From the NCBI GenBank assembly GCA_030655595.1, contig JAUSNQ010000087.1:1-64000 (forward strand): a DNA stretch of 64,000 bases, written 5' to 3'. The DNA comes from Paludibacter sp. (GTDB lineage Bacteria > Bacteroidota > Bacteroidia > Bacteroidales > Paludibacteraceae). The position numbers and the translations under genes are program-made. Under the pieces are notes generated by a model. It searched no databases and was not told where the DNA came from. It saw only the letters and a program-made list of their open reading frames with translations. Of this stretch, positions 1 through 64,000 are shown piece after piece. Each line of letters begins with the position of its first letter. The stretch's first letter is position 1.

Positions 1-2019
1 ATAAGCGACCGCTAACGACATAAAAAAACGTTTTGAGTGTTTCGGATCAGTAAAAGGAAATGAACCCCATTGTACAGCATGAAGTGATCCAAAACTCTTC
101 TTGTAATAAGCTCGAGATGCTCCACGTAGTGCCGACATGATGTTGTTTTCGGGACCATACATTTGCTCAGCACCCAACCAATCATAACCGGCTTGATACA
201 GATAGCGAAACATTGTTGAAGGACCGGTATGACGAGTGCTTTCTCCTCTTGAATAAGAAAGGTTTGAAACAAAATAGTTTGCTCCATCAGCCATGTCTTT
301 CACAGCATACGGGTCATAATGAATAAACACCCCATTTTCTGTATATATAGGACGATGTTTAGCAAATATTCCACCATAAGGACGAGTTCGTGCAGCAATA
401 TCAGAATATAAACCTTCATATTTAAAATGTTGCCAATAATAGTATGCTCCATCATTTTCATGAGCTTGTTTACCTCTAAACAAAGGAGTTTGAAGAAATT
501 TTAATGATGGATTAATTCTACTGCCTGCCAATGTTCTGCCTTCAACTTGCCAGGCATAAGGTACATGTAGTTGGTTTAATAAATTTGTGTAATGACCAAT
601 AATTTTTTCATCGACTATTCTAAATCCACTCCATTGATATGAAGGTCGGAATTGATAGAAATTACCAACTCTGCTTTTAAAATACCATTTAAAAAAGTAA
701 TCATATTGATCTTGTTTTTTATCAATATATATTTCATCTCCGGAAGAAAGGCGAACATCATCTTTTTCTTTTATAATAATCTGCTTAAAATGTACAGTTC
801 TACTTTCTTTACCCGCAGAGAAAACTAAAGGAACATTAACATCAGGAGATATTGCAATAGCGTTTATTACATGCAAACCGGTTTTTTCAAATGTGTATTC
901 TTTCTGCATAAGCTTGATTGAACCACTTGATGATACATCAAAAGATGTATTAGGTTTGTTTATTTCAACTAACACACCAACAGTATCACCACAAGAAATA
1001 TATTTAGGTACAAAAACTATTTCGAAATCACGTTTAGATTCTTCAATTAGCTGTAATCTGTGCAGCATATATGGAAAAGAAGCTTTATTATTGTTTTGCA
1101 ACAATGTCAATTTCAATTTTCCTTGTCCACTAACTTGTGGCATTTTAAGATAAAAATCAGCAATGTTAGAAGCTCGATCAAATACAATATCATCAAATAA
1201 CACTGAATCGTTAAACTCTAATTTCCAATGAGGATAACTTCTAGAACTTAAATTCACACCTACCCAATAATTATCATTATCTCTTCCTTTTTCATTCTGT
1301 ATAAATGGTATAGACACAATTTGTTTCTTATTTCGAATTAGCTTTGGAGCTTCCACCCAACATTCGCCACTATAGTTTGTACCTCCAACTCGCAATAAAA
1401 TTGTTGCAATGTTTTGAGGTAAAACAATATTCTTGCGAATAGTTTTGAACTTACTATCCCCAACTGGAAAGGGAAAGTTTATCACTGAATCAGGAGCATC
1501 ATACACTTCGTGAGGATGGCGACCCTCTTTTAGAAAATATAGTTGCAATTCCATACCAAAGTGGCCATTTTTAGTAGTTTGGAAGTTCTTAGTTTGAATC
1601 GACGTTTCAATAGCAAGTTTGCCGGCTTGTAACACCGGAGTAGAGACTCTCATATAAGCATATCGTTCAAACTGATCGTTATATCCATCAAAATACAGAG
1701 AATACTTATCTTTAAATACTTGAACCGAATCTAAATGGTCGATTATTAGATACTCAGCTTTACGAAATAAAGATTCCCCTCTTTCAGCAAAGCGATCAGG
1801 CATCTTTACTCCACCTACCACTCGAAGGTAACGTTGTACAGGATCGACATTATCACAAAAAACCACATGCTGTTCAAAGCTTCCACCTGATTCAATCAAA
1901 ATAATCGTATCAGTTTCAGCAATAGGATATATTTGTTGAACATGCTCTTTTTGCATCTCATCTGCAAATACTCTAAACGATATCACAATAATAATTGCGA
2001 GAATAATTCTTTTTGGCAT
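1..2019 (-). CDS. Large exported protein of unknown family (partial, C-terminus beyond left edge)
   Basis: The minus-strand frame from the ATG at 2019 is open with no stop to base 1, giving 673 visible codons. I checked every codon for stops. The product starts with a signal peptide (MPKRIILAIIIVISFRVFA, residues 1-19), so it is exported. The N-terminal half looks beta-rich. The C-terminal part is rich in W, Y, G and H, for example DWLGAEQMYGPENNIMSALR near residues 617-636. That pattern resembles a carbohydrate-active catalytic domain, but I do not recognise a family and cannot name catalytic residues. The start lies 31 bp after the stop of the GH95 gene, so the two are probably co-transcribed. 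This placement suggests a role in glycan breakdown (inference). It could also be a non-catalytic surface protein. Confidence 0.8.
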   Translation of the reverse strand, partial: MPKRIILAIIIVISFRVFADEMQKEHVQQIYPIAETDTIILIESGGSFEQHVVFCDNVDPVQRYLRVVGGVKMPDRFAERGESLFRKAEYLIIDHLDSVQVFKDKYSLYFDGYNDQFERYAYMRVSTPVLQAGKLAIETSIQTKNFQTTKNGHFGMELQLYFLKEGRHPHEVYDAPDSVINFPFPVGDSKFKTIRKNIVLPQNIATILLRVGGTNYSGECWVEAPKLIRNKKQIVSIPFIQNEKGRDNDNYWVGVNLSSRSYPHWKLEFNDSVLFDDIVFDRASNIADFYLKMPQVSGQGKLKLTLLQNNNKASFPYMLHRLQLIEESKRDFEIVFVPKYISCGDTVGVLVEINKPNTSFDVSSSGSIKLMQKEYTFEKTGLHVINAIAISPDVNVPLVFSAGKESRTVHFKQIIIKEKDDVRLSSGDEIYIDKKQDQYDYFFKWYFKSRVGNFYQFRPSYQWSGFRIVDEKIIGHYTNLLNQLHVPYAWQVEGRTLAGSRINPSLKFLQTPLFRGKQAHENDGAYYYWQHFKYEGLYSDIAARTRPYGGIFAKHRPIYTENGVFIHYDPYAVKDMADGANYFVSNLSYSRGESTRHTGPSTMFRYLYQAGYDWLGAEQMYGPENNIMSALRGASRAYYKKSFGSLHAVQWGSFPFTDPKHSKRFFMSLAVAY

Positions 2020-2049
2020 ATTGTATAGAAAATGAGGCTATCGTGTGAA

Positions 2050-4644
2050 TTAAGGGCTTATTATGTAAGTTTTACCAATTTCTGTCGGGAATGAAATGCT
2101 GTTGCCACAGTAAACTACGGGGGATATGTCTCCTCCATCTTTTATCCGGATATTAAAGCTGCTTATGCCCGAGTATTTCAAATTACAATCATTTCCTGAA
2201 AGAGAGGCGATTTCCAATTGTTTCAGTTCTTTATTTTCCCATTGTGCGTTCAGTGAAAAGTTCCCACGGGCCTTGATTCCGGTGAAAGTTCCTGCGCTCC
2301 ATTTATCGGGAAGGGCAGGCAGCATTTCTATGTATTCACCATGACTTTGTACCAGCATTTCAGTCATACCTGCAGTGGCACCAAAATTTCCATCAATCTG
2401 AAAAGGAGGATGTGTATCAAACAGATTGTCGAGTGTTGATTCTTTGAGCAATTCTTCCAGTAATTTATGTGCGTGATTGCCATCGCGTAATCGTGCCCAG
2501 AAATTAATTTTCCAGGCTTTGCTCCAGCCGGTTCCACCATCTCCGCGCGTGTTGAGTGTCTTTTTCATGGCTTCGGCATACAAATTCTCCTGTGCGCTAC
2601 GACCCGGAATAATTTGCGAACCGGGATGAAGCCAAAACAAATGGGCCACATGCCTGTGTCCTTTATCGCCTGTAATATCCATCGTTGTTTCGTCTTTCCA
2701 TTCCATGAATTGTTCGTTCAACCCTATTTGAGGTCCGGCTAAGTAACTTTTTGCACGAACAATTTCAGCAATTTCAGGAGAATCTGCTTGTTGATGATGT
2801 AAAATATGATATGCTTTGATCGTCATATCGAAAAGTTCAGTAATAATAGCCTGATCGCTCGAAGTTCCCAGTGAATAAGGCCCATGTTCAGGAGAATAAG
2901 AAGGGTTGGCGACTAAGGTTCCGTCACGGGTATCGCGCCAAAGATTATCTACCCAGAATAATGCGGCTTCAAGCATGACTGGAAAGTTTGCTTCTAGTAT
3001 GCTTTGATCCTGATTGAATTGATAATACTCCCAAATATCCTGACACATCCAAGCGGCGGCCGCCGGAAAATGGAAACCCTCATACCAGTTTCCCGGAGCA
3101 GTATTTCCCCAGATGTTATTTTCGTGATGAATCACCCACCCTCTTACTTTTCCACCATCGGGTTTGCAGTAATAATGGTTTGCGGATATTCTTCCGCGTG
3201 GAACCAGACTATTTATATAATTGATAACCGGCAAATGACAATCGCTCAAATTAGCAGGTCCTGCTAACCAATAATTCATTTGCAAATTGATATTGGTATG
3301 GTAATCAGAAGCCCAGGGAGGTGTAAGTCCTTCTGCCCAGATACCTTGTAAATTGGCAGGCAAACCATTTGGTCGGGAAGATGAAATCAGCAAATAGCGC
3401 CCGAACTGATAATACAATTGTTCGAGATAGAGATCCTCTGCGGTTGTATTAGTGAGATTTTTGTAGCCGGATAAAAGCTGATCAGTTGTTTTATTATTAA
3501 TATTGGCAGCCCCTTCCAGATTCAATGATAAACGATTAAATAGAGACTGATAATCAGAAATATGATTCTTTATAATGTTTTCGTAATTCTCTTGAATTGT
3601 TTTATTAACAGCGTCTGTTGCCTTCTCCAAAGGGTCAATCATGGTAAAATAATTGAAGGAGTCGTCCATGCATTGTTGATAGTTCGTGGCAGCCGACAAT
3701 ACAATCAATAACTCATCTGCTCCTGTTACGATAAGTTTGGTTCCTGAAACGGCTACTGTGCCATTTTTCGCATTGACTTTCAGGTATTGAGCGAAGTTCA
3801 GTCCGTTGACTCCATGATCGGCAGGCTGTCCGGTTAACGTAATAGAACCATCAGCTGAAGCAATGATATTCGATTTGATTTGAGGAGTCGTCAACCAGAT
3901 TACTCTTGAAATCATACCGGGTGTATCACTTGTAAACCTTATAATAAGTGAATTGTCGGGATGACTCATAAAGTATTCACGTCTGTAGTTTACATCGTTT
4001 TGTGTGTAAGTTACTTGTGCAACAGCACTGTCTATATCTAATTCTCTGCGATAATGAGTGTATGCGACAAAATCTGAAGTGTTTGCGTTTTCCAGCGCAA
4101 TGCCGCTTAACCTAGTAGGCATATGAACTAGCTCGGGTGATACCATCTCTGAATAGGCAATATTTAAATTGCATAATGACTGATAAGATCCAAAATCTTC
4201 TTTTGACCCCATTAAAACCTTGATATCGCTGCGCAGAGCGACATTTTCCGTTTCGTAATTGCTAGAAATAACTTTTCCGCTTTGATCAATATATGCCGTG
4301 TGATTTGCAGAGAAATTAGTCATTTTATCTTGCAAAGTATTTCTTATGTTTTGCAAACTTTGATGAACCAAGGCTGGTGTTTGCAAATGTCCACCGTCGT
4401 ATGAAGGATTTTTCCCAGGTCCTCCCGACCATAACGAATGTACGTTAATCTGAATTACATCTGTATATACGTCTCCAAAAAGCATTGCGCCGATAAATCC
4501 GTTGCCTATAGGTAAAGCTTCTCTTTCCCAAACGGTTGCGGGACTATTGTACTGTGTTTTCAGAGAAGAGCTTGTGCTTCCGTAAGTAATTAAACGGAAA
4601 CAGAGCAACAACACAATAGAGCGAGGTAGTAAATGTTTTTTCAT
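2050..4644 (-). CDS. GH95 alpha-L-fucosidase (or alpha-L-galactosidase)
   Basis: A secreted 864-residue enzyme predicted to remove terminal alpha-L-fucose, with inversion, from oligosaccharides. A signal peptide covers about residues 1-22. The GH95 N-terminal beta-domain signature LPIGNGFIGAMLFGD is at 44-58. The (alpha/alpha)6 barrel holds the residues expected from the Bifidobacterium AfcA structure: HTNIN at 449-453 (Asn451 and Asn453), Glu586 in NPSYSPEHGP (general acid), and Asp751 in QIDGNFG. The length is normal and all key residues are present. As I recall, a His before the TNIN motif favours fucose, and alpha-L-galactosidases have Thr there. His449 therefore argues for fucose, with modest certainty. 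It is the first gene of a minus-strand unit with the unknown gene 1-2019, and is divergent from a GH3 gene across a 230 bp gap. Confidence 0.93.
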   Translation of the reverse strand: MKKHLLPRSIVLLLCFRLITYGSTSSSLKTQYNSPATVWEREALPIGNGFIGAMLFGDVYTDVIQINVHSLWSGGPGKNPSYDGGHLQTPALVHQSLQNIRNTLQDKMTNFSANHTAYIDQSGKVISSNYETENVALRSDIKVLMGSKEDFGSYQSLCNLNIAYSEMVSPELVHMPTRLSGIALENANTSDFVAYTHYRRELDIDSAVAQVTYTQNDVNYRREYFMSHPDNSLIIRFTSDTPGMISRVIWLTTPQIKSNIIASADGSITLTGQPADHGVNGLNFAQYLKVNAKNGTVAVSGTKLIVTGADELLIVLSAATNYQQCMDDSFNYFTMIDPLEKATDAVNKTIQENYENIIKNHISDYQSLFNRLSLNLEGAANINNKTTDQLLSGYKNLTNTTAEDLYLEQLYYQFGRYLLISSSRPNGLPANLQGIWAEGLTPPWASDYHTNINLQMNYWLAGPANLSDCHLPVINYINSLVPRGRISANHYYCKPDGGKVRGWVIHHENNIWGNTAPGNWYEGFHFPAAAAWMCQDIWEYYQFNQDQSILEANFPVMLEAALFWVDNLWRDTRDGTLVANPSYSPEHGPYSLGTSSDQAIITELFDMTIKAYHILHHQQADSPEIAEIVRAKSYLAGPQIGLNEQFMEWKDETTMDITGDKGHRHVAHLFWLHPGSQIIPGRSAQENLYAEAMKKTLNTRGDGGTGWSKAWKINFWARLRDGNHAHKLLEELLKESTLDNLFDTHPPFQIDGNFGATAGMTEMLVQSHGEYIEMLPALPDKWSAGTFTGIKARGNFSLNAQWENKELKQLEIASLSGNDCNLKYSGISSFNIRIKDGGDISPVVYCGNSISFPTEIGKTYIISP

Positions 4645-4664
4645 GGCATTCTTTTAATTTTAAG

Positions 4665-4672
4665 CAAATTTA
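4665..4672 (-). promoter_or_regulatory. Candidate -7 box of the GH95 unit
   Basis: On the minus strand this reads TAAATTTG, an exact match to the Bacteroidetes primary-sigma -7 consensus TAnnTTTG. No clear -33 TTTG lies at the right distance, and the implied leader before the ATG at 4644 is very short. It may be a chance match in AT-rich DNA. Confidence 0.35.
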
Positions 4673-4687
4673 AACAAAGATTTGTTT
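4672..4687. promoter_or_regulatory. Inverted repeat between divergent GH95 and GH3 promoters
   Basis: AAACAAA and TTTGTTT are perfect inverted arms separated by GA. The element sits between the -7 candidates of the two divergent genes and overlaps the -33 TTTG of the GH3 promoter. That is where a shared operator would be expected. The binding protein is unknown. Confidence 0.35.
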
Positions 4688-4714
4688 TGATAATTAAAAA
4701 AAACAATAAATTTG
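4686..4714 (+). promoter_or_regulatory. Candidate promoter of the GH3 gene
   Basis: TTTG at 4686-4689 and TAAATTTG at 4707-4714 are separated by 17 bp, matching the Bacteroidetes -33/-7 arrangement. The start codon at 4875 would then have a leader of about 150 nt ending in an A-rich tract. Confidence 0.5.
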
Positions 4715-4874
4715 AATTAATTTTCTTGAAAATAAAAATTGCGGCAAAATATTGCCTGATATGTGCTTAACAGCATAGAATTTTATTCATATGTAGCAGA
4801 ATACAGCATTTCTCTCATAAGGAGCTTAAAGAAAGTGGAATGATAGAAACTACAATGAAAATAAAAAAAAAAAT

Positions 4875-7031
4875 ATGAAGAGAGTCTTTTTCACAGTTTG
4901 CCTGTTTACTTTTGTTGCCTGTAAAACTACCTACGAATATCCATTCCAAAATCCGGATTTGGATATTGAGGTCCGAGTTAATGACCTTGTTTCGAGGTTG
5001 ACATTGGATGAGAAAATAAACCAAATGCTAAATCAGACACCTGAAATTGAGCGACTAGGCATCCCTCCTTACAATTGGTGGAACGAATGTTTGCATGGAA
5101 TAGCGCGGACATCATACAAGACAACCGTTTTTCCGCAAGCCATTGCAATGGCGGCAGGTTGGGATGCGTATGCCATGCACCTAATGGCAGATTTTACGGC
5201 AACCGAAGGCAGGGCGATATACAATACGGCTTCTGCCAAAGGAAATTACAGCATTTATCACGGGTTGACATATTGGACACCTAATATTAATATTTTTCGT
5301 GATCCCCGATGGGGACGAGGACAAGAAACTTACGGAGAAGATCCTTATCTGACAGCTATATTAGCAGAAAGATTTGTACAAGGCTTGCAAGGCGATAATC
5401 CGCATTACATGAAAGCAGCAGCTTGCGCTAAGCATTTTGCTGTACATAGCGGTCCTGAACATAATCGTCATACCTTCAATGCAACAGCAAGTAATTATGA
5501 TTTGTGGGATACCTATTTGCCTGCATTCAAAAGTCTTGCAGATGTTGGTGTTGCAGGATTTATGTGTGCTTATAATGCCTTTGAGGGGCAGCCTTGTTGT
5601 GCTAATGAAAAATTAATGATTGACATTTTGAGAAATGAGTGGAAATTTACCGGATATGTTACATCAGACTGTGGAGCTATCGATGATTTTTACCGTCATC
5701 ACAAAACACATCCCGATGCTCCTCACGCAGCTGCTGATGCAGTTTTCCACGGAACAGACCTTGATTGTGGGCACATAGCCTATCTTGGACTGTTACAGGC
5801 CGTAAAGGATAGCATTATTAATGAAAAAAGTATCGATATTTCAGTTAAACGCTTATTTTCTATTCGCATGCGATTAGGCCTGTTTGACCCCAAACAACGG
5901 GTTCCTTTTTCTAAAATAGATTCTTCATATTTAGAAAAACAAGAGCATAAGGATCTTGCATTAAGAATGGCACGACAATCTATTGTCATGTTGCGAAACG
6001 AGAATAATCTACTGCCGATTGACAAGAAAACGGTGAAGAAAATCGCAGTGCTGGGTCCGAACGCTCATAAACCGGAGGTGCAGTTAGGGAATTACAACGG
6101 TTTCCCAACCCGTATTATCACACTCCTGGACGGTATCAAAGAAGAAGTTGGTATTGAAGTTGAGATTTATACAGATACTGTGATTGGTTATTATGGGTCA
6201 ACGCCCAAATCGTTTGCCACTACTTTAAATAATCTTGAGGATGCTGATTTAATAATTTTCGCAGGTGGTCTTAGTCCCTTCATCGAAGGAGAAGAAATGC
6301 CCAAACTTTCAGTAGAAGGCTTTTATAAAGGCGACCGCACTACCATTCTGATTCCAAAAATTCAAAGTGATTTTCTTAAAGTGTTGAAAAGTACAGGCAA
6401 ACCCGTTGTATTTGTTCTGATGACAGGTAGTGCAGTCTCGTTTGATAAAGAAAGTGCTCATGCTATACTGAATGCATGGTATGGTGGCGAATTTGCAGGA
6501 AAAGCTATTGCTGATATCATTTTTGGTAATTACAACCCTTCTGGACGTTTGCCGGTTACATTTTATGAGAATGATAGTGATCTGCCTGATTTCGAGGACT
6601 ACCGAATGGAAAACCGAACATATCGCTATTTCAAAGGCAAGCCCCTTTACCCATTTGGATATGGATTAAGTTTCAGTAATTTTTCATATGATTGGGTAAA
6701 ACAACCCAAACAAATCTTTTCGGAAAACGAAACAATTGAGTGTGTGTTTAGTATAGAGAACAACAGTAAACCAGCAGGTATTGAAGTAGCGCAGATTTAT
6801 GTGAAATATCCTGACGGAAAAGGATTGCCACAGAAAGAACTGCACTACTTTAAACGAGTAAACTTAAAATCGGACGACAAGGTCGAAGTTAAAGTATCAA
6901 TTCCTGTTTCCGACTTTAAGAAATGGGATGATAAAAGCGCTCAAATGATCATTCCGAAAGGTATTTACACACTGTTTGCCGGCGGAAGTTCGACCGACGA
7001 GGCTATTTTAGCTCAATTTGAACTCAAATGA
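4875..7031 (+). CDS. GH3 glycosidase, beta-xylosidase-like, lipoprotein
   Basis: A 718-residue family 3 retaining glycosidase that removes terminal beta-linked sugars from oligosaccharides. The lipobox-like FTFVACK places Cys16 as the lipidated residue, so it is probably periplasmic or membrane-anchored. YNWWNECLHGIAR (66-78) is typical of the xylosidase-like GH3 subgroup. The nucleophile is Asp265 in GYVTSDCGAI. The second domain carries LSVEGF with Glu481 as candidate acid/base, and a fibronectin-III-like domain covers about 605-715. Length is normal. It is the only confident plus-strand gene in the window, transcribed away from GH95 and converging with the esterase gene at 7079. Exact sugar specificity cannot be read from sequence; a beta-glucosidase activity is possible. 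Confidence 0.92.
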   Translation: MKRVFFTVCLFTFVACKTTYEYPFQNPDLDIEVRVNDLVSRLTLDEKINQMLNQTPEIERLGIPPYNWWNECLHGIARTSYKTTVFPQAIAMAAGWDAYAMHLMADFTATEGRAIYNTASAKGNYSIYHGLTYWTPNINIFRDPRWGRGQETYGEDPYLTAILAERFVQGLQGDNPHYMKAAACAKHFAVHSGPEHNRHTFNATASNYDLWDTYLPAFKSLADVGVAGFMCAYNAFEGQPCCANEKLMIDILRNEWKFTGYVTSDCGAIDDFYRHHKTHPDAPHAAADAVFHGTDLDCGHIAYLGLLQAVKDSIINEKSIDISVKRLFSIRMRLGLFDPKQRVPFSKIDSSYLEKQEHKDLALRMARQSIVMLRNENNLLPIDKKTVKKIAVLGPNAHKPEVQLGNYNGFPTRIITLLDGIKEEVGIEVEIYTDTVIGYYGSTPKSFATTLNNLEDADLIIFAGGLSPFIEGEEMPKLSVEGFYKGDRTTILIPKIQSDFLKVLKSTGKPVVFVLMTGSAVSFDKESAHAILNAWYGGEFAGKAIADIIFGNYNPSGRLPVTFYENDSDLPDFEDYRMENRTYRYFKGKPLYPFGYGLSFSNFSYDWVKQPKQIFSENETIECVFSIENNSKPAGIEVAQIYVKYPDGKGLPQKELHYFKRVNLKSDDKVEVKVSIPVSDFKKWDDKSAQMIIPKGIYTLFAGGSSTDEAILAQFELK

Positions 7032-7078
7032 AATACCGGTTTTGAAATTTGGAAAATAGCCACCAACTCTTTTGATTT

Positions 7079-8455
7079 TTATTTAATTACAAACTGCTCA
7101 GTTAGTTTTTGATTGTTATTCTCTAGAGCCAGAATATAGTTTCCGGAACATAAATTTAATTTCCGGATAACATGGACGCCTGGAAACACATTTATTTGCT
7201 CTTTATACATCGTCTGACCATTCATGTTGAAAATCTTCAGGACACTCTGTTGCTGCAACTGTTCCGGAAAAGTGACGGTAAAACTACCATTGTTTGGATT
7301 GGGTTTAATCTGCAAAGATGCAGCTCCAATTTGTTTAACAGAAGATGCTTGTTTATTCAGAATTTCCGTGATTTTAGCGGAATAGACTTCTGCAAAACGA
7401 TACATGCCTTTGTCATTTGGATGCACATAATCGCCAATATCCGCCGACATATCCAGATTCAACTCTTCACGTGATAAATAATACAGGTTTTGATATCCTT
7501 TCTGAATAAAGTAATCATACACCTTTTTCAGTTCTATATTATCGACAAGCACCAAATCCTTTCTAGCTTTCCACATCTCCATATCAGCATATCCAAAATG
7601 TTCGGTAAGGATGATGGCTGCATCCGGATGATATTTTGTGAGGGTATCAACAGCACTTTTATATCTGCCATCAATCAGTGGCGGCATCGTCGTATTCGAG
7701 AAATTAGGGAGACAGTCCAGGATATAGATTGCGGCATCTATCCTGTTTATAACATCAATTACCGCCGGCTCCATCCGCCCGACACCACTAAATCCGAGAT
7801 TAACAATCGGATAATCTGGAAAGATTCGTCCGACGATGCTTGTCCATGTGTTTCCGGGACGGGAACATACCGCTCCGTGAACTACAGAAGTTCCATAAAC
7901 AACAATGGGCTTCTTTTCGTTACTTACCGTAAGAAATTCGAAATTTGCAGCCTGATCGACGGCAATTGTCAGAGAAGATGTTAATGCAAAAGGTGGAAAA
8001 TACAAGATGTACTCATACCCATTCGTTGCATAAGATGTCTCATCAGGGTTGATACTACCGTATATAAACTGGCTGCCGATTGTTCGTGTCCCCGGATGAC
8101 ACCAGTGCCATTTACCATCGGGCTTACGTGCATAAAGGTCAACTCCGTTTGCTCCAACCGTACTGAACCAGTTATTACTGCTGTATTGTGATGTCAGTGT
8201 ATAATTAACGGTGATGTTGCTCGTGTTCGTAACAAATCGTACATGTAAGCCGCTTGAACGCAAGGTTTGATTCCATACATCAGTTGGGATGGTTTGCTGC
8301 GCATCCGCAGGAAACCTTGAAAAGCTGTTCAAACCATATCCGTGTCCCCAGATAACATGTCTTGCCTGTCCCATCGGGTTGTATATTTTCTGGGCATCAA
8401 CAAGGTGAAATAATGCAAAGCAAGTTAATAGACTTATCAGTTTTACTTTTTTCAT
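7079..8455 (-). CDS. SGNH/GDSL carbohydrate esterase with GxDLY domain and T9SS sorting domain
   Basis: A secreted 458-residue esterase, probably removing acetyl or other acyl groups from a glycan. After a signal peptide (1-21) comes a beta-sandwich containing the GxDLY signature (GVDLY, 104-108). The SGNH hydrolase domain follows: nucleophile Ser190 in VVYGTS, Gly224 in GFSG, Asn251 in LPNFS, and the Asp342/His345 pair in GDYVHP. Residues 378-458 form a type A T9SS C-terminal domain (PNPNNGSF, then SGNYILAL, ending in EQFVIK), so the protein should be carried across the outer membrane and anchored at the surface. It is the last gene of the long operon that begins with the SusC at 25745. The natural acyl substrate is unknown. 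Confidence 0.88.
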   Translation of the reverse strand: MKKVKLISLLTCFALFHLVDAQKIYNPMGQARHVIWGHGYGLNSFSRFPADAQQTIPTDVWNQTLRSSGLHVRFVTNTSNITVNYTLTSQYSSNNWFSTVGANGVDLYARKPDGKWHWCHPGTRTIGSQFIYGSINPDETSYATNGYEYILYFPPFALTSSLTIAVDQAANFEFLTVSNEKKPIVVYGTSVVHGAVCSRPGNTWTSIVGRIFPDYPIVNLGFSGVGRMEPAVIDVINRIDAAIYILDCLPNFSNTTMPPLIDGRYKSAVDTLTKYHPDAAIILTEHFGYADMEMWKARKDLVLVDNIELKKVYDYFIQKGYQNLYYLSREELNLDMSADIGDYVHPNDKGMYRFAEVYSAKITEILNKQASSVKQIGAASLQIKPNPNNGSFTVTFPEQLQQQSVLKIFNMNGQTMYKEQINVFPGVHVIRKLNLCSGNYILALENNNQKLTEQFVIK

Positions 8456-8483
8456 TGATATTAGTATTTTGAATTGTTCTGGA

Positions 8484-9341
8484 TTATTTAACTATAACGA
8501 TATTTGCAACCTTTCGTTCTCCCCAATTATCAAAAACTTTGTTGTCGCTTGGTTTATTCAACACCCCGTTTCCGGTAGCATCATACGACCAAAGTGTTGT
8601 TGAACCGCCACCATCAAGATTGATGGCGTCATGCCCTCCTACCATTTTTATAAGATGTGTAAGTTCTTGCATATTAACTCCATCCGCATTGTTGGGATGA
8701 CGACCATCGACTGATATCATCAACAGTTTCATATCATTAGTTATTGCTATTGCACTACGAGGATGTTTTGTTTCAATAAATTTTTTCTTACACATAGAGA
8801 AATCACTCATTCTTCCATCAAGTATCATAAGCGGACCAGCTGCAAGAATAGTCAGTTTCGGGTCATTGAACTTTTTGTTTTCATTTGCTTTTTCCCATGC
8901 TTTGAGTTGAATTTTTCCGTTCTTCAGAAAAATAGCACCTGTAATTCTTTCTGCAAACTCAAATACTGTTGTTGTATCCTTAAGTTCTTTTCCAACCCTG
9001 AAAAAACATACTGAATTGCCTTTCTTAACATTAAAATAAGATCCATTTATTGCAACAAATGCATGATTTGCTTTAGCTGTCTCACTGGTAATTCTATTGG
9101 GGACTGTTTCAATAATTTCGGCTTTGTATTTACCTATTTTCATATCAACTTCAATGATGTTGATGTTTTGGATACCCTTATACAAATTCTGAACCTGAGC
9201 ATGCTTGTGTACAATGCCTTTTTTAATTTCTTTTGTTTCCCACTTAATGCCCTTGATGACAACTGAATCTTGCTGTGTTTGTGCATTCAGGTATAAAACA
9301 ATGCCTAAAAGTACAGTTATTAATTGAATTTTCAATTTCAT
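8484..9341 (-). CDS. Phosphodiester glycosidase (NAGPA/DUF2233 family), secreted
   Basis: A 285-residue member of the family of human N-acetylglucosamine-1-phosphodiester alpha-N-acetylglucosaminidase, which removes a sugar from a sugar-phosphate diester. A signal peptide covers 1-20. Family motifs are present in order: NGSYF (99-103), AGPLMILDG (168-176), Arg196 in HPRSAIA, DGR (212-214) and NLDGGGSTT (241-249). It is the shortest and most divergent of the three copies in this operon and lacks the VSGTDLF-type N-terminal extension of the others. Its start overlaps the end of the upstream esterase gene by 4 bp (ATGA), so the two are translationally coupled. The sugar and the aglycone phosphate are unknown. 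Confidence 0.87.
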   Translation of the reverse strand: MKLKIQLITVLLGIVLYLNAQTQQDSVVIKGIKWETKEIKKGIVHKHAQVQNLYKGIQNINIIEVDMKIGKYKAEIIETVPNRITSETAKANHAFVAINGSYFNVKKGNSVCFFRVGKELKDTTTVFEFAERITGAIFLKNGKIQLKAWEKANENKKFNDPKLTILAAGPLMILDGRMSDFSMCKKKFIETKHPRSAIAITNDMKLLMISVDGRHPNNADGVNMQELTHLIKMVGGHDAINLDGGGSTTLWSYDATGNGVLNKPSDNKVFDNWGERKVANIVIVK

Positions 9342-10990
9342 TTCACTGAAATTTTTGACGTGTAATTATAATTATTTGATTGAATATTAACTAAATAGAT
9401 TCCTTGATCCAAACCCGGCATATCGTACGATATAGTTTCTCCGGCATCATAATTTTGACCATCAATAAAAAGTACAGCTTTACCGGTTGTGTCAAAAATC
9501 TTTACGCAGCTATGACCGATCTCAGATGAAGTGATAAATAGCATGCCTTCCTTGTAATATGCTTGAAATTTCAGATCATCCTGAGTGGAAGTTATTGAAG
9601 TATAGTTTTCAAGACCCGGAACAATAAAAGTCTGTGCATTTGCATTGAGTTTGTAATAAAATGCTACGCAGAAATTGTAGAGCGGATAAGGCTTGTCATA
9701 GATTATCCCATCCCCGTCTCTTGGCTCATAAGTCGGACGAAGTGTTGTTTCAGCAGCATCTCTCGGGTAGAAATAAGTATTATCCGGATTTTTTTTATCC
9801 AGATCAATGTAATTATAGAAAGCCGGATAGTCGTCGCTGTCGCGCAAATTCCCGTGACCTGCATTATTAGTGCCGGCATACATGATTTCAATATCTCCCG
9901 TCAAATCAGTTAAAGCGGTTATAATAACGCAATCACCCTCAATTCTTACACCTGTAATGATTTTTTTTGATCCGTTGAGATACAATTCAAAACCGGCGCT
10001 TGTAACTTTATTCACCAGTTGTTCGTCAATTACAAGAGGTAGTTTAGGCACCAAAAACCTGATTTTAACTTCTTTAGGATTACTTGTTCTGGAAATCTCA
10101 ATCGGTTGCAGAGGTTTAAAATCTTCACCCAGTACTTTTGTACGATAGAACACTTTACCTAAAATTTCACCAAACCAGCGATAACCGTTTGAGTCAAGAT
10201 GCCCTCCTCTGTCGGTCACAGGGTAAACCGGCCCGGCGCAAACAACATCCTGATTTTCATTAGATGCTTCCAACTGAGCCATACCAATAGTTAAATAAGT
10301 GCCACGAGTATATTGCACACCTGCCTGATAGGTAATAAACAAAGGTACATCAGTCTGATTATATTTATTCATGATATCTGACTGCATATTTTCTTTCAAC
10401 ACCAACATCAATGATTTATATGTAGCTTTGTCAGAGGTAGGTCTGCTACCGGCAGTCAGACCACTATTTCCTGTTGGCACTGTGTAATTATATTCTCCCT
10501 GCATCCAAACAATAGCCGGACAGTTAATATCACTTGTTATGGAAGATGCATAATGTATCGCATTACTAAAATGGCTGTAACTAATGGGGTTGTAATGTTC
10601 CTTTGAGAGTTCTTCAATCGTTTTTCCTCCAGTTCCGCAAGAGGTTGCAATAAGCTGATATTGTCCGTTTGTTTTTATCTGGATGTGGTTGGCTGCCGCG
10701 ACAATGGGCGATTCTGCATAAATCATGTTTGCCCGGTTCTTTGCCAGTGAAGCTGTTGTTGATGCTACATTTGCAACAAGCGGATTCAGCTGATTTATAA
10801 AGACATTCCCGAAATTTGACCATACCTGTGTCCCGATCATGTAATTACCAGAAACAGCTGTGGTTGATAACGGAGGCCACGATTGGTGACCGGTAGACAA
10901 ACTCTGACCATAGATAATCAGGTGTTCATAACCTTGCACCTGCATCAACAAAAAAGAGACAAAAAACAGGAATAAAATAATTTTCTTCAT
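9338..10990 (-). CDS. Sialate O-acetylesterase-like SGNH esterase with T9SS sorting domain
   Basis: A 550-residue exported esterase. A signal peptide (1-20) precedes an SGNH domain of the sialate O-acetylesterase (SASA) type. The motifs are nucleophile Ser30 in IYGQS, GTGGK (119-123), WMQGEYN (162-168) as the oxyanion and acid region, and Asp260/His264 in VTDRGGH. A beta-sandwich follows. The last 80 or so residues resemble a T9SS C-terminal domain (GKAVLFIDGQ, then GIYLVNI, ending in KISVK). It should act at the cell surface on acylated sugars. The family name does not prove sialic acid as substrate; xylan or other acetylated glycans are equally possible. It is coupled by a 4 bp overlap to the NAGPA-type gene that follows. 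Confidence 0.83.
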   Translation of the reverse strand: MKKIILFLFFVSFLLMQVQGYEHLIIYGQSLSTGHQSWPPLSTTAVSGNYMIGTQVWSNFGNVFINQLNPLVANVASTTASLAKNRANMIYAESPIVAAANHIQIKTNGQYQLIATSCGTGGKTIEELSKEHYNPISYSHFSNAIHYASSITSDINCPAIVWMQGEYNYTVPTGNSGLTAGSRPTSDKATYKSLMLVLKENMQSDIMNKYNQTDVPLFITYQAGVQYTRGTYLTIGMAQLEASNENQDVVCAGPVYPVTDRGGHLDSNGYRWFGEILGKVFYRTKVLGEDFKPLQPIEISRTSNPKEVKIRFLVPKLPLVIDEQLVNKVTSAGFELYLNGSKKIITGVRIEGDCVIITALTDLTGDIEIMYAGTNNAGHGNLRDSDDYPAFYNYIDLDKKNPDNTYFYPRDAAETTLRPTYEPRDGDGIIYDKPYPLYNFCVAFYYKLNANAQTFIVPGLENYTSITSTQDDLKFQAYYKEGMLFITSSEIGHSCVKIFDTTGKAVLFIDGQNYDAGETISYDMPGLDQGIYLVNIQSNNYNYTSKISVK

Positions 10991-11024
10991 GATATCAACT
11001 GATTTTCAAATCAATAAATTCTGA

Positions 11025-11062
11025 TGTGGAGGGTAGTTCAAAATCGCAAGCTACCCGCCACA
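11025..11062 (-). other. Intercistronic hairpin
   Basis: Arms 11025-11036 and 11051-11062 pair over 12 bp with one mismatch around a 14 nt loop. It lies 12 nt after the stop of the beta-helix gene at 11075 and before the esterase start at 10990. No T-run follows on the minus strand, so it is more likely an mRNA stability or processing element than a terminator. Confidence 0.55.
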
Positions 11063-11074
11063 AAAGAAACCTCA

Positions 11075-12769
11075 CTAAAACAATACTTTCGAATTTTGAC
11101 CATTGACATTGACAATATAAACATTGCCCTTTCGCAACTGATTGTCTATGCGTGTAACATCACCTTTTGCAGTTGTATCGAACACACGTTGACCAGTAAT
11201 ATTAAATACAACGACCCGATCACTTGTTTTTGTGTGTACTACGATGCCGTTTTGATCTGCATAAGCTACCGGTTGTTGTTTTTCAGATACCTGTATTGTA
11301 TTCGAAAAAGGACCGTTAGCAATCCATGCACCCATCACCGTACCGGCACGCTGATTACCCAACTGATCGTACATAACAATGTTATCTGGAACGGCAGGTG
11401 TTAATATACCACCCAATGATTGTAATGCCGCAGAAGTCATACCCATCGTAAATGCCGTATTTGTTTCTTCATCAAGTAACAATTTACATGTTTGGGTTGC
11501 TCCTCCATTATTGGCAAGCGCATCCAGCATGGTTGCGGCGATAAACGATTTGTCAGCAACTTCAACAGCATCACCATCGTACATTTTAACTCCTATGGTC
11601 GATTTTTTTGGCGTCAACACACTGGTTGAAGTAACTGCCGCATCGTGATTATTAGCACCCAACGCTGTATTCCCTGAAACAATCGAATTATGAATATTAA
11701 TGGTACATCCTGCTGTGAGCGCAAAAATACCTGCTGTTGAAGGATTCAACAATAAAGATTTGTTGCCTGTAATAGTTGAACTGATTACTTCAAGGGTGTT
11801 TGGCAAAGTAGTAACATTTGATGTATGTAAAGCAATACCGGCACCGTTACCATTACTTTCATTACCATAAATGGTACAATTAACAACCTGAACCTGTGAA
11901 CCATCACGCACGTAGATACCCGAACCATTTCGGGAAGTCGTTGCACTACCTAATCCGGCAACATTTTGTGAAATAGTGGTATTATAAAAATACCCTTTGG
12001 AATTGGTTATAATCTGAATAGCACCTACACCCGAATTTTTGTTTCCAATGATACTGGAATTATTCACACGGAGCGTTGATGATGCGAACCAAAAACTTGC
12101 ACCGTTACCGGCAGTACTCTGACCAACATTATTTTCGACAAGACAATTATTTACGGTTACATCAGCATTTGAAAAAGCATATACTCCCGGGGTATGACTC
12201 CTGGATTTATTGTTGATTATTTTACTATTATTAATTTCGACCACAGCTCCCCCGATAATCATAGCACTACCGTTTATACGAACAAAACTCAAAGCATTGA
12301 TAGTTAGAGTAGCTGCTCCGGATGCAGCCGCATTTCCACCCGTAATCGTCACATTATCGATGCTGATTTTTTTACCTGATGCCGCCGGTGCCGTAACTGC
12401 TACAACATGATAATAAGTTTCATTTCCGTTAAAAATTGTCACATGATCATCCGAAGGATTGTCTCCAGAAATAGGATTTGCAGGGTATCCTCCAATCAGT
12501 GCTACATTAGATTTAATTTCAAATGTTTTATCCTCTTCCAGCGTACCACCTGTAATATAATCGGCAGGTACAAATGTGCCTGCACCAATATGAATTACAT
12601 CATCATCCTGAGCCACAGCGAGTGCTGCGTTTAAGGTCATGGCGTTTGCCCACGATAAACCATCATTGCTTACGAGTCCACTGGTTGTTACATAGTAATC
12701 TACCGCATAAATATTGGACAATAAAATGCTTATGAGAACAACTGCTATTGATAAATTTATTTTTTTCAT
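11075..12769 (-). CDS. Parallel beta-helix surface protein (choice-of-anchor Q type), T9SS cargo
   Basis: A 564-residue protein with a signal peptide (1-22), then a right-handed beta-helix made of repeated Asn-rich turns (NNSKIINNKS, NSSIIGNKNSG). The N-terminal capping motif is DYYVTTSG...GLSWANAMTLNAAL and the end-cap is DQLGNQRAG. A T9SS-like C-terminal domain follows (VVVFNITGQRV to NGQNSKVLF). No polysaccharide lyase active site is evident, so it may bind glycan rather than cut it (inference). It is one of four paralogs in this operon and is closest to the neighbour at 12804. Functions of such beta-helix proteins are poorly known. A lyase role cannot be excluded. Confidence 0.82.
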   Translation of the reverse strand: MKKINLSIAVVLISILLSNIYAVDYYVTTSGLVSNDGLSWANAMTLNAALAVAQDDDVIHIGAGTFVPADYITGGTLEEDKTFEIKSNVALIGGYPANPISGDNPSDDHVTIFNGNETYYHVVAVTAPAASGKKISIDNVTITGGNAAASGAATLTINALSFVRINGSAMIIGGAVVEINNSKIINNKSRSHTPGVYAFSNADVTVNNCLVENNVGQSTAGNGASFWFASSTLRVNNSSIIGNKNSGVGAIQIITNSKGYFYNTTISQNVAGLGSATTSRNGSGIYVRDGSQVQVVNCTIYGNESNGNGAGIALHTSNVTTLPNTLEVISSTITGNKSLLLNPSTAGIFALTAGCTINIHNSIVSGNTALGANNHDAAVTSTSVLTPKKSTIGVKMYDGDAVEVADKSFIAATMLDALANNGGATQTCKLLLDEETNTAFTMGMTSAALQSLGGILTPAVPDNIVMYDQLGNQRAGTVMGAWIANGPFSNTIQVSEKQQPVAYADQNGIVVHTKTSDRVVVFNITGQRVFDTTAKGDVTRIDNQLRKGNVYIVNVNGQNSKVLF

Positions 12770-12803
12770 GATTGTATTTGTTAATGAACTGATAGGTTTT
12801 TTA

Positions 12804-14489
12804 TCAAAATATTACTTTGGAGTTTTTTCCGTCGACATTTACAATAAATATATTTCCTTTTGACAGGTTGCTGATGGAAGTCAGACTACCTACCGGTTTA
12901 ACTGCTGCAATGCGCTGACCGGCAATATTGAATACCGTTATTAGACGAGCATTCTCGCTTTGCACCCAAAGCTTACTATCGCTTACATATACCAATGGTT
13001 TTGAAGCATTGTTTTCTGATACACTTAAAGGGGCAGCATTTGCTGTCCATGCTCCCATGATGTTAGCTGTTCTGCTGTTACCTAGTTGGTCGAAAGCAAC
13101 AATACTTTCAGGAATAGCAGGTGATAAAGCACTTCCAAGTGTAATCAGACTAGCTGTAGTCACACCATAAGTTCTTGCGGGATTGGCGCTATTCTCCAAT
13201 AGCAATTGTACCGTTTCAGTATCACCTCCATTATTGGCCAAGGTATCAAGCATGGTTGCGCGGTCGAAAACAACATCAGCGATAAGACTTCCTGCTCCAT
13301 CAAAAACTTTATCAGCAATGATTGAGTTCTTTGATAATAATGTAGTGCCACTTGTAACTGCAACATCATAATTTGTGCTTCCTTTTGCTGTATTACCGGA
13401 TACAATTGAATTGTGAATATTAACCGCACATCCTGTCGTCAGTGCGAAGATACCAGCAGTTGAATTATCCAGCAGTAATGATTTATTGTTTGCAATGGTT
13501 GTACTTACTACATCGACACTGGTACCAGTAAAGGCTGTAGTTGTATGTAAAGCGATACCAGCTCCATTCCCGTTGCTTTCATTTCCGTAAATAGTGCAGT
13601 TTACTACCTGAACCTGCGAACCATTGCGTATATAAATGCCGGAACCATTTCTGGAAGTCGTAGTGTGATTATATCCTGATACATTATTTGCAATGGTTGA
13701 GTTATAAAAATTGGCTTTTGCATTTGCAATGATTTGAATAGCTCCCACACCTGTATTTTTATTTCCTATAAAGCTGGAATTAAACACATCAATATTAGAA
13801 GCATCAATCCACATACTAGCACCGTTTCCACCTCCTATATTATTTTCAAATACACAATCGTTGATGGTTACTTTTGAATTTGAAAAAGCGAATAAACCCG
13901 GACAATTATGACCAGTATTATCATATATCCTACAATTTTCCAACTTAAGTGCTGCTCCCCCTATGATAATTGCACCTCCACTGGTACGCACATAGCTTAG
14001 TTCGTTGACTATCAGAGCTGTTCCTGTTGTTGCGGGTTTCCCTCCTGTTATACTAATGTTTCTTAACTCAACTTTTTCACCCTCTTCTGCAAGAGCAGTA
14101 ATAGCCACAACGTGATAAGCATTGTAACCTTCTGCTATCTCACCATCAAGTACCGTTTCGTTTTCAGTCGAAGGGATATCACTCACAGTTGGATTTGTGG
14201 GATAACCACCAACAAGGGTGATGTTATTCTTGATTTCAAAAGTCATATCCAAATCATCTGTTCCGCCTGTAATTGAAACAGATGGAGTGTATTTACCCGC
14301 TGCCAGATGGATAATATCACCTGAAACAGATACCGATAGAGCCGCATTAAGCGTTAAAGCATTTTCCCATGATAAACCGTTAGCTTCACCTGAAGCAACC
14401 GGTTTTGCATAATAGTTGGTTTGTGCTACTGAAACGGTAGCTAAAGTCCCAACCAACAAAGCTAAAAGAGTAAAATTTAATCTTTTCAT
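12804..14489 (-). CDS. Parallel beta-helix surface protein, T9SS cargo, paralog of preceding gene
   Basis: A 561-residue paralog of the 11075-12769 product. The two share nearly identical stretches such as NGSQVQVVNCTIYGNESNG and NIHNSIVSGNTA. It has a signal peptide (1-22), the GLSWENALTLNAAL cap, a beta-helix, the DQLGNSR end-cap and a C-terminal sorting domain ending GKNSKVIF. The gap to the next gene is 34 bp, so it is co-transcribed. The pair looks like a tandem duplication that has diverged mostly in the first half. As with its sibling, no catalytic residues can be assigned. Surface glycan binding is the simplest reading. Confidence 0.82.
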   Translation of the reverse strand: MKRLNFTLLALLVGTLATVSVAQTNYYAKPVASGEANGLSWENALTLNAALSVSVSGDIIHLAAGKYTPSVSITGGTDDLDMTFEIKNNITLVGGYPTNPTVSDIPSTENETVLDGEIAEGYNAYHVVAITALAEEGEKVELRNISITGGKPATTGTALIVNELSYVRTSGGAIIIGGAALKLENCRIYDNTGHNCPGLFAFSNSKVTINDCVFENNIGGGNGASMWIDASNIDVFNSSFIGNKNTGVGAIQIIANAKANFYNSTIANNVSGYNHTTTSRNGSGIYIRNGSQVQVVNCTIYGNESNGNGAGIALHTTTAFTGTSVDVVSTTIANNKSLLLDNSTAGIFALTTGCAVNIHNSIVSGNTAKGSTNYDVAVTSGTTLLSKNSIIADKVFDGAGSLIADVVFDRATMLDTLANNGGDTETVQLLLENSANPARTYGVTTASLITLGSALSPAIPESIVAFDQLGNSRTANIMGAWTANAAPLSVSENNASKPLVYVSDSKLWVQSENARLITVFNIAGQRIAAVKPVGSLTSISNLSKGNIFIVNVDGKNSKVIF

Positions 14490-14523
14490 GATGTAATTTT
14501 TTATGTTATTAATAAAAATAGTT

Positions 14524-16728
14524 TTATTTGGATGAAATAATTAATAATCCGTTTGCGACAGCCCTTTCGCCGGCAGCATCCGAAGGCTTGTTTCGTATTT
14601 CAAATCGACCGGAAGTAAAATTCGGCGTATTCCTGATGAAAAAAGTAGTTGAACCTCCACCGTCCAAATTGATTCCACTATACGATCCCAATGCGAGTAA
14701 GCACTTGCTTAACTCTTCGAAAGTCATTCCATTGGAATAGGAATCATTACGTCCATCAACTGCAAGGAAATAAACTTTCTTTTTATCTTTCGAAATACCA
14801 ACACAGGTTCTCGGCTCATATGACATAACGTAAACTTTATGAATAGCGCTGTCTTTTACAAGCCAATACATCCCGCCAACAGCTTCCTGAATATTCTCTT
14901 TTAAGTCAGGGTATGTATATTGATCTCCTACTATTGCCTCTTTATTTTTTGTTATGGCAAAGAATGTCCGGTCCACATCCTGAAACACAGTTTTTATACC
15001 CACACCAGATTTATACAAGATGCTTCTTGGTACTCCTGTCGTCAGATCAAAAAAATCTCCATTTACCCCACCATAGACTTTATGTCCTTGTTGATCTTCA
15101 TAAGTTGCCTGTACAGTCATTTTTTGCCTCATGAATGTATTGCTGTTGTTGGGTGTTGATGCTTCTATACTGATATATGGATTTGTAAGATCAACTTCAA
15201 AAACAAAAAGTTTCATGGCCAGCGAAGAAGTCGAAACGTAACTTATTTCCGTAGCGGTCACGCCCTCTGTGACCTCATAGGTTATGTCCGACAATATTGA
15301 TTCAAACAAATCAGTTCCACTTACCAATTTCTCTCCCAATGGTGTTTGGGGTATGGGGGGCGACAAGGTATTTGTAACACCGATTAATTCATCCGATGAC
15401 ATGCCATGATGGTAAGCAGGATTGTTAGTTCCCAACAGACGGCAGGTTTTGTTATACCCACCATTATCAGCCAGGGTTTCTATCATTGTTTCAGGAACAA
15501 ATACTTCACCCGAAATTTCCTTCCCTGCCTTATCATAAACTTTATCTGTTATGACAGAGTTAAAGACAGAATAATTTGCTTGGTTAAACAATGCAATATC
15601 TTGATTCTCATTGCCAGAGATTACAGAATTATATATATTCAACCGGCAATAACGATCGTCAAGTCTGATTCCCCCACCATCATTAAGCACACCGGCATTG
15701 CGGGTTACAGTCGAACTGATAATATCCAGTCTTGCTGGATTATTTTGCATGTTATTGGTATACAAACTGATTCCTCCCCCACCATTTGTTTCACGTGTTG
15801 TTTTATTACCATAGACTGTACAATTTATCATGACACCGACAGATTTCTCCCGTCCATAATATCCGGCTTTATGTCCTGCAGTATTATGGTTGATGGTCGT
15901 GTTGTACATGTAAGTTTTGGATGCATAAGTAGAGTTAAATGCATATATACCGGCACCTACTCCACCAGTTTCATTGTTAGAGATATTACAGTTGAAAAGC
16001 GAAACTGTTGACGCATCGTTCCATAAACCGCCACCATTAACTACGCCAGTATTATTAGCTATTGTACAGTGATGAAAAGTCACATTAGCTCCAAAAAAAA
16101 CATAAACTCCAGGCGTGTGATAAAGAGATTGATTTTCAATGATATCACAACAATTCAACACGACTGTCGATTTGCCAACTATCATGGCTCCTCCATTGAA
16201 CCGCGGATAACTCAGCCCATTTATCACAACACTTCCAGAACCATTTGCTCCTGCATTTCCTCCGGTGACCGTCAAATTACTAAATTGCACCTTTTTATCT
16301 TTTTCGACAGGAGCAGAAATAGTGATCACGTGAAAAACTTTTGTACCAGCAATCACTCCACTTAGGATAGTCTTGTTATCTTTATCCGCAACATCACCCA
16401 GCTTTGGGTCAACAGGATAACCGCCAATTATGCTGACATTGTGTTTTATTTCAAAAGTTTTGTCCTCATCAAGACTCCCTCCTGTTACATTGTTAACCGG
16501 TGTGTAAGTTCCTGCTGCGAGGTGTATCACATCTCCGCTTTGTATAAGTGATAATGCATTATTGAAAGATGTTGCGGCTGACCAGCTTAAACCATCAGCC
16601 TCTGGAATGCCATTGGTCTTTACATAATAATCACTTGCCGATAAATTCAGCGTTAGTAAGACTGAAAGCAGAAACACCAAATACTTACTATTTCTGTGTT
16701 CTATGTTTTTATGATTCACAATTAGCAT
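14524..16728 (-). CDS. Fusion protein: beta-helix module plus phosphodiester glycosidase (NAGPA) domain
   Basis: A 734-residue two-part protein. After a signal peptide (about 1-32), residues 33-455 form the same beta-helix as the neighbouring paralogs. From about 463 the sequence becomes a complete NAGPA/DUF2233 domain (SGTDLF 470-475, VNGDFF, EPRTCVG, VDGRND, NLDGGGSTT). The junction lies in SPPIPQTPLGEKLV: the beta-helix loses its DQLG end-cap and the NAGPA part begins just where the mature form of the separate 20148-21071 protein begins. There is no T9SS domain and no lipobox, so the location is periplasmic or unclear. It probably combines glycan binding with cleavage of a sugar-phosphate diester. 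Confidence 0.87.
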   Translation of the reverse strand: MLIVNHKNIEHRNSKYLVFLLSVLLTLNLSASDYYVKTNGIPEADGLSWSAATSFNNALSLIQSGDVIHLAAGTYTPVNNVTGGSLDEDKTFEIKHNVSIIGGYPVDPKLGDVADKDNKTILSGVIAGTKVFHVITISAPVEKDKKVQFSNLTVTGGNAGANGSGSVVINGLSYPRFNGGAMIVGKSTVVLNCCDIIENQSLYHTPGVYVFFGANVTFHHCTIANNTGVVNGGGLWNDASTVSLFNCNISNNETGGVGAGIYAFNSTYASKTYMYNTTINHNTAGHKAGYYGREKSVGVMINCTVYGNKTTRETNGGGGISLYTNNMQNNPARLDIISSTVTRNAGVLNDGGGIRLDDRYCRLNIYNSVISGNENQDIALFNQANYSVFNSVITDKVYDKAGKEISGEVFVPETMIETLADNGGYNKTCRLLGTNNPAYHHGMSSDELIGVTNTLSPPIPQTPLGEKLVSGTDLFESILSDITYEVTEGVTATEISYVSTSSLAMKLFVFEVDLTNPYISIEASTPNNSNTFMRQKMTVQATYEDQQGHKVYGGVNGDFFDLTTGVPRSILYKSGVGIKTVFQDVDRTFFAITKNKEAIVGDQYTYPDLKENIQEAVGGMYWLVKDSAIHKVYVMSYEPRTCVGISKDKKKVYFLAVDGRNDSYSNGMTFEELSKCLLALGSYSGINLDGGGSTTFFIRNTPNFTSGRFEIRNKPSDAAGERAVANGLLIISSK

Positions 16729-16815
16729 TACTTAAAAAATTTGTATTTTAAACAATTTTGCATATCTGAATTCGTTGAATTTAAATGTAATTAATCGATC
16801 AGCAACTAAAAAGAG

Positions 16816-18225
16816 CTATTTCAATCTGCAAATCTTCTCTAATTTTTTCGGAATGTCTGTGTTCTCCATCATTCCTGTAAATTCATCAGCACCAGCTCCT
16901 ATGGCAAAAACCGGGACAGCGGCACCCGAATGATTATTTGTTGTCCAACCTAAATTAGCGTGTTTGTTTATGATCTCGACTGCAAGCTTTGCGAGTGGTT
17001 CGTCGACCGAATAGGAAGTTTTAATCTTCTTACTGGTTTTGGTTACAAAAGTATCTTCGTACGATGTTTTCAGTTTAACCTCATCACCTTTGGATATAGG
17101 TATTTCATTCCAGAAACCCATTTGTTCTTTCAGTAGTTCAATTACATGATTCCATGAAACACCTGCGGGATATTCTACATGCAGTTCATTAATTAACCCT
17201 GATAGTTTTCCCAGTGAAGCTTTCTGATTTGAGAGAACTTGCAGATTTAACACTGTTCCTTCGATTCCAAGAGCAAGTCCACCGGTCTCGTGATCAGATG
17301 TTAGCAGTATCAAGGTTTCTTTTGGATGCTTTAAATAGAAATCATAAGCCAAACGAATGCTTTTTTCCATATCAATTAATTCGGTAATAGCAGCAGCTCC
17401 ATCGTTTGGATGAGAAGCATGATCGATTCGTCCACCCTCAACAACCAGCATGAAACGACGGGCTTTATTGTTTTTGAAGTAATCAATAGCAGTTGAAGTC
17501 AGTTGTTCCAGTGTCAGGTCTTCGGGAGTTCTGTCGATTGCATAAGGAAGCGCAGTTCCCGGATAATCCCGTTTAGAAATAAGAACTACAGGTTGATCAT
17601 ATTTGATTTCGTTGATATATTGACTAAAACCTTTATATACAACGTAACCAGCTGCAGCAAAATACGTTAACAGATGTGGATCATGCTGATTTTGCGGGTT
17701 AGTGTACGATTTAAACCCTGCTCCACCGAGAAAATTGATAGAAGAATTTGCTGCTTGCTTTCCTATCTCATAATACATATTCCGGTTTTCGGCATGAGCG
17801 TAAAAAGAAGATGGAGTAGCATCATCCACGCTGGTAGAAGTTACGATACCTGTCATCCAATTGTTTTTCTTTGCTTTGTGTACAACTGAAAATACAGGTT
17901 CATTTTTCGCGTTTAATCCTACAGACCTGTTATTTGCTTTATGACCGCTAGCCAAAGCAGTTCCTCCGGCTGACGAATCAGTAATATAGTGCGTGGCAGA
18001 ACGTGTATTCACTATTCCTGTAACAGGAAAATGCGTAAACACGAGTTTGTCAGACAAATCGGATATGTCATCAGATTGATAAAATGAAGTCGCTGTAATA
18101 TGATTAAATCCCATACCATCTCCGATGAAATAAAAAACATACTTAGGAGTTTTACCTGAAGCTATAAAACTCAGGAGCAAAATCAAAAAAACAAAGCAAC
18201 TATTTCTAAAATTCATGTATAACAA
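16816..18225 (-). CDS. Alkaline phosphatase (PhoA superfamily), exported
   Basis: A 469-residue metal-dependent phosphomonoesterase that releases inorganic phosphate. A signal peptide covers about 1-24; Met4 is an alternative start. Metal and catalytic residues are visible: Asp36 in FIGDGMGF, the phosphorylated Ser84 in TDSSAGGTA, Glu263 and Asp268/His269 in VVEGGRIDHASH, Asp311/His312 in SDHETGG, and His432 in NNHSGAAVPV. Length matches the family. It lies between the beta-helix gene and the fusion gene. This fits a pathway in which sugar phosphates released by the NAGPA-type enzymes are dephosphorylated in the periplasm. The operon position suggests glycan-linked rather than general phosphate supply (inference). 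Confidence 0.93.
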   Translation of the reverse strand: MLYMNFRNSCFVFLILLLSFIASGKTPKYVFYFIGDGMGFNHITATSFYQSDDISDLSDKLVFTHFPVTGIVNTRSATHYITDSSAGGTALASGHKANNRSVGLNAKNEPVFSVVHKAKKNNWMTGIVTSTSVDDATPSSFYAHAENRNMYYEIGKQAANSSINFLGGAGFKSYTNPQNQHDPHLLTYFAAAGYVVYKGFSQYINEIKYDQPVVLISKRDYPGTALPYAIDRTPEDLTLEQLTSTAIDYFKNNKARRFMLVVEGGRIDHASHPNDGAAAITELIDMEKSIRLAYDFYLKHPKETLILLTSDHETGGLALGIEGTVLNLQVLSNQKASLGKLSGLINELHVEYPAGVSWNHVIELLKEQMGFWNEIPISKGDEVKLKTSYEDTFVTKTSKKIKTSYSVDEPLAKLAVEIINKHANLGWTTNNHSGAAVPVFAIGAGADEFTGMMENTDIPKKLEKICRLK

Positions 18226-18238
18226 GCTTAAAAAGTTG

Positions 18239-18281
18239 TTTGTAGTGTGCCGGAAAAATCAAAATCCCGGCGCACTACAAA
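18239..18281 (-). other. Strong intercistronic hairpin
   Basis: Arms 18239-18253 and 18267-18281 pair over 15 bp (14 Watson-Crick, one G-U) around a 13 nt loop. It starts 8 nt after the stop of the BACON beta-helix gene and ends 13 nt before the phosphatase start. On the minus strand a short T5 follows four bases later, so it could be a weak terminator. A stabilising or processing element is equally possible. Confidence 0.65.
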
Positions 18282-18289
18282 TGATTTAA

Positions 18290-20077
18290 TTATTTAGCAC
18301 AAGCTCCAATCGACGTTTTTCCAACACGTGTTTTCCCAAGCTGATCGAATGTAGTTATATCGTCGGAAATAACCGGATCGAAGTTTAAGCCTAGTATCGA
18401 CAATTGTGCCGATGTCATGCCAAATGTTTCCGCAGGATTACCACTTCCGGTAAGCAGACATGTATAACCAACACCTCCATTGTTAGCAAAAGGAGCCAAC
18501 ATGGTTGCAGGATTAAATGTCTGGCCGTTAACCTCATTCCCTGAACCGCCATATACTAATCCGGAAATAATCGTATAAGATTTATTGTAATTTACAGCAG
18601 CTGGCGCATAAATATCGCCTACATTTCCACCTCCCAGATTTCCTGAAATGATGGAGTTATAAATACTGAGCGTACAGTTGGCATCATTCACCCTGATGCC
18701 ACCACTCGCATCAGCGGAACCATTTGAAACATTACCGGTAACAGTTGAACTGATTAAGTCGAACCTGACTGTAGTGGTGTTCGCATACAAACAAATACCA
18801 GCTCCTGAGTTAGTTGCATGTGTAGAATTATTCCCGAAAACAGTACCGTTCACCATCAAACCAATTGAATTTTCGCGACCATAATAACCTGCTTTGTGGG
18901 CAGCATAATTGTTATCTATAGTGGTATTGAACATATACGTTTTTGAAGGAACAGAAGCATTGAAGGCATAAATACCTCCTCCAACACCTGAGTTTCCATT
19001 AAAAGAAACAGCTGAATTTATCAGATAAACGGTAGATCCGTCGTTCCAGATTGCACCTCCGTTTGCTGCACTTGCACTGGTACCCGTGTTTTTATCAATA
19101 GAACAACTGATGAATGTAACATGAGCCGTTGAGAATATATATAATCCAGGAGTATGATAATCTGCCTTATTCTCATGTATCCGACAATTTTTGAATTCTA
19201 CAACCGATCTTGCAATCACACCGGCTCCACCATTTAAACGCGGATAATTAAGGCCATTTATATTCAAATTAGCAGTTCCACTTGCTGCTGATTTACCTCC
19301 TGTGATATTGATGTTTTCGAAAACAATCTTACGACCTTCTTCAACAGGAGCAGTAACCATGATTACGTGGTATGCAAATTGTCCATTCATACTTCCACTT
19401 AACGTTGTTGTGTTAACGGAAGGGTCAACTTGTGCGCCGCTGGAAGCATCTGCAGGATAACCTCCAATTAAGGAGATATTCTTTTTAATTTCAAAGGTCA
19501 GATCGCCCGGATTTGAATCGCTGCCTCCTGTTGCAACCACGGTCGGTGTGTAGGTTCCCGCAGCAATATGAATTTGATCGTTGGTTTCGGCCAAAGCAAG
19601 CGCATTATCAAGGGTCGTTGCTGTTTCCCAGGTCAAACCATCGTTGATTGTACTCCCATCAACCTTAACATACAGCATAGTTGCAACATCCGGTAGCGGA
19701 TCACCTGCTTCCTGCTTAATAATGATGATGTTTTCATATTCTTGTGTAATCCATGCCGTTAATCGTGCGGTTCTTACAGATGTAGTTGGATTTTTGGCGA
19801 CTGAAAAAGCAACAGAGTCAGATTCCTCTCCGCGTTGGGTATTTACTGTTACCCAATCTGCATCCGACTTTACTCTCCAGGGAAGATTGGCGGTAAGCAT
19901 GACTTTATAGTTAGCAACATCCTTGCCTACAAAAATTGTATCTGATTCACCGAAAACCATATTCGGATCTTTAGGCTTGAAACTACCCAGATCTTCTTCA
20001 ACACATGAAAAAGTTCCAAAAATGAGTAAGCCTAGTAATAGTCGGAAAAATATTGTTTTTTTCTGAATTTTAATCAT
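18290..20077 (-). CDS. BACON-domain lipoprotein with parallel beta-helix
   Basis: A 595-residue surface lipoprotein. The lipobox GTFSC makes Cys25 the acylated residue. Residues 45-125 form a BACON domain (LPWRVKSDADWVTV is typical), often a spacer or glycan-binding domain in PUL lipoproteins. From 135 to the end it is a beta-helix of the same family as its neighbours, closest to the N-terminal part of the fusion gene at 14524 (both contain KAGYYGRE and GGVGAGIYAFN-like stretches). It ends soon after the DQLGKTR cap and has no T9SS domain: lipidation replaces T9SS as its way to the surface. It is probably a surface glycan-binding protein for the SusC/SusD pair. Catalysis is not evident. Confidence 0.85.
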   Translation of the reverse strand: MIKIQKKTIFFRLLLGLLIFGTFSCVEEDLGSFKPKDPNMVFGESDTIFVGKDVANYKVMLTANLPWRVKSDADWVTVNTQRGEESDSVAFSVAKNPTTSVRTARLTAWITQEYENIIIIKQEAGDPLPDVATMLYVKVDGSTINDGLTWETATTLDNALALAETNDQIHIAAGTYTPTVVATGGSDSNPGDLTFEIKKNISLIGGYPADASSGAQVDPSVNTTTLSGSMNGQFAYHVIMVTAPVEEGRKIVFENINITGGKSAASGTANLNINGLNYPRLNGGAGVIARSVVEFKNCRIHENKADYHTPGLYIFSTAHVTFISCSIDKNTGTSASAANGGAIWNDGSTVYLINSAVSFNGNSGVGGGIYAFNASVPSKTYMFNTTIDNNYAAHKAGYYGRENSIGLMVNGTVFGNNSTHATNSGAGICLYANTTTVRFDLISSTVTGNVSNGSADASGGIRVNDANCTLSIYNSIISGNLGGGNVGDIYAPAAVNYNKSYTIISGLVYGGSGNEVNGQTFNPATMLAPFANNGGVGYTCLLTGSGNPAETFGMTSAQLSILGLNFDPVISDDITTFDQLGKTRVGKTSIGACAK

Positions 20078-20147
20078 AATATATACTTTAATTAGATTCT
20101 TGATATTTATTAAACGGATTCTAAATATGATTTATATAGAACCTTTT

Positions 20148-21071
20148 TTAATTACCCGAGATGATTAGTAAACCGTTTGCTACAGCTCTTTCTGCTCCTC
20201 CATTGTCCGATGGCCAATTTCTTATTTCAAATCGGTCGTCAGTAAAATCCGGCGTATTCCTGATAAAGAAAGTTGTGGAACCTCCACCGTCAAGGTTGAC
20301 TGAGTTGTAAGCTCCAAGAGCCATCATACATTTAGCGAGTTCTTCAAAATTCATCCCGTTGGAGTACCAGAAGTTTCGACCGTCAACAGCCATCATGTAA
20401 ACTTTTTTCTGATCTTTAGATACACCTATACAAGTTCTGGGTTCCACGGATGTGTCCGTTTGTTTGATCAAAATACTGTCAGAAACTAACCAATATAATC
20501 CTCCAACTGCCTCTTTAATATTTTCTTGTACAGCAGGATATGTGGTTCCATCGCCAACCATTGCTTTTTTGTCATTAGTTATTGCAAAAAAGGTGCGGCT
20601 ATCATCCTGAAAAGCTGTTTTAACCGCAACACCTTTCTTGTAAAAAATACTTCTTGGCTGCCCGGTTGTCATGTTATAAAAATCTCCGTTAATTCCACCA
20701 TATACCAAATTTCCTGGTTGATCCGCGAATGTAGCCTGTACCGTCATGGGTTGCATGGCAAACACATTTTGGTTGTTAGGAGAAGAAGCTTCAATGCTGA
20801 TAGCAGGATTGGTCAAGTCAACCTCGAAGATAAAAATCTTCATGGATAAGCCTTTCATCGACAGATACTTTATCTCGGTAGCTACAACACCACTGGTTAC
20901 AGTATAGGTGGTGTCTGTAGATATGTAGGCAAACAAATCGGTTCCGTTAACCAACTTAGCACCGGTTTCTGTTTTGGGTATAGCTTCATAAACTGTCTGG
21001 GTTTCCGGTTCTTCGCAAGCAAATAAACCTATAACGAAGGCTAGTAGAAAATATAATTTTATCTCTTTCAT
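20148..21071 (-). CDS. Phosphodiester glycosidase (NAGPA/DUF2233) lipoprotein
   Basis: A 307-residue enzyme of the same family as the 8484 product and the C-terminal half of the 14524 product. The lipobox GLFAC gives Cys19, so it is membrane-anchored. Motifs are INGDFY (127-132), EPRTCIG with Arg212, VDGR (229-232) and NLDGGGSTT (259-267). It is very similar to the fused copy over its whole mature length. It comes directly after SusD in the operon (23 bp gap), the usual place for the first processing enzyme at the surface. Predicted action is removal of a sugar from a phosphodiester-linked glycan. The exact linkage is unknown. Confidence 0.9.
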   Translation of the reverse strand: MKEIKLYFLLAFVIGLFACEEPETQTVYEAIPKTETGAKLVNGTDLFAYISTDTTYTVTSGVVATEIKYLSMKGLSMKIFIFEVDLTNPAISIEASSPNNQNVFAMQPMTVQATFADQPGNLVYGGINGDFYNMTTGQPRSIFYKKGVAVKTAFQDDSRTFFAITNDKKAMVGDGTTYPAVQENIKEAVGGLYWLVSDSILIKQTDTSVEPRTCIGVSKDQKKVYMMAVDGRNFWYSNGMNFEELAKCMMALGAYNSVNLDGGGSTTFFIRNTPDFTDDRFEIRNWPSDNGGAERAVANGLLIISGN

Positions 21072-21094
21072 GATGCAATAATTTTATTCGTATG

Positions 21095-22366
21095 TTAATA
21101 ATTCGGGTTTGGAGTCAGATTTGGATTTAATTGCAGCTCTCTTCCCGGAATAGGCAGCACATGCTGATGTGGTAATAACTCAAGAACGCTTGCTGCTTTC
21201 CCGGTTCTCACATAATCGTGATACATAAAGTTTTCAGCAATAAATTCTTTCTTCCTTTCCAACAAAATTGCATCTATATAAGCATCGTCTGTAGCAGGAA
21301 AAATATCGGTCAATCCACGGAAACGTCTCAATTCATTCAGTCTGCCGACACCATTGTTCCGACCTAGAGCTTCTGCACTAATCAAATATATTTCTGCCAG
21401 ACGTGATATGATAATAGGATCTCTTCCTGCCTGTCCACTCGGATATTTGTTGATGCAGTTACTTCCTGAAACATTTGTAACAGAGATGTCTCTTCTGGTA
21501 TCTGTTGGGTCGTACATATCCATTACAGCCTGAGGAGGTCTATATGCATATTGACCTTTGTTTGGATGTGCATAAGTATAGAACAAATCACCCAGATTAT
21601 TACCGGATTCGGATGATAAATTTTCGAATGCAAAAATAATTTCAGTATTCAGTACTTTTCTGAAAATTTTCTCATAGGAATCCAACCGGTATTTTCCTGA
21701 GGTTATCAAACTCTCGGCTAACAGTCCGGCTTCAATTTTCTTTCCTGCACTCAGCAATACTCTGGCTTTCAATGCCGTTGCCGCATCTTTTGAAACATAA
21801 TAATAACTTGAAGATGTGCCTAAAAGAGAGATAGCCATATCCAAATCCTCTTCTATAAAATTCCAAACATCACTAATAGGGTCACGGGAAACAAGTTCCA
21901 GCGTGTTTTGGCGGATTATGGGCACGTCACCCCATCGGCTTGCTAGACAAAAATATATGTATGCCCTGAAATAATGTGCTTCTCCTTTCACCGTATTTCT
22001 TAGTAGAAAGGTTGAAGTAATATTTTCGGTAATTGAGATGAGGTTGTTTACCTGATACAGTGCTGAAAAATATCCATTCCAACTGCTTGAAATATATCCA
22101 TTTAGAGGATTTAATGTACCATATATCAAATCCTTAGGGTTTCCTGAACTCGTAGAAAGTGTACCCCCCAGTATATCGAAGAATATGAATGCTCTTTCTC
22201 CCGGATCATTTTGTACAGAATTATACATACCCCATCTCAATGCGGGAAGATCCTTTTCTGTAACAGATTCCGGAGCTACAGCAGAATGTGAAAATATATT
22301 CAACGAATCAGCACAAGAAGTAAGCATCAAGGTGCTTAATAGAATTCCTATTATATTTTTTTTCAT
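21095..22366 (-). CDS. SusD/RagB-like glycan-binding lipoprotein
   Basis: A 423-residue partner of the SusC transporter encoded just upstream (19 bp gap). Cys18 in LMLTSCAD is the lipidation site. TPR-type helices are visible (GEAHYFRAYIYFCLASRWGD, 128-147) and the typical family end RELQLNPNLTPNPNY is present. At 423 residues it is short for SusD, usually 500-600, which suggests a reduced loop region and perhaps a small ligand. SusD forms the lid over SusC and captures ligand. The ligand cannot be read from sequence; the neighbours suggest a phosphorylated glycan. Confidence 0.93.
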   Translation of the reverse strand: MKKNIIGILLSTLMLTSCADSLNIFSHSAVAPESVTEKDLPALRWGMYNSVQNDPGERAFIFFDILGGTLSTSSGNPKDLIYGTLNPLNGYISSSWNGYFSALYQVNNLISITENITSTFLLRNTVKGEAHYFRAYIYFCLASRWGDVPIIRQNTLELVSRDPISDVWNFIEEDLDMAISLLGTSSSYYYVSKDAATALKARVLLSAGKKIEAGLLAESLITSGKYRLDSYEKIFRKVLNTEIIFAFENLSSESGNNLGDLFYTYAHPNKGQYAYRPPQAVMDMYDPTDTRRDISVTNVSGSNCINKYPSGQAGRDPIIISRLAEIYLISAEALGRNNGVGRLNELRRFRGLTDIFPATDDAYIDAILLERKKEFIAENFMYHDYVRTGKAASVLELLPHQHVLPIPGRELQLNPNLTPNPNY

Positions 22367-22385
22367 AACTTTTTACTTTTAAATT

Positions 22386-25300
22386 TTAGAAGCTTATGTT
22401 GGCTCCAAAACTAATAGAGCGTGGTTGTGGTACATTCAACAAGTCAACTCCACTAAGCCGAGGATCTGTTTCTGTGCTTACTTCGGGATCGTAACCTGAG
22501 TATCGGCTCAACAAGAAAAGATTGTCACCCTGCACATACAATCGCAGACCTTTGAGATTTAATTTTGACAAGTATTTGTTTGGAACGTTATAACTACAAG
22601 TCAGGTTACGCAACCTTACAAATGAACCGTCTTCGAGCCATCTGTCAGAGTTTCTGTCGTTGTTGGTATCACTGTTCATTGCCCTTGGATATTTATTAGT
22701 GCTACCCGGGCCGGTCCAGCGTTTGTCGACATAATCCTCAAGGATAGCAAATCGCCCCCCCAACCGACCGATGGTAGTACCCTTTCTTTGGTTGTAGACC
22801 ATATTTCCATACATATAAGTAAAGAAAACATCAAGCTGAAAAGCTTTATACCTGAAGGAGTTGTTCCATCCACCAAAGAAGTCGGGTGTGGGTGCATCCA
22901 TCACCTGTCGGTCGTTGTCGTTGATGATATTGTTACTGTCTGCATCCAACCATTTTACGTCACCAGCTCTGATTCCCAAGTCGTAAAATTCCTGAGGTAC
23001 TTCTCCGTCATATTGATAGATTCCTTCCATTTTAAACAAATAGAATGCACCGAGTTCTTTGCCAACTTGCAAAGCACGATTTGCTCCGATTGACAAAGGT
23101 TTATCATCACCCAGTAATGAGGTGATTTGATTTTTATTAGTTGAAATATTAAATTGTGATATCCAGTTTATGCTGCCAATCCTGAAATCGGTATTGAGCG
23201 TAAATTCAAGACCTACGTTACGCATTGAACCAATGTTACTCATGATACTGGTAACTCCGCTAGTTGCATGTATAGGCATACTATATAAAAGATTGTTTGT
23301 ATTTTTCAGGTAAGCATCAACAATCAAATTGATCCGACCTTTGAGAAATTCCATATCAAGACCAACATCATATTGATCGGCAGTTTCCCAGGTAAGTTTA
23401 TTGTTCCCGAAAGAAGTTACTGCAATACCACTCACTTCTCCATAATTCTTTCCTCCAGACATCAGGGATTGATATGCGTAATTGCCGATTCCATCCTGAT
23501 TACCTGTTTTACCATAACTAATTCTGAATTTCATATCAACTCCAGAATCTTTCATAAAATCTTCTTTCGACACATTCCAACCTATTGAAGCGGAAGGAAA
23601 CCATCCCCAACGAGTTGATGGAGCAAACTTAGAAGACCCATCTGTACGTAGCGTTAATGTCATGAGATATTTTTCCATGTAAGCCATGGTAGCACGACCA
23701 AAATAGGATTCCATTGCAAACTCCGACAAACTTCCGCTGGCATCATAAATTTCAGATGCAACCGAAAGCACATCAAATGCAGGAGATGGAAAACCTCGTC
23801 CGTCAATCATAGAAGTGTTTGTAGCCGTCTTTTGGTATGAGTGACCAAGCATTACCCCCAGATTTATCTTGCCAAATACATCATTATAATTGAGAATATT
23901 TTCAACCAATGTGTTTTTATTTAACCTATTATATTCAATTATTCGACCGGAACCAGTACTGTATGGGTGATTCTCGTTGTAATAGGTATAATCGTAAGTA
24001 TAACTGAGATCACTGTTAGAAGAACTTTTCCAGGTGAATTTGTCATCGAATTTCAACATGGCGTAGTAACTTCCCAGATAGCGGTAGTTATCAAAATAGG
24101 CTATTTGTTCATTTAAAATCTGAACCGGGTTGTGGAAAATAAGTTCATCTGTACCTCCTTGATAATATGTTCCGTCTGGTTTGATTGGACGGTCGAAAGG
24201 ACGTTGTTCTATAGCTCTGGCTAAGATGGTACTTCCCAGATTTGCACCGGGAACCTGATTGTTCTTTAGGTAATTACCACTAACATTTGCTCCGACTTCA
24301 AGCCATTTTCTTACTTCGTGACTGATTTTTGCTTTGAGATTTATTTTCTGAAGTGCGTTTGATTTAATAATACCTTCCTGACTAGTAATATTTCCACCAA
24401 TGTAGTAATTTGTTTTATTTACACCACCAGAAAATGATATGTCGCCATTGAATGCATGACCGGTTTGAGTTATGTAAGATAACCAATCCGAATCTGGTAA
24501 TCCTTGAAAAGGATTTGAAATTGGCATTTTATAATTGGCATCGCCAATGTTAAGCCCATATTGTCTATTGTAGTTATCAATCCCTTCGTTGTACTGCATG
24601 ACATACGTATCAGAATCTGCAAATTTTAGTTTGTTTTTATTGGCAAATTGAGAGAAACCAGTATTGATATTTAATTTGATATCTGACCTACCCTGTTTTC
24701 CTGACTTTGTAGTGATAACTACTACCCCGTTTGTTCCTCTTGAGCCATAAATTGCAGCTGATGCAGCATCTTTTAATACTTCAATTGATTCTATATCTGT
24801 GAGGTTTAATGTAGCAAGAGAACTCATGGCTTCTCCAAAGTTAAATACATTTGCATTACTATTGGTAATAGGCACTCCATCAACTACATACAATGGCTGA
24901 TTGCTCGCACTTAATGAAGATGCTCCACGAATTGACATTCTTTCTCCCGTACCCAGATTTCCTGATGTAGTTCCAATAGTCAGTCCCGCTACACGTCCTT
25001 CAAGCAACTGACCAGGACTGGCAACATTTCTCATGTTGGTTTCATCAATCTTCACCTTAGAGATTGCATTTGTAACCAACGAACGACGTTGCGTTCCATA
25101 ACCGATAACTACAAGTTCGTCAAGTGCTTTTACATCTTCGTCCAAAATAATCTTTATATTGCTTTTACCATCTATTTGAACAATCTCAGCATAATAACCG
25201 ATGTATGAGATATTCAGTTTTCCGTCAATCGGTGCTTCAATACTGAATTTCCCATCAATATCTGTTATTGTACCGGTATTGGTTCCTTCCAATATAACAG

Positions 25301-25745
25301 TGGCTCCTACGATTTCCTGCCCGTTAAAATCTGTTACAATTCCGGTTACTTTATTTGTATTTTGCTTAGTTGGAACCTTTTCTGCTTTTCTTAACACGAT
25401 CTGTTTACCATCTAAGCTGAAAACTATGTCGGTATCTTCAAAGATCTTTGTAAGTACTTTCTTAATGTCCTCTTTATTAACATTAACGGTTACTTTACGT
25501 GTAACATCAACAATTTTTTTGTTATACAGAAAACGAAATTCTGTTCGGGATTCAATGACATTCAACACATCCTCTACAGGTACATTTCTCATATTCATGG
25601 TAATCGTAGAAGATTGTGCCTGTAGTGTGAAAGTAAAGAATTGCATTAAACCACACATGATAAAAACGAATACAGATCGATTGACTTTAAACCCTAAATC
25701 AGGCTTTATCAGCGATTCAATTTTGTTTTTGAGGATAAAATTCAT
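22386..25745 (-). CDS. SusC-like TonB-dependent transporter with STN signalling domain
   Basis: A 1119-residue outer-membrane transporter. In order: signal sequence (to about 44), STN secretin/TonB short N-terminal domain (46-120), carboxypeptidase-regulatory-like domain (133-203), TonB box region (DELVVIGYGTQ, 209-219), plug and beta-barrel ending in ISFGANISF. The STN domain is the feature by which FecA-type receptors contact an anti-sigma factor, so this transporter probably also signals. A FecI/FecR pair lies about 22 kb away at 47757-49422 and no other is in the window. It is the first gene of the operon running down to 7079. No TAnnTTTG -7 box was found in its upstream region, which fits control by an alternative sigma factor. 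Confidence 0.95.
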   Translation of the reverse strand: MNFILKNKIESLIKPDLGFKVNRSVFVFIMCGLMQFFTFTLQAQSSTITMNMRNVPVEDVLNVIESRTEFRFLYNKKIVDVTRKVTVNVNKEDIKKVLTKIFEDTDIVFSLDGKQIVLRKAEKVPTKQNTNKVTGIVTDFNGQEIVGATVILEGTNTGTITDIDGKFSIEAPIDGKLNISYIGYYAEIVQIDGKSNIKIILDEDVKALDELVVIGYGTQRRSLVTNAISKVKIDETNMRNVASPGQLLEGRVAGLTIGTTSGNLGTGERMSIRGASSLSASNQPLYVVDGVPITNSNANVFNFGEAMSSLATLNLTDIESIEVLKDAASAAIYGSRGTNGVVVITTKSGKQGRSDIKLNINTGFSQFANKNKLKFADSDTYVMQYNEGIDNYNRQYGLNIGDANYKMPISNPFQGLPDSDWLSYITQTGHAFNGDISFSGGVNKTNYYIGGNITSQEGIIKSNALQKINLKAKISHEVRKWLEVGANVSGNYLKNNQVPGANLGSTILARAIEQRPFDRPIKPDGTYYQGGTDELIFHNPVQILNEQIAYFDNYRYLGSYYAMLKFDDKFTWKSSSNSDLSYTYDYTYYNENHPYSTGSGRIIEYNRLNKNTLVENILNYNDVFGKINLGVMLGHSYQKTATNTSMIDGRGFPSPAFDVLSVASEIYDASGSLSEFAMESYFGRATMAYMEKYLMTLTLRTDGSSKFAPSTRWGWFPSASIGWNVSKEDFMKDSGVDMKFRISYGKTGNQDGIGNYAYQSLMSGGKNYGEVSGIAVTSFGNNKLTWETADQYDVGLDMEFLKGRINLIVDAYLKNTNNLLYSMPIHATSGVTSIMSNIGSMRNVGLEFTLNTDFRIGSINWISQFNISTNKNQITSLLGDDKPLSIGANRALQVGKELGAFYLFKMEGIYQYDGEVPQEFYDLGIRAGDVKWLDADSNNIINDNDRQVMDAPTPDFFGGWNNSFRYKAFQLDVFFTYMYGNMVYNQRKGTTIGRLGGRFAILEDYVDKRWTGPGSTNKYPRAMNSDTNNDRNSDRWLEDGSFVRLRNLTCSYNVPNKYLSKLNLKGLRLYVQGDNLFLLSRYSGYDPEVSTETDPRLSGVDLLNVPQPRSISFGANISF

Positions 25746-25813
25746 GATAAATATTAAATTAATTAAAAAATAAGGTTGATTTGATGTAGTTGTTATTTTA
25801 TTACTGAGGTAAT

Positions 25814-25827
25814 CGGAATTAATTCCG
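25814..25827. promoter_or_regulatory. Perfect 14 bp palindrome upstream of susC
   Basis: CGGAATTAATTCCG is a perfect palindrome about 70 bp before the susC start at 25745. Position and symmetry suit a dimeric regulator site. The binding protein is unknown. Confidence 0.35.
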
Positions 25828-26013
25828 GGATAAATGTCAATGATTTATTTCTTCATGGGCACTGTATTTATGATTTGTACTAGTTATACTTTTTTTGACA
25901 CGAAGGTTCATATTTCCATCTTAAAGTCAAATAAAAACCCTCTTCATTAAAAAAGACGTTTGAACGTTAAAAAACCACATAGTTAATTTAACGTGAGATT
26001 AAAATAAATTAAA

Positions 26014-26130
26014 ATTACAAATCATTTCCGATAATACTGCAATTTATAACCTGCTGAAAAAATATGATATCAGAGGAAACTCGTTAATATCTACTTTGCA
26101 AAATTAACTGAAGCGCCTTTTACTCTCATT
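26014..26130. repeat. Direct repeat copy 1 (117 bp, period 136 bp)
   Basis: Imperfect direct repeat of 26150-26266. Alignment holds over the whole length without gaps, including AACCTGCTGAAAAAATATGA (26048 and 26184). Similarity ends abruptly at 26130/26266. Confidence 0.85.
26091..26129 (-). pseudogene. Remnant 3' end of a lost T9SS beta-helix gene
   Basis: In repeat copy 1 the minus strand reads RVKGASVNFAK then a TAG stop. This aligns with RVKEASFKFVK and the TAA stop of the intact gene at 26227. Nothing upstream of about 26130 resembles the rest of that gene. It is therefore a scar left by duplication and deletion of a paralog, with its 3' flank retained. Confidence 0.7.
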
Positions 26131-26149
26131 ACAACTCAAATACATTAAT

Positions 26150-26266
26150 ATTACAAATCATTCCAGAAAATACAGTAATTTTTAACCTGCTGAAAAAATA
26201 TGATATCGGAGGAAACTCGTCAATATTTATTTTACAAATTTAAATGAAGCTTCTTTTACTCTAATT
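26150..26266. repeat. Direct repeat copy 2 (covers the 3' end of the intact beta-helix gene)
   Basis: Second copy of the 117 bp repeat. It contains the last 13 codons, the stop and the 3' flank of the gene at 26227. See copy 1 at 26014. Confidence 0.85.
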
Positions 26267-27822
26267 ATATAAGCTCCAGATGGAAACTCAGCAATACGAA
26301 CTGGATTTGAAAGAGATTGAAAAGACGACTTTTTTTTTTGTCCTGAAGAATTGTACAGGTTTATTTCTGCGTACTCATTGCTAAATCCTGTCAACTGAAC
26401 AGATGCTCCACTTTCTAATAAAAAAATTCCCTTATGTTTAAAATTTAATGATATATTATTCGAAGAACTATTAGCACTATTGAGTTCATATGCACCTACT
26501 GTAGTCCAGATAGAGATGCGATGCCTCAACATTTGGTCATATGCAGGCGCAAACATCCAATTCTCTACAACCTCACGAGGAATTATACACAAGTAGTTGT
26601 TTTGAAGTGCCATGTCACTCGAAGGTAATAAAACACCTTCAGAAGTGGCAGCTGAAACAGTCAAAGGGTGTGAATCCCATTCTTTATAAACAATATTTCG
26701 AGGAGAAGATGATAATTTAGTGTTGCAAAAATCAACTCCAAAATTATTTAATTCTGAAAATATATTGTATCCTAAAAGATAAAGTGAATCCTCAGGTAGC
26801 GTATTGGAAGATGAGATTCCTAAGGCAATATCATTAACCATGCTTCCATTTTGATTCAAATTGTTCCCAAACATTGTCCCCCCGATCTCCAATCTTCTAC
26901 CACCTACATGAACCATTGACATTTGTGTTGAAGAAGATGTTGTTGAGATAATATTATCAACCATTGTGCATCCAACAATGCGCAAATAAGCATTATTGGA
27001 AAGACTCAAATTAGATACTAATGTACCCACAGCATTACCTCTATTTTTTGTCATGGTACAATTACGTATCTCTACATATGAACTACTTCCTGTTTCAGTA
27101 GCTGAAGAATTGATAAATACGCAAGCACCACCAGCATACGTATTGTTGGCTTCAAAATAACAAGCATCAACAATGGTTTCCTTAAACGGCCAGATTGAAA
27201 TTGCAGATCCACGACGTCCGAAATTGTTTATAAATTTACATTTAAGTACAGTTAATGACGCTCTCCCTGCTACCGGACAAATAACTGCACCTTGTATTGA
27301 AGAACCTGCTGTTGTAGTATTTGAATAAAATATATTGTCGCGAAACTCACAGTTTTCAATCATAATAGTACCATGATTAATGTACAGTGCGCCCATGTTA
27401 GTGGACAAATAATCATTCACACAGATGTTCTGGAAAGTTACACCACGGATAATAAAATAATTAGTGCCATAGCCTTGCGATCCATCAATGAGGATATTAA
27501 TTCGCTTAGGAGATGAAGTCTTGAAACTACCATCAAAAATAATATTGGATGAAAGATTAGATGCATCAATTGTTAGAGAAGCATTCATCTTAAGCATCAA
27601 TCCTGTTTCAAAGTAGATAACCTGACCTGCGAGTTCAGGTGCGAATGTAATCACATCATCCATTAAGTACTTCTCAATACAATACTTTAAATCTCCTTTA
27701 TTGGCACGTCCTATGCCCGCTGCCGATGTTACCGGATTTGTATTTGAAACAATCCACACCCTGTGAGCATATCCATGCAGAAAAAGACAGCAAAACAGAC
27801 ATACATTAATAATTATCTTCAT
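26227..27822 (-). CDS. Parallel beta-helix protein with T9SS sorting domain
   Basis: An exported surface protein. I place the start at Met 27822 (MKIIINVCLFCCLFLHGYAH), because it gives a clean signal peptide; an in-frame Met at 27861 would add 13 residues. The body is a beta-helix of short repeats (IENCEFRDN, VLKCKFINN, IRNCTMTKN) with the cap GGACVFINSS, then a T9SS type A domain ending SGAYIIRVKEASFKFVK. It is a different subfamily from the four beta-helix proteins at 11075-20077. It pairs with its paralog at 27889 (66 bp gap) in one transcription unit. No catalytic residues are recognised. It may bind glycan or act as a lyase. Confidence 0.82.
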   Translation of the reverse strand: MKIIINVCLFCCLFLHGYAHRVWIVSNTNPVTSAAGIGRANKGDLKYCIEKYLMDDVITFAPELAGQVIYFETGLMLKMNASLTIDASNLSSNIIFDGSFKTSSPKRINILIDGSQGYGTNYFIIRGVTFQNICVNDYLSTNMGALYINHGTIMIENCEFRDNIFYSNTTTAGSSIQGAVICPVAGRASLTVLKCKFINNFGRRGSAISIWPFKETIVDACYFEANNTYAGGACVFINSSATETGSSSYVEIRNCTMTKNRGNAVGTLVSNLSLSNNAYLRIVGCTMVDNIISTTSSSTQMSMVHVGGRRLEIGGTMFGNNLNQNGSMVNDIALGISSSNTLPEDSLYLLGYNIFSELNNFGVDFCNTKLSSSPRNIVYKEWDSHPLTVSAATSEGVLLPSSDMALQNNYLCIIPREVVENWMFAPAYDQMLRHRISIWTTVGAYELNSANSSSNNISLNFKHKGIFLLESGASVQLTGFSNEYAEINLYNSSGQKKKSSFQSLSNPVRIAEFPSGAYIIRVKEASFKFVK

Positions 27823-27888
27823 AAATATGTTAAAAAAAAGAGAGACCTCAATGTATTCCAAACAAACAAAGTCTCTCTTATATAAAAA

Positions 27889-29463
27889 TCAGTATTTGAA
27901 TTTAATATTAGAAGTTAACCCTTCGTTATCAACAACTTTAGCTATATATATTCCATTTGATAACCCTTCAAGTGAAAATGCTGAAACATTGGTTACTCTA
28001 CGAATATGTTGGCCTGAAGAAGAAATAATGTCGATTTGCTTAACTGAAGTTGAAATATGCATTCTGTTATCTAATACCCATGCATATACAGAATTTGCTC
28101 CAATATTTTGAGTTGAAGTTACAGGCACACGAGCATCTTCATATGCCCCAATACAAATATAGGTATCAGAACGTGGAACGCCGCGTTGATCCATAGGAGT
28201 AGCTCCCAGCCAGGTTAGTGAGGTTGAAGGGATGACTTTTATGTATCTACTGTAAAGGGTTATATTGTCAGTAGGAATCATCATGTCATCAATTACTGGT
28301 TTAACCAATGGATTTGCTGCCCAGTCAGTATATGTTACGTTATGAGTTGCATCTAGTTTCTCTTGTGTAATTGGAGTAGCATAGTTACGTGGACTCGAGA
28401 AGATGTTATATCCGGTAAGTATTAATGAGTCCTCTGGAAGCACTTCTGTCGAAGAGGCGGCAAATCCAATTTCATTGTTAAGCGTTGGTGTGGTAGCCAT
28501 ATTATAGTTACCTGCAAAAAGATTACCTGCAAGTATCATTTTCCGGTTTCTCGTTGCTACAAAAGGAATTTGATCAGTTTCGGTTGAAGTACATGTATTG
28601 CCCACCATAGTATTATTGTACAACTGTAGATAAGGACCTAAAACTGGAGCCTCACTCCAAATAAGCGATCCAAGTTGATCACCGGTATTCCCGGTAAATA
28701 CATTGTTACGAACAATTACCGTTGAAGCACTTCCTTTTGTTGTGCCTGAAGTTCCGGAATGAACACATGCGCCTCCTGTGATAGCATAATTACCGCTGAA
28801 ATAACAGTTTTCAATTATTGTCATGGCTATCGGCCACAATGTAATACTTGCACCTTTACGTCCTGTATTATTGATGAAACGACAACCTTTCACGTGAAGA
28901 TTATTTTTAGTTACTGAAGATAGAATTGCACCGTGATACTTATATTGAATTGAAGTGTCAGGTCCATAAAATTTATTATTAATAAAATCGCAGTTTTCAA
29001 CATACAAAGAACCGTATTTTGAATTGATACAACCCACATCTTCATTTGTAGTTGGAGAGACAATCAAATTTTGAAAAACAATATTCTTTATAGTAAGAGA
29101 GGTGTTGGGGTCAGCATTGTTTGGCACACTACTAAAAAAACACAAGATATTATTAATAGGAGTAGCGGCCTTTCCACTTGCGTCAAATATAACTTTCGAA
29201 GAGAGTTCTGAGGCATCTAAAGTTAGGCTTGCTTTTTTAAGTTCCCACGATGTCTCAAAAAAGATTGTTTTACCTGCCATGCCTGATTCGAACTTAATCA
29301 CATCGCCAAAACTAAAGTTCTTTAATGCATATTGAAGACTTCCTTCATAAGGAGCGTCATTAGTAGAATTTACAGGGTCATCATACTCCACAACCCATAC
29401 TAAACCTAACGTAGTTCCAAAGCTCATCAATAGAGCCAACATAAAAATTGTAACTTTTTTCAT
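27889..29463 (-). CDS. Parallel beta-helix protein with T9SS sorting domain, paralog of 26227 gene
   Basis: A 524-residue exported protein. The signal peptide (1-20) is followed by VWVVEYDDPVNSTNDAPY and a beta-helix with the same turn patterns as its neighbour (KGCRFINNTGRKGASITLWP here, KCKFINNFGRRGSAISIWP there). A T9SS domain ends the protein (SNGIYIAKVVDNEG, then NIKFKY). It is first in its transcription unit. Its upstream region has the same tandem ATTTTGTTCA repeat as the HTCS-linked susC promoter, so it is probably induced together with the 29666-43270 operon (inference). Its activity is unknown. Confidence 0.83.
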   Translation of the reverse strand: MKKVTIFMLALLMSFGTTLGLVWVVEYDDPVNSTNDAPYEGSLQYALKNFSFGDVIKFESGMAGKTIFFETSWELKKASLTLDASELSSKVIFDASGKAATPINNILCFFSSVPNNADPNTSLTIKNIVFQNLIVSPTTNEDVGCINSKYGSLYVENCDFINNKFYGPDTSIQYKYHGAILSSVTKNNLHVKGCRFINNTGRKGASITLWPIAMTIIENCYFSGNYAITGGACVHSGTSGTTKGSASTVIVRNNVFTGNTGDQLGSLIWSEAPVLGPYLQLYNNTMVGNTCTSTETDQIPFVATRNRKMILAGNLFAGNYNMATTPTLNNEIGFAASSTEVLPEDSLILTGYNIFSSPRNYATPITQEKLDATHNVTYTDWAANPLVKPVIDDMMIPTDNITLYSRYIKVIPSTSLTWLGATPMDQRGVPRSDTYICIGAYEDARVPVTSTQNIGANSVYAWVLDNRMHISTSVKQIDIISSSGQHIRRVTNVSAFSLEGLSNGIYIAKVVDNEGLTSNIKFKY

Positions 29464-29482
29464 AACCTTTTTTTTTAAAAAT

Positions 29483-29500
29483 GAACCACTTGCATGGTTC
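29483..29500 (-). other. Short hairpin in the leader of the beta-helix pair
   Basis: Perfect 6 bp stem (GAACCA/TGGTTC) with a 6 nt loop, followed on the minus strand by ATTTTT and an A-run. It could be a 5' leader hairpin of the gene at 29463 or a weak terminator for read-through from the GH3 gene. Confidence 0.4.
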
Positions 29501-29528
29501 GGGTTAACATTAAATTATTTCAACACTC

Positions 29529-29536
29529 TAAAATTA
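29529..29536 (-). promoter_or_regulatory. Candidate -7 box of the beta-helix pair
   Basis: TAATTTTA on the minus strand, one mismatch from TAnnTTTG. It lies 26 bp downstream of the proximal ATTTTGTTCA repeat, matching within 1 bp the geometry of the susC promoter at 43303-43347. Confidence 0.4.
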
Positions 29537-29562
29537 GTTATAGTACGTTATCTTTGCTAAAT

Positions 29563-29594
29563 ATTTTGTTCATTTAATTATACAATTTTGTTCA
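29563..29594 (-). promoter_or_regulatory. Tandem operator-like repeat, probable HTCS site (second copy)
   Basis: ATTTTGTTCA occurs at 29563-29572 and again at 29585-29594, exactly 22 bp apart (two helical turns). The same core and spacing occur upstream of the HTCS-linked susC at 43338. Direct repeats spaced by whole turns are typical of AraC-type DNA-binding domains. Confidence 0.6.
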
Positions 29595-29665
29595 ATTATC
29601 TCATTATTTATGGTAATTCTACCACATTAGTGACACCTTTCCCATTAATTATGGGAATTTGCATA

Positions 29666-32134
29666 TCAGAAGCGTTGGTTAAAGGGAACTCTCAATATGT
29701 CACGCAAACGAATATCTTCAGATGAAGCTCCAATCATAATATCAAACTCACCTGATTCAATAATCCAGCGCATGTCCAAGTCAAGTAGTGCTAACTGCTT
29801 CGAATTCAAGGTCATCTCAACACGTTTAGTCTCACCGGGAAGAAGATGAACACGTTCAAATCCACACAAATTTTTCTCATATGTAGTGACACTTGATACC
29901 TTGTCACGAACGTACAACTGTACTATTTCATCACCCGCTCGATTACCGGTATTCGTTACGTCAAAGGAAATGGAGACAGGTTCTTTATCCCTTGCTAAAA
30001 AAGGATTTATAGTTAAGTTAGCATAAGAGAAAGTTGTATAACTCAGTCCATATCCAAAATGATACAAGGCCCCGTTAATACGACTTTGATTACCATTAAC
30101 ACCTGGTTTTATTCCACCATCAACGTTAGCAGCCGGTTTGAATGGAAAGTTAAAAGGGATTTGTCCTACATGACGTGGAAAGGTAACGGTAAGCTTTCCA
30201 CCTGGGTTATACTCACCAAACAGCACTTCATATATAGCTTGTCCTCCATGTGCACCGGGGTACCATGCTTCAACGATAGCAGGTACGTGTGCATCTGCCC
30301 AGTTGATAGACTTCGGTCTGCCGTTAATCATAACTAATACAACGGGCTTACCTGTAGCTTGTACAGCACGAAGAAGATCTTCCTGACGACCTGGCAATTC
30401 AAGACTTGATCGCGATTTGTTTTCACCGCAGGTACGTTCGCCTCCCCCTAATACAATGATAGCAACATCACTTTCTTCGACGACCTTTACTGCTTTGTTG
30501 ATTTCTTCACGATCTTCCGTAGTCAACTCCTCACGAAGAATCTCAGATAATGGCCAGCGGTCGTCAACCAGGTTACAGCCTTTTTCATACACTACGTCAC
30601 ATATCCCTTTTAAATTTTGCTGTATTCCTTCAAGTACGGAAGTAACCTTAACGGCCAACGGACCATAATGTAATAATGCATAGCTTCGCTCATCTGCATT
30701 TGGACCTACAACGGCAATCCGCTTTAGTTTAGAGGTATCCAATGGAAGCAAATTGTTCTCATTTTTCAGCAATACAATTGATTCTCGTGCAGCTTGAAGT
30801 GATACTTTATTGTTTTCTTCTCCATCCACTTCACGGTCAGCCGCCTGTAGGTCCATTTGATACGGAGCATCAAACAAACCTATCAAAAATTTAACACGTA
30901 AGACATCTCGGACCCGATCATTCAGCGTCTCTTCACTCACTGACTTTTCCTGCACTAATTCACGCAAAGGTAAAATATAGGAGTCGGGAGCACTAAATGT
31001 GCAACGGACATTTAATCCTGCTTCAAAACTTTGACGTACAGCTTCTTTCATATCTTCAGCTGTGTTATGTTTACGAAACAGATATTCAACAGACCCGCTG
31101 TCCGATACCACATAACCACGGAAACCCATTTCGTGACGAAGACGTTGTGTCAACCAATAATAGCTCCCTTGAATGGGAACACCATCGTAATCGTTATATG
31201 CGCACATGATGCCCAATAATCCAGCTCGACGTATTACTTCTTCAAATGGACGCACATGAATATTCTCTACTTCACGGGGAGCTATTTGTGGATCAACTCT
31301 CGCCATCCCTTCTCGTGCTCCTTTGTTGTTACTATATGCAACAAAATGTTTGGCCGTAGCAGCTATTTGATAATTCGTTTGCATACCCTGAGCCATCGCC
31401 ACACCTAGTTCTGAGACCAAATAAGGGCATTCGCCATAGACTTCCTCATAACGACCCCAGCGCTGATCACGGCCTACGTCAAGTATCGGGGCATATACGT
31501 TAGTATAACCTAATAATCGTGCTTCACGACCAGTTATATAGCCAACTTTTTTAATTAACTCCCGGTTCCATGTATGACCCAATCCTAACTGTGTGGGAAA
31601 ATTTGTAGCACGAAAAGCTTCAACACCCCTTATACCTTCGTTAGTCATATCAACAGGTATACCCAGGCGTGTTTCTTCAATAAAAAAACGTTGCACTTCA
31701 TTTATAGCCCAGGCATGACGAGATGCGGGCCAGCAGTTTGGATTATCAGAAGGAGGTAAACCCCATTGCTGAAATCCATTGAGGTGTTCATCAATAGCTC
31801 CAATACCGTCTTTCCAGATCATTTCTTTCCATTTTGGAGTTGGAAGATCATCTTGAAGTACCCTTTTATATCCATAAAGAGTAGCTAACTGGCAAGTTTT
31901 TTCCTCAAGAGTCATTTGTGACAGCAAATCTTCAATCCTGTCATCTAACAGTGAAGCTGGATTTTCATAGGGATCCATCTTTCCGTTTTTGTTAAAATCA
32001 ATCCATCCTTGTTTATACATGGGATTCTTTCCCAGTTTCCATTCTTTAACACGCTTTCCTGCTTCCGGCACCTCAACTGCACCTATGTTTAATACTAACG
32101 GTAGTACAACTAAAGACAACAATAGTTTTCTCAT
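29666..32134 (-). CDS. GH3 beta-glucosidase-like glycosidase with EF-hand-like loop
   Basis: An exported 822-residue family 3 glycosidase. The signal peptide covers 1-19. A calcium-loop-like motif DFNKNGKMDPYE is at 46-57 (Asp46, Asn48, Asn50, Glu57). The (beta/alpha)8 domain carries KHFVAYSNN (262-270) and nucleophile Asp345 in GYVVSDSGSV. The alpha/beta sandwich holds GERTCGENKSRSSLELPGR, with the acid/base expected nearby, and a fibronectin-III-like domain is at the end. Length fits the four-domain GH3 type. It is the last gene of the SusC/SusD operon starting at 43270. It would release single beta-linked sugars (glucose, xylose or galactose) from oligosaccharides made by the upstream enzymes. 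Confidence 0.93.
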   Translation of the reverse strand: MRKLLLSLVVLPLVLNIGAVEVPEAGKRVKEWKLGKNPMYKQGWIDFNKNGKMDPYENPASLLDDRIEDLLSQMTLEEKTCQLATLYGYKRVLQDDLPTPKWKEMIWKDGIGAIDEHLNGFQQWGLPPSDNPNCWPASRHAWAINEVQRFFIEETRLGIPVDMTNEGIRGVEAFRATNFPTQLGLGHTWNRELIKKVGYITGREARLLGYTNVYAPILDVGRDQRWGRYEEVYGECPYLVSELGVAMAQGMQTNYQIAATAKHFVAYSNNKGAREGMARVDPQIAPREVENIHVRPFEEVIRRAGLLGIMCAYNDYDGVPIQGSYYWLTQRLRHEMGFRGYVVSDSGSVEYLFRKHNTAEDMKEAVRQSFEAGLNVRCTFSAPDSYILPLRELVQEKSVSEETLNDRVRDVLRVKFLIGLFDAPYQMDLQAADREVDGEENNKVSLQAARESIVLLKNENNLLPLDTSKLKRIAVVGPNADERSYALLHYGPLAVKVTSVLEGIQQNLKGICDVVYEKGCNLVDDRWPLSEILREELTTEDREEINKAVKVVEESDVAIIVLGGGERTCGENKSRSSLELPGRQEDLLRAVQATGKPVVLVMINGRPKSINWADAHVPAIVEAWYPGAHGGQAIYEVLFGEYNPGGKLTVTFPRHVGQIPFNFPFKPAANVDGGIKPGVNGNQSRINGALYHFGYGLSYTTFSYANLTINPFLARDKEPVSISFDVTNTGNRAGDEIVQLYVRDKVSSVTTYEKNLCGFERVHLLPGETKRVEMTLNSKQLALLDLDMRWIIESGEFDIMIGASSEDIRLRDILRVPFNQRF

Positions 32135-32152
32135 ATCTTATAACAGCAATTA

Positions 32153-33673
32153 TTATCGATCAAAAAAATCAATCAATGGATAAGTATTTATATGCATAAC
32201 TTTAACAGTTTCAACAAATTCTTCATAGGGTTTGTAATCAATACTAATGATTCCCTTATTTGTAATGTCTCCATTCAGATTAATATCTCGATAGTTAAAA
32301 TGTAACCAGCCTATACAATTCTTAGCTTTCAGCAACCCAATACACATGTTCTGATAATAATATCCACGCTCTTTCTGTCCACGCACAATCCATCCTCCAC
32401 CATTGTTATTTGCAATAGAAGCCCCATTCAATTTCGCATCAGCACCTTTGGTATAAAACTCAGTAACAATGAAAGGAGCATCATCGGTCCACTCCCTGAT
32501 ATTATCAATATAGAAACTCTCTACACTCCACGTATTGTAGTAATTAATTGAAATTACATCACAATAACGAGCACAAGCCTTCAAAACAACTTTATTGTAC
32601 TTATTCATATCGTACAAACGGGAGCCTAGAATCAGGTGATTGCTATCATAACGACGAACAGCCTCGGTCACGGTTCGAAAATAATCATCTGCCACAACTG
32701 CACTGAATGCCTCAATATCTGAATCTGTGAAACTAATCAAAGATTTACTATTTAACTGTGTTTCCCAAAACTCAATCGCTTTGCCTCGGATGCGCGAGCC
32801 TGTAAGCGAACCATCCTTATTTTCCAAAATGGATAGGATGTTTATCCCCCTTTGAGGAGACTGATTGTTGTATGCTTTGTGATTCAATTCATTGTCAAGC
32901 ATATATCCAATGAAATGTGAATCATTTACATAAAGTGCACATTTTGTTTTTGCCCAATTATCAATAAAGTTCAGATATTCATCTTCATAAATAAGATAGA
33001 GTCGATTGTGTTTGCTATCATCATACCGGAAAGAACTATTTGTTTGTGATTGCCACATAAATGAACGCAAGATGAAAAGAATCTCCATATACGCTACTTT
33101 ATTAGCTCCGTTATTAGGACGCAAAATATTTTCTGCTATAACAGCTGGCATACTAACAGGGTACAATCCTCCATATAAGGTACAATTAAATCCGTTTTCT
33201 ACAAGATACTCACCGGTTGTTTTGCTCCATTCTGCATCTCCTCCGGGAAAAGAAGACGTATAATAACCATCATCAAAAGGACGCACATCTTGTGTACCCC
33301 TGATTATGTTTCCTTTACCGGTAGGATCAATAAAATACCAACGATCATTATTTTTTCCTATCCTGAAGAATCCTTCTTTTCCAATTATATTAGTAAACGA
33401 CAAGTCATCAAGACGACTGCCCCACTCATTAACTAATTGAGTGTTGCGAACAGGGTAACGTCCAATATTCTCAACCAGCAACGTATTTAGTGAATTTGCA
33501 TCAGTCCTCCAGTTAGATGACAAATCTTTCTTGTATTCAACCGGAATAACATAATCTTTTTCATACTTCGGAGGATTTGCTCCTTCGGGAACTAATTCTA
33601 CATTATTTGCACATCCGATGGCAATATAGCAAAAGGAAAAACAAATTATTTTTTTTAAAACACAATATACCAT
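32153..33673 (-). CDS. Agarase-like GH-A glycoside hydrolase, probable lipoprotein
   Basis: A 506-residue enzyme with the layout of the agarase-like clan GH-A proteins (GH50-like). A signal sequence precedes Cys21 (AIGCANN), a weak lipobox. FFRIGKNNDRWYFIDPTGK (102-120) is the usual start of the agarase-like catalytic domain. The acid/base candidate is Glu262 in GYMLDNELNH and the nucleophile candidate is Glu405 in FIVTEFYTK. INYYN (376-380) is also typical. It overlaps no neighbour and is 6 bp from the beta-helix gene upstream. The exact family is uncertain, and beta-galactan or agar-like cleavage is only suggested by resemblance. Together with the GH110-like neighbours it points to a galactose-containing glycan. 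Confidence 0.72.
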   Translation of the reverse strand: MVYCVLKKIICFSFCYIAIGCANNVELVPEGANPPKYEKDYVIPVEYKKDLSSNWRTDANSLNTLLVENIGRYPVRNTQLVNEWGSRLDDLSFTNIIGKEGFFRIGKNNDRWYFIDPTGKGNIIRGTQDVRPFDDGYYTSSFPGGDAEWSKTTGEYLVENGFNCTLYGGLYPVSMPAVIAENILRPNNGANKVAYMEILFILRSFMWQSQTNSSFRYDDSKHNRLYLIYEDEYLNFIDNWAKTKCALYVNDSHFIGYMLDNELNHKAYNNQSPQRGINILSILENKDGSLTGSRIRGKAIEFWETQLNSKSLISFTDSDIEAFSAVVADDYFRTVTEAVRRYDSNHLILGSRLYDMNKYNKVVLKACARYCDVISINYYNTWSVESFYIDNIREWTDDAPFIVTEFYTKGADAKLNGASIANNNGGGWIVRGQKERGYYYQNMCIGLLKAKNCIGWLHFNYRDINLNGDITNKGIISIDYKPYEEFVETVKVMHINTYPLIDFFDR

Positions 33674-33679
33674 ATCAGT

Positions 33680-36448
33680 TTAATTATTTATATCAATTTC
33701 ATAAATAGCCGTGCTTTCCCACACCTCATCTACAGTTGTGGTATAACTACCGGAGAAATCAAAGTAGAGTTTATTATAACCATCCTGAGCTGTGTACATG
33801 CTACACATAAAGCTATTCTTAGGGAGTAGTGGAAAAAATACAGTTGTAAGTGATGCTGAAATTCCACTTTCTTCACCCCAAACTCTGGCCGAGCGGATAT
33901 TTGTTCCTTTAAAAGGTAAAGATGCATTGGGCACTCCAATGTTAAATACGGTAGGATTATGTTCCATTGTACCTCTGTCAGTGATAGCAGTTCCGTCAGG
34001 AAGACTCCGAGCTATGGGTAGCATAGCCAAGTATGAGTTAACTACATTAATTGATTTCAACCACTTAACTTCTTGATAAAGATGTATTTTATCCTTACTA
34101 AAGACATAATGCTTAAGATGCTCAGCCACAGGATTTTTTGTTCCATATTCATACAAAATTGAATTCTGATCAACTGTTACATTGTAAGCAGTAAGATTGA
34201 TTGTTGTCCCTAAACTTATTTTCTTTCCATCGGCCCAGGCATTTACGTCTACTAATTCCTCGTAGCCATGGAATCCACCCATGAAGTCGGACTTAGGAAC
34301 TCCATTTACTGTTTGTCGTATGGCACATTCCCATTCACCGCTATAAATAAACTCTTTAGATAGAATATTTGAGAAATTGTATACACTTGTGCGTTCTGTA
34401 AGATAAGAGTTCACAATTCTCCAGACATTCAGGTTCTTAGCAGTATTTTTTGCATTATACAACCGATGGCGTATGTACTTGTTACTTGCTTCTTTTGATC
34501 CTTTCACATATATGTTTAAAGCATCCGACGAACCGGAAACGACTAATTCATAGGGATTGTAATGTGAAGTAGGCTTATCGCCGACATTGCCATTAATTAT
34601 GACATTTGATGTTGTTGCCGGATCAACATACAGTCCCGACTCATATGATTCCCCAGCGTTATAAAAGACATTATTTTCAATGGTTATGTCACTGGAATTA
34701 AGAACAAACATATTACCTTTCCCAGCAAAACGAGTTTTTGAAGGATCAATATTGCTGTTTATAAACCTATTGCCAATAACATGCACATTTTTTGCGGAGA
34801 AAATTGAAAAAGCAGACCAGGTAGAATTCTCCACAATATTTCCTTCTACTAATACATCTCTGGTTGAATGATAGTTAACAGGATAATAATCAGACGGATT
34901 ATAATCGTAGCCAGCTCCCACAAACATCGAAGAAGGATCCCGTCTATCTGTATTACAGTCTTTTAGAATGTTATCGCGGATAATAATATTCTTTACCGGC
35001 GTTCCAAGATACCACTTACTCCACCTGACAACAGTATTAAGAATCAAAGATGGATATGCCATGTTTGTGATGGTATTCCCTTCAATGGTACCGTTACTCA
35101 TACCAATGTATAGTGCATGGCACAACCCTTTACTGAATGTGTTATTGCGGATAATAAAGTTGCCATCCATCAACTCCTGATTCCAAAACATAGAGGATGC
35201 AGTCAAAGATGAAGGCAGTGGGTCGGCAAACTTGATCTTTGCGCGTGTCACCCCTGTTGATGAGTTATACTCTGAGCTTGACTCTAATATCTCCGAACTC
35301 CAACCAAGAGGTTCAAACTGGTCGGAATATAACTCTAAATGATGTCCGGGAGCAGTAAGATTAATACTTGTCCAGGTTTGCAAATTCTCACAATATACTG
35401 TGTTTTCGTCCACACGTGTTAGTCCCCCACCCAAAAAGTGGTTAGACAAATGGAGTTGATCATCTCCTGTACCTTCAATTACGCAGTTTTCTAAACGGAA
35501 GTTACGATAATGTTCATGTATCTCCATGCAGCCGTAAGTCGAGAATAGACGATCAGTGCCAGGCTTGGGACGCACTTGTGAGTTAATGATTTGAAGATTA
35601 TCACACGACATGGATACAAATGACTCATAAGGAGCGCTCCAAATGTTCACATTATCAAAAGTAATATGAGAACTGTATTCAATCCTAATTCCTGATGCAT
35701 TACGTTTTGGGGTAAAAACCACCTGAGCCATCTGTCCTACACTCAACTTGTTCACATCCGAAGCATTCTTGTAAGTGGCAATCATCGTTTTGTCGCCAGT
35801 TTTCTCGTATGAATGAACGACAGATGATAACGGGAATGCAAAGCCTACATTTGCATCTCGATTATTGATTGACGGATCCCAGGCACGACATACGCCGGGG
35901 TTAATCTCATCAGTAGGAGGCACATTGCACCCTGAAAAAGAGAATAATACCTTAAGATTTGTTTTGTCAACACTTACTACTGTTGCTAATCCAAAGAGTC
36001 CAAATCGGTTCCAGTCCCAATCAAGTGAAAGATTACAAACTTTTATTCTTTTGCAGCGACTTATAAGTATATAAGCACCTTTTTTACCGGTTTCTGACTC
36101 AGGAATAATGAGTTCGGATCCCTGTCCGTCAATGGTTAAATTTTCAATATCCATTAACGTCAATTGATATGTTGCGTCATTATCAATATAATACGTTCCT
36201 TTAGGAATAATGACCTTAGGAATACGAAGAATACGTGCACGCTCAATAGCACCCATAATGGCTTTTTGATTTACTTTGCCACTTTTGGATGGGTGAGCTC
36301 CAAAATCAGCTACAGAAACATACACCTCACTTTCAGGAGGCTCCATTACAGTAAACTCCTGTGCTCCTGTAATTTGCTGTGCTGTTACGGCAACTATCCC
36401 TAAACTCATGACAGCAATCAGGACTGCTTTAAATAGTATTTTCATCAT
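33680..36448 (-). CDS. Right-handed beta-helix glycosidase-like enzyme (GH110-like) with extra C-terminal domain
   Basis: A 922-residue exported enzyme candidate. The signal peptide (1-23) precedes SVADFGAHPS (45-54), the start typical of pectate-lyase-3/GH28/GH110-type beta-helix enzymes. SLDWDWNRFG (141-150) and GTGDDQLHLSNHF (326-338) are shared with the neighbour at 36469. The Asp329-Asp330 pair is a plausible catalytic site, because alpha-1,3-galactosidases of GH110 use an Asp pair in such a fold, but the rest of the GH110 signature is not clear to me. About 280 residues at the C-terminus are absent from the paralog and look beta-rich. Predicted role is an exo-glycosidase or lyase on a galactose-containing glycan. 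Family is unproven. Confidence 0.7.
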   Translation of the reverse strand: MMKILFKAVLIAVMSLGIVAVTAQQITGAQEFTVMEPPESEVYVSVADFGAHPSKSGKVNQKAIMGAIERARILRIPKVIIPKGTYYIDNDATYQLTLMDIENLTIDGQGSELIIPESETGKKGAYILISRCKRIKVCNLSLDWDWNRFGLFGLATVVSVDKTNLKVLFSFSGCNVPPTDEINPGVCRAWDPSINNRDANVGFAFPLSSVVHSYEKTGDKTMIATYKNASDVNKLSVGQMAQVVFTPKRNASGIRIEYSSHITFDNVNIWSAPYESFVSMSCDNLQIINSQVRPKPGTDRLFSTYGCMEIHEHYRNFRLENCVIEGTGDDQLHLSNHFLGGGLTRVDENTVYCENLQTWTSINLTAPGHHLELYSDQFEPLGWSSEILESSSEYNSSTGVTRAKIKFADPLPSSLTASSMFWNQELMDGNFIIRNNTFSKGLCHALYIGMSNGTIEGNTITNMAYPSLILNTVVRWSKWYLGTPVKNIIIRDNILKDCNTDRRDPSSMFVGAGYDYNPSDYYPVNYHSTRDVLVEGNIVENSTWSAFSIFSAKNVHVIGNRFINSNIDPSKTRFAGKGNMFVLNSSDITIENNVFYNAGESYESGLYVDPATTSNVIINGNVGDKPTSHYNPYELVVSGSSDALNIYVKGSKEASNKYIRHRLYNAKNTAKNLNVWRIVNSYLTERTSVYNFSNILSKEFIYSGEWECAIRQTVNGVPKSDFMGGFHGYEELVDVNAWADGKKISLGTTINLTAYNVTVDQNSILYEYGTKNPVAEHLKHYVFSKDKIHLYQEVKWLKSINVVNSYLAMLPIARSLPDGTAITDRGTMEHNPTVFNIGVPNASLPFKGTNIRSARVWGEESGISASLTTVFFPLLPKNSFMCSMYTAQDGYNKLYFDFSGSYTTTVDEVWESTAIYEIDINN

Positions 36449-36468
36449 TTATACAAAAGTCAACTTAA

Positions 36469-38379
36469 CTATTTATTGTGTTTATTAAAACCTTTATTAT
36501 TGCTACATGTTATGTTCCGGGTTGACAGCGAATCAATATAGCATCCTGTCTCCTTGCTCATTTCACCATTTACGATATCATTCCCTTCAAATATTATATT
36601 CTGGGCATGAGTAACATATACAGAACCAAAGCCTTTGTGTCGCTCCTTGTACGGAAAAGTGTTACTATTAACAAAACGGTTATTTCGCACCACGATATTC
36701 TCAGATGAGAATGTACAAAATGCTGCCCAGGTAGAATTTTCGACGAGATTATTCTCTACCAGAACATTTGTTGCGATAGGATAATCAACTGGTGTATAAT
36801 TAGACGGCTGTGCATCATAACCGCCACCAACAAATAATGAAGCCGGATCTCGTCGCGCAGTATTGTTATTGGTCAGTATATTATTACGGATAATAACATT
36901 GTCGATAGGAGTACCCAAGTACCAACGTCCCCAACGATGTACTGTATTAAGTATCAATGATGGATAAGCAAAATTATCAAAGCTGTTATTCTCTATTGTA
37001 CCATTTGCCAAACCAATGTAAAGGGCATGACATAAACCATTACGGAATTCATTATTGCGAATTATAAAATTCCCTTTGTTCATATCCATGTTCCAGAGCA
37101 TGTTATCTTCTTTGAAATCTACAGGCAGAGGATCTTTGAATCGTATCTTAACTCGATGAGCATTAATACTTTGATGGACATTGTATTCATACTCAAAACT
37201 CTCAATCGTTGAACTCCACCCCGCAGGCGAGAAATTTTTTCTGCGCATCTCAAAATGGGCACCTTTCCATAAAAGGTCTATACTCATCCACCTTTGTAAA
37301 TAATTAGCATAAAGGGTATGATCATCTATCTTAGTCAACCCTCCGCCAAAAAAATGGTTTGATAAGTGTAGGTTGTCATCGCCAATTCCATCAAACACAC
37401 AATTTTCTAAACGGAAGAAACCCTTGATAGAGTGAATCTCCAGACCACCATAAGTGGAGAGACGGTGACCAGTTCCAGGACGAGGTTCTATGCGACAATT
37501 GATAATCTGCAGATACTCTACACCCCCTGTATTCATTGCCTCATAAGGCGACGAGTGTATTGTAACATTATCGAATGTAATGTGTTTGCTTTGATTAACT
37601 CTAAAAGCAGAAGGAGTTCCATATTTAGGTTTAAAGCTAAGTTGTACATACTGCCCTTTCTCTGCATGTTCAATATAACGGGTGTCACTTACAGTCAAGA
37701 CTATACGATCAGGAGCTGTTTTCTCTAACTTTTCGTGATGTGCTTTTGGTGGGAAGATGAATCCTTTACCAGGATTACGGTTGTTTATAGCAGGATCCCA
37801 TTCACGATTAACCCCCATTTGAAGAGGTTTCTCGTCAGGAATCTCAGGTGTTGTGGTCTGAAATTCAACTGTTCGAGCATTCTTATCTATATTTATTACC
37901 CGAGCAATAGCAAAGATTGGAAAATCCGCCCAATCCCAATCAAGGGTAAGATCTTTTACAACTACCGTATGACAATTTTCAAGAGTTATGTATGCCTCAT
38001 GCTTTATCTTGTGATGACGTCCAAAAATCAATTCCGATCCTTGGCCATCAATAATAACATTATGAATATCCTTGAGCAAGATGTCAGCAGATTTTTCCAT
38101 CCGAATCTTATAAATGCCTGTAGGAATAACAAGTTTTGATGCACCTGCGAGGCGTAGCTTAGCAATTGCATTTTCAAAAGCTGCACCGTTCTCTTCGGCC
38201 GATCTGTTGGGATTTGCACCAAAGTCAGCCACTGAAACAATAATCTCATTGAGGATTGGTTGTTGAACTTCAAAGCTTACAGAACCTGTAATCTTAATAT
38301 CAGAAGCAGAAATGTGGTTTAAAACACTGAGAATCCCTAAAAAGAAGACTCTCAGTACTATTGGTGTTTTAATCTGCAT
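36469..38379 (-). CDS. Right-handed beta-helix glycosidase-like enzyme (GH110-like), short paralog
   Basis: An exported paralog of the gene at 33680, 636 residues from the chosen start. I use the Met at 38379 (MQIKTPIVLRVFFLGILS) because it begins a good signal peptide and cuts the overlap with the SusD gene to 11 bp; an upstream in-frame Met at 38406 would give 645 residues. Counted from 38406, shared motifs are SVADFGANPN (58-67), LTLDWDWADF (153-162) and GIGDDNLHLSNHF (340-352), with Asp343-Asp344 as likely catalytic residues. NLVENSTWAAFCTFSSEN is conserved with the paralog. It lacks the long C-terminal extension. The two enzymes probably act on related linkages of the same glycan (inference). 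Confidence 0.72.
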   Translation of the reverse strand: MQIKTPIVLRVFFLGILSVLNHISASDIKITGSVSFEVQQPILNEIIVSVADFGANPNRSAEENGAAFENAIAKLRLAGASKLVIPTGIYKIRMEKSADILLKDIHNVIIDGQGSELIFGRHHKIKHEAYITLENCHTVVVKDLTLDWDWADFPIFAIARVINIDKNARTVEFQTTTPEIPDEKPLQMGVNREWDPAINNRNPGKGFIFPPKAHHEKLEKTAPDRIVLTVSDTRYIEHAEKGQYVQLSFKPKYGTPSAFRVNQSKHITFDNVTIHSSPYEAMNTGGVEYLQIINCRIEPRPGTGHRLSTYGGLEIHSIKGFFRLENCVFDGIGDDNLHLSNHFFGGGLTKIDDHTLYANYLQRWMSIDLLWKGAHFEMRRKNFSPAGWSSTIESFEYEYNVHQSINAHRVKIRFKDPLPVDFKEDNMLWNMDMNKGNFIIRNNEFRNGLCHALYIGLANGTIENNSFDNFAYPSLILNTVHRWGRWYLGTPIDNVIIRNNILTNNNTARRDPASLFVGGGYDAQPSNYTPVDYPIATNVLVENNLVENSTWAAFCTFSSENIVVRNNRFVNSNTFPYKERHKGFGSVYVTHAQNIIFEGNDIVNGEMSKETGCYIDSLSTRNITCSNNKGFNKHNK

Positions 38380-40027
38380 ATCCTGCGTTTTGAACGAAAC
38401 TTGCATTTACTTCAATTTGAATTTGTGGTACAGGATACCATATCTTATATTCTGACCAGTTATCTTTGAGCATCTGGATACCAAGACGCAAGTTCAATGT
38501 TCCCTCTTCTGGAAGTGTCATTATAGCATTAGTCATTTTCCCGAAACGCATCAAGTCAACACGTCTCTTGGCTTCGAAGCAAAGTTCACGTCCTCGTTCT
38601 TCGAGTAACTCATCGACAAAATCATCACGCCTGTATTGAGTTGTAATATCATCAATAGACAATACTCCTCTGATTCTGTCACGAATGGGGATAAATTGTT
38701 CGCGTGCTAACTGTTCATTCCCCGTAAAATAGAGAGCCTCTGCATAGTGAAGAATTACATCTGCTAAACGGATAAGAGGATCGTTCATCGCACATTGACC
38801 TTGAACAAACACAGAGCCGCTACCTAGAGCGCTAATTCGGAACTTACCTGTAGAGAAAAGTTGGTAGGAAGAATTATCAGATGTTCCTGAACTTGGACGA
38901 GGAATATAGTATGTATATCCATCTACGGTTTCTGGTTCGGGGGCAGGACTGGTAGAGTACATACCCGTTATAAACATATCACGACGTATATCACCTTCTG
39001 TATATGATTTGTACAATCTCATGGTTGGGAACATGCGTTGCCATGTTCCTCTGTAGGCAACCCCACCTGCAGGAGCTAACACGGTATATACAGTTCGTCC
39101 TTTAGAAGGATTCTTTGACGACCACTCAGACATAAACAAGCATTCTTTGTATTGAGTATTCTTGCTCATTTCATAAAACAACCTTTTATAATCAGAAGCA
39201 CCTACTAAAATATAAGGGCTGTTTTTCACAACATCTTCCAATACCGTCTTTGCAGCCATGCTTGTAGCGTTAGCATCTACCCATGCAAAGCTATTAAGAG
39301 GACATCTGTCAAGCAATGTATGGCCAACATCATAACGTTTACAACTGGCTAAGTAGTTATAAACCATACCAAGGTAAGCACCAGCACCCCATTTATCAAT
39401 GCTGCATTTCAGAATCTTATCTTCCGAGTGATTTCTATAAGCATATTCCAAGTCGGAGATAATCAATGAATAAATTTTCTCTAAATTCTCGCGGGGAAGA
39501 CGAGGGTCTATAGCAGGTTCAACACAATATGGTAGTCCACCAAACATGCTTGCGAGATGATTGTAATAGAATGCCCTGAGGAAACGAGCTTCTGCCATAA
39601 ACTGTACTTGTTGTTCAACGGTAAGTTCACCTTTAGGAATGCGATCAATCATATAATTACAGCGTGATATGCCTGTAAAGAAAGCCTTCCAAAACGAATT
39701 TACATCCTGCGATTCAGGGTTGTAATCAGCACGAAGCAAACTCATCAGCGTGGCACTTGCTGTTGATCCAATTACATTATCAGAACATCCTTCAAAGAAA
39801 TATTGCAATCCCTGAGAATACGTTCCTCCTGCTATATTTGAACCATCTGAGATATACATTGCATTGATAACTTCATAACATCCTGCAAGTGTAATCTTAA
39901 AATCATTTTCGTTTTTATAACTATTCTCAGGCGAAGAAGTTGAATAAGGCACTTGATCCAAAAACTCACATGCATTACTGAATAGTATAAGGACAAATAT
40001 TGCCATATATTTTGTTGTTTTTGCCAT
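38369..40027 (-). CDS. SusD/RagB-like glycan-binding lipoprotein
   Basis: A full-length (552-residue) SusD-type lipoprotein. Cys20 in FSNACEFLDQVP is the lipidation site and the FLDQVP...SPENSY start is typical. The TPR region includes AEARFLRAFYYNHLASMFGG, and the C-terminal part has ERGRELCFEAKRRVDLMRFG, the family hallmark. It is 33 bp downstream of its SusC and overlaps the following enzyme gene slightly. It captures the target glycan at the surface for import through SusC. Confidence 0.95.
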   Translation of the reverse strand: MAKTTKYMAIFVLILFSNACEFLDQVPYSTSSPENSYKNENDFKITLAGCYEVINAMYISDGSNIAGGTYSQGLQYFFEGCSDNVIGSTASATLMSLLRADYNPESQDVNSFWKAFFTGISRCNYMIDRIPKGELTVEQQVQFMAEARFLRAFYYNHLASMFGGLPYCVEPAIDPRLPRENLEKIYSLIISDLEYAYRNHSEDKILKCSIDKWGAGAYLGMVYNYLASCKRYDVGHTLLDRCPLNSFAWVDANATSMAAKTVLEDVVKNSPYILVGASDYKRLFYEMSKNTQYKECLFMSEWSSKNPSKGRTVYTVLAPAGGVAYRGTWQRMFPTMRLYKSYTEGDIRRDMFITGMYSTSPAPEPETVDGYTYYIPRPSSGTSDNSSYQLFSTGKFRISALGSGSVFVQGQCAMNDPLIRLADVILHYAEALYFTGNEQLAREQFIPIRDRIRGVLSIDDITTQYRRDDFVDELLEERGRELCFEAKRRVDLMRFGKMTNAIMTLPEEGTLNLRLGIQMLKDNWSEYKIWYPVPQIQIEVNASFVQNAGYAD

Positions 40028-40060
40028 AGTATTTTGTATTTACGAGTTAATATAAATTTT

Positions 40061-43000
40061 TTAGAAGTTGACATTTATCCCTAATGCATAATTATGCGTA
40101 CGAGGATAAGATGTTTGATCTAACCCACGAAGAAACACTTCAGGAGAACGAACTTCCGGATCAAGACCTGAATAATTTGTTAGGAGCAATACATTATCAA
40201 GATTAACAAAAATGCGCAATGATGAAATATTGACCTTACTTAACTTACGCTTGTCAAAACTATACCCAAGGTTAACATTTTTCAGTCGAACAAACGAACC
40301 ATCTTCCACGTAATAAGAAGAAACCCAATTATTTGTTTGATTAATAATGCGAGAGTATGTATTAGAGGAATTTGCCACAGACCAACGATTTTCCCACGAG
40401 TCACGGGTAATATTATTAGTAATATTATTTAAGCCAGGCTCACTCATTACCTTAAATGAATTCAATAAATCGAAACCGTACGAGCACTCAAAAAAGAATG
40501 CGAAATCAAAACTACCAATTTTAAATTCATTGTACATACCCATGTTAAATTTAGGATTTGAATTACCAATGATGGTACGGTCGTTGACATCAATAGCATT
40601 TTCTTCACCCTCAATATTTTTATACTTTCTATCACCAGGGGCAACAGTCATTCCGGTTATTTTCGTCACATCGCTTTTTAGCGTATATCTGTAATTACTC
40701 ATATTCGCATCGGTAATAACTGATGCATCAACCGGCTCTCTTGTAACACGATCTACCCAGTCAAAATTATCTATTTGATAGTTCCCATCATGAACATAAC
40801 CATAAATAATTCCAACAGACTCGCCTACTTGCACACGACTGATGGGCATATCAAAAAAAGGTCCGTATCTCACTGTAACAGGGAAAAAACTTTCGCCACC
40901 TAACTCAAGTACTTTATTCCGGTTGGCATCAAAATTTATATTTGTAGTCCATGAGAATTTCTTTTTGACAACGTTGCGGGTGATGAGGGTTAACTCAATA
41001 CCTTTATTTGATATGCGACCAATATTTTGCCATTGCCTGGCAAACCCTGTATGTGCTGCCACATTGGCATTATAAAGCATATCGTGAGTGTCCTTGTAAT
41101 AATAGTCAGCCACAAAGCTTACCCTGTTCCTGAACAGGTCTAAGTCCATACCTACATTATACTGACGAGTAGATTCCCATTTTAGTGAAGGGTTTTCTGA
41201 ACCATTAGGACCCATTCCGAATATTTTTTCATCACCACCAGCATATTGGCATGTTCCCATTGTTGCCATATAACGGTAAGAAGGAATACGGTCATTTCCG
41301 GTTGTCCCAACACTGGCACGAAACTTCAGGTTCGACAAGTCTTTAGCCCAACTCAAAAAAGGTTCACTGCTTCCTCTCCATGCAAGCGAAACAGAAGGAA
41401 AGTAACCAACACGTGATAACGGACCAAAATTGGAGGAAGCGTCAGCACGTATATTAAAATTAGCATAGTAACGTCCATCGTAATCATAAGCTAATCGCGC
41501 GAACGCCGACATGCGATTGGTTTGTGTAACATTGGTACTTGGAGTTTGTACAACTTGCCCCTTACCAATATTAAACACACCTGTTGATTGATCGTCAAAA
41601 CTCTCGGTGCGCATAGAAGTTGACTCAAAATGATATGAGTTTATCTCTCCGCCAATCATTGCATTAAGCTTATGCTTCTTGACAAATGTTTTATAATAGT
41701 TTGCTGTAAGAGAAAGAGTGTAACCATCAGTGTTAATCTGGTCAACTCCAGCACGCCCTTTTGTAGCACGTCCCCAACGACTTTGCGTCGTGTAAAATTC
41801 CATCATTTTTGAGTATGTGTTTGAAGTAGAACCGTTCAAACGAATACTTAAGTCCTGAATAGGTTTATACACGATGTACGCATTTCCTAGAAGACGATCA
41901 AATTTAGTATTCTTATACGTTTCACCGCTCACCATGCTTGTAAGCGGTGTATATCCATAAGTCAGTTCATTATCCGTCTCTGCATCAGTATAAAGGTTAA
42001 GAGGACGTTCAAGGTACATCAGTTGAACAACCCCGGTAAAGGCTGATGTCCCTCCTTGTGAACCACTACTAATTGCACCATTTGAGTTGGTACGCCCCAA
42101 TGTTACTGAACATCCTGCAGATAGTTTCTTTGAGATCTCGTGATCTAATTTTAAACGACCCGAATAGCGGCTAAAATCATTACTAAGAATAACACCTTTC
42201 TGGTTCAAATAACCCAGGCTTGCAGAAAACCTGGTCTTATTTGATTGTCCGTTCATTGATACATCATAATTCTGAGTGATACCAAGCCGCGTCATTTCGT
42301 CCTCCCAGTTGTAAGTTTTTAGTCCTTCAAGAATAACATCTTTAGGAACAAGTCCTTCACCATAGTCTTTACCCCATACGTTCTGATCGCCTCCACCACG
42401 AGAGAATTTATAATCCACATAGCCCTGAGCATCCAACATGTCGTGACTATTAGCAATCTGGTTTAATCCTACAGAAGAATTGAATGAAACGTCAGTCCTG
42501 TCAGAAGAGCTACCACTCTTAGTGGTTATAATGATTACACCGTTAGCACCACGAGAACCATAAATAGCTGTTGCTGAAGCATCTTTTAAAATATCAATCG
42601 AAGCAATATCATTGGGATTTATACTCGACAATGGATTATAGGTAGCCTGACCACCTACCGAGGATCTTGCAACCTCCGATTCATTAATGTCAATCTGCAT
42701 GCCGTCGATTACATATAGCGGATAAATGCCCGCATTCAAAGAATTGGCACCACGGATAACAATATCCATACCTGCACCAGGCTCACCAGAGGAAGTTTTA
42801 ATTTGCACCCCTGCCACACGTCCTTGCAAAGCAGCTGTAAGGTCAGTTGCACCAAATTTAGTTAACTGATCCGACTTAATTGCTGAGATAGATCCAGTGA
42901 GATCTCTGCGTTGTGACTCGCCGTAGCCGATTACAACAACCTCATCCAGGTATTTTGAGTCTTCTTCTAAAACTATGCGATATTCTTTTTTATCAGTAAT

Positions 43001-43270
43001 AAGAAACTCTTGTGGATCGTAACCTATGTAAGAAATTGAAAGTGTAGCTCCTATGGGAACATCCAAAACAAACTTACCATCAAAATCCGTAATTACACCT
43101 TTCTGAGCCCCTTTAACAATTAAATTAGCACCAACGAGAGCTTCCCCTGAACGATTAAGAACAAGACCATTAATCTTAATTATTCTCAATGAAGTTGATT
43201 GTGCCAGCATGCCTGTTATACACAATAATGTACATAACAGTATGCTAACGCATAGTTTTAAAGATTTCAT
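40061..43270 (-). CDS. SusC-like TonB-dependent transporter (no STN domain)
   Basis: A 1069-residue outer-membrane glycan transporter. A signal peptide covers 1-23. The carboxypeptidase-regulatory-like domain is at 32-102 (VLNRSGEALVGANLIVKG), the TonB-box region is DEVVVIGYGES (109-119), and plug and barrel end in YALGINVNF. Unlike the SusC at 22386 it has no STN domain, so it should not signal to an anti-sigma factor. It is the first gene of a PUL operon ending with the GH3 at 29666. The HTCS gene just upstream and a tandem direct repeat before its promoter indicate HTCS control. Confidence 0.95.
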   Translation of the reverse strand: MKSLKLCVSILLCTLLCITGMLAQSTSLRIIKINGLVLNRSGEALVGANLIVKGAQKGVITDFDGKFVLDVPIGATLSISYIGYDPQEFLITDKKEYRIVLEEDSKYLDEVVVIGYGESQRRDLTGSISAIKSDQLTKFGATDLTAALQGRVAGVQIKTSSGEPGAGMDIVIRGANSLNAGIYPLYVIDGMQIDINESEVARSSVGGQATYNPLSSINPNDIASIDILKDASATAIYGSRGANGVIIITTKSGSSSDRTDVSFNSSVGLNQIANSHDMLDAQGYVDYKFSRGGGDQNVWGKDYGEGLVPKDVILEGLKTYNWEDEMTRLGITQNYDVSMNGQSNKTRFSASLGYLNQKGVILSNDFSRYSGRLKLDHEISKKLSAGCSVTLGRTNSNGAISSGSQGGTSAFTGVVQLMYLERPLNLYTDAETDNELTYGYTPLTSMVSGETYKNTKFDRLLGNAYIVYKPIQDLSIRLNGSTSNTYSKMMEFYTTQSRWGRATKGRAGVDQINTDGYTLSLTANYYKTFVKKHKLNAMIGGEINSYHFESTSMRTESFDDQSTGVFNIGKGQVVQTPSTNVTQTNRMSAFARLAYDYDGRYYANFNIRADASSNFGPLSRVGYFPSVSLAWRGSSEPFLSWAKDLSNLKFRASVGTTGNDRIPSYRYMATMGTCQYAGGDEKIFGMGPNGSENPSLKWESTRQYNVGMDLDLFRNRVSFVADYYYKDTHDMLYNANVAAHTGFARQWQNIGRISNKGIELTLITRNVVKKKFSWTTNINFDANRNKVLELGGESFFPVTVRYGPFFDMPISRVQVGESVGIIYGYVHDGNYQIDNFDWVDRVTREPVDASVITDANMSNYRYTLKSDVTKITGMTVAPGDRKYKNIEGEENAIDVNDRTIIGNSNPKFNMGMYNEFKIGSFDFAFFFECSYGFDLLNSFKVMSEPGLNNITNNITRDSWENRWSVANSSNTYSRIINQTNNWVSSYYVEDGSFVRLKNVNLGYSFDKRKLSKVNISSLRIFVNLDNVLLLTNYSGLDPEVRSPEVFLRGLDQTSYPRTHNYALGINVNF

Positions 43271-43302
43271 AATATTAAATATTGGTTGATTATAGATATG
43301 GG

Positions 43303-43310
43303 CAAATATA
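43303..43310 (-). promoter_or_regulatory. -7 box of the HTCS-linked susC operon
   Basis: TATATTTG on the minus strand, an exact match to TAnnTTTG, leaving a leader of about 25 nt before the ATG at 43270. No -33 TTTG is seen at the proper distance, which fits a promoter needing an activator. Confidence 0.6.
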
Positions 43311-43335
43311 AATGGAAATAAATACTGCGATTAGA

Positions 43336-43372
43336 TAATTTTGTTCAAAAATATAAGTAATATTGTTCAAAA
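43336..43372 (-). promoter_or_regulatory. Tandem operator-like repeat, probable HTCS binding site
   Basis: TAATTTTGTTCAAAA (43336-43350) and TAATATTGTTCAAAA (43358-43372) are direct repeats matching 14 of 15 bases, 22 bp apart. The proximal copy ends about 26 bp upstream of the -7 box, where an activator would touch RNA polymerase. The site lies between the HTCS gene and its susC. Confidence 0.65.
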
Positions 43373-43480
43373 TTGTATTTCTCAAACAGTCAGCCACTAA
43401 TATATCAATTGTGTGTAGTTACATCATCCATTAATAACGAAGTAAACTTAAAACACAGAACGGAAGCCTATTTGTAAAGT

Positions 43481-46400
43481 CTACACAGTATTAATATCAC
43501 CACCATCATTCTTCAGGTCTGTCGGGCTTTTTCCAAAATGCTTCTTGAAGCGAATACCAAAATAACCAAGTGAACTAAAACCTAGCTCATAAGCAATATC
43601 TGACACACTTTTATGAGGTTCATTTAAAATCATCCAGGCTGCACGTTTCATTTTGAGTGTTTGAATAAACTCTGCCGGAGATTCTTTTGTGATTTTTTTT
43701 ATTTTATTGCTTAGTAATGTTTTAGACATTGCCATCTCAGAACATAAAAGTGGCACTCCTAATTTTTCATCGTTTAAGTGTTCTCCTATAACAGAAACTA
43801 ACTTCTCTAAAAACAGCATATCATGTGTAGTACTGACGATTGTATCAGCAGATATTGAGATCGAATGTCGATATTTGTGAATCAATACTTCCCGGTTACG
43901 AAGTAAAGAATTACATTTGGCAATTAATATCTCAATACTAAAAGGTTTTATTATATAATCATCGGCTCCGGCACAAATACCCTCTATGTTCTGATCTTCA
44001 GTTGAACGTGCGGTTAAAAGTATGACTGGAATATGTGAAGTAGCCAATGTACCTTTGATTTTAGAACATAATTCTAAACCATCCATAACAGGCATCATTA
44101 CATCACTGACTATAATATCGGGTTGTTGCTTTTCTGCTAAAGTGAATGCATCCAATCCATTGGTTGATTTTAACACTTTAAATACCGGACTAAATAAAGA
44201 AAAAAGTAAATTTTGTAATTCCAGATCATCTTCTACAATCAGAATTTTTTTCTTTTCAGTCTTTATACTATCTTTGACTGTCTCAAAGTCTTGAGATAAT
44301 GTATTGTCTATATCGTCATTACTTTCAACATTCAAGGCATTATGTAATGACTCTGAATCGCTTTGAATAACCTCATTGCCTCTGGTGCCATCATTAAACC
44401 ATAATTTATCAGTAGGCAAAGCCACCGTAAAGACAGTACCTTCTCCTACTTTGCTTTCTGCCCAAATAAATCCTTGATGCTGTTCAATTATGTTTTTTGC
44501 TATTGACAATCCAATCCCGGTGCCTTTGTTGTACTTATCATAGGAAAAGTTAGTTGAGTCCTGATAAAAAGGATCAAATATCAGATCTATTTTCTTGCTT
44601 GATATACCTTGCCCAGTATCTGAAACTCGTATTGTTAACATGTTGACACACGTCTTCTTTCTAGCTTTAAAAACAAAAGATGTTAGCCAAGGAGCGATAA
44701 AAGCAATCTCAGATTTATTTATTGGAATATCAATATTTTCCAGATTCACTTCAATAATGACATTTCCTCCTTTTGGGGTATGCTTAAAAGCATTCATAAG
44801 TAAATTAAAAAAAACTTTTTGAAGTTGGTTGTAATCATAATAATAAAACATATTTACTTCTTCTAAATGGAGTTTGAAATTTATTTCCCGGTAGATTGCA
44901 TAAGATTGAAATGAGTTGTAAATATTGTTGATGAATTCTGAAAAGTTTTTATATGAAACAGATAAGAGTTTGTAACCTAAAACCTGTTTTTCAAATTCAA
45001 GTAGTTCCGTAACCAGTTCTTGCATCTTTTTAGCATTTTCGAATGCGCTGTGCAAATTGTTGCTTTGTGGCTTACTATTATTAACAAGCATGGCAAGATG
45101 ACCGATAATTAGGGTCAAAGGAGTTCGAATCTCGTGTGAAACATTGGTGAAGAAGCGAAGTCTAGCTTGTGCATTAGCTTCTTGCTGTTTCAATTTCTCA
45201 TGAAAAAGTATACGTGAATAAAAGAAATAGAAAACCCCAAAAACAAACAATATAAAAAGAATGAAATAGCCAAACTTTGCCAGTAATGTATCATACCAGG
45301 GAGGCAATGCTCGAATAGGCAATTTTATTTCCTTAATATCACTCATATTAAGGTCTGAATAAGCCCGAACTTTCAGAACATACTTTCCTGGAGGTAAGTT
45401 CATATAGATGATGGGTGACGAAAGTGAAAAGCGAGTCCATTCCGTCTCGTATCCTTCCAAGCGATATTCATGAAATGTGTGCTGAGTATGAGAAAACCCA
45501 GTTGATGCAACTTCTATGGCAATATTCTTTTGTAAATGGTTCAGTGAAATTCCTTTGGTATAAGTTAGTGAAAGTTTATCTTCCGATATCTGATCTAGTA
45601 CGTCAACATTATGATTATTAATGCGTAGCCGATCAAAATAAATTGATATAGGTTGTTCTACGTTTGTTAAATTATTTGACAACATTGCTATTCCTGTTGT
45701 TCCTCCTATGAGTATTTCCCCACTAACAAGGTGTAAAATACACCCGTTTCGAGTTGATCGAAGAGGAAATCCTTTTGAAGAATTATATGCAATACATCGT
45801 TTTTTTTCAGGGAAAAATAGTGAGAATCCACTGTTTGTACCCAATAAAATGACTCCTTCCTTTGTCTGACTTATAGTACTAATAAATTTATCTCCCAACC
45901 CAGCATTTTCATCATTAAAGAGTGTTGATTGATCGTTATCAATCATTAATAAACCATAGCGCAACACGGATATCCAGATTCGACCAATATCATCCTGATA
46001 AATTTCTTTAAATTGAACATCATCAGGAAAATTCAAAACTATTTTGTTTGATATTTTTTCAGTAGTCTTATTTGAAAAACAATACTTATAAACACCTATT
46101 CCAGTAATCCACAAATAATTGTCTTTATCTATCATCAACGAATGCACCAGAGATTGATAGGTCGAAACAGGATAGGCCTGATTAGTGTTTTCCATATCTA
46201 TTGCAAACATCCCATTAGTAGTACCGATATAGAGAGTTTCTTCATGGTAAACGATGTCATTTATTGCAACAATATTCTTATTCATTTGCTCATCATTAAA
46301 CAAAATTTTAGTGAGCTTATCCTGAGTTATTGAATAACAGTACAATCCCTCTAAATATGTGCCTATCCATATTACATCCTTGTCACGATCATAATATGCC

Positions 46401-47518
46401 GACTTAGTTTTTTTAATACTCGATAATACCAATTGAACATCACCTTTACTTTTTTGACGAAAAACGCCAGAACCATCTGTAAATATCCATAAATCTCCTC
46501 TTTTATCCTCTAACATGCGATTAACCATCGTTACATCTTCGTTAGTAGTATAAAGATAAAATGCTGCAGTTGATGAGTTGAATAAATACACTCCTGAAAA
46601 ATAAGTACCAACCCAGATATTCCCCTGTCTATCAGGGTACAATGCCCAAACTGACTTTTCTTCAGTGGAGCCAATTGAAAAGCTGACAATTTGTGTTTGA
46701 GTAAAATTAAGAACATTAACGCCATCCATCGTAGCCATCCAAATTTGTCCATTACTATCTTCACAAAAAGATCTGATAAAATTATTAGATATTTTTTGTC
46801 CAATATTCTCACTTGTTGAATATCTTTTTTGTGTAGTTCCGTTAACATCGACACAATATGCCCCGTAAGATATGGTTCCTACCCAAAGATAATCTCTTGA
46901 ATCAATGAATAATGCAGATATTTCACCAGGAAATTCTCCGACTTTCTCTAAATTGCTATTCATAGAGAACCGATATAAAGTCCCTTTTTGTGTTCCTAAC
47001 CAAACCTTACCTTGACCGCTGCTATATATATGACAAATAATTTCATTTGAAGGTAATAAAATACTTTTTTGAAACAAAGTGTCATGGTATATCTCTACTA
47101 CATTGCTATGCGCAACAAATAAGATGTTATTATAGATGGAAATATGTGAATTATCCCACCTGACTTTATCCTGTAAAATAATTTCTTTTTCGTTGGTCTT
47201 AACATTAATCCTCATTAAGCCATCAGTCATTGAACAATAAACATAATCATTGCTTCCTACTATTGGTTTCATCCCTATAGAATAAGCTATTACCTCTGCG
47301 CGACTACCATTAAACCGAATTAATCCTGCATTTGAATTTATCCACATAACACCACTTTCGCTTTGATAGAAAGAAGATACTGTATTATATGCTAAAAGTT
47401 CTAACTGCTTAATAACCGCAAATTGATATGTATCCCTTTGAGAAAAAAGAGTAGTGGATAAACACAAAAACAATAAATAAATGAAGTATTTCTTGGATGA
47501 AAGTGATCTTCTCTGCAT
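43481..47518 (-). CDS. Hybrid two-component system regulator (HTCS)
   Basis: A 1345-residue one-protein sensor and activator. A signal sequence (1-26) is followed by periplasmic beta-propeller repeats (about 30-620; IWVGTYFSGVYLF is one), a Y_Y_Y domain (about 650-735) and a membrane segment (about 748-770). Inside the cell come HisKA with His795 in SHEIRTP, HATPase (Asn909, Asp967 in SDTGQG, GTGIGLS at 999-1005), a receiver domain (1091-1205; Asp1097/1098, phospho-acceptor Asp1139, Lys1191) and an AraC-type helix-turn-helix (about 1230-1340). All key residues are present, so it should be functional. It probably senses an oligosaccharide made by the neighbouring PUL and activates the susC at 43270. 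The tandem repeats at 43336 and 29563 are its likely sites. Confidence 0.95.
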   Translation of the reverse strand: MQRRSLSSKKYFIYLLFLCLSTTLFSQRDTYQFAVIKQLELLAYNTVSSFYQSESGVMWINSNAGLIRFNGSRAEVIAYSIGMKPIVGSNDYVYCSMTDGLMRINVKTNEKEIILQDKVRWDNSHISIYNNILFVAHSNVVEIYHDTLFQKSILLPSNEIICHIYSSGQGKVWLGTQKGTLYRFSMNSNLEKVGEFPGEISALFIDSRDYLWVGTISYGAYCVDVNGTTQKRYSTSENIGQKISNNFIRSFCEDSNGQIWMATMDGVNVLNFTQTQIVSFSIGSTEEKSVWALYPDRQGNIWVGTYFSGVYLFNSSTAAFYLYTTNEDVTMVNRMLEDKRGDLWIFTDGSGVFRQKSKGDVQLVLSSIKKTKSAYYDRDKDVIWIGTYLEGLYCYSITQDKLTKILFNDEQMNKNIVAINDIVYHEETLYIGTTNGMFAIDMENTNQAYPVSTYQSLVHSLMIDKDNYLWITGIGVYKYCFSNKTTEKISNKIVLNFPDDVQFKEIYQDDIGRIWISVLRYGLLMIDNDQSTLFNDENAGLGDKFISTISQTKEGVILLGTNSGFSLFFPEKKRCIAYNSSKGFPLRSTRNGCILHLVSGEILIGGTTGIAMLSNNLTNVEQPISIYFDRLRINNHNVDVLDQISEDKLSLTYTKGISLNHLQKNIAIEVASTGFSHTQHTFHEYRLEGYETEWTRFSLSSPIIYMNLPPGKYVLKVRAYSDLNMSDIKEIKLPIRALPPWYDTLLAKFGYFILFILFVFGVFYFFYSRILFHEKLKQQEANAQARLRFFTNVSHEIRTPLTLIIGHLAMLVNNSKPQSNNLHSAFENAKKMQELVTELLEFEKQVLGYKLLSVSYKNFSEFINNIYNSFQSYAIYREINFKLHLEEVNMFYYYDYNQLQKVFFNLLMNAFKHTPKGGNVIIEVNLENIDIPINKSEIAFIAPWLTSFVFKARKKTCVNMLTIRVSDTGQGISSKKIDLIFDPFYQDSTNFSYDKYNKGTGIGLSIAKNIIEQHQGFIWAESKVGEGTVFTVALPTDKLWFNDGTRGNEVIQSDSESLHNALNVESNDDIDNTLSQDFETVKDSIKTEKKKILIVEDDLELQNLLFSLFSPVFKVLKSTNGLDAFTLAEKQQPDIIVSDVMMPVMDGLELCSKIKGTLATSHIPVILLTARSTEDQNIEGICAGADDYIIKPFSIEILIAKCNSLLRNREVLIHKYRHSISISADTIVSTTHDMLFLEKLVSVIGEHLNDEKLGVPLLCSEMAMSKTLLSNKIKKITKESPAEFIQTLKMKRAAWMILNEPHKSVSDIAYELGFSSLGYFGIRFKKHFGKSPTDLKNDGGDINTV

Positions 47519-47619
47519 ATTATTTGCTTTTAGAGGATTTGAGAAATTTAGGTTTTGAAAAGCCCAAATTATCTTCTGAAAGAATGACTCTAATTTTTTT
47601 GATCCCTCATAGAATCGTA

Positions 47620-47646
47620 CAAATATAATAATTTTTTCAGCACAAA
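47620..47646 (-). promoter_or_regulatory. Candidate promoter of the HTCS gene
   Basis: On the minus strand TTTG (47643-47646) and TATATTTG (47620-47627, exact -7 match) are 15 bp apart, slightly closer than usual. The leader to the ATG at 47518 would be about 95 nt. The rest of the 238 bp gap up to fecR shows nothing certain. Confidence 0.45.
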
Positions 47647-47756
47647 AAACATATGATTATTTGTCAAAAAAACAATTAAGCTCACTATGTTAACGTGAGG
47701 TCGAACACTTTATGGCTGTGTGGCGGGTGGTTGTTATTCTAGGGCTGCAAAAGAAA

Positions 47757-48791
47757 CTATTTTTTACAAACTTCGATTTTCTCTTTACTGAAATCTCCCG
47801 ATTGAGACCTTACTCGTTTTGTGTGAATATATTTGATGGGAGCTGAAAGTTTAAGCAGATTCAGTATTTCATCCAATGATTCTCCTTCAAATGTAGCACG
47901 ATATAAATGTGATGCAATTTCTTTGTCCTTCACTGAAATATCTACATTGTACATCAAACCGATTTTCTTGAAAACATAATCAAGCCGATCATCTCTAAAT
48001 GCCAGCACACCATCTTTCCATGACACCCATTTGTATGGATCAGTTTGGGTAAGCTGGTATTTATTTGACTGATTATTGAAGCTAACCCGCTGATTTGGCT
48101 GCATATCCAGTTTATGTTTTCCGTTGATATTCACACCTACTATCCCATGTACAAGCGTTACGGCAACAATCGTGTCGGTTGCATACGCTTCCACATTAAA
48201 TGCTGTACCTGTCGCTTCCACTTTCAGACGATCAGTATAAACAACAAATGGGTTTCTTTTGTCCGATTTAACTTCAAAAAAGGCTTCCCCCCTAAGTGAT
48301 ACATTTCGGGAACCACTTTTAAAATTGACCGGATATTTGAGTTGACTTCCTGAATTCAGCCATACTGCAGAACCATCTGGCAAGTTTATTTTAGAACGAA
48401 CACCATAAGGTGAAAATATCTCCTGATGAGCAATTTTCGAATTGAAGTCAGTATCCTGATTCAACAAATAACCCATCAATAGAATCACAGGTATAAACAG
48501 CACGGCAGCAATTCGTTGCCACCATACAATCGCAGGGGATTGAATCCATTTGCGATGACTATGGATTGCTGATATTTTACTTACAACAGCGGAGGTCGCT
48601 TTTTCTAAATCAATATCTTCAGGTCGAAATGCTGGCTGCGCCGATTGCCACAGATTCATTATATGACCCATATATTGCTTGTTTTCATCACTTTCTGACA
48701 ACCACTCATCCAGCATTATTTTTTCTTCAGACTTGATCTTACCTGAGAGAAATCTGACTATTATTATGTCAATTTTATTGTTTGTTTGCAT
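47757..48791 (-). CDS. FecR-type anti-sigma factor
   Basis: A 344-residue inner-membrane protein that holds the ECF sigma factor until a TonB-dependent receptor signals. The cytoplasmic N-terminal part (1-90) precedes one membrane helix (about 92-110, IAAVLFIPVILLMGYLL). The periplasmic FecR domain (about 120-215) contains LPDGSAVWLNSGSQLKYP and LRGEAFFEV. A DUF4974-type domain (about 255-325), DGVLAFRDDRLDYVFKKIG, is similar to STN and may receive the receptor signal. It lies 64 bp after the sigma gene, same operon. Its partner receptor is not adjacent; the STN-bearing SusC at 22386 is the only candidate visible. Confidence 0.95.
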   Translation of the reverse strand: MQTNNKIDIIIVRFLSGKIKSEEKIMLDEWLSESDENKQYMGHIMNLWQSAQPAFRPEDIDLEKATSAVVSKISAIHSHRKWIQSPAIVWWQRIAAVLFIPVILLMGYLLNQDTDFNSKIAHQEIFSPYGVRSKINLPDGSAVWLNSGSQLKYPVNFKSGSRNVSLRGEAFFEVKSDKRNPFVVYTDRLKVEATGTAFNVEAYATDTIVAVTLVHGIVGVNINGKHKLDMQPNQRVSFNNQSNKYQLTQTDPYKWVSWKDGVLAFRDDRLDYVFKKIGLMYNVDISVKDKEIASHLYRATFEGESLDEILNLLKLSAPIKYIHTKRVRSQSGDFSKEKIEVCKK

Positions 48792-48855
48792 CTTGTTATA
48801 CCTTACTAAAAGAACGACGATTTACAATTAGTTTTCCACATATATTTCAATATTT

Positions 48856-49422
48856 TTATGAAATTAAAAATGCAATGAGGATTAACAGGTATTCTTTCAA
48901 ATGATTTCTAAGTAAACTAATAGCTTTACTGATACGTACTTCCACGGTTCTTTCCGATACCTGCAACCTTTCTGCAATCTCTTTATATTTTAATCCTTTA
49001 AAACGATTCATCATAAATGCTTCCTTATAAGTCTGTGGGAGTTTATCTACAGCAATTTGCAATTTGTCCTGTAAATCAGAATACAAAACATAATTCTCAG
49101 TGTCAAGACAATCACTATAGTTGAACGCTTGAACGTATGATTCGTGGTCTCGTACTACTTGCTTGTGTCTTAGTTCGTCGAGACAACTATTTTGAACTGA
49201 ACGAATTAAAAATGATTTTAAAGACTTTTCTATTTCTATGCTATTTCTATCTGACCAAATTTTAAGAAATATATTTTGTACAATATCTTCACATTTCACC
49301 CTGTCCTTCAAGATGCTACCCCCGAACAACACTAAATCTTTATAGTACTTTCGAAATAAAAGCGTGAAAGCTTCCTGGTTTCCACGTTTTAGCTCTATCA
49401 GTAAATTTTGTTCGAAGTCCAT
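48856..49422 (-). CDS. ECF-type RNA polymerase sigma factor (FecI-like)
   Basis: A 188-residue sigma-70 family factor. Region 2 (about 22-88) includes DRVKCEDIVQNIFLKIW; region 4 (about 118-172) includes AFMMNRFKGLKYKEIAERL and SERTVEVRISKA. It ends in the hydrophobic tail YLLILIAFLIS. With the downstream FecR gene it forms a trans-envelope signalling pair that probably switches on a SusC/SusD operon when ligand binds. Transcription seems to start close to or within the hairpin at 49454-49502, because only about 25 bp separate that structure from the ATG. Confidence 0.95.
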   Translation of the reverse strand: MDFEQNLLIELKRGNQEAFTLLFRKYYKDLVLFGGSILKDRVKCEDIVQNIFLKIWSDRNSIEIEKSLKSFLIRSVQNSCLDELRHKQVVRDHESYVQAFNYSDCLDTENYVLYSDLQDKLQIAVDKLPQTYKEAFMMNRFKGLKYKEIAERLQVSERTVEVRISKAISLLRNHLKEYLLILIAFLIS

Positions 49423-49446
49423 GGTATAATAACTTTCCGGAAAACT

Positions 49447-49502
49447 AAAAAAAGCAGGAAAAAATGACGATAAGATTTTCCTTAAAAGTCATTTCATCCT
49501 GC
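49447..49502 (-). terminator. Rho-independent terminator after glpD
   Basis: Arms 49454-49468 and 49488-49502 pair over 15 positions with 13 matches around a 19 nt loop. On the minus strand a run of seven T (49447-49453) follows directly. It lies 64 bp after the glpD stop. A -7-like TATTTTTG (49502-49509) touches its upstream edge, so the same hairpin could also open the fecI transcript. Confidence 0.78.
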
Positions 49503-49565
49503 AAAAATATAAAAGTTATTCGAAAATAGCGTATTGATAACTTTGTAAAATATCCTTTTCTTACT

Positions 49566-51137
49566 CTATACCCTTGGAAGATATTTTTGCGCAATTTTGT
49601 TAAATGCCTCAATCTGTCCATCAATCCACACCTGATTGTATCCTAACTCATCAGCCATGATCTGTGCTACTACCGGTGCAGCTTCTATTGCAGCACGGGC
49701 GTCGACAATCAACAATCTTACACGGCGAGAGAGTACATCCTCTACGGTGCGAGCCATTTCCTTTCTGGCAGCCCATATTATTTCCGCAACTGTGTATTTG
49801 TAATCGGGATGAATAAGTGCTGCCATCATCGATTCGTTATCAATCATTTTCTTGATCGCAGGTTTATCTGATCCGTACACATACAAGTGGCTAGATACGT
49901 CTGGATTTAATTTATATCCATGGATTTTGAAAGTTCGGGATTTGCAGAGTCGCTTAGGCAAAAGATTTAATTTGATGGCTTTGTTCACCGTATCTTCTGA
50001 CATACGACGGTATGTAGTCCATCTACCTCCGGTAACGGTTATCAGATTGTGTTCAGTTACAAAGATCCTATGACTGCGTGATATCTCTTTGGATGTTTCG
50101 CCTTCCTTTATTGGTGCTGCTATTGGACGCTGACCGGCAAACATCGACAGGACATCTTTACGTTCAGGCTTGGGAGTCAAATACTTTCCGGCCGTTTCCA
50201 ATATAAAATCAATATCTTCATCCAATGGTACCGGTTCTATTTCATAATTGTCGCTGACAATGTCGGATGTCCCCAATATCACTTTATCATGCCACGGCAC
50301 TGCAAACAAAACCCTACCATTAGCAGCATCAGGAATCATCAGAGCACGATTGCTTTGTAAAAATATATTATCCAATACCAGGTGAACTCCCTGACTGGGT
50401 TGTACCATTCTCCGTTTTGATGGTACATCCATCCTGATGATATCATCAACCGATACCCCGGTGGCATTGACAACGCACTTCGATTTAATCTGATACACCT
50501 TTTCGGTTTCCATATCTTTTACTTCAACACCCGAAACAAGTCCTTTCTCGTCGTGTAAGATTCCAATTACCCGCATGTAGTTTACCGGACAAGCTCCTTG
50601 TTCAATGCATGACTGCGCCAGGTTGATTGCCAGACGCGAATCGTCGAACTGACCATCGTGATAGACAACACCGCCGCGCAAACCTTCCTTTTTGACAGTC
50701 GGAAGGTATTTCATAGTTAATCTTGTTGAGATTGGGGCTGAACGACCCAGTCTTAATTTACCCCATGATATGATATCGTATAAACTCAGTCCAATGGTGT
50801 ATAAAAAAACTTCAAAACGTGTGTAATTAGGAATTACAAACGACATATTCCTAACCAGATGAGGAGCGTTGCGACGTAAACGACCTCTTTCTACCGAGGC
50901 TTCTCGAACTAGTGCAACATCACCGCGTTTTAAATAACGCACACCACCGTGTACAAGCTTGGTGCTTCTGCTCGAAGTGTATTTGGCAAAATCATGTTGT
51001 TCGAACATGGCAACCTGATATCCCCGAAGTGCTCCGTCAAGAGTCACGCCCAGTCCGGTTGCTCCACCTCCAATGACAATCATGTCCCATACTTTATTGG
51101 TATCAGCAATTCTTCTGATTAATTTTTCCCGTTGCAT
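49566..51137 (-). CDS. glpD: Glycerol-3-phosphate dehydrogenase (FAD-dependent, GlpD type)
   Basis: A 523-residue membrane-associated flavoenzyme that oxidises glycerol 3-phosphate to dihydroxyacetone phosphate and passes electrons to quinone. The FAD-binding loop VIGGGATGLG is at 21-30, followed by SSRSTKLVHGGVRYLKRG, diagnostic of the family. VNATGVSVDDI and FAVPWHDKVILGTSDI are further family signatures, and a C-terminal DAO_C domain starts near residue 400. Length is normal. It has its own promoter candidate and terminator, so it is a single-gene unit between two SusC/SusD regions. It may be chance placement, or it may use glycerol phosphate freed by the phosphoesterases nearby (inference). 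Confidence 0.95.
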   Translation of the reverse strand: MQREKLIRRIADTNKVWDMIVIGGGATGLGVTLDGALRGYQVAMFEQHDFAKYTSSRSTKLVHGGVRYLKRGDVALVREASVERGRLRRNAPHLVRNMSFVIPNYTRFEVFLYTIGLSLYDIISWGKLRLGRSAPISTRLTMKYLPTVKKEGLRGGVVYHDGQFDDSRLAINLAQSCIEQGACPVNYMRVIGILHDEKGLVSGVEVKDMETEKVYQIKSKCVVNATGVSVDDIIRMDVPSKRRMVQPSQGVHLVLDNIFLQSNRALMIPDAANGRVLFAVPWHDKVILGTSDIVSDNYEIEPVPLDEDIDFILETAGKYLTPKPERKDVLSMFAGQRPIAAPIKEGETSKEISRSHRIFVTEHNLITVTGGRWTTYRRMSEDTVNKAIKLNLLPKRLCKSRTFKIHGYKLNPDVSSHLYVYGSDKPAIKKMIDNESMMAALIHPDYKYTVAEIIWAARKEMARTVEDVLSRRVRLLIVDARAAIEAAPVVAQIMADELGYNQVWIDGQIEAFNKIAQKYLPRV

Positions 51138-51185
51138 ATAGATGTCAGATAAAATTGAAATTTAAATTATCGATATGTGTTTGCA

Positions 51186-51193
51186 CAAAGTTA
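51186..51193 (-). promoter_or_regulatory. Candidate -7 box of glpD
   Basis: TAACTTTG on the minus strand, exact match to TAnnTTTG, about 50 bp before the ATG at 51137. No good -33 TTTG seen. Confidence 0.42.
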
Positions 51194-51269
51194 ATATAAT
51201 CTTTGACAATATATTCATATCTTTTAATATTTCAAAAACTACATAAAAAATTTGCATACTGGATTCACA

Positions 51270-54200
51270 TTACATTAATTTTACACATTTATAGTTGAAA
51301 GTTTGACTTTCAAATGATAATGTGACAACATACACCCCGGCTGGAAGATTCTTTGCACTAAAGCTTCTTTCTGAATTGGATAATTTCACTGCATCCAGCG
51401 TCCTTCCGCTCAGGTCGGAGACTTTCAGAGATAAAGTTGCAACATTACTTGCTGTCTTCAAATAAAAGCTATCTGTCAAAGGGTTATAATAAATTTGTAC
51501 ATCATTTTGGGAGAAAACTGATTCAACGGTAGTCAATGAAGTTGTAACTTGTTTTGTTTCTGATGCGTTTGACACATAAGCTCCATCGGTTGCTCGAACT
51601 CTATAATAGTAAGTTTTGTCTACTTCAACCCCTGTAACAACATGTGATGTACCAATAACCGCAAGACTTTGATAACCGGGAATAACATCCCCCGCCATAC
51701 CTTTGACAAAGATATTACTGATGCGGCTGGTTCCACCACTGGTGACGATATAGGCTGATGCTCCTGATGTCCTTAACGAAGACGTCATTGTCCATCTTAC
51801 AGAAACTTTTTCCTGATTGTCGCAGGCTGAAGGTAACGCTAAGTCCGTCAATATACTTGTAGTGCCATAAGCAGCGTTCGGCATAACCAAATCACTATTG
51901 GGAACATCAATCCATGCATGATTTTCACTCAAACGATACTGAACTTTCATGTTTTTGGGACCGTTACCAGAGGAATAAATCCATGATGATAATGTGAGTC
52001 CATAAAATCCGGTGGTATTTACATCAACCCGGAAGTGTTTTTTATACACACCATTTTCCCAACCCGTAGAAGAAACTGCAAAGGGACTGGATTCAGTTCC
52101 CTCTCCGGCGCCATACGGAATTGAATTTGTAGCATTTCCGGTTGCTGTACAACTAATGAACATATTTTCATTATTGGGTGTAAAAATATTGGGTTTGGCT
52201 ACAGTTCCGGCAACATAGGCTACAGGAAATGTCCAGGCTGCAACTATAGTTGAATCTGTAACTACTGAAAAATTAGCATTTTCAGAGACATCCAGCAAGT
52301 AGTCATTGGCATTGGGGTAGGCTTCCCATGAAACAGAAAAGCTTGTCGAGTTTACATCTGAAGCATCATTGATAACCGGACTTGCCGAAATTTTAGGTTC
52401 ACCCGTCAGCCACACATCATCGATTCGAATGCTGTTGGAAGTTGTTGCCGGTTTAACAAAGCGCAATCTTAAATCTTTAATCTCAGCATCTTCAGGTAAA
52501 TTAATTAACGGACTGCGATACCAGCCTGCAGATTCAAATATCTCATTGAACAGGAAAAAGAGTTGAACCCACGCCGTACCATTCCAATAATAAACATCTA
52601 AATCACTTCTTGCGTCAGTTATTGTTTTGCTGTATCCAAATGAAAGCTGAATGTTTTTAAAATCCGATGCATCGATTCCGTTCATAGCAAAGCCTCTCTC
52701 TGCACCTGGTTCTTCTGCCATAAAATAAACGTTATTACTTCCCGAACATTCGGGATAGGTAGGAGATGCACCCGCACTCACAACAGTGGCTCTCACATCA
52801 GGCTGATTAGGACAATCGCCTGAGGTAATGGTAATACTTGAATTATGCCAGCCTGTCCACGCTAATACAGAAGGAATTGGATTGGTTGTTGGAGCACCTT
52901 CGCCCATGCTTTCAGAAAAAAAAACCTGCCTCTGTGGTTCGGATTCTAATTTTTTGTTGAGATATTCTGTATATTTATTACCAAAGTTATCTGTAACAAC
53001 CACTTTTATTTCCGCTTGCTTGTCTTTCGGCGTATAATAAAACAAAGTTGGAGTTGTAGCAGGTTCTAAACTGGGTTTTCTGGTTGGTTTAGCGGGGCCA
53101 ATATAATAATCATACGCAATGGGATCGTAGCCGCTGGTATTAATCATGTTCCCTTTAAATACATCCCCTTCATATACTTCAACCTTCCATCCCTGACTAT
53201 AATTCCAGACATTAGCCACAATATTGTTGGTGAAATTTTGCACTGAACCAATCGGATATAAATTGAACTGATAATCCGGATTGCGTTTGGTTGACATAAA
53301 GTAATGACTAACGAGTTGATTCCCTTGAATCTCAAACACACCATAACCATTGGGACATCCATCGACATTGATATCGCCTGCCCAAGAATTCCCCATGGTT
53401 GGACTGAGCGTATATTCAACCATATCATTCGAAATGACGGTTTTATTCATCCTGTGGGTATGTCCGGAAAAGAAAACGACTTTATATCCTTTCAGCAAAT
53501 CGGATAATTTGCTAAAATTGGTTAATCCTGCTACACCTCCTCTTTTAAAAGCCGGAGCGTGCATGCCGACAATGATCAATTTATTTTTATCAACAAAACT
53601 CAGGTCTTGTTGCAGCCAGTTTAATTGTTCTTGCGAAATCTCTGTTTTATAATCTTGCCGGGTATTGTAAATGATGTTATCCAATGCAACAAAATGACAA
53701 TCGCCGCGGTTGTAAGAATAATATACCGGTCCGAAATAAGATTCGTAAATATGTGAAGACTCGTAATCGTTTCCTGTAACTTTTTCGTCATAGTCGTGAT
53801 TTCCAATAACCTGGTAGAAAGGAAATGATAATTTCTCAAAAGCTTTCACGTAATCGGGGTACATGGCAGGTGCATCCCAGAGCAAATCTCCGGCAGTCAT
53901 CCCAATGAATGTAACATCACGGGGGTATGTGTTTTTGAGCCATTCAATATGCGGAATAGCTTCAGCTGCGAAACGCTTCATATCTGCTGCAATTTGTGCT
54001 TGTGGGTCGGCCATGACCGTCAATACGATATGCTCATCTTTTTCTTGTTTAGTCAATGTGAAATTGACCGTGATGTTGGTAGTGGTACCTTTAATCGCTT
54101 TGTAAAAGCGGGGAATGTTTCTTTCATGAGGAACTTTGCAATCAGCAGGAACAGAAATAAAGATGTGTTTAGCCAAATTATTGCTAATTAAGGAGTATTG

Positions 54201-54395
54201 ACCTACACTGTTTGTTCTAGTTACTTGGTAACCATCACTAACTACTACATCAGCTATACCCACATTTTCGGGTGTAGACACTTTTCCTGTGACCGTAAAT
54301 GTAACGGAAGCAGTTTTCGCCGACAGACCGGTTGTGTATAGTCCGCAAACAAACACGAATAAACTAACAAACTTGATTAAATTCATCCTGATCAT
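51270..54395 (-). CDS. Calcineurin-like phosphoesterase fused to a surface module with T9SS domain
   Basis: A 1041-residue secreted protein. A signal peptide (about 1-26) and a beta-sandwich metallophosphoesterase N-domain (30-115) precede the catalytic domain: Asp130 (VMADPQAQ, a DxQ variant of the usual DxH), Asp170 (AGDLLWD), GNHD (198-201), His279 (GMHAP) and GHTH (311-314). A C-terminal calcineurin-associated domain ends near 480. From 489 (RQVFFSESMGEG) to the end it is a paralog of the whole mature 54468 protein, including an fn3-like region and the T9SS domain (about 960-1041). It should hydrolyse phosphomono- or diesters at the cell surface. The substrate is unknown. It is the last gene of its operon. 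Confidence 0.9.
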   Translation of the reverse strand: MIRMNLIKFVSLFVFVCGLYTTGLSAKTASVTFTVTGKVSTPENVGIADVVVSDGYQVTRTNSVGQYSLISNNLAKHIFISVPADCKVPHERNIPRFYKAIKGTTTNITVNFTLTKQEKDEHIVLTVMADPQAQIAADMKRFAAEAIPHIEWLKNTYPRDVTFIGMTAGDLLWDAPAMYPDYVKAFEKLSFPFYQVIGNHDYDEKVTGNDYESSHIYESYFGPVYYSYNRGDCHFVALDNIIYNTRQDYKTEISQEQLNWLQQDLSFVDKNKLIIVGMHAPAFKRGGVAGLTNFSKLSDLLKGYKVVFFSGHTHRMNKTVISNDMVEYTLSPTMGNSWAGDINVDGCPNGYGVFEIQGNQLVSHYFMSTKRNPDYQFNLYPIGSVQNFTNNIVANVWNYSQGWKVEVYEGDVFKGNMINTSGYDPIAYDYYIGPAKPTRKPSLEPATTPTLFYYTPKDKQAEIKVVVTDNFGNKYTEYLNKKLESEPQRQVFFSESMGEGAPTTNPIPSVLAWTGWHNSSITITSGDCPNQPDVRATVVSAGASPTYPECSGSNNVYFMAEEPGAERGFAMNGIDASDFKNIQLSFGYSKTITDARSDLDVYYWNGTAWVQLFFLFNEIFESAGWYRSPLINLPEDAEIKDLRLRFVKPATTSNSIRIDDVWLTGEPKISASPVINDASDVNSTSFSVSWEAYPNANDYLLDVSENANFSVVTDSTIVAAWTFPVAYVAGTVAKPNIFTPNNENMFISCTATGNATNSIPYGAGEGTESSPFAVSSTGWENGVYKKHFRVDVNTTGFYGLTLSSWIYSSGNGPKNMKVQYRLSENHAWIDVPNSDLVMPNAAYGTTSILTDLALPSACDNQEKVSVRWTMTSSLRTSGASAYIVTSGGTSRISNIFVKGMAGDVIPGYQSLAVIGTSHVVTGVEVDKTYYYRVRATDGAYVSNASETKQVTTSLTTVESVFSQNDVQIYYNPLTDSFYLKTASNVATLSLKVSDLSGRTLDAVKLSNSERSFSAKNLPAGVYVVTLSFESQTFNYKCVKLM

Positions 54396-54406
54396 ATAAA
54401 ATGGGA

Positions 54407-54446
54407 TAATGGAATGGGATTACAAATGTACAATCCCATTCCATTA
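54407..54446 (-). other. Perfect 15 bp intercistronic hairpin
   Basis: TAATGGAATGGGATT (54407-54421) and its exact complement (54432-54446) frame a 10 nt loop. It begins 21 nt after the stop of the gene at 54468 and ends 11 nt before the next ATG at 54395. Only a weak T-tract (TCCCATTTTATA) follows. It may partly terminate or stabilise the upstream message and could limit access to the next start. Confidence 0.75.
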
Positions 54447-54467
54447 AATAAATTAATATCTAAATAA

Positions 54468-56213
54468 CTATTTTACACATTTATAGTTGAACGTTTGACC
54501 ATCAACAGATAATGTAACAAGGTATACGCCGGCAGGGAGATTATTTGCCCCGAAACTTTTCTCTGAACCGGATAAATTAGCCATTCCCAGTGTCCGTCCG
54601 CTAAGGTCGGAGACTTTCAGTGATACATTCGTATTGTCACCGGTTGTTTTAATTTCGAAGCAATCAGACCGCTGGTTGTAATACACCCGGATATCTTTAG
54701 GAGTAATCATTGATTGAACGGTAGACAATACAGTTGTAACCTGTTTTGTCACTGATGCGTTTGATACATATGCTCCATCGGTTGCACGAACTCGGTAATA
54801 GTAAGTTTTGTCGACCTCAAGTCCTGTAACGGCTTGCGATGTACCTGTAACTGCAATACTTTGATAACCCGGAACCACATTTCCTGCCATACCTTTTACA
54901 AAGATATTGGTGATGCGACTGGTTCCACCGCTGGTTACAATATAAGCAGATGCTCCCGAAGTTCTCATCGAACCGGTCATCGTCCAACGTATGGACACTT
55001 CCTCTTGGTTATCGCAAGCCGATGGTAATGGTAAATTTGCGAGTTTGCTGGTGGGACCGTAAGCAGCATTAGGCATTACCAAATCACTGTTGGGAACATC
55101 AATCCATTGGAGGCTGGAGCCTATACGGTATTGTACTTTCATGTTTTTAGGACCGTTACCGGATGAATAAATCCAAGAAGATAATGTCAGGCCATAAAAT
55201 CCGGTGGTATTTGCATCTACCTGGAAATACTTTTTATAAACGCCATCTTCCCAACCGGTTGAAGAATAAGCGTAAGGATTCGATTCTGTTCCTGATCCTA
55301 CCGGATAAGGAATAGGATCACCTGCATTACCAGTGGCAGTAGTAGTAAGAATCATCTCTTCGTTGTTTGGAGTATAAATATTTGGCAAAGCTAATGTTTC
55401 TTTCACATATTGCACAGGGAATGTCCAGGCAGCAAGAATAGTTGTATCTGTTGCTGCTGTAAATTTATTATTCTCAGACACATCCAACAAATAACCTGTT
55501 GCATTCGGATATGCATCCCATGAAACAGTAAAACTCGTTGAATTTACATTAGACGCTTCGTTGACAACCGGACTTGCAGTTATCTTTGGTTCTCCAGTCA
55601 GCCACACGTCATCGATCCTGATGCTGTTCATAGAAGATGCAGGTCTTACAAAACGTACAGCTAAACCATTAATTTCAGCTTCTTGCGGCAAATTGATTAC
55701 CGGACTGCGATACCAACCGCCAGGCTCAGTTACTTCATTGAACTGAAAATCAAGTTTCACCCAATTTGCACCAATTGAATAATAGACATCCAGATCACTT
55801 CTCACCTCTGCCAGGGTTTTTCTGTATCCGAATGTAAGTTGAATGTTTTTAAATGCAGAAGCATCAATTCCGCTCATGGCGAATCCTCTTTCGAGCCCGG
55901 TTATTTCATCACCCGCTAACACGACTGTATCAGCAGCAAAATAGACATTGTTTGAACCTGAAGCTTCCGGGTATGGAAGAACTGCCGCAGCACTCACCAC
56001 AGTCGCTCTCACATCAGGCTGATTTAAAATGTCGCCCGAAGTAATTGTCAGACCAGCATTGTGCCAGCCAGTCCATTCTAAGACGGTCGGAGAAGGAGTT
56101 GCTGTAGAGGCTTCGCCCATACTTTCAGTAAAAAAAGCCTGTCTTTGTGCTTGTAACATGACTGTTGAAAACAAGCCAACAAGCAATGCAATCAAAACGT
56201 AATTTGTTTTCAT
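54468..56213 (-). CDS. T9SS-exported multi-domain surface protein (paralog of the phosphoesterase C-terminal half)
   Basis: A 581-residue exported protein without a recognised catalytic domain. The signal peptide (1-22) is followed directly by RQAFFTESMGEA. A jelly-roll-like domain (about 25-215, RSDLDVYY, SIRIDDVWLTGEP), a second beta-domain (TGFYGLTLSSWIYSSGNGPK), an fn3-like segment (TYYYRVRATDGAYVSNAS) and a T9SS C-terminal domain (about 505-581, LPAGVYLVTLSVDGQ) follow. Nearly every segment is matched in residues 489-1041 of the neighbouring phosphoesterase. It probably serves as an adhesive or glycan-binding module at the surface (inference). The 139 bp upstream gap holds a hairpin. Confidence 0.85.
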   Translation of the reverse strand: MKTNYVLIALLVGLFSTVMLQAQRQAFFTESMGEASTATPSPTVLEWTGWHNAGLTITSGDILNQPDVRATVVSAAAVLPYPEASGSNNVYFAADTVVLAGDEITGLERGFAMSGIDASAFKNIQLTFGYRKTLAEVRSDLDVYYSIGANWVKLDFQFNEVTEPGGWYRSPVINLPQEAEINGLAVRFVRPASSMNSIRIDDVWLTGEPKITASPVVNEASNVNSTSFTVSWDAYPNATGYLLDVSENNKFTAATDTTILAAWTFPVQYVKETLALPNIYTPNNEEMILTTTATGNAGDPIPYPVGSGTESNPYAYSSTGWEDGVYKKYFQVDANTTGFYGLTLSSWIYSSGNGPKNMKVQYRIGSSLQWIDVPNSDLVMPNAAYGPTSKLANLPLPSACDNQEEVSIRWTMTGSMRTSGASAYIVTSGGTSRITNIFVKGMAGNVVPGYQSIAVTGTSQAVTGLEVDKTYYYRVRATDGAYVSNASVTKQVTTVLSTVQSMITPKDIRVYYNQRSDCFEIKTTGDNTNVSLKVSDLSGRTLGMANLSGSEKSFGANNLPAGVYLVTLSVDGQTFNYKCVK

Positions 56214-56290
56214 GACTTTTTTTGTTTTTAAAGATTAATAAATATTTGGTTATTGAAATTATTTTGTTTTATAAACTATCATTCCCTTTT

Positions 56291-56337
56291 TCAATAAATA
56301 GAACCGCAGTAATTACACTTACAGCTCTATTTATTGA
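56291..56337 (-). other. Perfect 12 bp intercistronic hairpin
   Basis: TCAATAAATAGA (56291-56302) and TCTATTTATTGA (56326-56337) are exact complements with a 23 nt loop that contains the small palindrome GTAATTAC. It begins 15 nt after the stop of the gene at 56353. No T-run follows on the minus strand, so it is unlikely to terminate transcription in that direction. Confidence 0.6.
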
Positions 56338-56352
56338 TTTTGAGTTTTTATG

Positions 56353-57873
56353 TTATTCGTTTGGTGCTTTTGTTACTTTAAAGTTATCAAAGAAGAACCT
56401 GTTCGATTTGTTCAGCCTGGTCTGTTCCGAGTTTTCAACACCCGAACGAATCCGGAATTGAGTTCGGGAATTTGCGCCATAGATGGTTGCTGTGACAGTT
56501 TTTAAGGGCTCTATAAGCTCCTGACCAGTCCTGATCCATAGACCCGCATCCATATAATAACTTGTTAAAGCCTGGCTGTTAATTGTACCGCCGTTTCTCA
56601 CTTCCAAAAGCAGACCATCTAAATCTTCTGTTCCGGTAGCCGAAGCATACATTGCAACATCGAAAGTAACATGTACATTAATTGATTTAAATGGTGCGAT
56701 GAAAGAGAAAGCAGGAGAAATTAAATCTCCACCAATCCTTGTTCTGCCAAGCTTCATAATATCTACACGTAAGTAAGTTGACCCAAGCTCCTGACTCCAT
56801 TTGTATTTATTGATGGTGTCTCTTTGTTCAGGTGTGATATTCGCATTTGTATAACTAAGTTCATTGGTTGGAAAGTTTGCGGGAGTAGCTCCAAATGTTG
56901 CTACTGTAATCCAGGAAAAGTCATCTTTGAAATACTCATATCCAACAGGCATGTCATCATCAATAACAGTTTGGAAAATAACTTCAGCACCTGCTTTATC
57001 CGGGTCTTCAAGTAATATAATATCATCTGTCCGGTAATTGCTTTTATTTGCAACCAATTTGAAATAAACAAAAGCAACATCAGCAACTTTATATTTAGCT
57101 TCAGCTTTTGCCCAACCACTCTGGTTGTTTCTTGTATATTTTAATGGCACCCAATCCTCACCATTTCTGCTGATATACAGTCTGAGGTCGTTTGAATTAA
57201 ATGTTTCAGGAGCATATACCCCAAAACATAATTTGAAGTATTCAGCTTCTTTGGTACCAACTTGTCCCCAAACAATCACAGATTCATCTGTTGAGAAAAG
57301 AATGTTATTGCCTCCGGAAGCATTTTCATAACCATCTGAAGGGTTTTGATTGTCAACCATAGCGGCATTTGATCCTGTATACTTGGTAAGCAGACTTCCG
57401 ATACCAATTTTAGTCCAGCCATCATAGAAATTCACATCCACCTGCGACGTCGCAACTTTTCCCATATCTTCAAAGAGATAATAAATGGTTTCGTCTTTAC
57501 TGTTTTGAGTGACCTGGATTTCCTTTTTGCTGCCGTCGAATGTTTCCAATACGATCTTTGCTGTACGTGTATCTCCATCATTTAACGGAGCTGTAAGCGA
57601 AAGAGTAGTTTCACCTGTTCCTGCCAATGGAAATACCGACAACCATTCGTCATCCTGAATTACAACCACCCTCCAATAAACATTCGACTGAACGTTTACA
57701 CTTGCTGTATTTCCTTCTTCGTTAAGCCCCAGCCTGCTGATTACCAGCGAAGTTGAACTTACTTCAACTATAGGTTGAAGTACTTCTTCCTTTTCCACGC
57801 ATGATGTTGCGAAAAAACCCATTGTGGTTATAAGCATGAAGCATGATGTCCAATTAAATAATGTCTTTCTCAT
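56353..57873 (-). CDS. BACON-domain surface lipoprotein of unknown function
   Basis: A 506-residue lipoprotein with Cys25 in FFATSCVEKEE. A BACON-like domain (about 36-125; VNVQSNVYWRVVV, DDEWLSV) is followed by a beta-rich region with a jelly-roll look (LYISRNGEDWVPLKYT) and a C-terminal part ending NRFFFDNFKVTKAPNE, of the kind seen in choice-of-anchor or carbohydrate-binding proteins. I do not recognise an enzyme. It sits between the phosphoesterase lipoprotein (29 bp gap) and the T9SS module gene. It is probably a surface glycan-binding protein serving the SusC/SusD pair at 62021-64000 (inference from position). Confidence 0.8.
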   Translation of the reverse strand: MRKTLFNWTSCFMLITTMGFFATSCVEKEEVLQPIVEVSSTSLVISRLGLNEEGNTASVNVQSNVYWRVVVIQDDEWLSVFPLAGTGETTLSLTAPLNDGDTRTAKIVLETFDGSKKEIQVTQNSKDETIYYLFEDMGKVATSQVDVNFYDGWTKIGIGSLLTKYTGSNAAMVDNQNPSDGYENASGGNNILFSTDESVIVWGQVGTKEAEYFKLCFGVYAPETFNSNDLRLYISRNGEDWVPLKYTRNNQSGWAKAEAKYKVADVAFVYFKLVANKSNYRTDDIILLEDPDKAGAEVIFQTVIDDDMPVGYEYFKDDFSWITVATFGATPANFPTNELSYTNANITPEQRDTINKYKWSQELGSTYLRVDIMKLGRTRIGGDLISPAFSFIAPFKSINVHVTFDVAMYASATGTEDLDGLLLEVRNGGTINSQALTSYYMDAGLWIRTGQELIEPLKTVTATIYGANSRTQFRIRSGVENSEQTRLNKSNRFFFDNFKVTKAPNE

Positions 57874-57902
57874 TTGTATATTGATTAATTGTTTTAATTC
57901 AT

Positions 57903-59864
57903 TTATTCCATTGAAAGTGTAAATTGTTTGGGTCGTGTCATCGTTTCTGAATAAACATTTCCAAATCTATCTTTGATCGTAATTTCTAAAGTTGAAGAAA
58001 CACTTCCCGCTGCAACCAGAAACATGTGTGGATTGTTGCCTGTGGTAAAACCATCGGTAACAGAGCCATTATCCCGCATTCGCGGATAATCATAGGTTAT
58101 CGTGTGAAGCGGATCTTTCATGTAAACCCTGTTTGATGTTAATTTTGCACCATTTTCTTTTACTTCAATGGTCCAAAGAGGATCGTAATTCCAAATATTA
58201 ATTAGTATAGAATTTGCGCCCACAGTCGTATAATCACTGTTCCGGTTTCCACTTAATTTTGCCATAACAGTTGAAACGTCTGCTCTATTGAAGAACTCTT
58301 TAACACTGTTCATATCATAGGTGATGAACTGTTTTGATTTATCCAATCCGATACCTTTGTAATACCATTTCACATCCGTACCAGTCACTTCAAAGACTGC
58401 GTATCCACTTGGAGAACCATCTCTGCAGATATTTAATCCTGTTGTTTTACCACTCCACCACCAGGTCTCGGATGTTGCAGCAATGTTATGTTCCTGAATG
58501 TTTGCACCGATTGTCGTGTAGCCATTATTATGTGTATGACCATTCAGAAAATGAACATCGCTGAACCCATCGAAACAACGGTGAAATTCAGTTGCTTTGT
58601 AAGTCGGACTGAAAGTCAACTGCGTGGTGAAAGTCGAATTGTAGTTACTTGTACTCGGACAATGAAATGATACAATTACCGGCTTGTTCTTATCCTTAAC
58701 AGCAGCCAAGTCCTCTTTCAGCCAATTCATTTGTATATCCGTTAAATACTTATCATAGTCTCTTTCACCTACGGTTCCAAGTAATCCACCTTTATTGATA
58801 AAAATAGTATTATCCAGGAAGATGTAGTGAACCTGACCAATATCCATAGAAAAATATGTTGGTCCGAGAGCCTTTTTGTATTTTGCTTCAGCTTTGAAGT
58901 CATCAGCAAAATAAGGATCATTGTCGTGATTTCCCATCACATGATACATGGGAGCCGGAAACGAAGAAACTGTTGTTACATAGTCTGCAATATTATAATT
59001 TCGGCTGTACCAATAACCATCCCACGACATATCGCCCAGCATGATGGTATAAACAGGGGAACTCTGACTTGCGATAAAATTTCTCGTATCTACCATAAAT
59101 CCATTATTGAATTGTGCCATATCATTATTGGAGGTAGGTCCCCGATTGGCCAAATGTTGATCGGCTGCAGCCAGGATGATGTGATTCTCCGCCTGAACTT
59201 CAACCAATTGAAAATTGTGCTGTTCAACAGTTGATGCTCCCGCTGTAAGAGTCGACCAGAAACCGGGTGTTACATTGCTGATTGTTTTTGGCTGGTACCC
59301 TGAAGGAGTTGAGATAAACACGTACCCATGATATTTGTTTGAATTGAGCCAATAAAAACCATTTGCATCCGTAATGACAGTTGTGATGCCATCGGAAACG
59401 CGTACACCCGCTACAGGATTTGTACCGCAGTACACAGCTCCTTTGATGGTACTACCCTCTTTGTCAGGCACATTTACATTCAAAACAATGGTAACAAGCG
59501 TTTTTCCTAACTCCTGTTGCTTCTCATTTCTTTTTAGAAAAATCGTATATTCACCATCTTGAATTTCATAAGAAACAATAAAAGTGGCATAACTACTCGT
59601 GAAATTTGCAATATTGACTATTATCTCGTTGTTAGTCGACTTGAAGAGAAATACGTCTCCTGTTTCAAATCCCTTACCACTAATTGCTTGAGAGTTTCCT
59701 TTAACCAGACTCATATGGGATGGAATAATAACATCCTTGACAAAGACTGTTTGATTTGGATTATTGTCATCAGGATCCGGTTCAATCTTTTCACACCCAT
59801 ATAAAATGGATGTGAAAAGAATGATTAAAAACAATTTACTTATATGATAAGGTGATGTATACAT
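57903..59864 (-). CDS. Calcineurin-like phosphoesterase lipoprotein
   Basis: A 653-residue lipoprotein with Cys24 in ILYGCEK. An IPT-like beta-sandwich (about 40-130) and a metallophosphoesterase N-domain (about 135-220) precede the catalytic domain. Metal ligands are Asp235/His237 in ADQH (the regular DxH, unlike the DxQ of its relative at 51270), Asp278 (LGDMSWDG), GNHD (311-314), His401 (SFHCP) and GHTH (442-445). A calcineurin C-terminal domain ends the protein. It should sit at the membrane surface and cleave phosphoesters. The natural substrate may be a phospholipid head group, a nucleotide-like molecule or a phosphoglycan. It lies in a tight operon with SusD and BACON lipoproteins. Confidence 0.9.
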   Translation of the reverse strand: MYTSPYHISKLFLIILFTSILYGCEKIEPDPDDNNPNQTVFVKDVIIPSHMSLVKGNSQAISGKGFETGDVFLFKSTNNEIIVNIANFTSSYATFIVSYEIQDGEYTIFLKRNEKQQELGKTLVTIVLNVNVPDKEGSTIKGAVYCGTNPVAGVRVSDGITTVITDANGFYWLNSNKYHGYVFISTPSGYQPKTISNVTPGFWSTLTAGASTVEQHNFQLVEVQAENHIILAAADQHLANRGPTSNNDMAQFNNGFMVDTRNFIASQSSPVYTIMLGDMSWDGYWYSRNYNIADYVTTVSSFPAPMYHVMGNHDNDPYFADDFKAEAKYKKALGPTYFSMDIGQVHYIFLDNTIFINKGGLLGTVGERDYDKYLTDIQMNWLKEDLAAVKDKNKPVIVSFHCPSTSNYNSTFTTQLTFSPTYKATEFHRCFDGFSDVHFLNGHTHNNGYTTIGANIQEHNIAATSETWWWSGKTTGLNICRDGSPSGYAVFEVTGTDVKWYYKGIGLDKSKQFITYDMNSVKEFFNRADVSTVMAKLSGNRNSDYTTVGANSILINIWNYDPLWTIEVKENGAKLTSNRVYMKDPLHTITYDYPRMRDNGSVTDGFTTGNNPHMFLVAAGSVSSTLEITIKDRFGNVYSETMTRPKQFTLSME

Positions 59865-59878
59865 TATAAAAATTTAAT

Positions 59879-62014
59879 TTAATTTTTCAACTGAGTTATT
59901 CTGACAAAGCCCAAGCGGTTAGTCCCTGAAGTACCGATACTACTTCCGTTTAAGGTAGCACGTTCCTGACTGTTTACTCTCAACCTGATAACAAGGTTAG
60001 CTTTGCCTTTTACAGCATCCGGGAGTTTATAGGCATATTGCATCAAATGCTGGCTGTTATTGATGTCACAAACCGTAAAATTAGCAACATGATTCCACTG
60101 ATTGAAAGGAGTATTTTCAGCTTCAGCCCATTCAATTGTGAAGTGTGCCGGACCGGATGTACTACTTGATGAAGCAAACTGCAGATAAAGAGATCCTGAC
60201 CCTGTTGCATTTAATGTGCTCGTTGTGATTACCCATGCCTCACCTGAACTACCTCCTGAAATACTGGAGGATGGATTACCCCACCAATACTGGGTATTGA
60301 TTCCCGTGAAAGAGATACTGTTGTTGTAAGGAATTACAGGGGTTCCATTAGGATTGATTTCACAAGGTTCCATGCGCGCTTGTGATGCAACATAGTAGAA
60401 CGCTTCAGGGGTACTTGTAACAGAGACATTCTGGTTAACCCTACCCGTATATTTCAACGTACCCGAACCAACTGTAGCTGTTATAGAACTCAACGCTACC
60501 GTGCTGATTGGCCATGGTCCCAGTTGCATGATATCGCGCGAAAGTGCTGTTGCTTTATTAGCCGACACCTTGTTGTCATCATTACTTCTGATTCTGATAA
60601 AGTAGCTGGGGGTATTGTTCTTAATGCGTTTCATGATGATACCCGTTAATGAACCGGAACCCCACGGCATTACAATTTTGAAACGTTCCAGGAATGATGG
60701 AGAGGTGTACATTTTCATGATATTACCTTGCTTATCTCTTACCAGATGACCATAATTGTCGGTATCGTCAGCAAACGGTTCTGCAGTAGCAGTCCAGTTA
60801 GCAGGTTTCTTGTTGTATTGCGTTTCAACTATATTCACATAAGTACCGAATGGCAATGGGAATTCAACCTCTTTCAGGGTTACCAATACATTTTCATACT
60901 GATTAAGATTAACCAAATTGGTAATTTCGATTGGTGTAATACCTGAACTTGGTGTTGCATCGTGTACAAATGACGGAGAGAATGACTCCACTTTACTTGC
61001 TTTTGAAGACGCATCCAATACAAATGAAGCACCATACATGTGGATTTTAACTTTATCATTCAGGTTGTATGTATTATCTTCTGCGTTCGTAAATTCAAGC
61101 CAAACACCTTTATTGCTTTCATCCTGAACCACAATCTGATTTTTCGAAAGGGCTTGTTTGCTGCGATCACTGATGACATATCCTTCTACGTACAGGTTAT
61201 CGTCAATCGTTCCAATACCCGAAGCATTAATACGCGACATAAGATCTGTGATGGTTACTTTAGTCGCATTAGCAAAGTCATTTGCCAAATCCAATTGTTT
61301 GACATACAAGACCACTGATTGATCGACACCAATCATAGAGAAAGTAATCGAGCCCTCACGTTGAACTGCCGGATTTTGTGCAATTACGATTGACTGTGTT
61401 GAATCTGTTGCTTCTCCGACAGTAATCCAACTATCGTTTGTTGTAGCTTGCCAGGCAATATTGGCAGTTACCTTCACGATGAAAGTCTCACCAATCGAAG
61501 CTACAAATTTCGGCGTTGATGAATAGTTGATAGCCAGAGCCGGTGCAGAAGGATCCTGATAAACAGGAAAACTACCCATGATTTTCCCTCGACTGTTCAA
61601 TACGTTGATTGTGTAATCTCTGGGGTAAGCAGAGGGGTTCGGTGTCGCTTTAATACCAAAACGGCCATCATCTTTCCCTTCTGCAGGCCAGATATCTACC
61701 CATTTTTCATGTCCTTCACCCGGTGATAGTGTCCATTTTCCGATATTGGATTCCATGTAAAAATACTGAGTTCCTCCTTTTTGATCGAAAGTACAAACAT
61801 AATCCGCAGGCATGGCTATATCAAATTCAAGTCCTTCTGAATTTTTGTTCGTTAGCCCAAAAGCTACATCACTTCCTCCAATAGGGTTTGGATTTTCGTC
61901 CTCACAGGAAGTTACCAAAACACTCGTCATGATTGTTGCTGCAACTATAAGGAAGAAAGTTTTCCAGTTTTGTGTATTTTGCATAATGTGATTCATATTC
62001 ATTTTGTTTTTCAT
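59879..62014 (-). CDS. BACON and DUF5689 domain surface lipoprotein
   Basis: A 711-residue lipoprotein. Several Met codons precede the lipobox at Cys37 (VLVTSCEDE); I keep the first. A BACON-like repeat (about 65-153) and a clear BACON domain (158-242; ANIAWQATTNDSWITVGE) are followed by a DUF5689 domain (about 251-470; DDNLYVEGYVISD). A C-terminal jelly-roll region (about 520-711) ends the protein. The layout matches the SusE/SusF-like position directly after SusD (6 bp gap), so it is probably the surface glycan-binding protein of this transport system. The ligand is unknown. No catalytic residues are evident. Confidence 0.87.
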   Translation of the reverse strand: MKNKMNMNHIMQNTQNWKTFFLIVAATIMTSVLVTSCEDENPNPIGGSDVAFGLTNKNSEGLEFDIAMPADYVCTFDQKGGTQYFYMESNIGKWTLSPGEGHEKWVDIWPAEGKDDGRFGIKATPNPSAYPRDYTINVLNSRGKIMGSFPVYQDPSAPALAINYSSTPKFVASIGETFIVKVTANIAWQATTNDSWITVGEATDSTQSIVIAQNPAVQREGSITFSMIGVDQSVVLYVKQLDLANDFANATKVTITDLMSRINASGIGTIDDNLYVEGYVISDRSKQALSKNQIVVQDESNKGVWLEFTNAEDNTYNLNDKVKIHMYGASFVLDASSKASKVESFSPSFVHDATPSSGITPIEITNLVNLNQYENVLVTLKEVEFPLPFGTYVNIVETQYNKKPANWTATAEPFADDTDNYGHLVRDKQGNIMKMYTSPSFLERFKIVMPWGSGSLTGIIMKRIKNNTPSYFIRIRSNDDNKVSANKATALSRDIMQLGPWPISTVALSSITATVGSGTLKYTGRVNQNVSVTSTPEAFYYVASQARMEPCEINPNGTPVIPYNNSISFTGINTQYWWGNPSSSISGGSSGEAWVITTSTLNATGSGSLYLQFASSSSTSGPAHFTIEWAEAENTPFNQWNHVANFTVCDINNSQHLMQYAYKLPDAVKGKANLVIRLRVNSQERATLNGSSIGTSGTNRLGFVRITQLKN

Positions 62015-62020
62015 CTGTTA

Positions 62021-63586
62021 TTATTTAATTGCTGCAGCAGCCCGACTCCACCAAACCGGTGATCTCATATTATCATCACCTCCGTAATTCGCTTTTAATC
62101 TCTCCACAGCCGCATTGTAATTTTCAGGATTTGTTTTTGCGGTGTTAATTGGATATTCGAAGCGGGTGGGCAATATATGCTCATTAAAGGTGCCGTAACC
62201 GATGTTTAATTTTGGATATCCGGTTCGCCGATAGTCGTGCCAGGCCTCATAACCTACCCAAAACATGGCAATGTATTTTTGATTGAGTATGTTTTCAATT
62301 GTGCCGTCGTAGGGTGCATAATTATCTATAAAGTTGGTAATTGCCTCATCAGTTATTCCTGCTTTATTTGGATCAATACCTACCCAATATCGAATTGAAG
62401 TAGTGATTGCATTTCTGTAATAATCTGAAGCGGTCAAATCCCCACCTGGTATCACTCCAAGTTTAGTAGCTTCACACAGGATAAACAACACTTCATCGTA
62501 TTTCATAAGAGCGTAAGGAGATGTATAATTCCCTAAAACACTCTTGTTAAGCCTGGCAGAGTTACTAGCATCTGTATCCTGAGAACCTTTACCGCTTGCT
62601 ACGCCATTCCATGCTCCACCACGTTGCACAAAGTAAGTAGAGATACGTGGGTCATTTTGGTCGTCCATCATACTTACAATTTGCTCAGCAGCATTTCTTC
62701 CGTTGAACGCACCTTCTGTTTGATCTCCAAATCCGTTTATAAAAGGCGTGATTCCCGAATAATTAAGGGATGCATTATCATCATTGCTGGTGAAAATTGG
62801 ATATTTAATTGGATTGTTCAGTATCTCATTAATCTTTTCAAAGACGGTCAACTCATCTGAACCATCAGCTGAGAATGTCATTTTTACGTCATTCCGGTTA
62901 CTTAACCTCATCAATAATCTAAGATAAAGTGAGTTATTAAACTTTTTCCATTTAGTAATATCACCGCCATAGATTAAATCTTTCGAAGGAGATTTGATGG
63001 ATTGCCCCACATCAAATAACGCATTGGCCTTTTCAAGTGTAGCAAAAAGTTGTTTATACACATCTTCCTGGGCATCAAACTTCGGAAAAAGATTGGTTTC
63101 TTCCACATAATTATTGTCTTCATCATAATAGGGAAGACTTTTGAAAGCTTCGCTACAAGGGATATCACCAAATATATCCGTTGCGTTTGACATAAACAGC
63201 GTTCTCAAAGTAAGCGCCATAGCCTCTGTGTTGATGTCTTTTTTACCGTCCAGCCTGGCCAACTGCCTCATGTGATCGGCATTTGCAGCCCACACATACA
63301 AGCTGTTCCAGGTGCTTGCCATGATGGAATTCCCGATTACATATCGATGGTAAGCATTGTTGGAAGTTCCTGAAACTGTATATTGTATCAGTTCACCGGT
63401 AAAAAGCCAGGTACGGTAACGCATACCATCTGCACCTGAGAATATAGTTTCTTCCAATAAATTGACAGGTGACAACTCCCAATACTTGGGAACATTCGGG
63501 TTTTCGTTAATTTCTTCGAAATCGGAAGAGCAAGATAGTTGATTGGCGACAATCAATACAAGCATAATATAATTAAGATACTTCAT
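62021..63586 (-). CDS. SusD-like lipoprotein (SusD-like 2 subfamily)
   Basis: A 521-residue SusD homolog. Cys19 in ANQLSCSSDFEEINENPN is the lipidation site, and this start is typical of the SusD-like_2 group. Signature helices include SNATDIFGDIPCSEAF and YEAWHDYRRTGYPKL, and it ends in SPVWWSRAAAAIK. It lies 13 bp after the SusC gene and belongs to the operon reaching down to 51270. Members of this subfamily often accompany loci without classical glycosidases, and none is seen here. Confidence 0.93.
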   Translation of the reverse strand: MKYLNYIMLVLIVANQLSCSSDFEEINENPNVPKYWELSPVNLLEETIFSGADGMRYRTWLFTGELIQYTVSGTSNNAYHRYVIGNSIMASTWNSLYVWAANADHMRQLARLDGKKDINTEAMALTLRTLFMSNATDIFGDIPCSEAFKSLPYYDEDNNYVEETNLFPKFDAQEDVYKQLFATLEKANALFDVGQSIKSPSKDLIYGGDITKWKKFNNSLYLRLLMRLSNRNDVKMTFSADGSDELTVFEKINEILNNPIKYPIFTSNDDNASLNYSGITPFINGFGDQTEGAFNGRNAAEQIVSMMDDQNDPRISTYFVQRGGAWNGVASGKGSQDTDASNSARLNKSVLGNYTSPYALMKYDEVLFILCEATKLGVIPGGDLTASDYYRNAITTSIRYWVGIDPNKAGITDEAITNFIDNYAPYDGTIENILNQKYIAMFWVGYEAWHDYRRTGYPKLNIGYGTFNEHILPTRFEYPINTAKTNPENYNAAVERLKANYGGDDNMRSPVWWSRAAAAIK

Positions 63587-63599
63587 TGTTTAGATGTTT

Positions 63600-64000
63600 T
63601 TAGAATGATACTCTAAGATTAAAACCATACGTGCGTGTCATCGGATAACCTCCGGTTTCAACACCTCTGTTTAGGGAACCACCACCGAAAGAAGCCACTT
63701 CGGGGTCGTATTGAGGCCAATCTGTTATAGAAAACAAATTGGTAGCATACACACCAAGGAAAGCACTTTGAAGAAAACCTATTTGCTTTAAGACTTTACT
63801 TGAAAGTTTGTAATCTAACCGGCACTCTTTCATTTTAAGGTAACTGGTACTAAACGTGTTCTGTTCTACGTTGTTTCTGTTCCAAACTACCGTATTATAA
63901 TAATCAACAATATCTGTTGTGATTTTTGTATTTTCAGAGAAAGTCCCATCTGGATTGAGATTAACTCCTTCGTGAATCAAACCATCATATCGACCTTCCA
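63600..64000 (-). CDS. SusC-like TonB-dependent transporter (C-terminal part only)
   Basis: The reading frame is open to the right edge, so the gene start lies outside the window. The visible 133 residues contain GRYDGLIHEGVN, KMKECRLDYKLSSKVL and the end YGFNLRVSF with a terminal Phe, which is the hallmark of SusC barrels. It would be the first gene of the operon 51270-64000. Whether it carries an STN domain cannot be seen. Confidence 0.9.
   Translation of the reverse strand, partial: EGRYDGLIHEGVNLNPDGTFSENTKITTDIVDYYNTVVWNRNNVEQNTFSTSYLKMKECRLDYKLSSKVLKQIGFLQSAFLGVYATNLFSITDWPQYDPEVASFGGGSLNRGVETGGYPMTRTYGFNLRVSF

What the first reader, a model, noticed from the sequence alone, without database searches (positions are those of the whole stretch)
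7079..25745. SusC/SusD operon built around phosphodiester glycosidases: a possible phosphoglycan utilisation locus
The operon has SusC, SusD, three NAGPA/DUF2233 domains (20148, 14524, 8484), an alkaline phosphatase and two SGNH esterases, but no ordinary glycoside hydrolase or lyase that I recognise. Family knowledge says NAGPA-type enzymes cleave sugar-phosphate diesters and alkaline phosphatase removes the remaining phosphate. Together this suggests capture and breakdown of phosphate-bridged glycans such as teichoic-acid-like polymers, phosphorylated capsules or phosphomannans. A phosphate-scavenging role is an alternative. I know of no well-described PUL type with this content.
Basis: partly seen in the sequence, partly recalled or inferred. 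Interest (0 to 1): 0.82.

Follow-up and report, generated by a model that had tools for sequence, protein, structure and literature searches.

The report
Sugar-phosphate diester uptake and cleavage operon
A bacterium of the group Bacteroidota carries a row of genes that looks built to grab a phosphate-linked sugar chain, cut it at the phosphate links and strip the phosphate off; the core of the row recurs in relatives from the gut and elsewhere, but what it really feeds on is still unknown.

Summary
Window 7079-25745 (minus) is an 11-gene run with SusC, SusD, three NAGPA (PF09992) domains, a PhoA-type phosphatase and two esterases. A Paludibacter MAG has the 11 genes in the same order. Searching with SusD alone, NAGPA directly follows SusD in 24 of 24 relatives (46-65% identity) examined in Sphingobacteriaceae; four of those loci show only SusCD, two NAGPAs and FecR (ECF seen in three). 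Six of 20 Bacteroides NAGPA regions fetched have SusC-SusD-NAGPA-lipoprotein-NAGPA-PhoA. Four phosphoesterase families (PhoA, EEP, GDPD, type I PDE) turn up in or behind such runs, and GH20 in three. NAGPA1 models closely on BACOVA_00430 and vertebrate uncovering enzyme. Best reading: a SusCD transporter dedicated to a sugar-phosphate-diester glycan. Phosphate scavenging, as in the PUS loci of Flavobacterium, is a strong and partly overlapping rival. PhoA is not part of the core: 1 of 18 close Sphingobacteriaceae loci has one. Substrate and activity are untested. The helices have a PL9-like fold but are more likely binding proteins. New variant of a known kind; my searches of open papers found no description.

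The parts
22386..25745 (-). SusC-like TonB-dependent transporter with STN signalling domain (SusC1)
   Evidence: Pfam Plug, CarbopepD_reg_2, STN; 89% id to the Paludibacter MAG, 57-62% to six Bacteroides loci
21095..22366 (-). SusD-like surface lipoprotein (SusD1)
   Evidence: Pfam SusD-like_3, SusD_RagB; 24 of 24 relatives of 46-65% id examined are followed by NAGPA
20148..21071 (-). NAGPA1, phosphodiester glycosidase, probable lipoprotein
18290..20077 (-). BACON + right-handed beta-helix, probable lipoprotein, probably a surface glycan-binding protein
16816..18225 (-). PhoA-family alkaline phosphatase, motifs intact
   Evidence: PF00245 1.4e-66; motif scan; solved relatives
14524..16728 (-). 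beta-helix (N-terminal) fused to NAGPA2 (C-terminal)
   Evidence: PF09992 at residues 550-730; 67% id to NAGPA1, 49% id to the 18290 helix
12804..14489 (-). beta-helix protein with a doubtful T9SS-type tail
   Evidence: Pfam Beta_helix 1.5e-13; T9SS match below the cut-off
11075..12769 (-). beta-helix protein with a doubtful T9SS-type tail
   Evidence: Pfam Beta_helix 4e-10; 52% id to the 12804 protein; T9SS matches below the cut-off
9338..10990 (-). SASA-type carbohydrate esterase with T9SS tail
   Evidence: PF03629 6.4e-6, Por_Secre_tail; TIGR04183
8484..9341 (-). NAGPA3, phosphodiester glycosidase without a lipobox-like start
   Evidence: PF09992 4e-32; 47-54% id to the second NAGPA of six Bacteroides operons; start read by eye
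7079..8455 (-). GxDLY/GDSL esterase with T9SS tail
   Evidence: PF14606 1.3e-49, PF14607, Por_Secre_tail
47757..49422 (-). FecR anti-sigma and ECF sigma genes; inferred regulators of SusC1, separated from it here by an inserted block
   Evidence: Pfam; FecR next to SusC1 in the Paludibacter MAG and in 18 of 18 Sphingobacteriaceae stretches

Best explanation
The operon is a SusCD uptake system dedicated to a glycan or oligosaccharide held together or decorated by sugar-phosphate diester bonds. Proposed steps: SusD1 and the BACON/beta-helix lipoprotein bind the substrate at the surface; lipoprotein NAGPA1 cuts glycosyl-phosphate bonds there; SusC1 imports the phosphorylated fragments; in the periplasm NAGPA3 and the helix-NAGPA2 fusion finish the diester cuts and PhoA removes the phosphate; the esterases, and perhaps the two tailed helix proteins, act outside on acyl groups or in binding. 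Shown: gene content, families, motifs, NAGPA fold, conserved SusD-NAGPA order, recurrent phosphoesterase neighbours. Inferred: locations, order of steps, substrate class, ECF/FecR control. Whether the cell wants the carbon, the phosphate or both is open.
Against: No activity, substrate or expression data. By BLAST a PhoA-like gene is seen in 1 of 18 Sphingobacteriaceae stretches with close NAGPA1 and another phosphoesterase in one more (L131), so a phosphatase is not part of the core; not every gene behind the cassette was scanned with Pfam. Eleven of 20 Bacteroides NAGPA regions have no SusCD on the same strand. The system is sporadic: 18 of 301, 1 of 150, 1 of 393 and 3 of 395 genomes in the four group searches (looser cut-off). 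Window PhoA is as similar to orphan Bacteroides PhoAs (41-45%) as to operon ones (42-43%), and the branch joining it to these is long; three label changes may also be one gain and two losses. Recalled: BACOVA_00430 had only about 1% of uncovering-enzyme activity on GlcNAc-P-Man. The nearest studied loci (PUS) concern phosphate starvation.
Confidence: 0.65

Rival explanations
1. Phosphate-scavenging (PUS-type) locus: the same enzymes serve mainly to win phosphate from sugar phosphodiesters or other organophosphates when phosphate is short. Overlaps with the best explanation in chemistry, differs in purpose and control.
For: F. johnsoniae PUSII is FecR-PusC2-PusD2-PhoA1 and is induced by Pi depletion; other PUS loci carry ECF or FecR genes too (passages of PMC8115612). 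Upstream of ECF in the window lie a SusD, DUF5689, two calcineurin-like phosphoesterases and a glycerol-3-phosphate dehydrogenase, in the same order in the Paludibacter MAG apart from extra genes.
Against: The word glycosidase does not occur in the main text of that paper. Constant pairing of this SusCD with NAGPA, a glycosidase, and GH20/GH123 in some relatives suggest sugar use. A PhoA-like gene is seen in only 1 of 18 close Sphingobacteriaceae stretches.
Confidence: 0.35
2. The beta-helix proteins are the main depolymerases (lyases or hydrolases of a new or PL9-like family) and NAGPA/PhoA only trim a phosphate-bearing side group.
Against: No helix protein was matched in L188-L193. In five Bacteroides loci the protein at this place shares only its first 180 residues with the helix protein, and in L164, L165, L188 and L193 NHL/TIG propellers stand there. 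Beyond residue 250 no Lys, and no Asp but D578, is conserved in 80% of rows.
Confidence: 0.2
3. In this locus NAGPA cleaves a non-phosphate glycosidic bond and the phosphoesterases are incidental, so it is an ordinary PUL for an uncommon glycan.
For: Activity of this NAGPA branch is unknown; structural matches to solved NAGPA-family entries are 18-30% identical; most core loci show no phosphatase.
Against: Phosphoesterases of four families beside NAGPA-SusCD loci and a NAGPA-phosphoesterase fusion.
Confidence: 0.11

Closest known systems
PUS (phosphate utilisation system) loci of Flavobacterium johnsoniae, mainly PUSII, Fjoh_3249-3252 (PMC8115612, passages seen)
   Same: FecR-type regulator, SusC, SusD and a PhoA-family phosphatase in one cluster; other PUS loci have sigma factors and lipoproteins likened to polygalacturonases or pectate lyases
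   Different: No glycosidase is mentioned in the main text; here NAGPA is the constant enzyme; Pi control unknown here
BACOVA_00430 (PDB 3ohg), DUF2233 protein of Bacteroides ovatus, and its locus
   Different: SusC there is 26% identical; behind it DUF6528, GH3 and a metallophosphoesterase instead of PhoA; weak uncovering-enzyme activity is recalled, not read
Vertebrate NAGPA (mannose-6-phosphate uncovering enzyme)
   Different: 19-21% identity; eukaryotic trafficking enzyme (recalled); no transporter
Teichoic-acid hydrolases GlpQ and PhoD of Bacillus subtilis (as told in passages of PMC11188070)
   Same: Phosphoesterases acting on surface phosphate polymers; GDPD-family genes, the family of GlpQ (recalled), lie in two related P. 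saltans loci; the paper notes NAGPA fused to ShfP-like phosphoesterases
   Different: No SusCD and no GDPD in the window operon; a glycosidase, not a phosphodiesterase, is the constant enzyme
PL9 polysaccharide lyases (Pel9A)
   Same: Right-handed beta-helix fold of the 18290 protein
   Different: Recalled catalytic pattern not seen as conserved; no lyase evidence

Membership tests
NAGPA / phosphodiester glycosidase (PF09992) | profile match over curated cut-off | tested here: met
   three domains, 112-127 bits against a cut-off of 25
NAGPA / phosphodiester glycosidase (PF09992) | fold of solved members | tested here: met
NAGPA / phosphodiester glycosidase (PF09992) | conserved family motifs | tested here: met
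   motif scan of the three copies; alignments to 3ohg and vertebrate NAGPA
NAGPA / phosphodiester glycosidase (PF09992) | hydrolysis of a glycosyl-phosphate diester | not testable with these tools
   needs an enzyme assay
PhoA alkaline phosphatase | profile match and catalytic/metal motifs | tested here: met
   PF00245 225.7 bits; DSSAGG, EGGRIDH, TSDHET, NHSG present (their roles recalled)
Polysaccharide utilisation locus (PUL) | SusC/SusD pair with further envelope proteins, degrading enzymes and a regulator | tested here: met
   FecR/ECF displaced here, FecR adjacent in relatives
Polysaccharide utilisation locus (PUL) | breaks down and imports a polysaccharide | not testable with these tools
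   no substrate data
PUS (Pi-inducible SusCD locus) | SusCD with phosphomonoesterase or phosphodiesterase genes | tested here: met
   PhoA in the operon
PUS (Pi-inducible SusCD locus) | induction by phosphate depletion | not testable with these tools
   needs expression data
PL9 lyase (18290 beta-helix) | right-handed beta-helix of PL9 type | tested here: met
PL9 lyase (18290 beta-helix) | catalytic Lys and Asp calcium cluster (recalled) | tested here: inconclusive
   no such pattern among residues conserved in 80% of 64 rows, but residues were not matched one by one to Pel9A

The most novel reading that the evidence does not exclude
A sporadic but far-spread, undescribed class of Bacteroidota locus, present in Bacteroides, digests poly(glycosyl-1-phosphate) polymers (sugar-1-phosphate teichoic acids or capsules of other microbes) wholly with phosphodiester glycosidases and phosphatases and without a glycoside hydrolase: two NAGPAs, one at the surface and one inside, are a complete minimal kit.
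Probability: 0.27. Interest if true: 0.82.

Novelty: new variant of a known kind. Interest (0 to 1): 0.63.

Why it matters
If right, NAGPA-led loci are a way for Bacteroidota to feed on phosphate-linked glycans, such as surface polymers of other microbes, that the glycoside hydrolases and lyases of ordinary PULs would not open. It gives the bacterial DUF2233 family a concrete, testable role, since the gene of its solved member BACOVA_00430 also sits in a SusCD locus, and it ties glycan use to phosphate supply.

Tried and rejected
Rejected: FecR/ECF genes as proof of a carbon-catabolic role, because Pi-induced PUS loci carry such regulators. Rejected as a claim: beta-helix as PL9 lyase. Rejected as evidence: window PhoA being closer to operon PhoAs than to orphans by identity (41-45% for orphans, 42-43% for Bacteroides operon copies). 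GH95 and GH3 neighbours as operon parts: not matched behind the operon in the Paludibacter MAG. A SDR gene behind the cassette in L116, L117, L118 and L122, with a mannonate dehydratase after it in L117, is taken as a separate unit. Promoter and terminator scans gave no more than shuffles. A third NAGPA in the BACOVA_00430 locus, which I had read, was wrong: those coordinates were BACOVA_00430 itself; the next gene is DUF6528.

Led nowhere: literature searches for NAGPA loci, BACOVA_00426 to 00431 and phosphoglycan or teichoic-acid utilisation gave no description; the library holds only open-licence PMC papers. One search found the PUS paper. The PhoA row list was cut off, so no genome-wide NAGPA-PhoA distance count was made. 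By sequence no PDB relative was found for the SASA esterase or the 12804 helix. In the genome searches only the 5-15 best first-look candidates per genome were scored, so counts are lower bounds.

Full report
What is there. The 11 frames between 7079 and 25745 run on the minus strand with gaps of 19-87 bp and one 4-bp overlap. In reading order: SusC1 with an STN domain, SusD1, NAGPA1, a BACON/beta-helix protein, PhoA, a beta-helix fused to NAGPA2, two more beta-helix proteins, a SASA esterase, NAGPA3 and a GxDLY/GDSL esterase. NAGPA2 is 67% identical to NAGPA1 and its helix part 49% identical to the 18290 helix, so a helix-NAGPA pair seems to have been duplicated; NAGPA3 is a distant type (31% to NAGPA1 over 205 columns). 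Both esterases carry T9SS tails; the two other helix proteins have only matches below cut-off. NAGPA1 and the 18290 protein keep a lipobox-like Cys in all rows of the alignments I chose (27 and 64 rows); NAGPA3 and PhoA show none at their start, read by eye. Surface or periplasmic placing from these signals is inference.

Who else has it. The best, a Paludibacter MAG, holds the 11 genes in order at 74-91% identity (NAGPA3 44%), plus one EEP-family gene between the last helix protein and the SASA esterase. Window and MAG also share, apart from extra genes, the upstream order SusD, DUF5689, metallophosphoesterase, BACON protein, metallophosphoesterase, GlpA, ECF, FecR. In the MAG FecR is next to SusC1; in the window about 21.7 kb (25,991-47,749) with a second SusCD and a hybrid two-component regulator lies between.

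The core in Sphingobacteriaceae. NAGPA1-alignment matches at E 1e-80 or better occur in 18 of 301 genomes. In these 18 stretches SusC, SusD and NAGPA follow each other with FecR upstream; the helix lipoprotein comes next in 17, and in L131 after a propeller, a second NAGPA and a phosphodiesterase. Of the 17 other than L131, 16 have no further same-strand frame within 150 bp of the helix gene; the exception, L138, is a YicC gene. Because those loci were chosen by NAGPA, I searched again with SusD1 alone: 27 matches in 26 of 301 genomes. Eighteen (49-65%) are the same loci. The next six (46-50%) were fetched: NAGPA (35-41%) follows SusD in 6 of 6, in four with a NAGPA3-type gene upstream of FecR and no helix protein. 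So 24 of 24 are paired with NAGPA; three weaker matches (34-37%) were not fetched. The group is rare elsewhere: 1 of 150 and 1 of 393 genomes in the family and order of the Paludibacter MAG (itself the hit), 3 of 395 in its class at a looser cut-off.

Bacteroides. PF09992 matches in 44 of 99 genomes of the genus of B. pyogenes. I fetched 20 regions around strong matches. Nine of 20 hold SusC-SusD with NAGPA (L149, L150, L151, L152, L155, L156, L158, L164, L165); 11 are NAGPA genes without such a pair on the same strand. In six of the nine the order is SusC (57-62% identical), SusD (58-60%), NAGPA, a lipoprotein, NAGPA3-type (47-54%), PhoA. Of these six, ECF and FecR were recognised in L150, L152, L155 and L156, FecR alone in L149, neither in L158, where a GlcNAc-2-epimerase-family gene precedes SusC and a DUF4434 gene is inserted; gene models of L149 are broken, and its first NAGPA shares a frame with SusD. 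L151 stops at the contig end; L164 and L165 are more distant (SusC 42-43%) and show no PhoA. Relatives of the L156 NAGPA1 (89% or more) are named from B. finegoldii, B. congonensis, B. difficilis and B. zhangwenhongii; that these are human-gut species is recalled. The gene of the solved BACOVA_00430 is matched at 100% in one genome and lies in ECF-FecR-SusC-SusD-NAGPA-BACON protein-NAGPA (BACOVA_00430)-DUF6528-GH3-metallophosphoesterase. Another Bacteroides locus has SusC-SusD-NAGPA-BACON protein-NAGPA-GH123-PhoA.

Phosphoesterases. PhoA: window, MAG, six Bacteroides loci, L147 and, at 24% identity, L126. L126 and L188 are taken to be Pseudopedobacter saltans because the contig length equals that listed for it. 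A tree of 29 PhoA rows needs three changes of the operon label, which may be three gains or one gain and two losses; the branches that join window and Bacteroides operon copies are long. EEP: MAG, L188, L193. GDPD: L126, L188. Type I phosphodiesterase: L009, directly abutting the helix gene, and L131. GH20: L126, L135, L188. These were found by scanning chosen neighbours, not every gene of every locus. A Fictibacillus protein joins NAGPA and a purple-acid-phosphatase-type domain in one chain; NAGPA fusions to ShfP-like phosphoesterases are noted in PMC11188070, which argues for lipoteichoic acid as the substrate of ShfP (passages seen).

Interpretation. A transporter clade that was followed by a phosphodiester glycosidase in every locus examined, sometimes with no other recognised enzyme, and that in places has gained phosphoesterases and hexosaminidases, is best read as taking up a substrate with sugar-phosphate diester bonds. 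GDPD and GH20 in P. saltans and GlpA upstream in the window hint at glycerol phosphate and HexNAc, as in teichoic acids, but only hint. PUS loci of F. johnsoniae (FecR-PusC2-PusD2-PhoA1, Pi-induced; passages of PMC8115612) show that such gene sets can serve phosphate scavenging and that ECF/FecR genes do not tell the two roles apart. The weak uncovering-enzyme activity of BACOVA_00430 (Das et al. 2013, seen only as a reference entry) is recalled.

Noticed in passing
window 25991-47749: A block of about 21.7 kb (second SusCD, hybrid two-component regulator, GH3, beta-helix and tailed proteins) sits between FecR and SusC1, which are adjacent in the Paludibacter MAG; its SusC is at most 37% identical over its full length to any match in that MAG, 42% over one piece.
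   Followed up: partly
window 49566-63998: SusD, DUF5689, BACON protein, two calcineurin-like phosphoesterases and a glycerol-3-phosphate dehydrogenase in a row, in the same order in the Paludibacter MAG apart from extra genes; looks like a second phosphoester-use (PUSI-like) module.
   Followed up: partly
L164, L165, L131, L188, L193: NHL/TIG beta-propeller proteins stand after NAGPA where other loci have a beta-helix lipoprotein.
   Followed up: partly
L006 9848-13954: Fictibacillus 1368-aa protein with NAGPA near the N-terminus and a purple-acid-phosphatase-type phosphoesterase near the C-terminus.
   Followed up: partly
L158 11308-12474: A GlcNAc-2-epimerase-family gene about 30 bp before SusC in one Bacteroides NAGPA-PhoA operon; a hint at HexNAc use.
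   Followed up: no
window 26227-29463: Two secreted proteins with weak T9SS-type tails and no recognised catalytic family.
   Followed up: no
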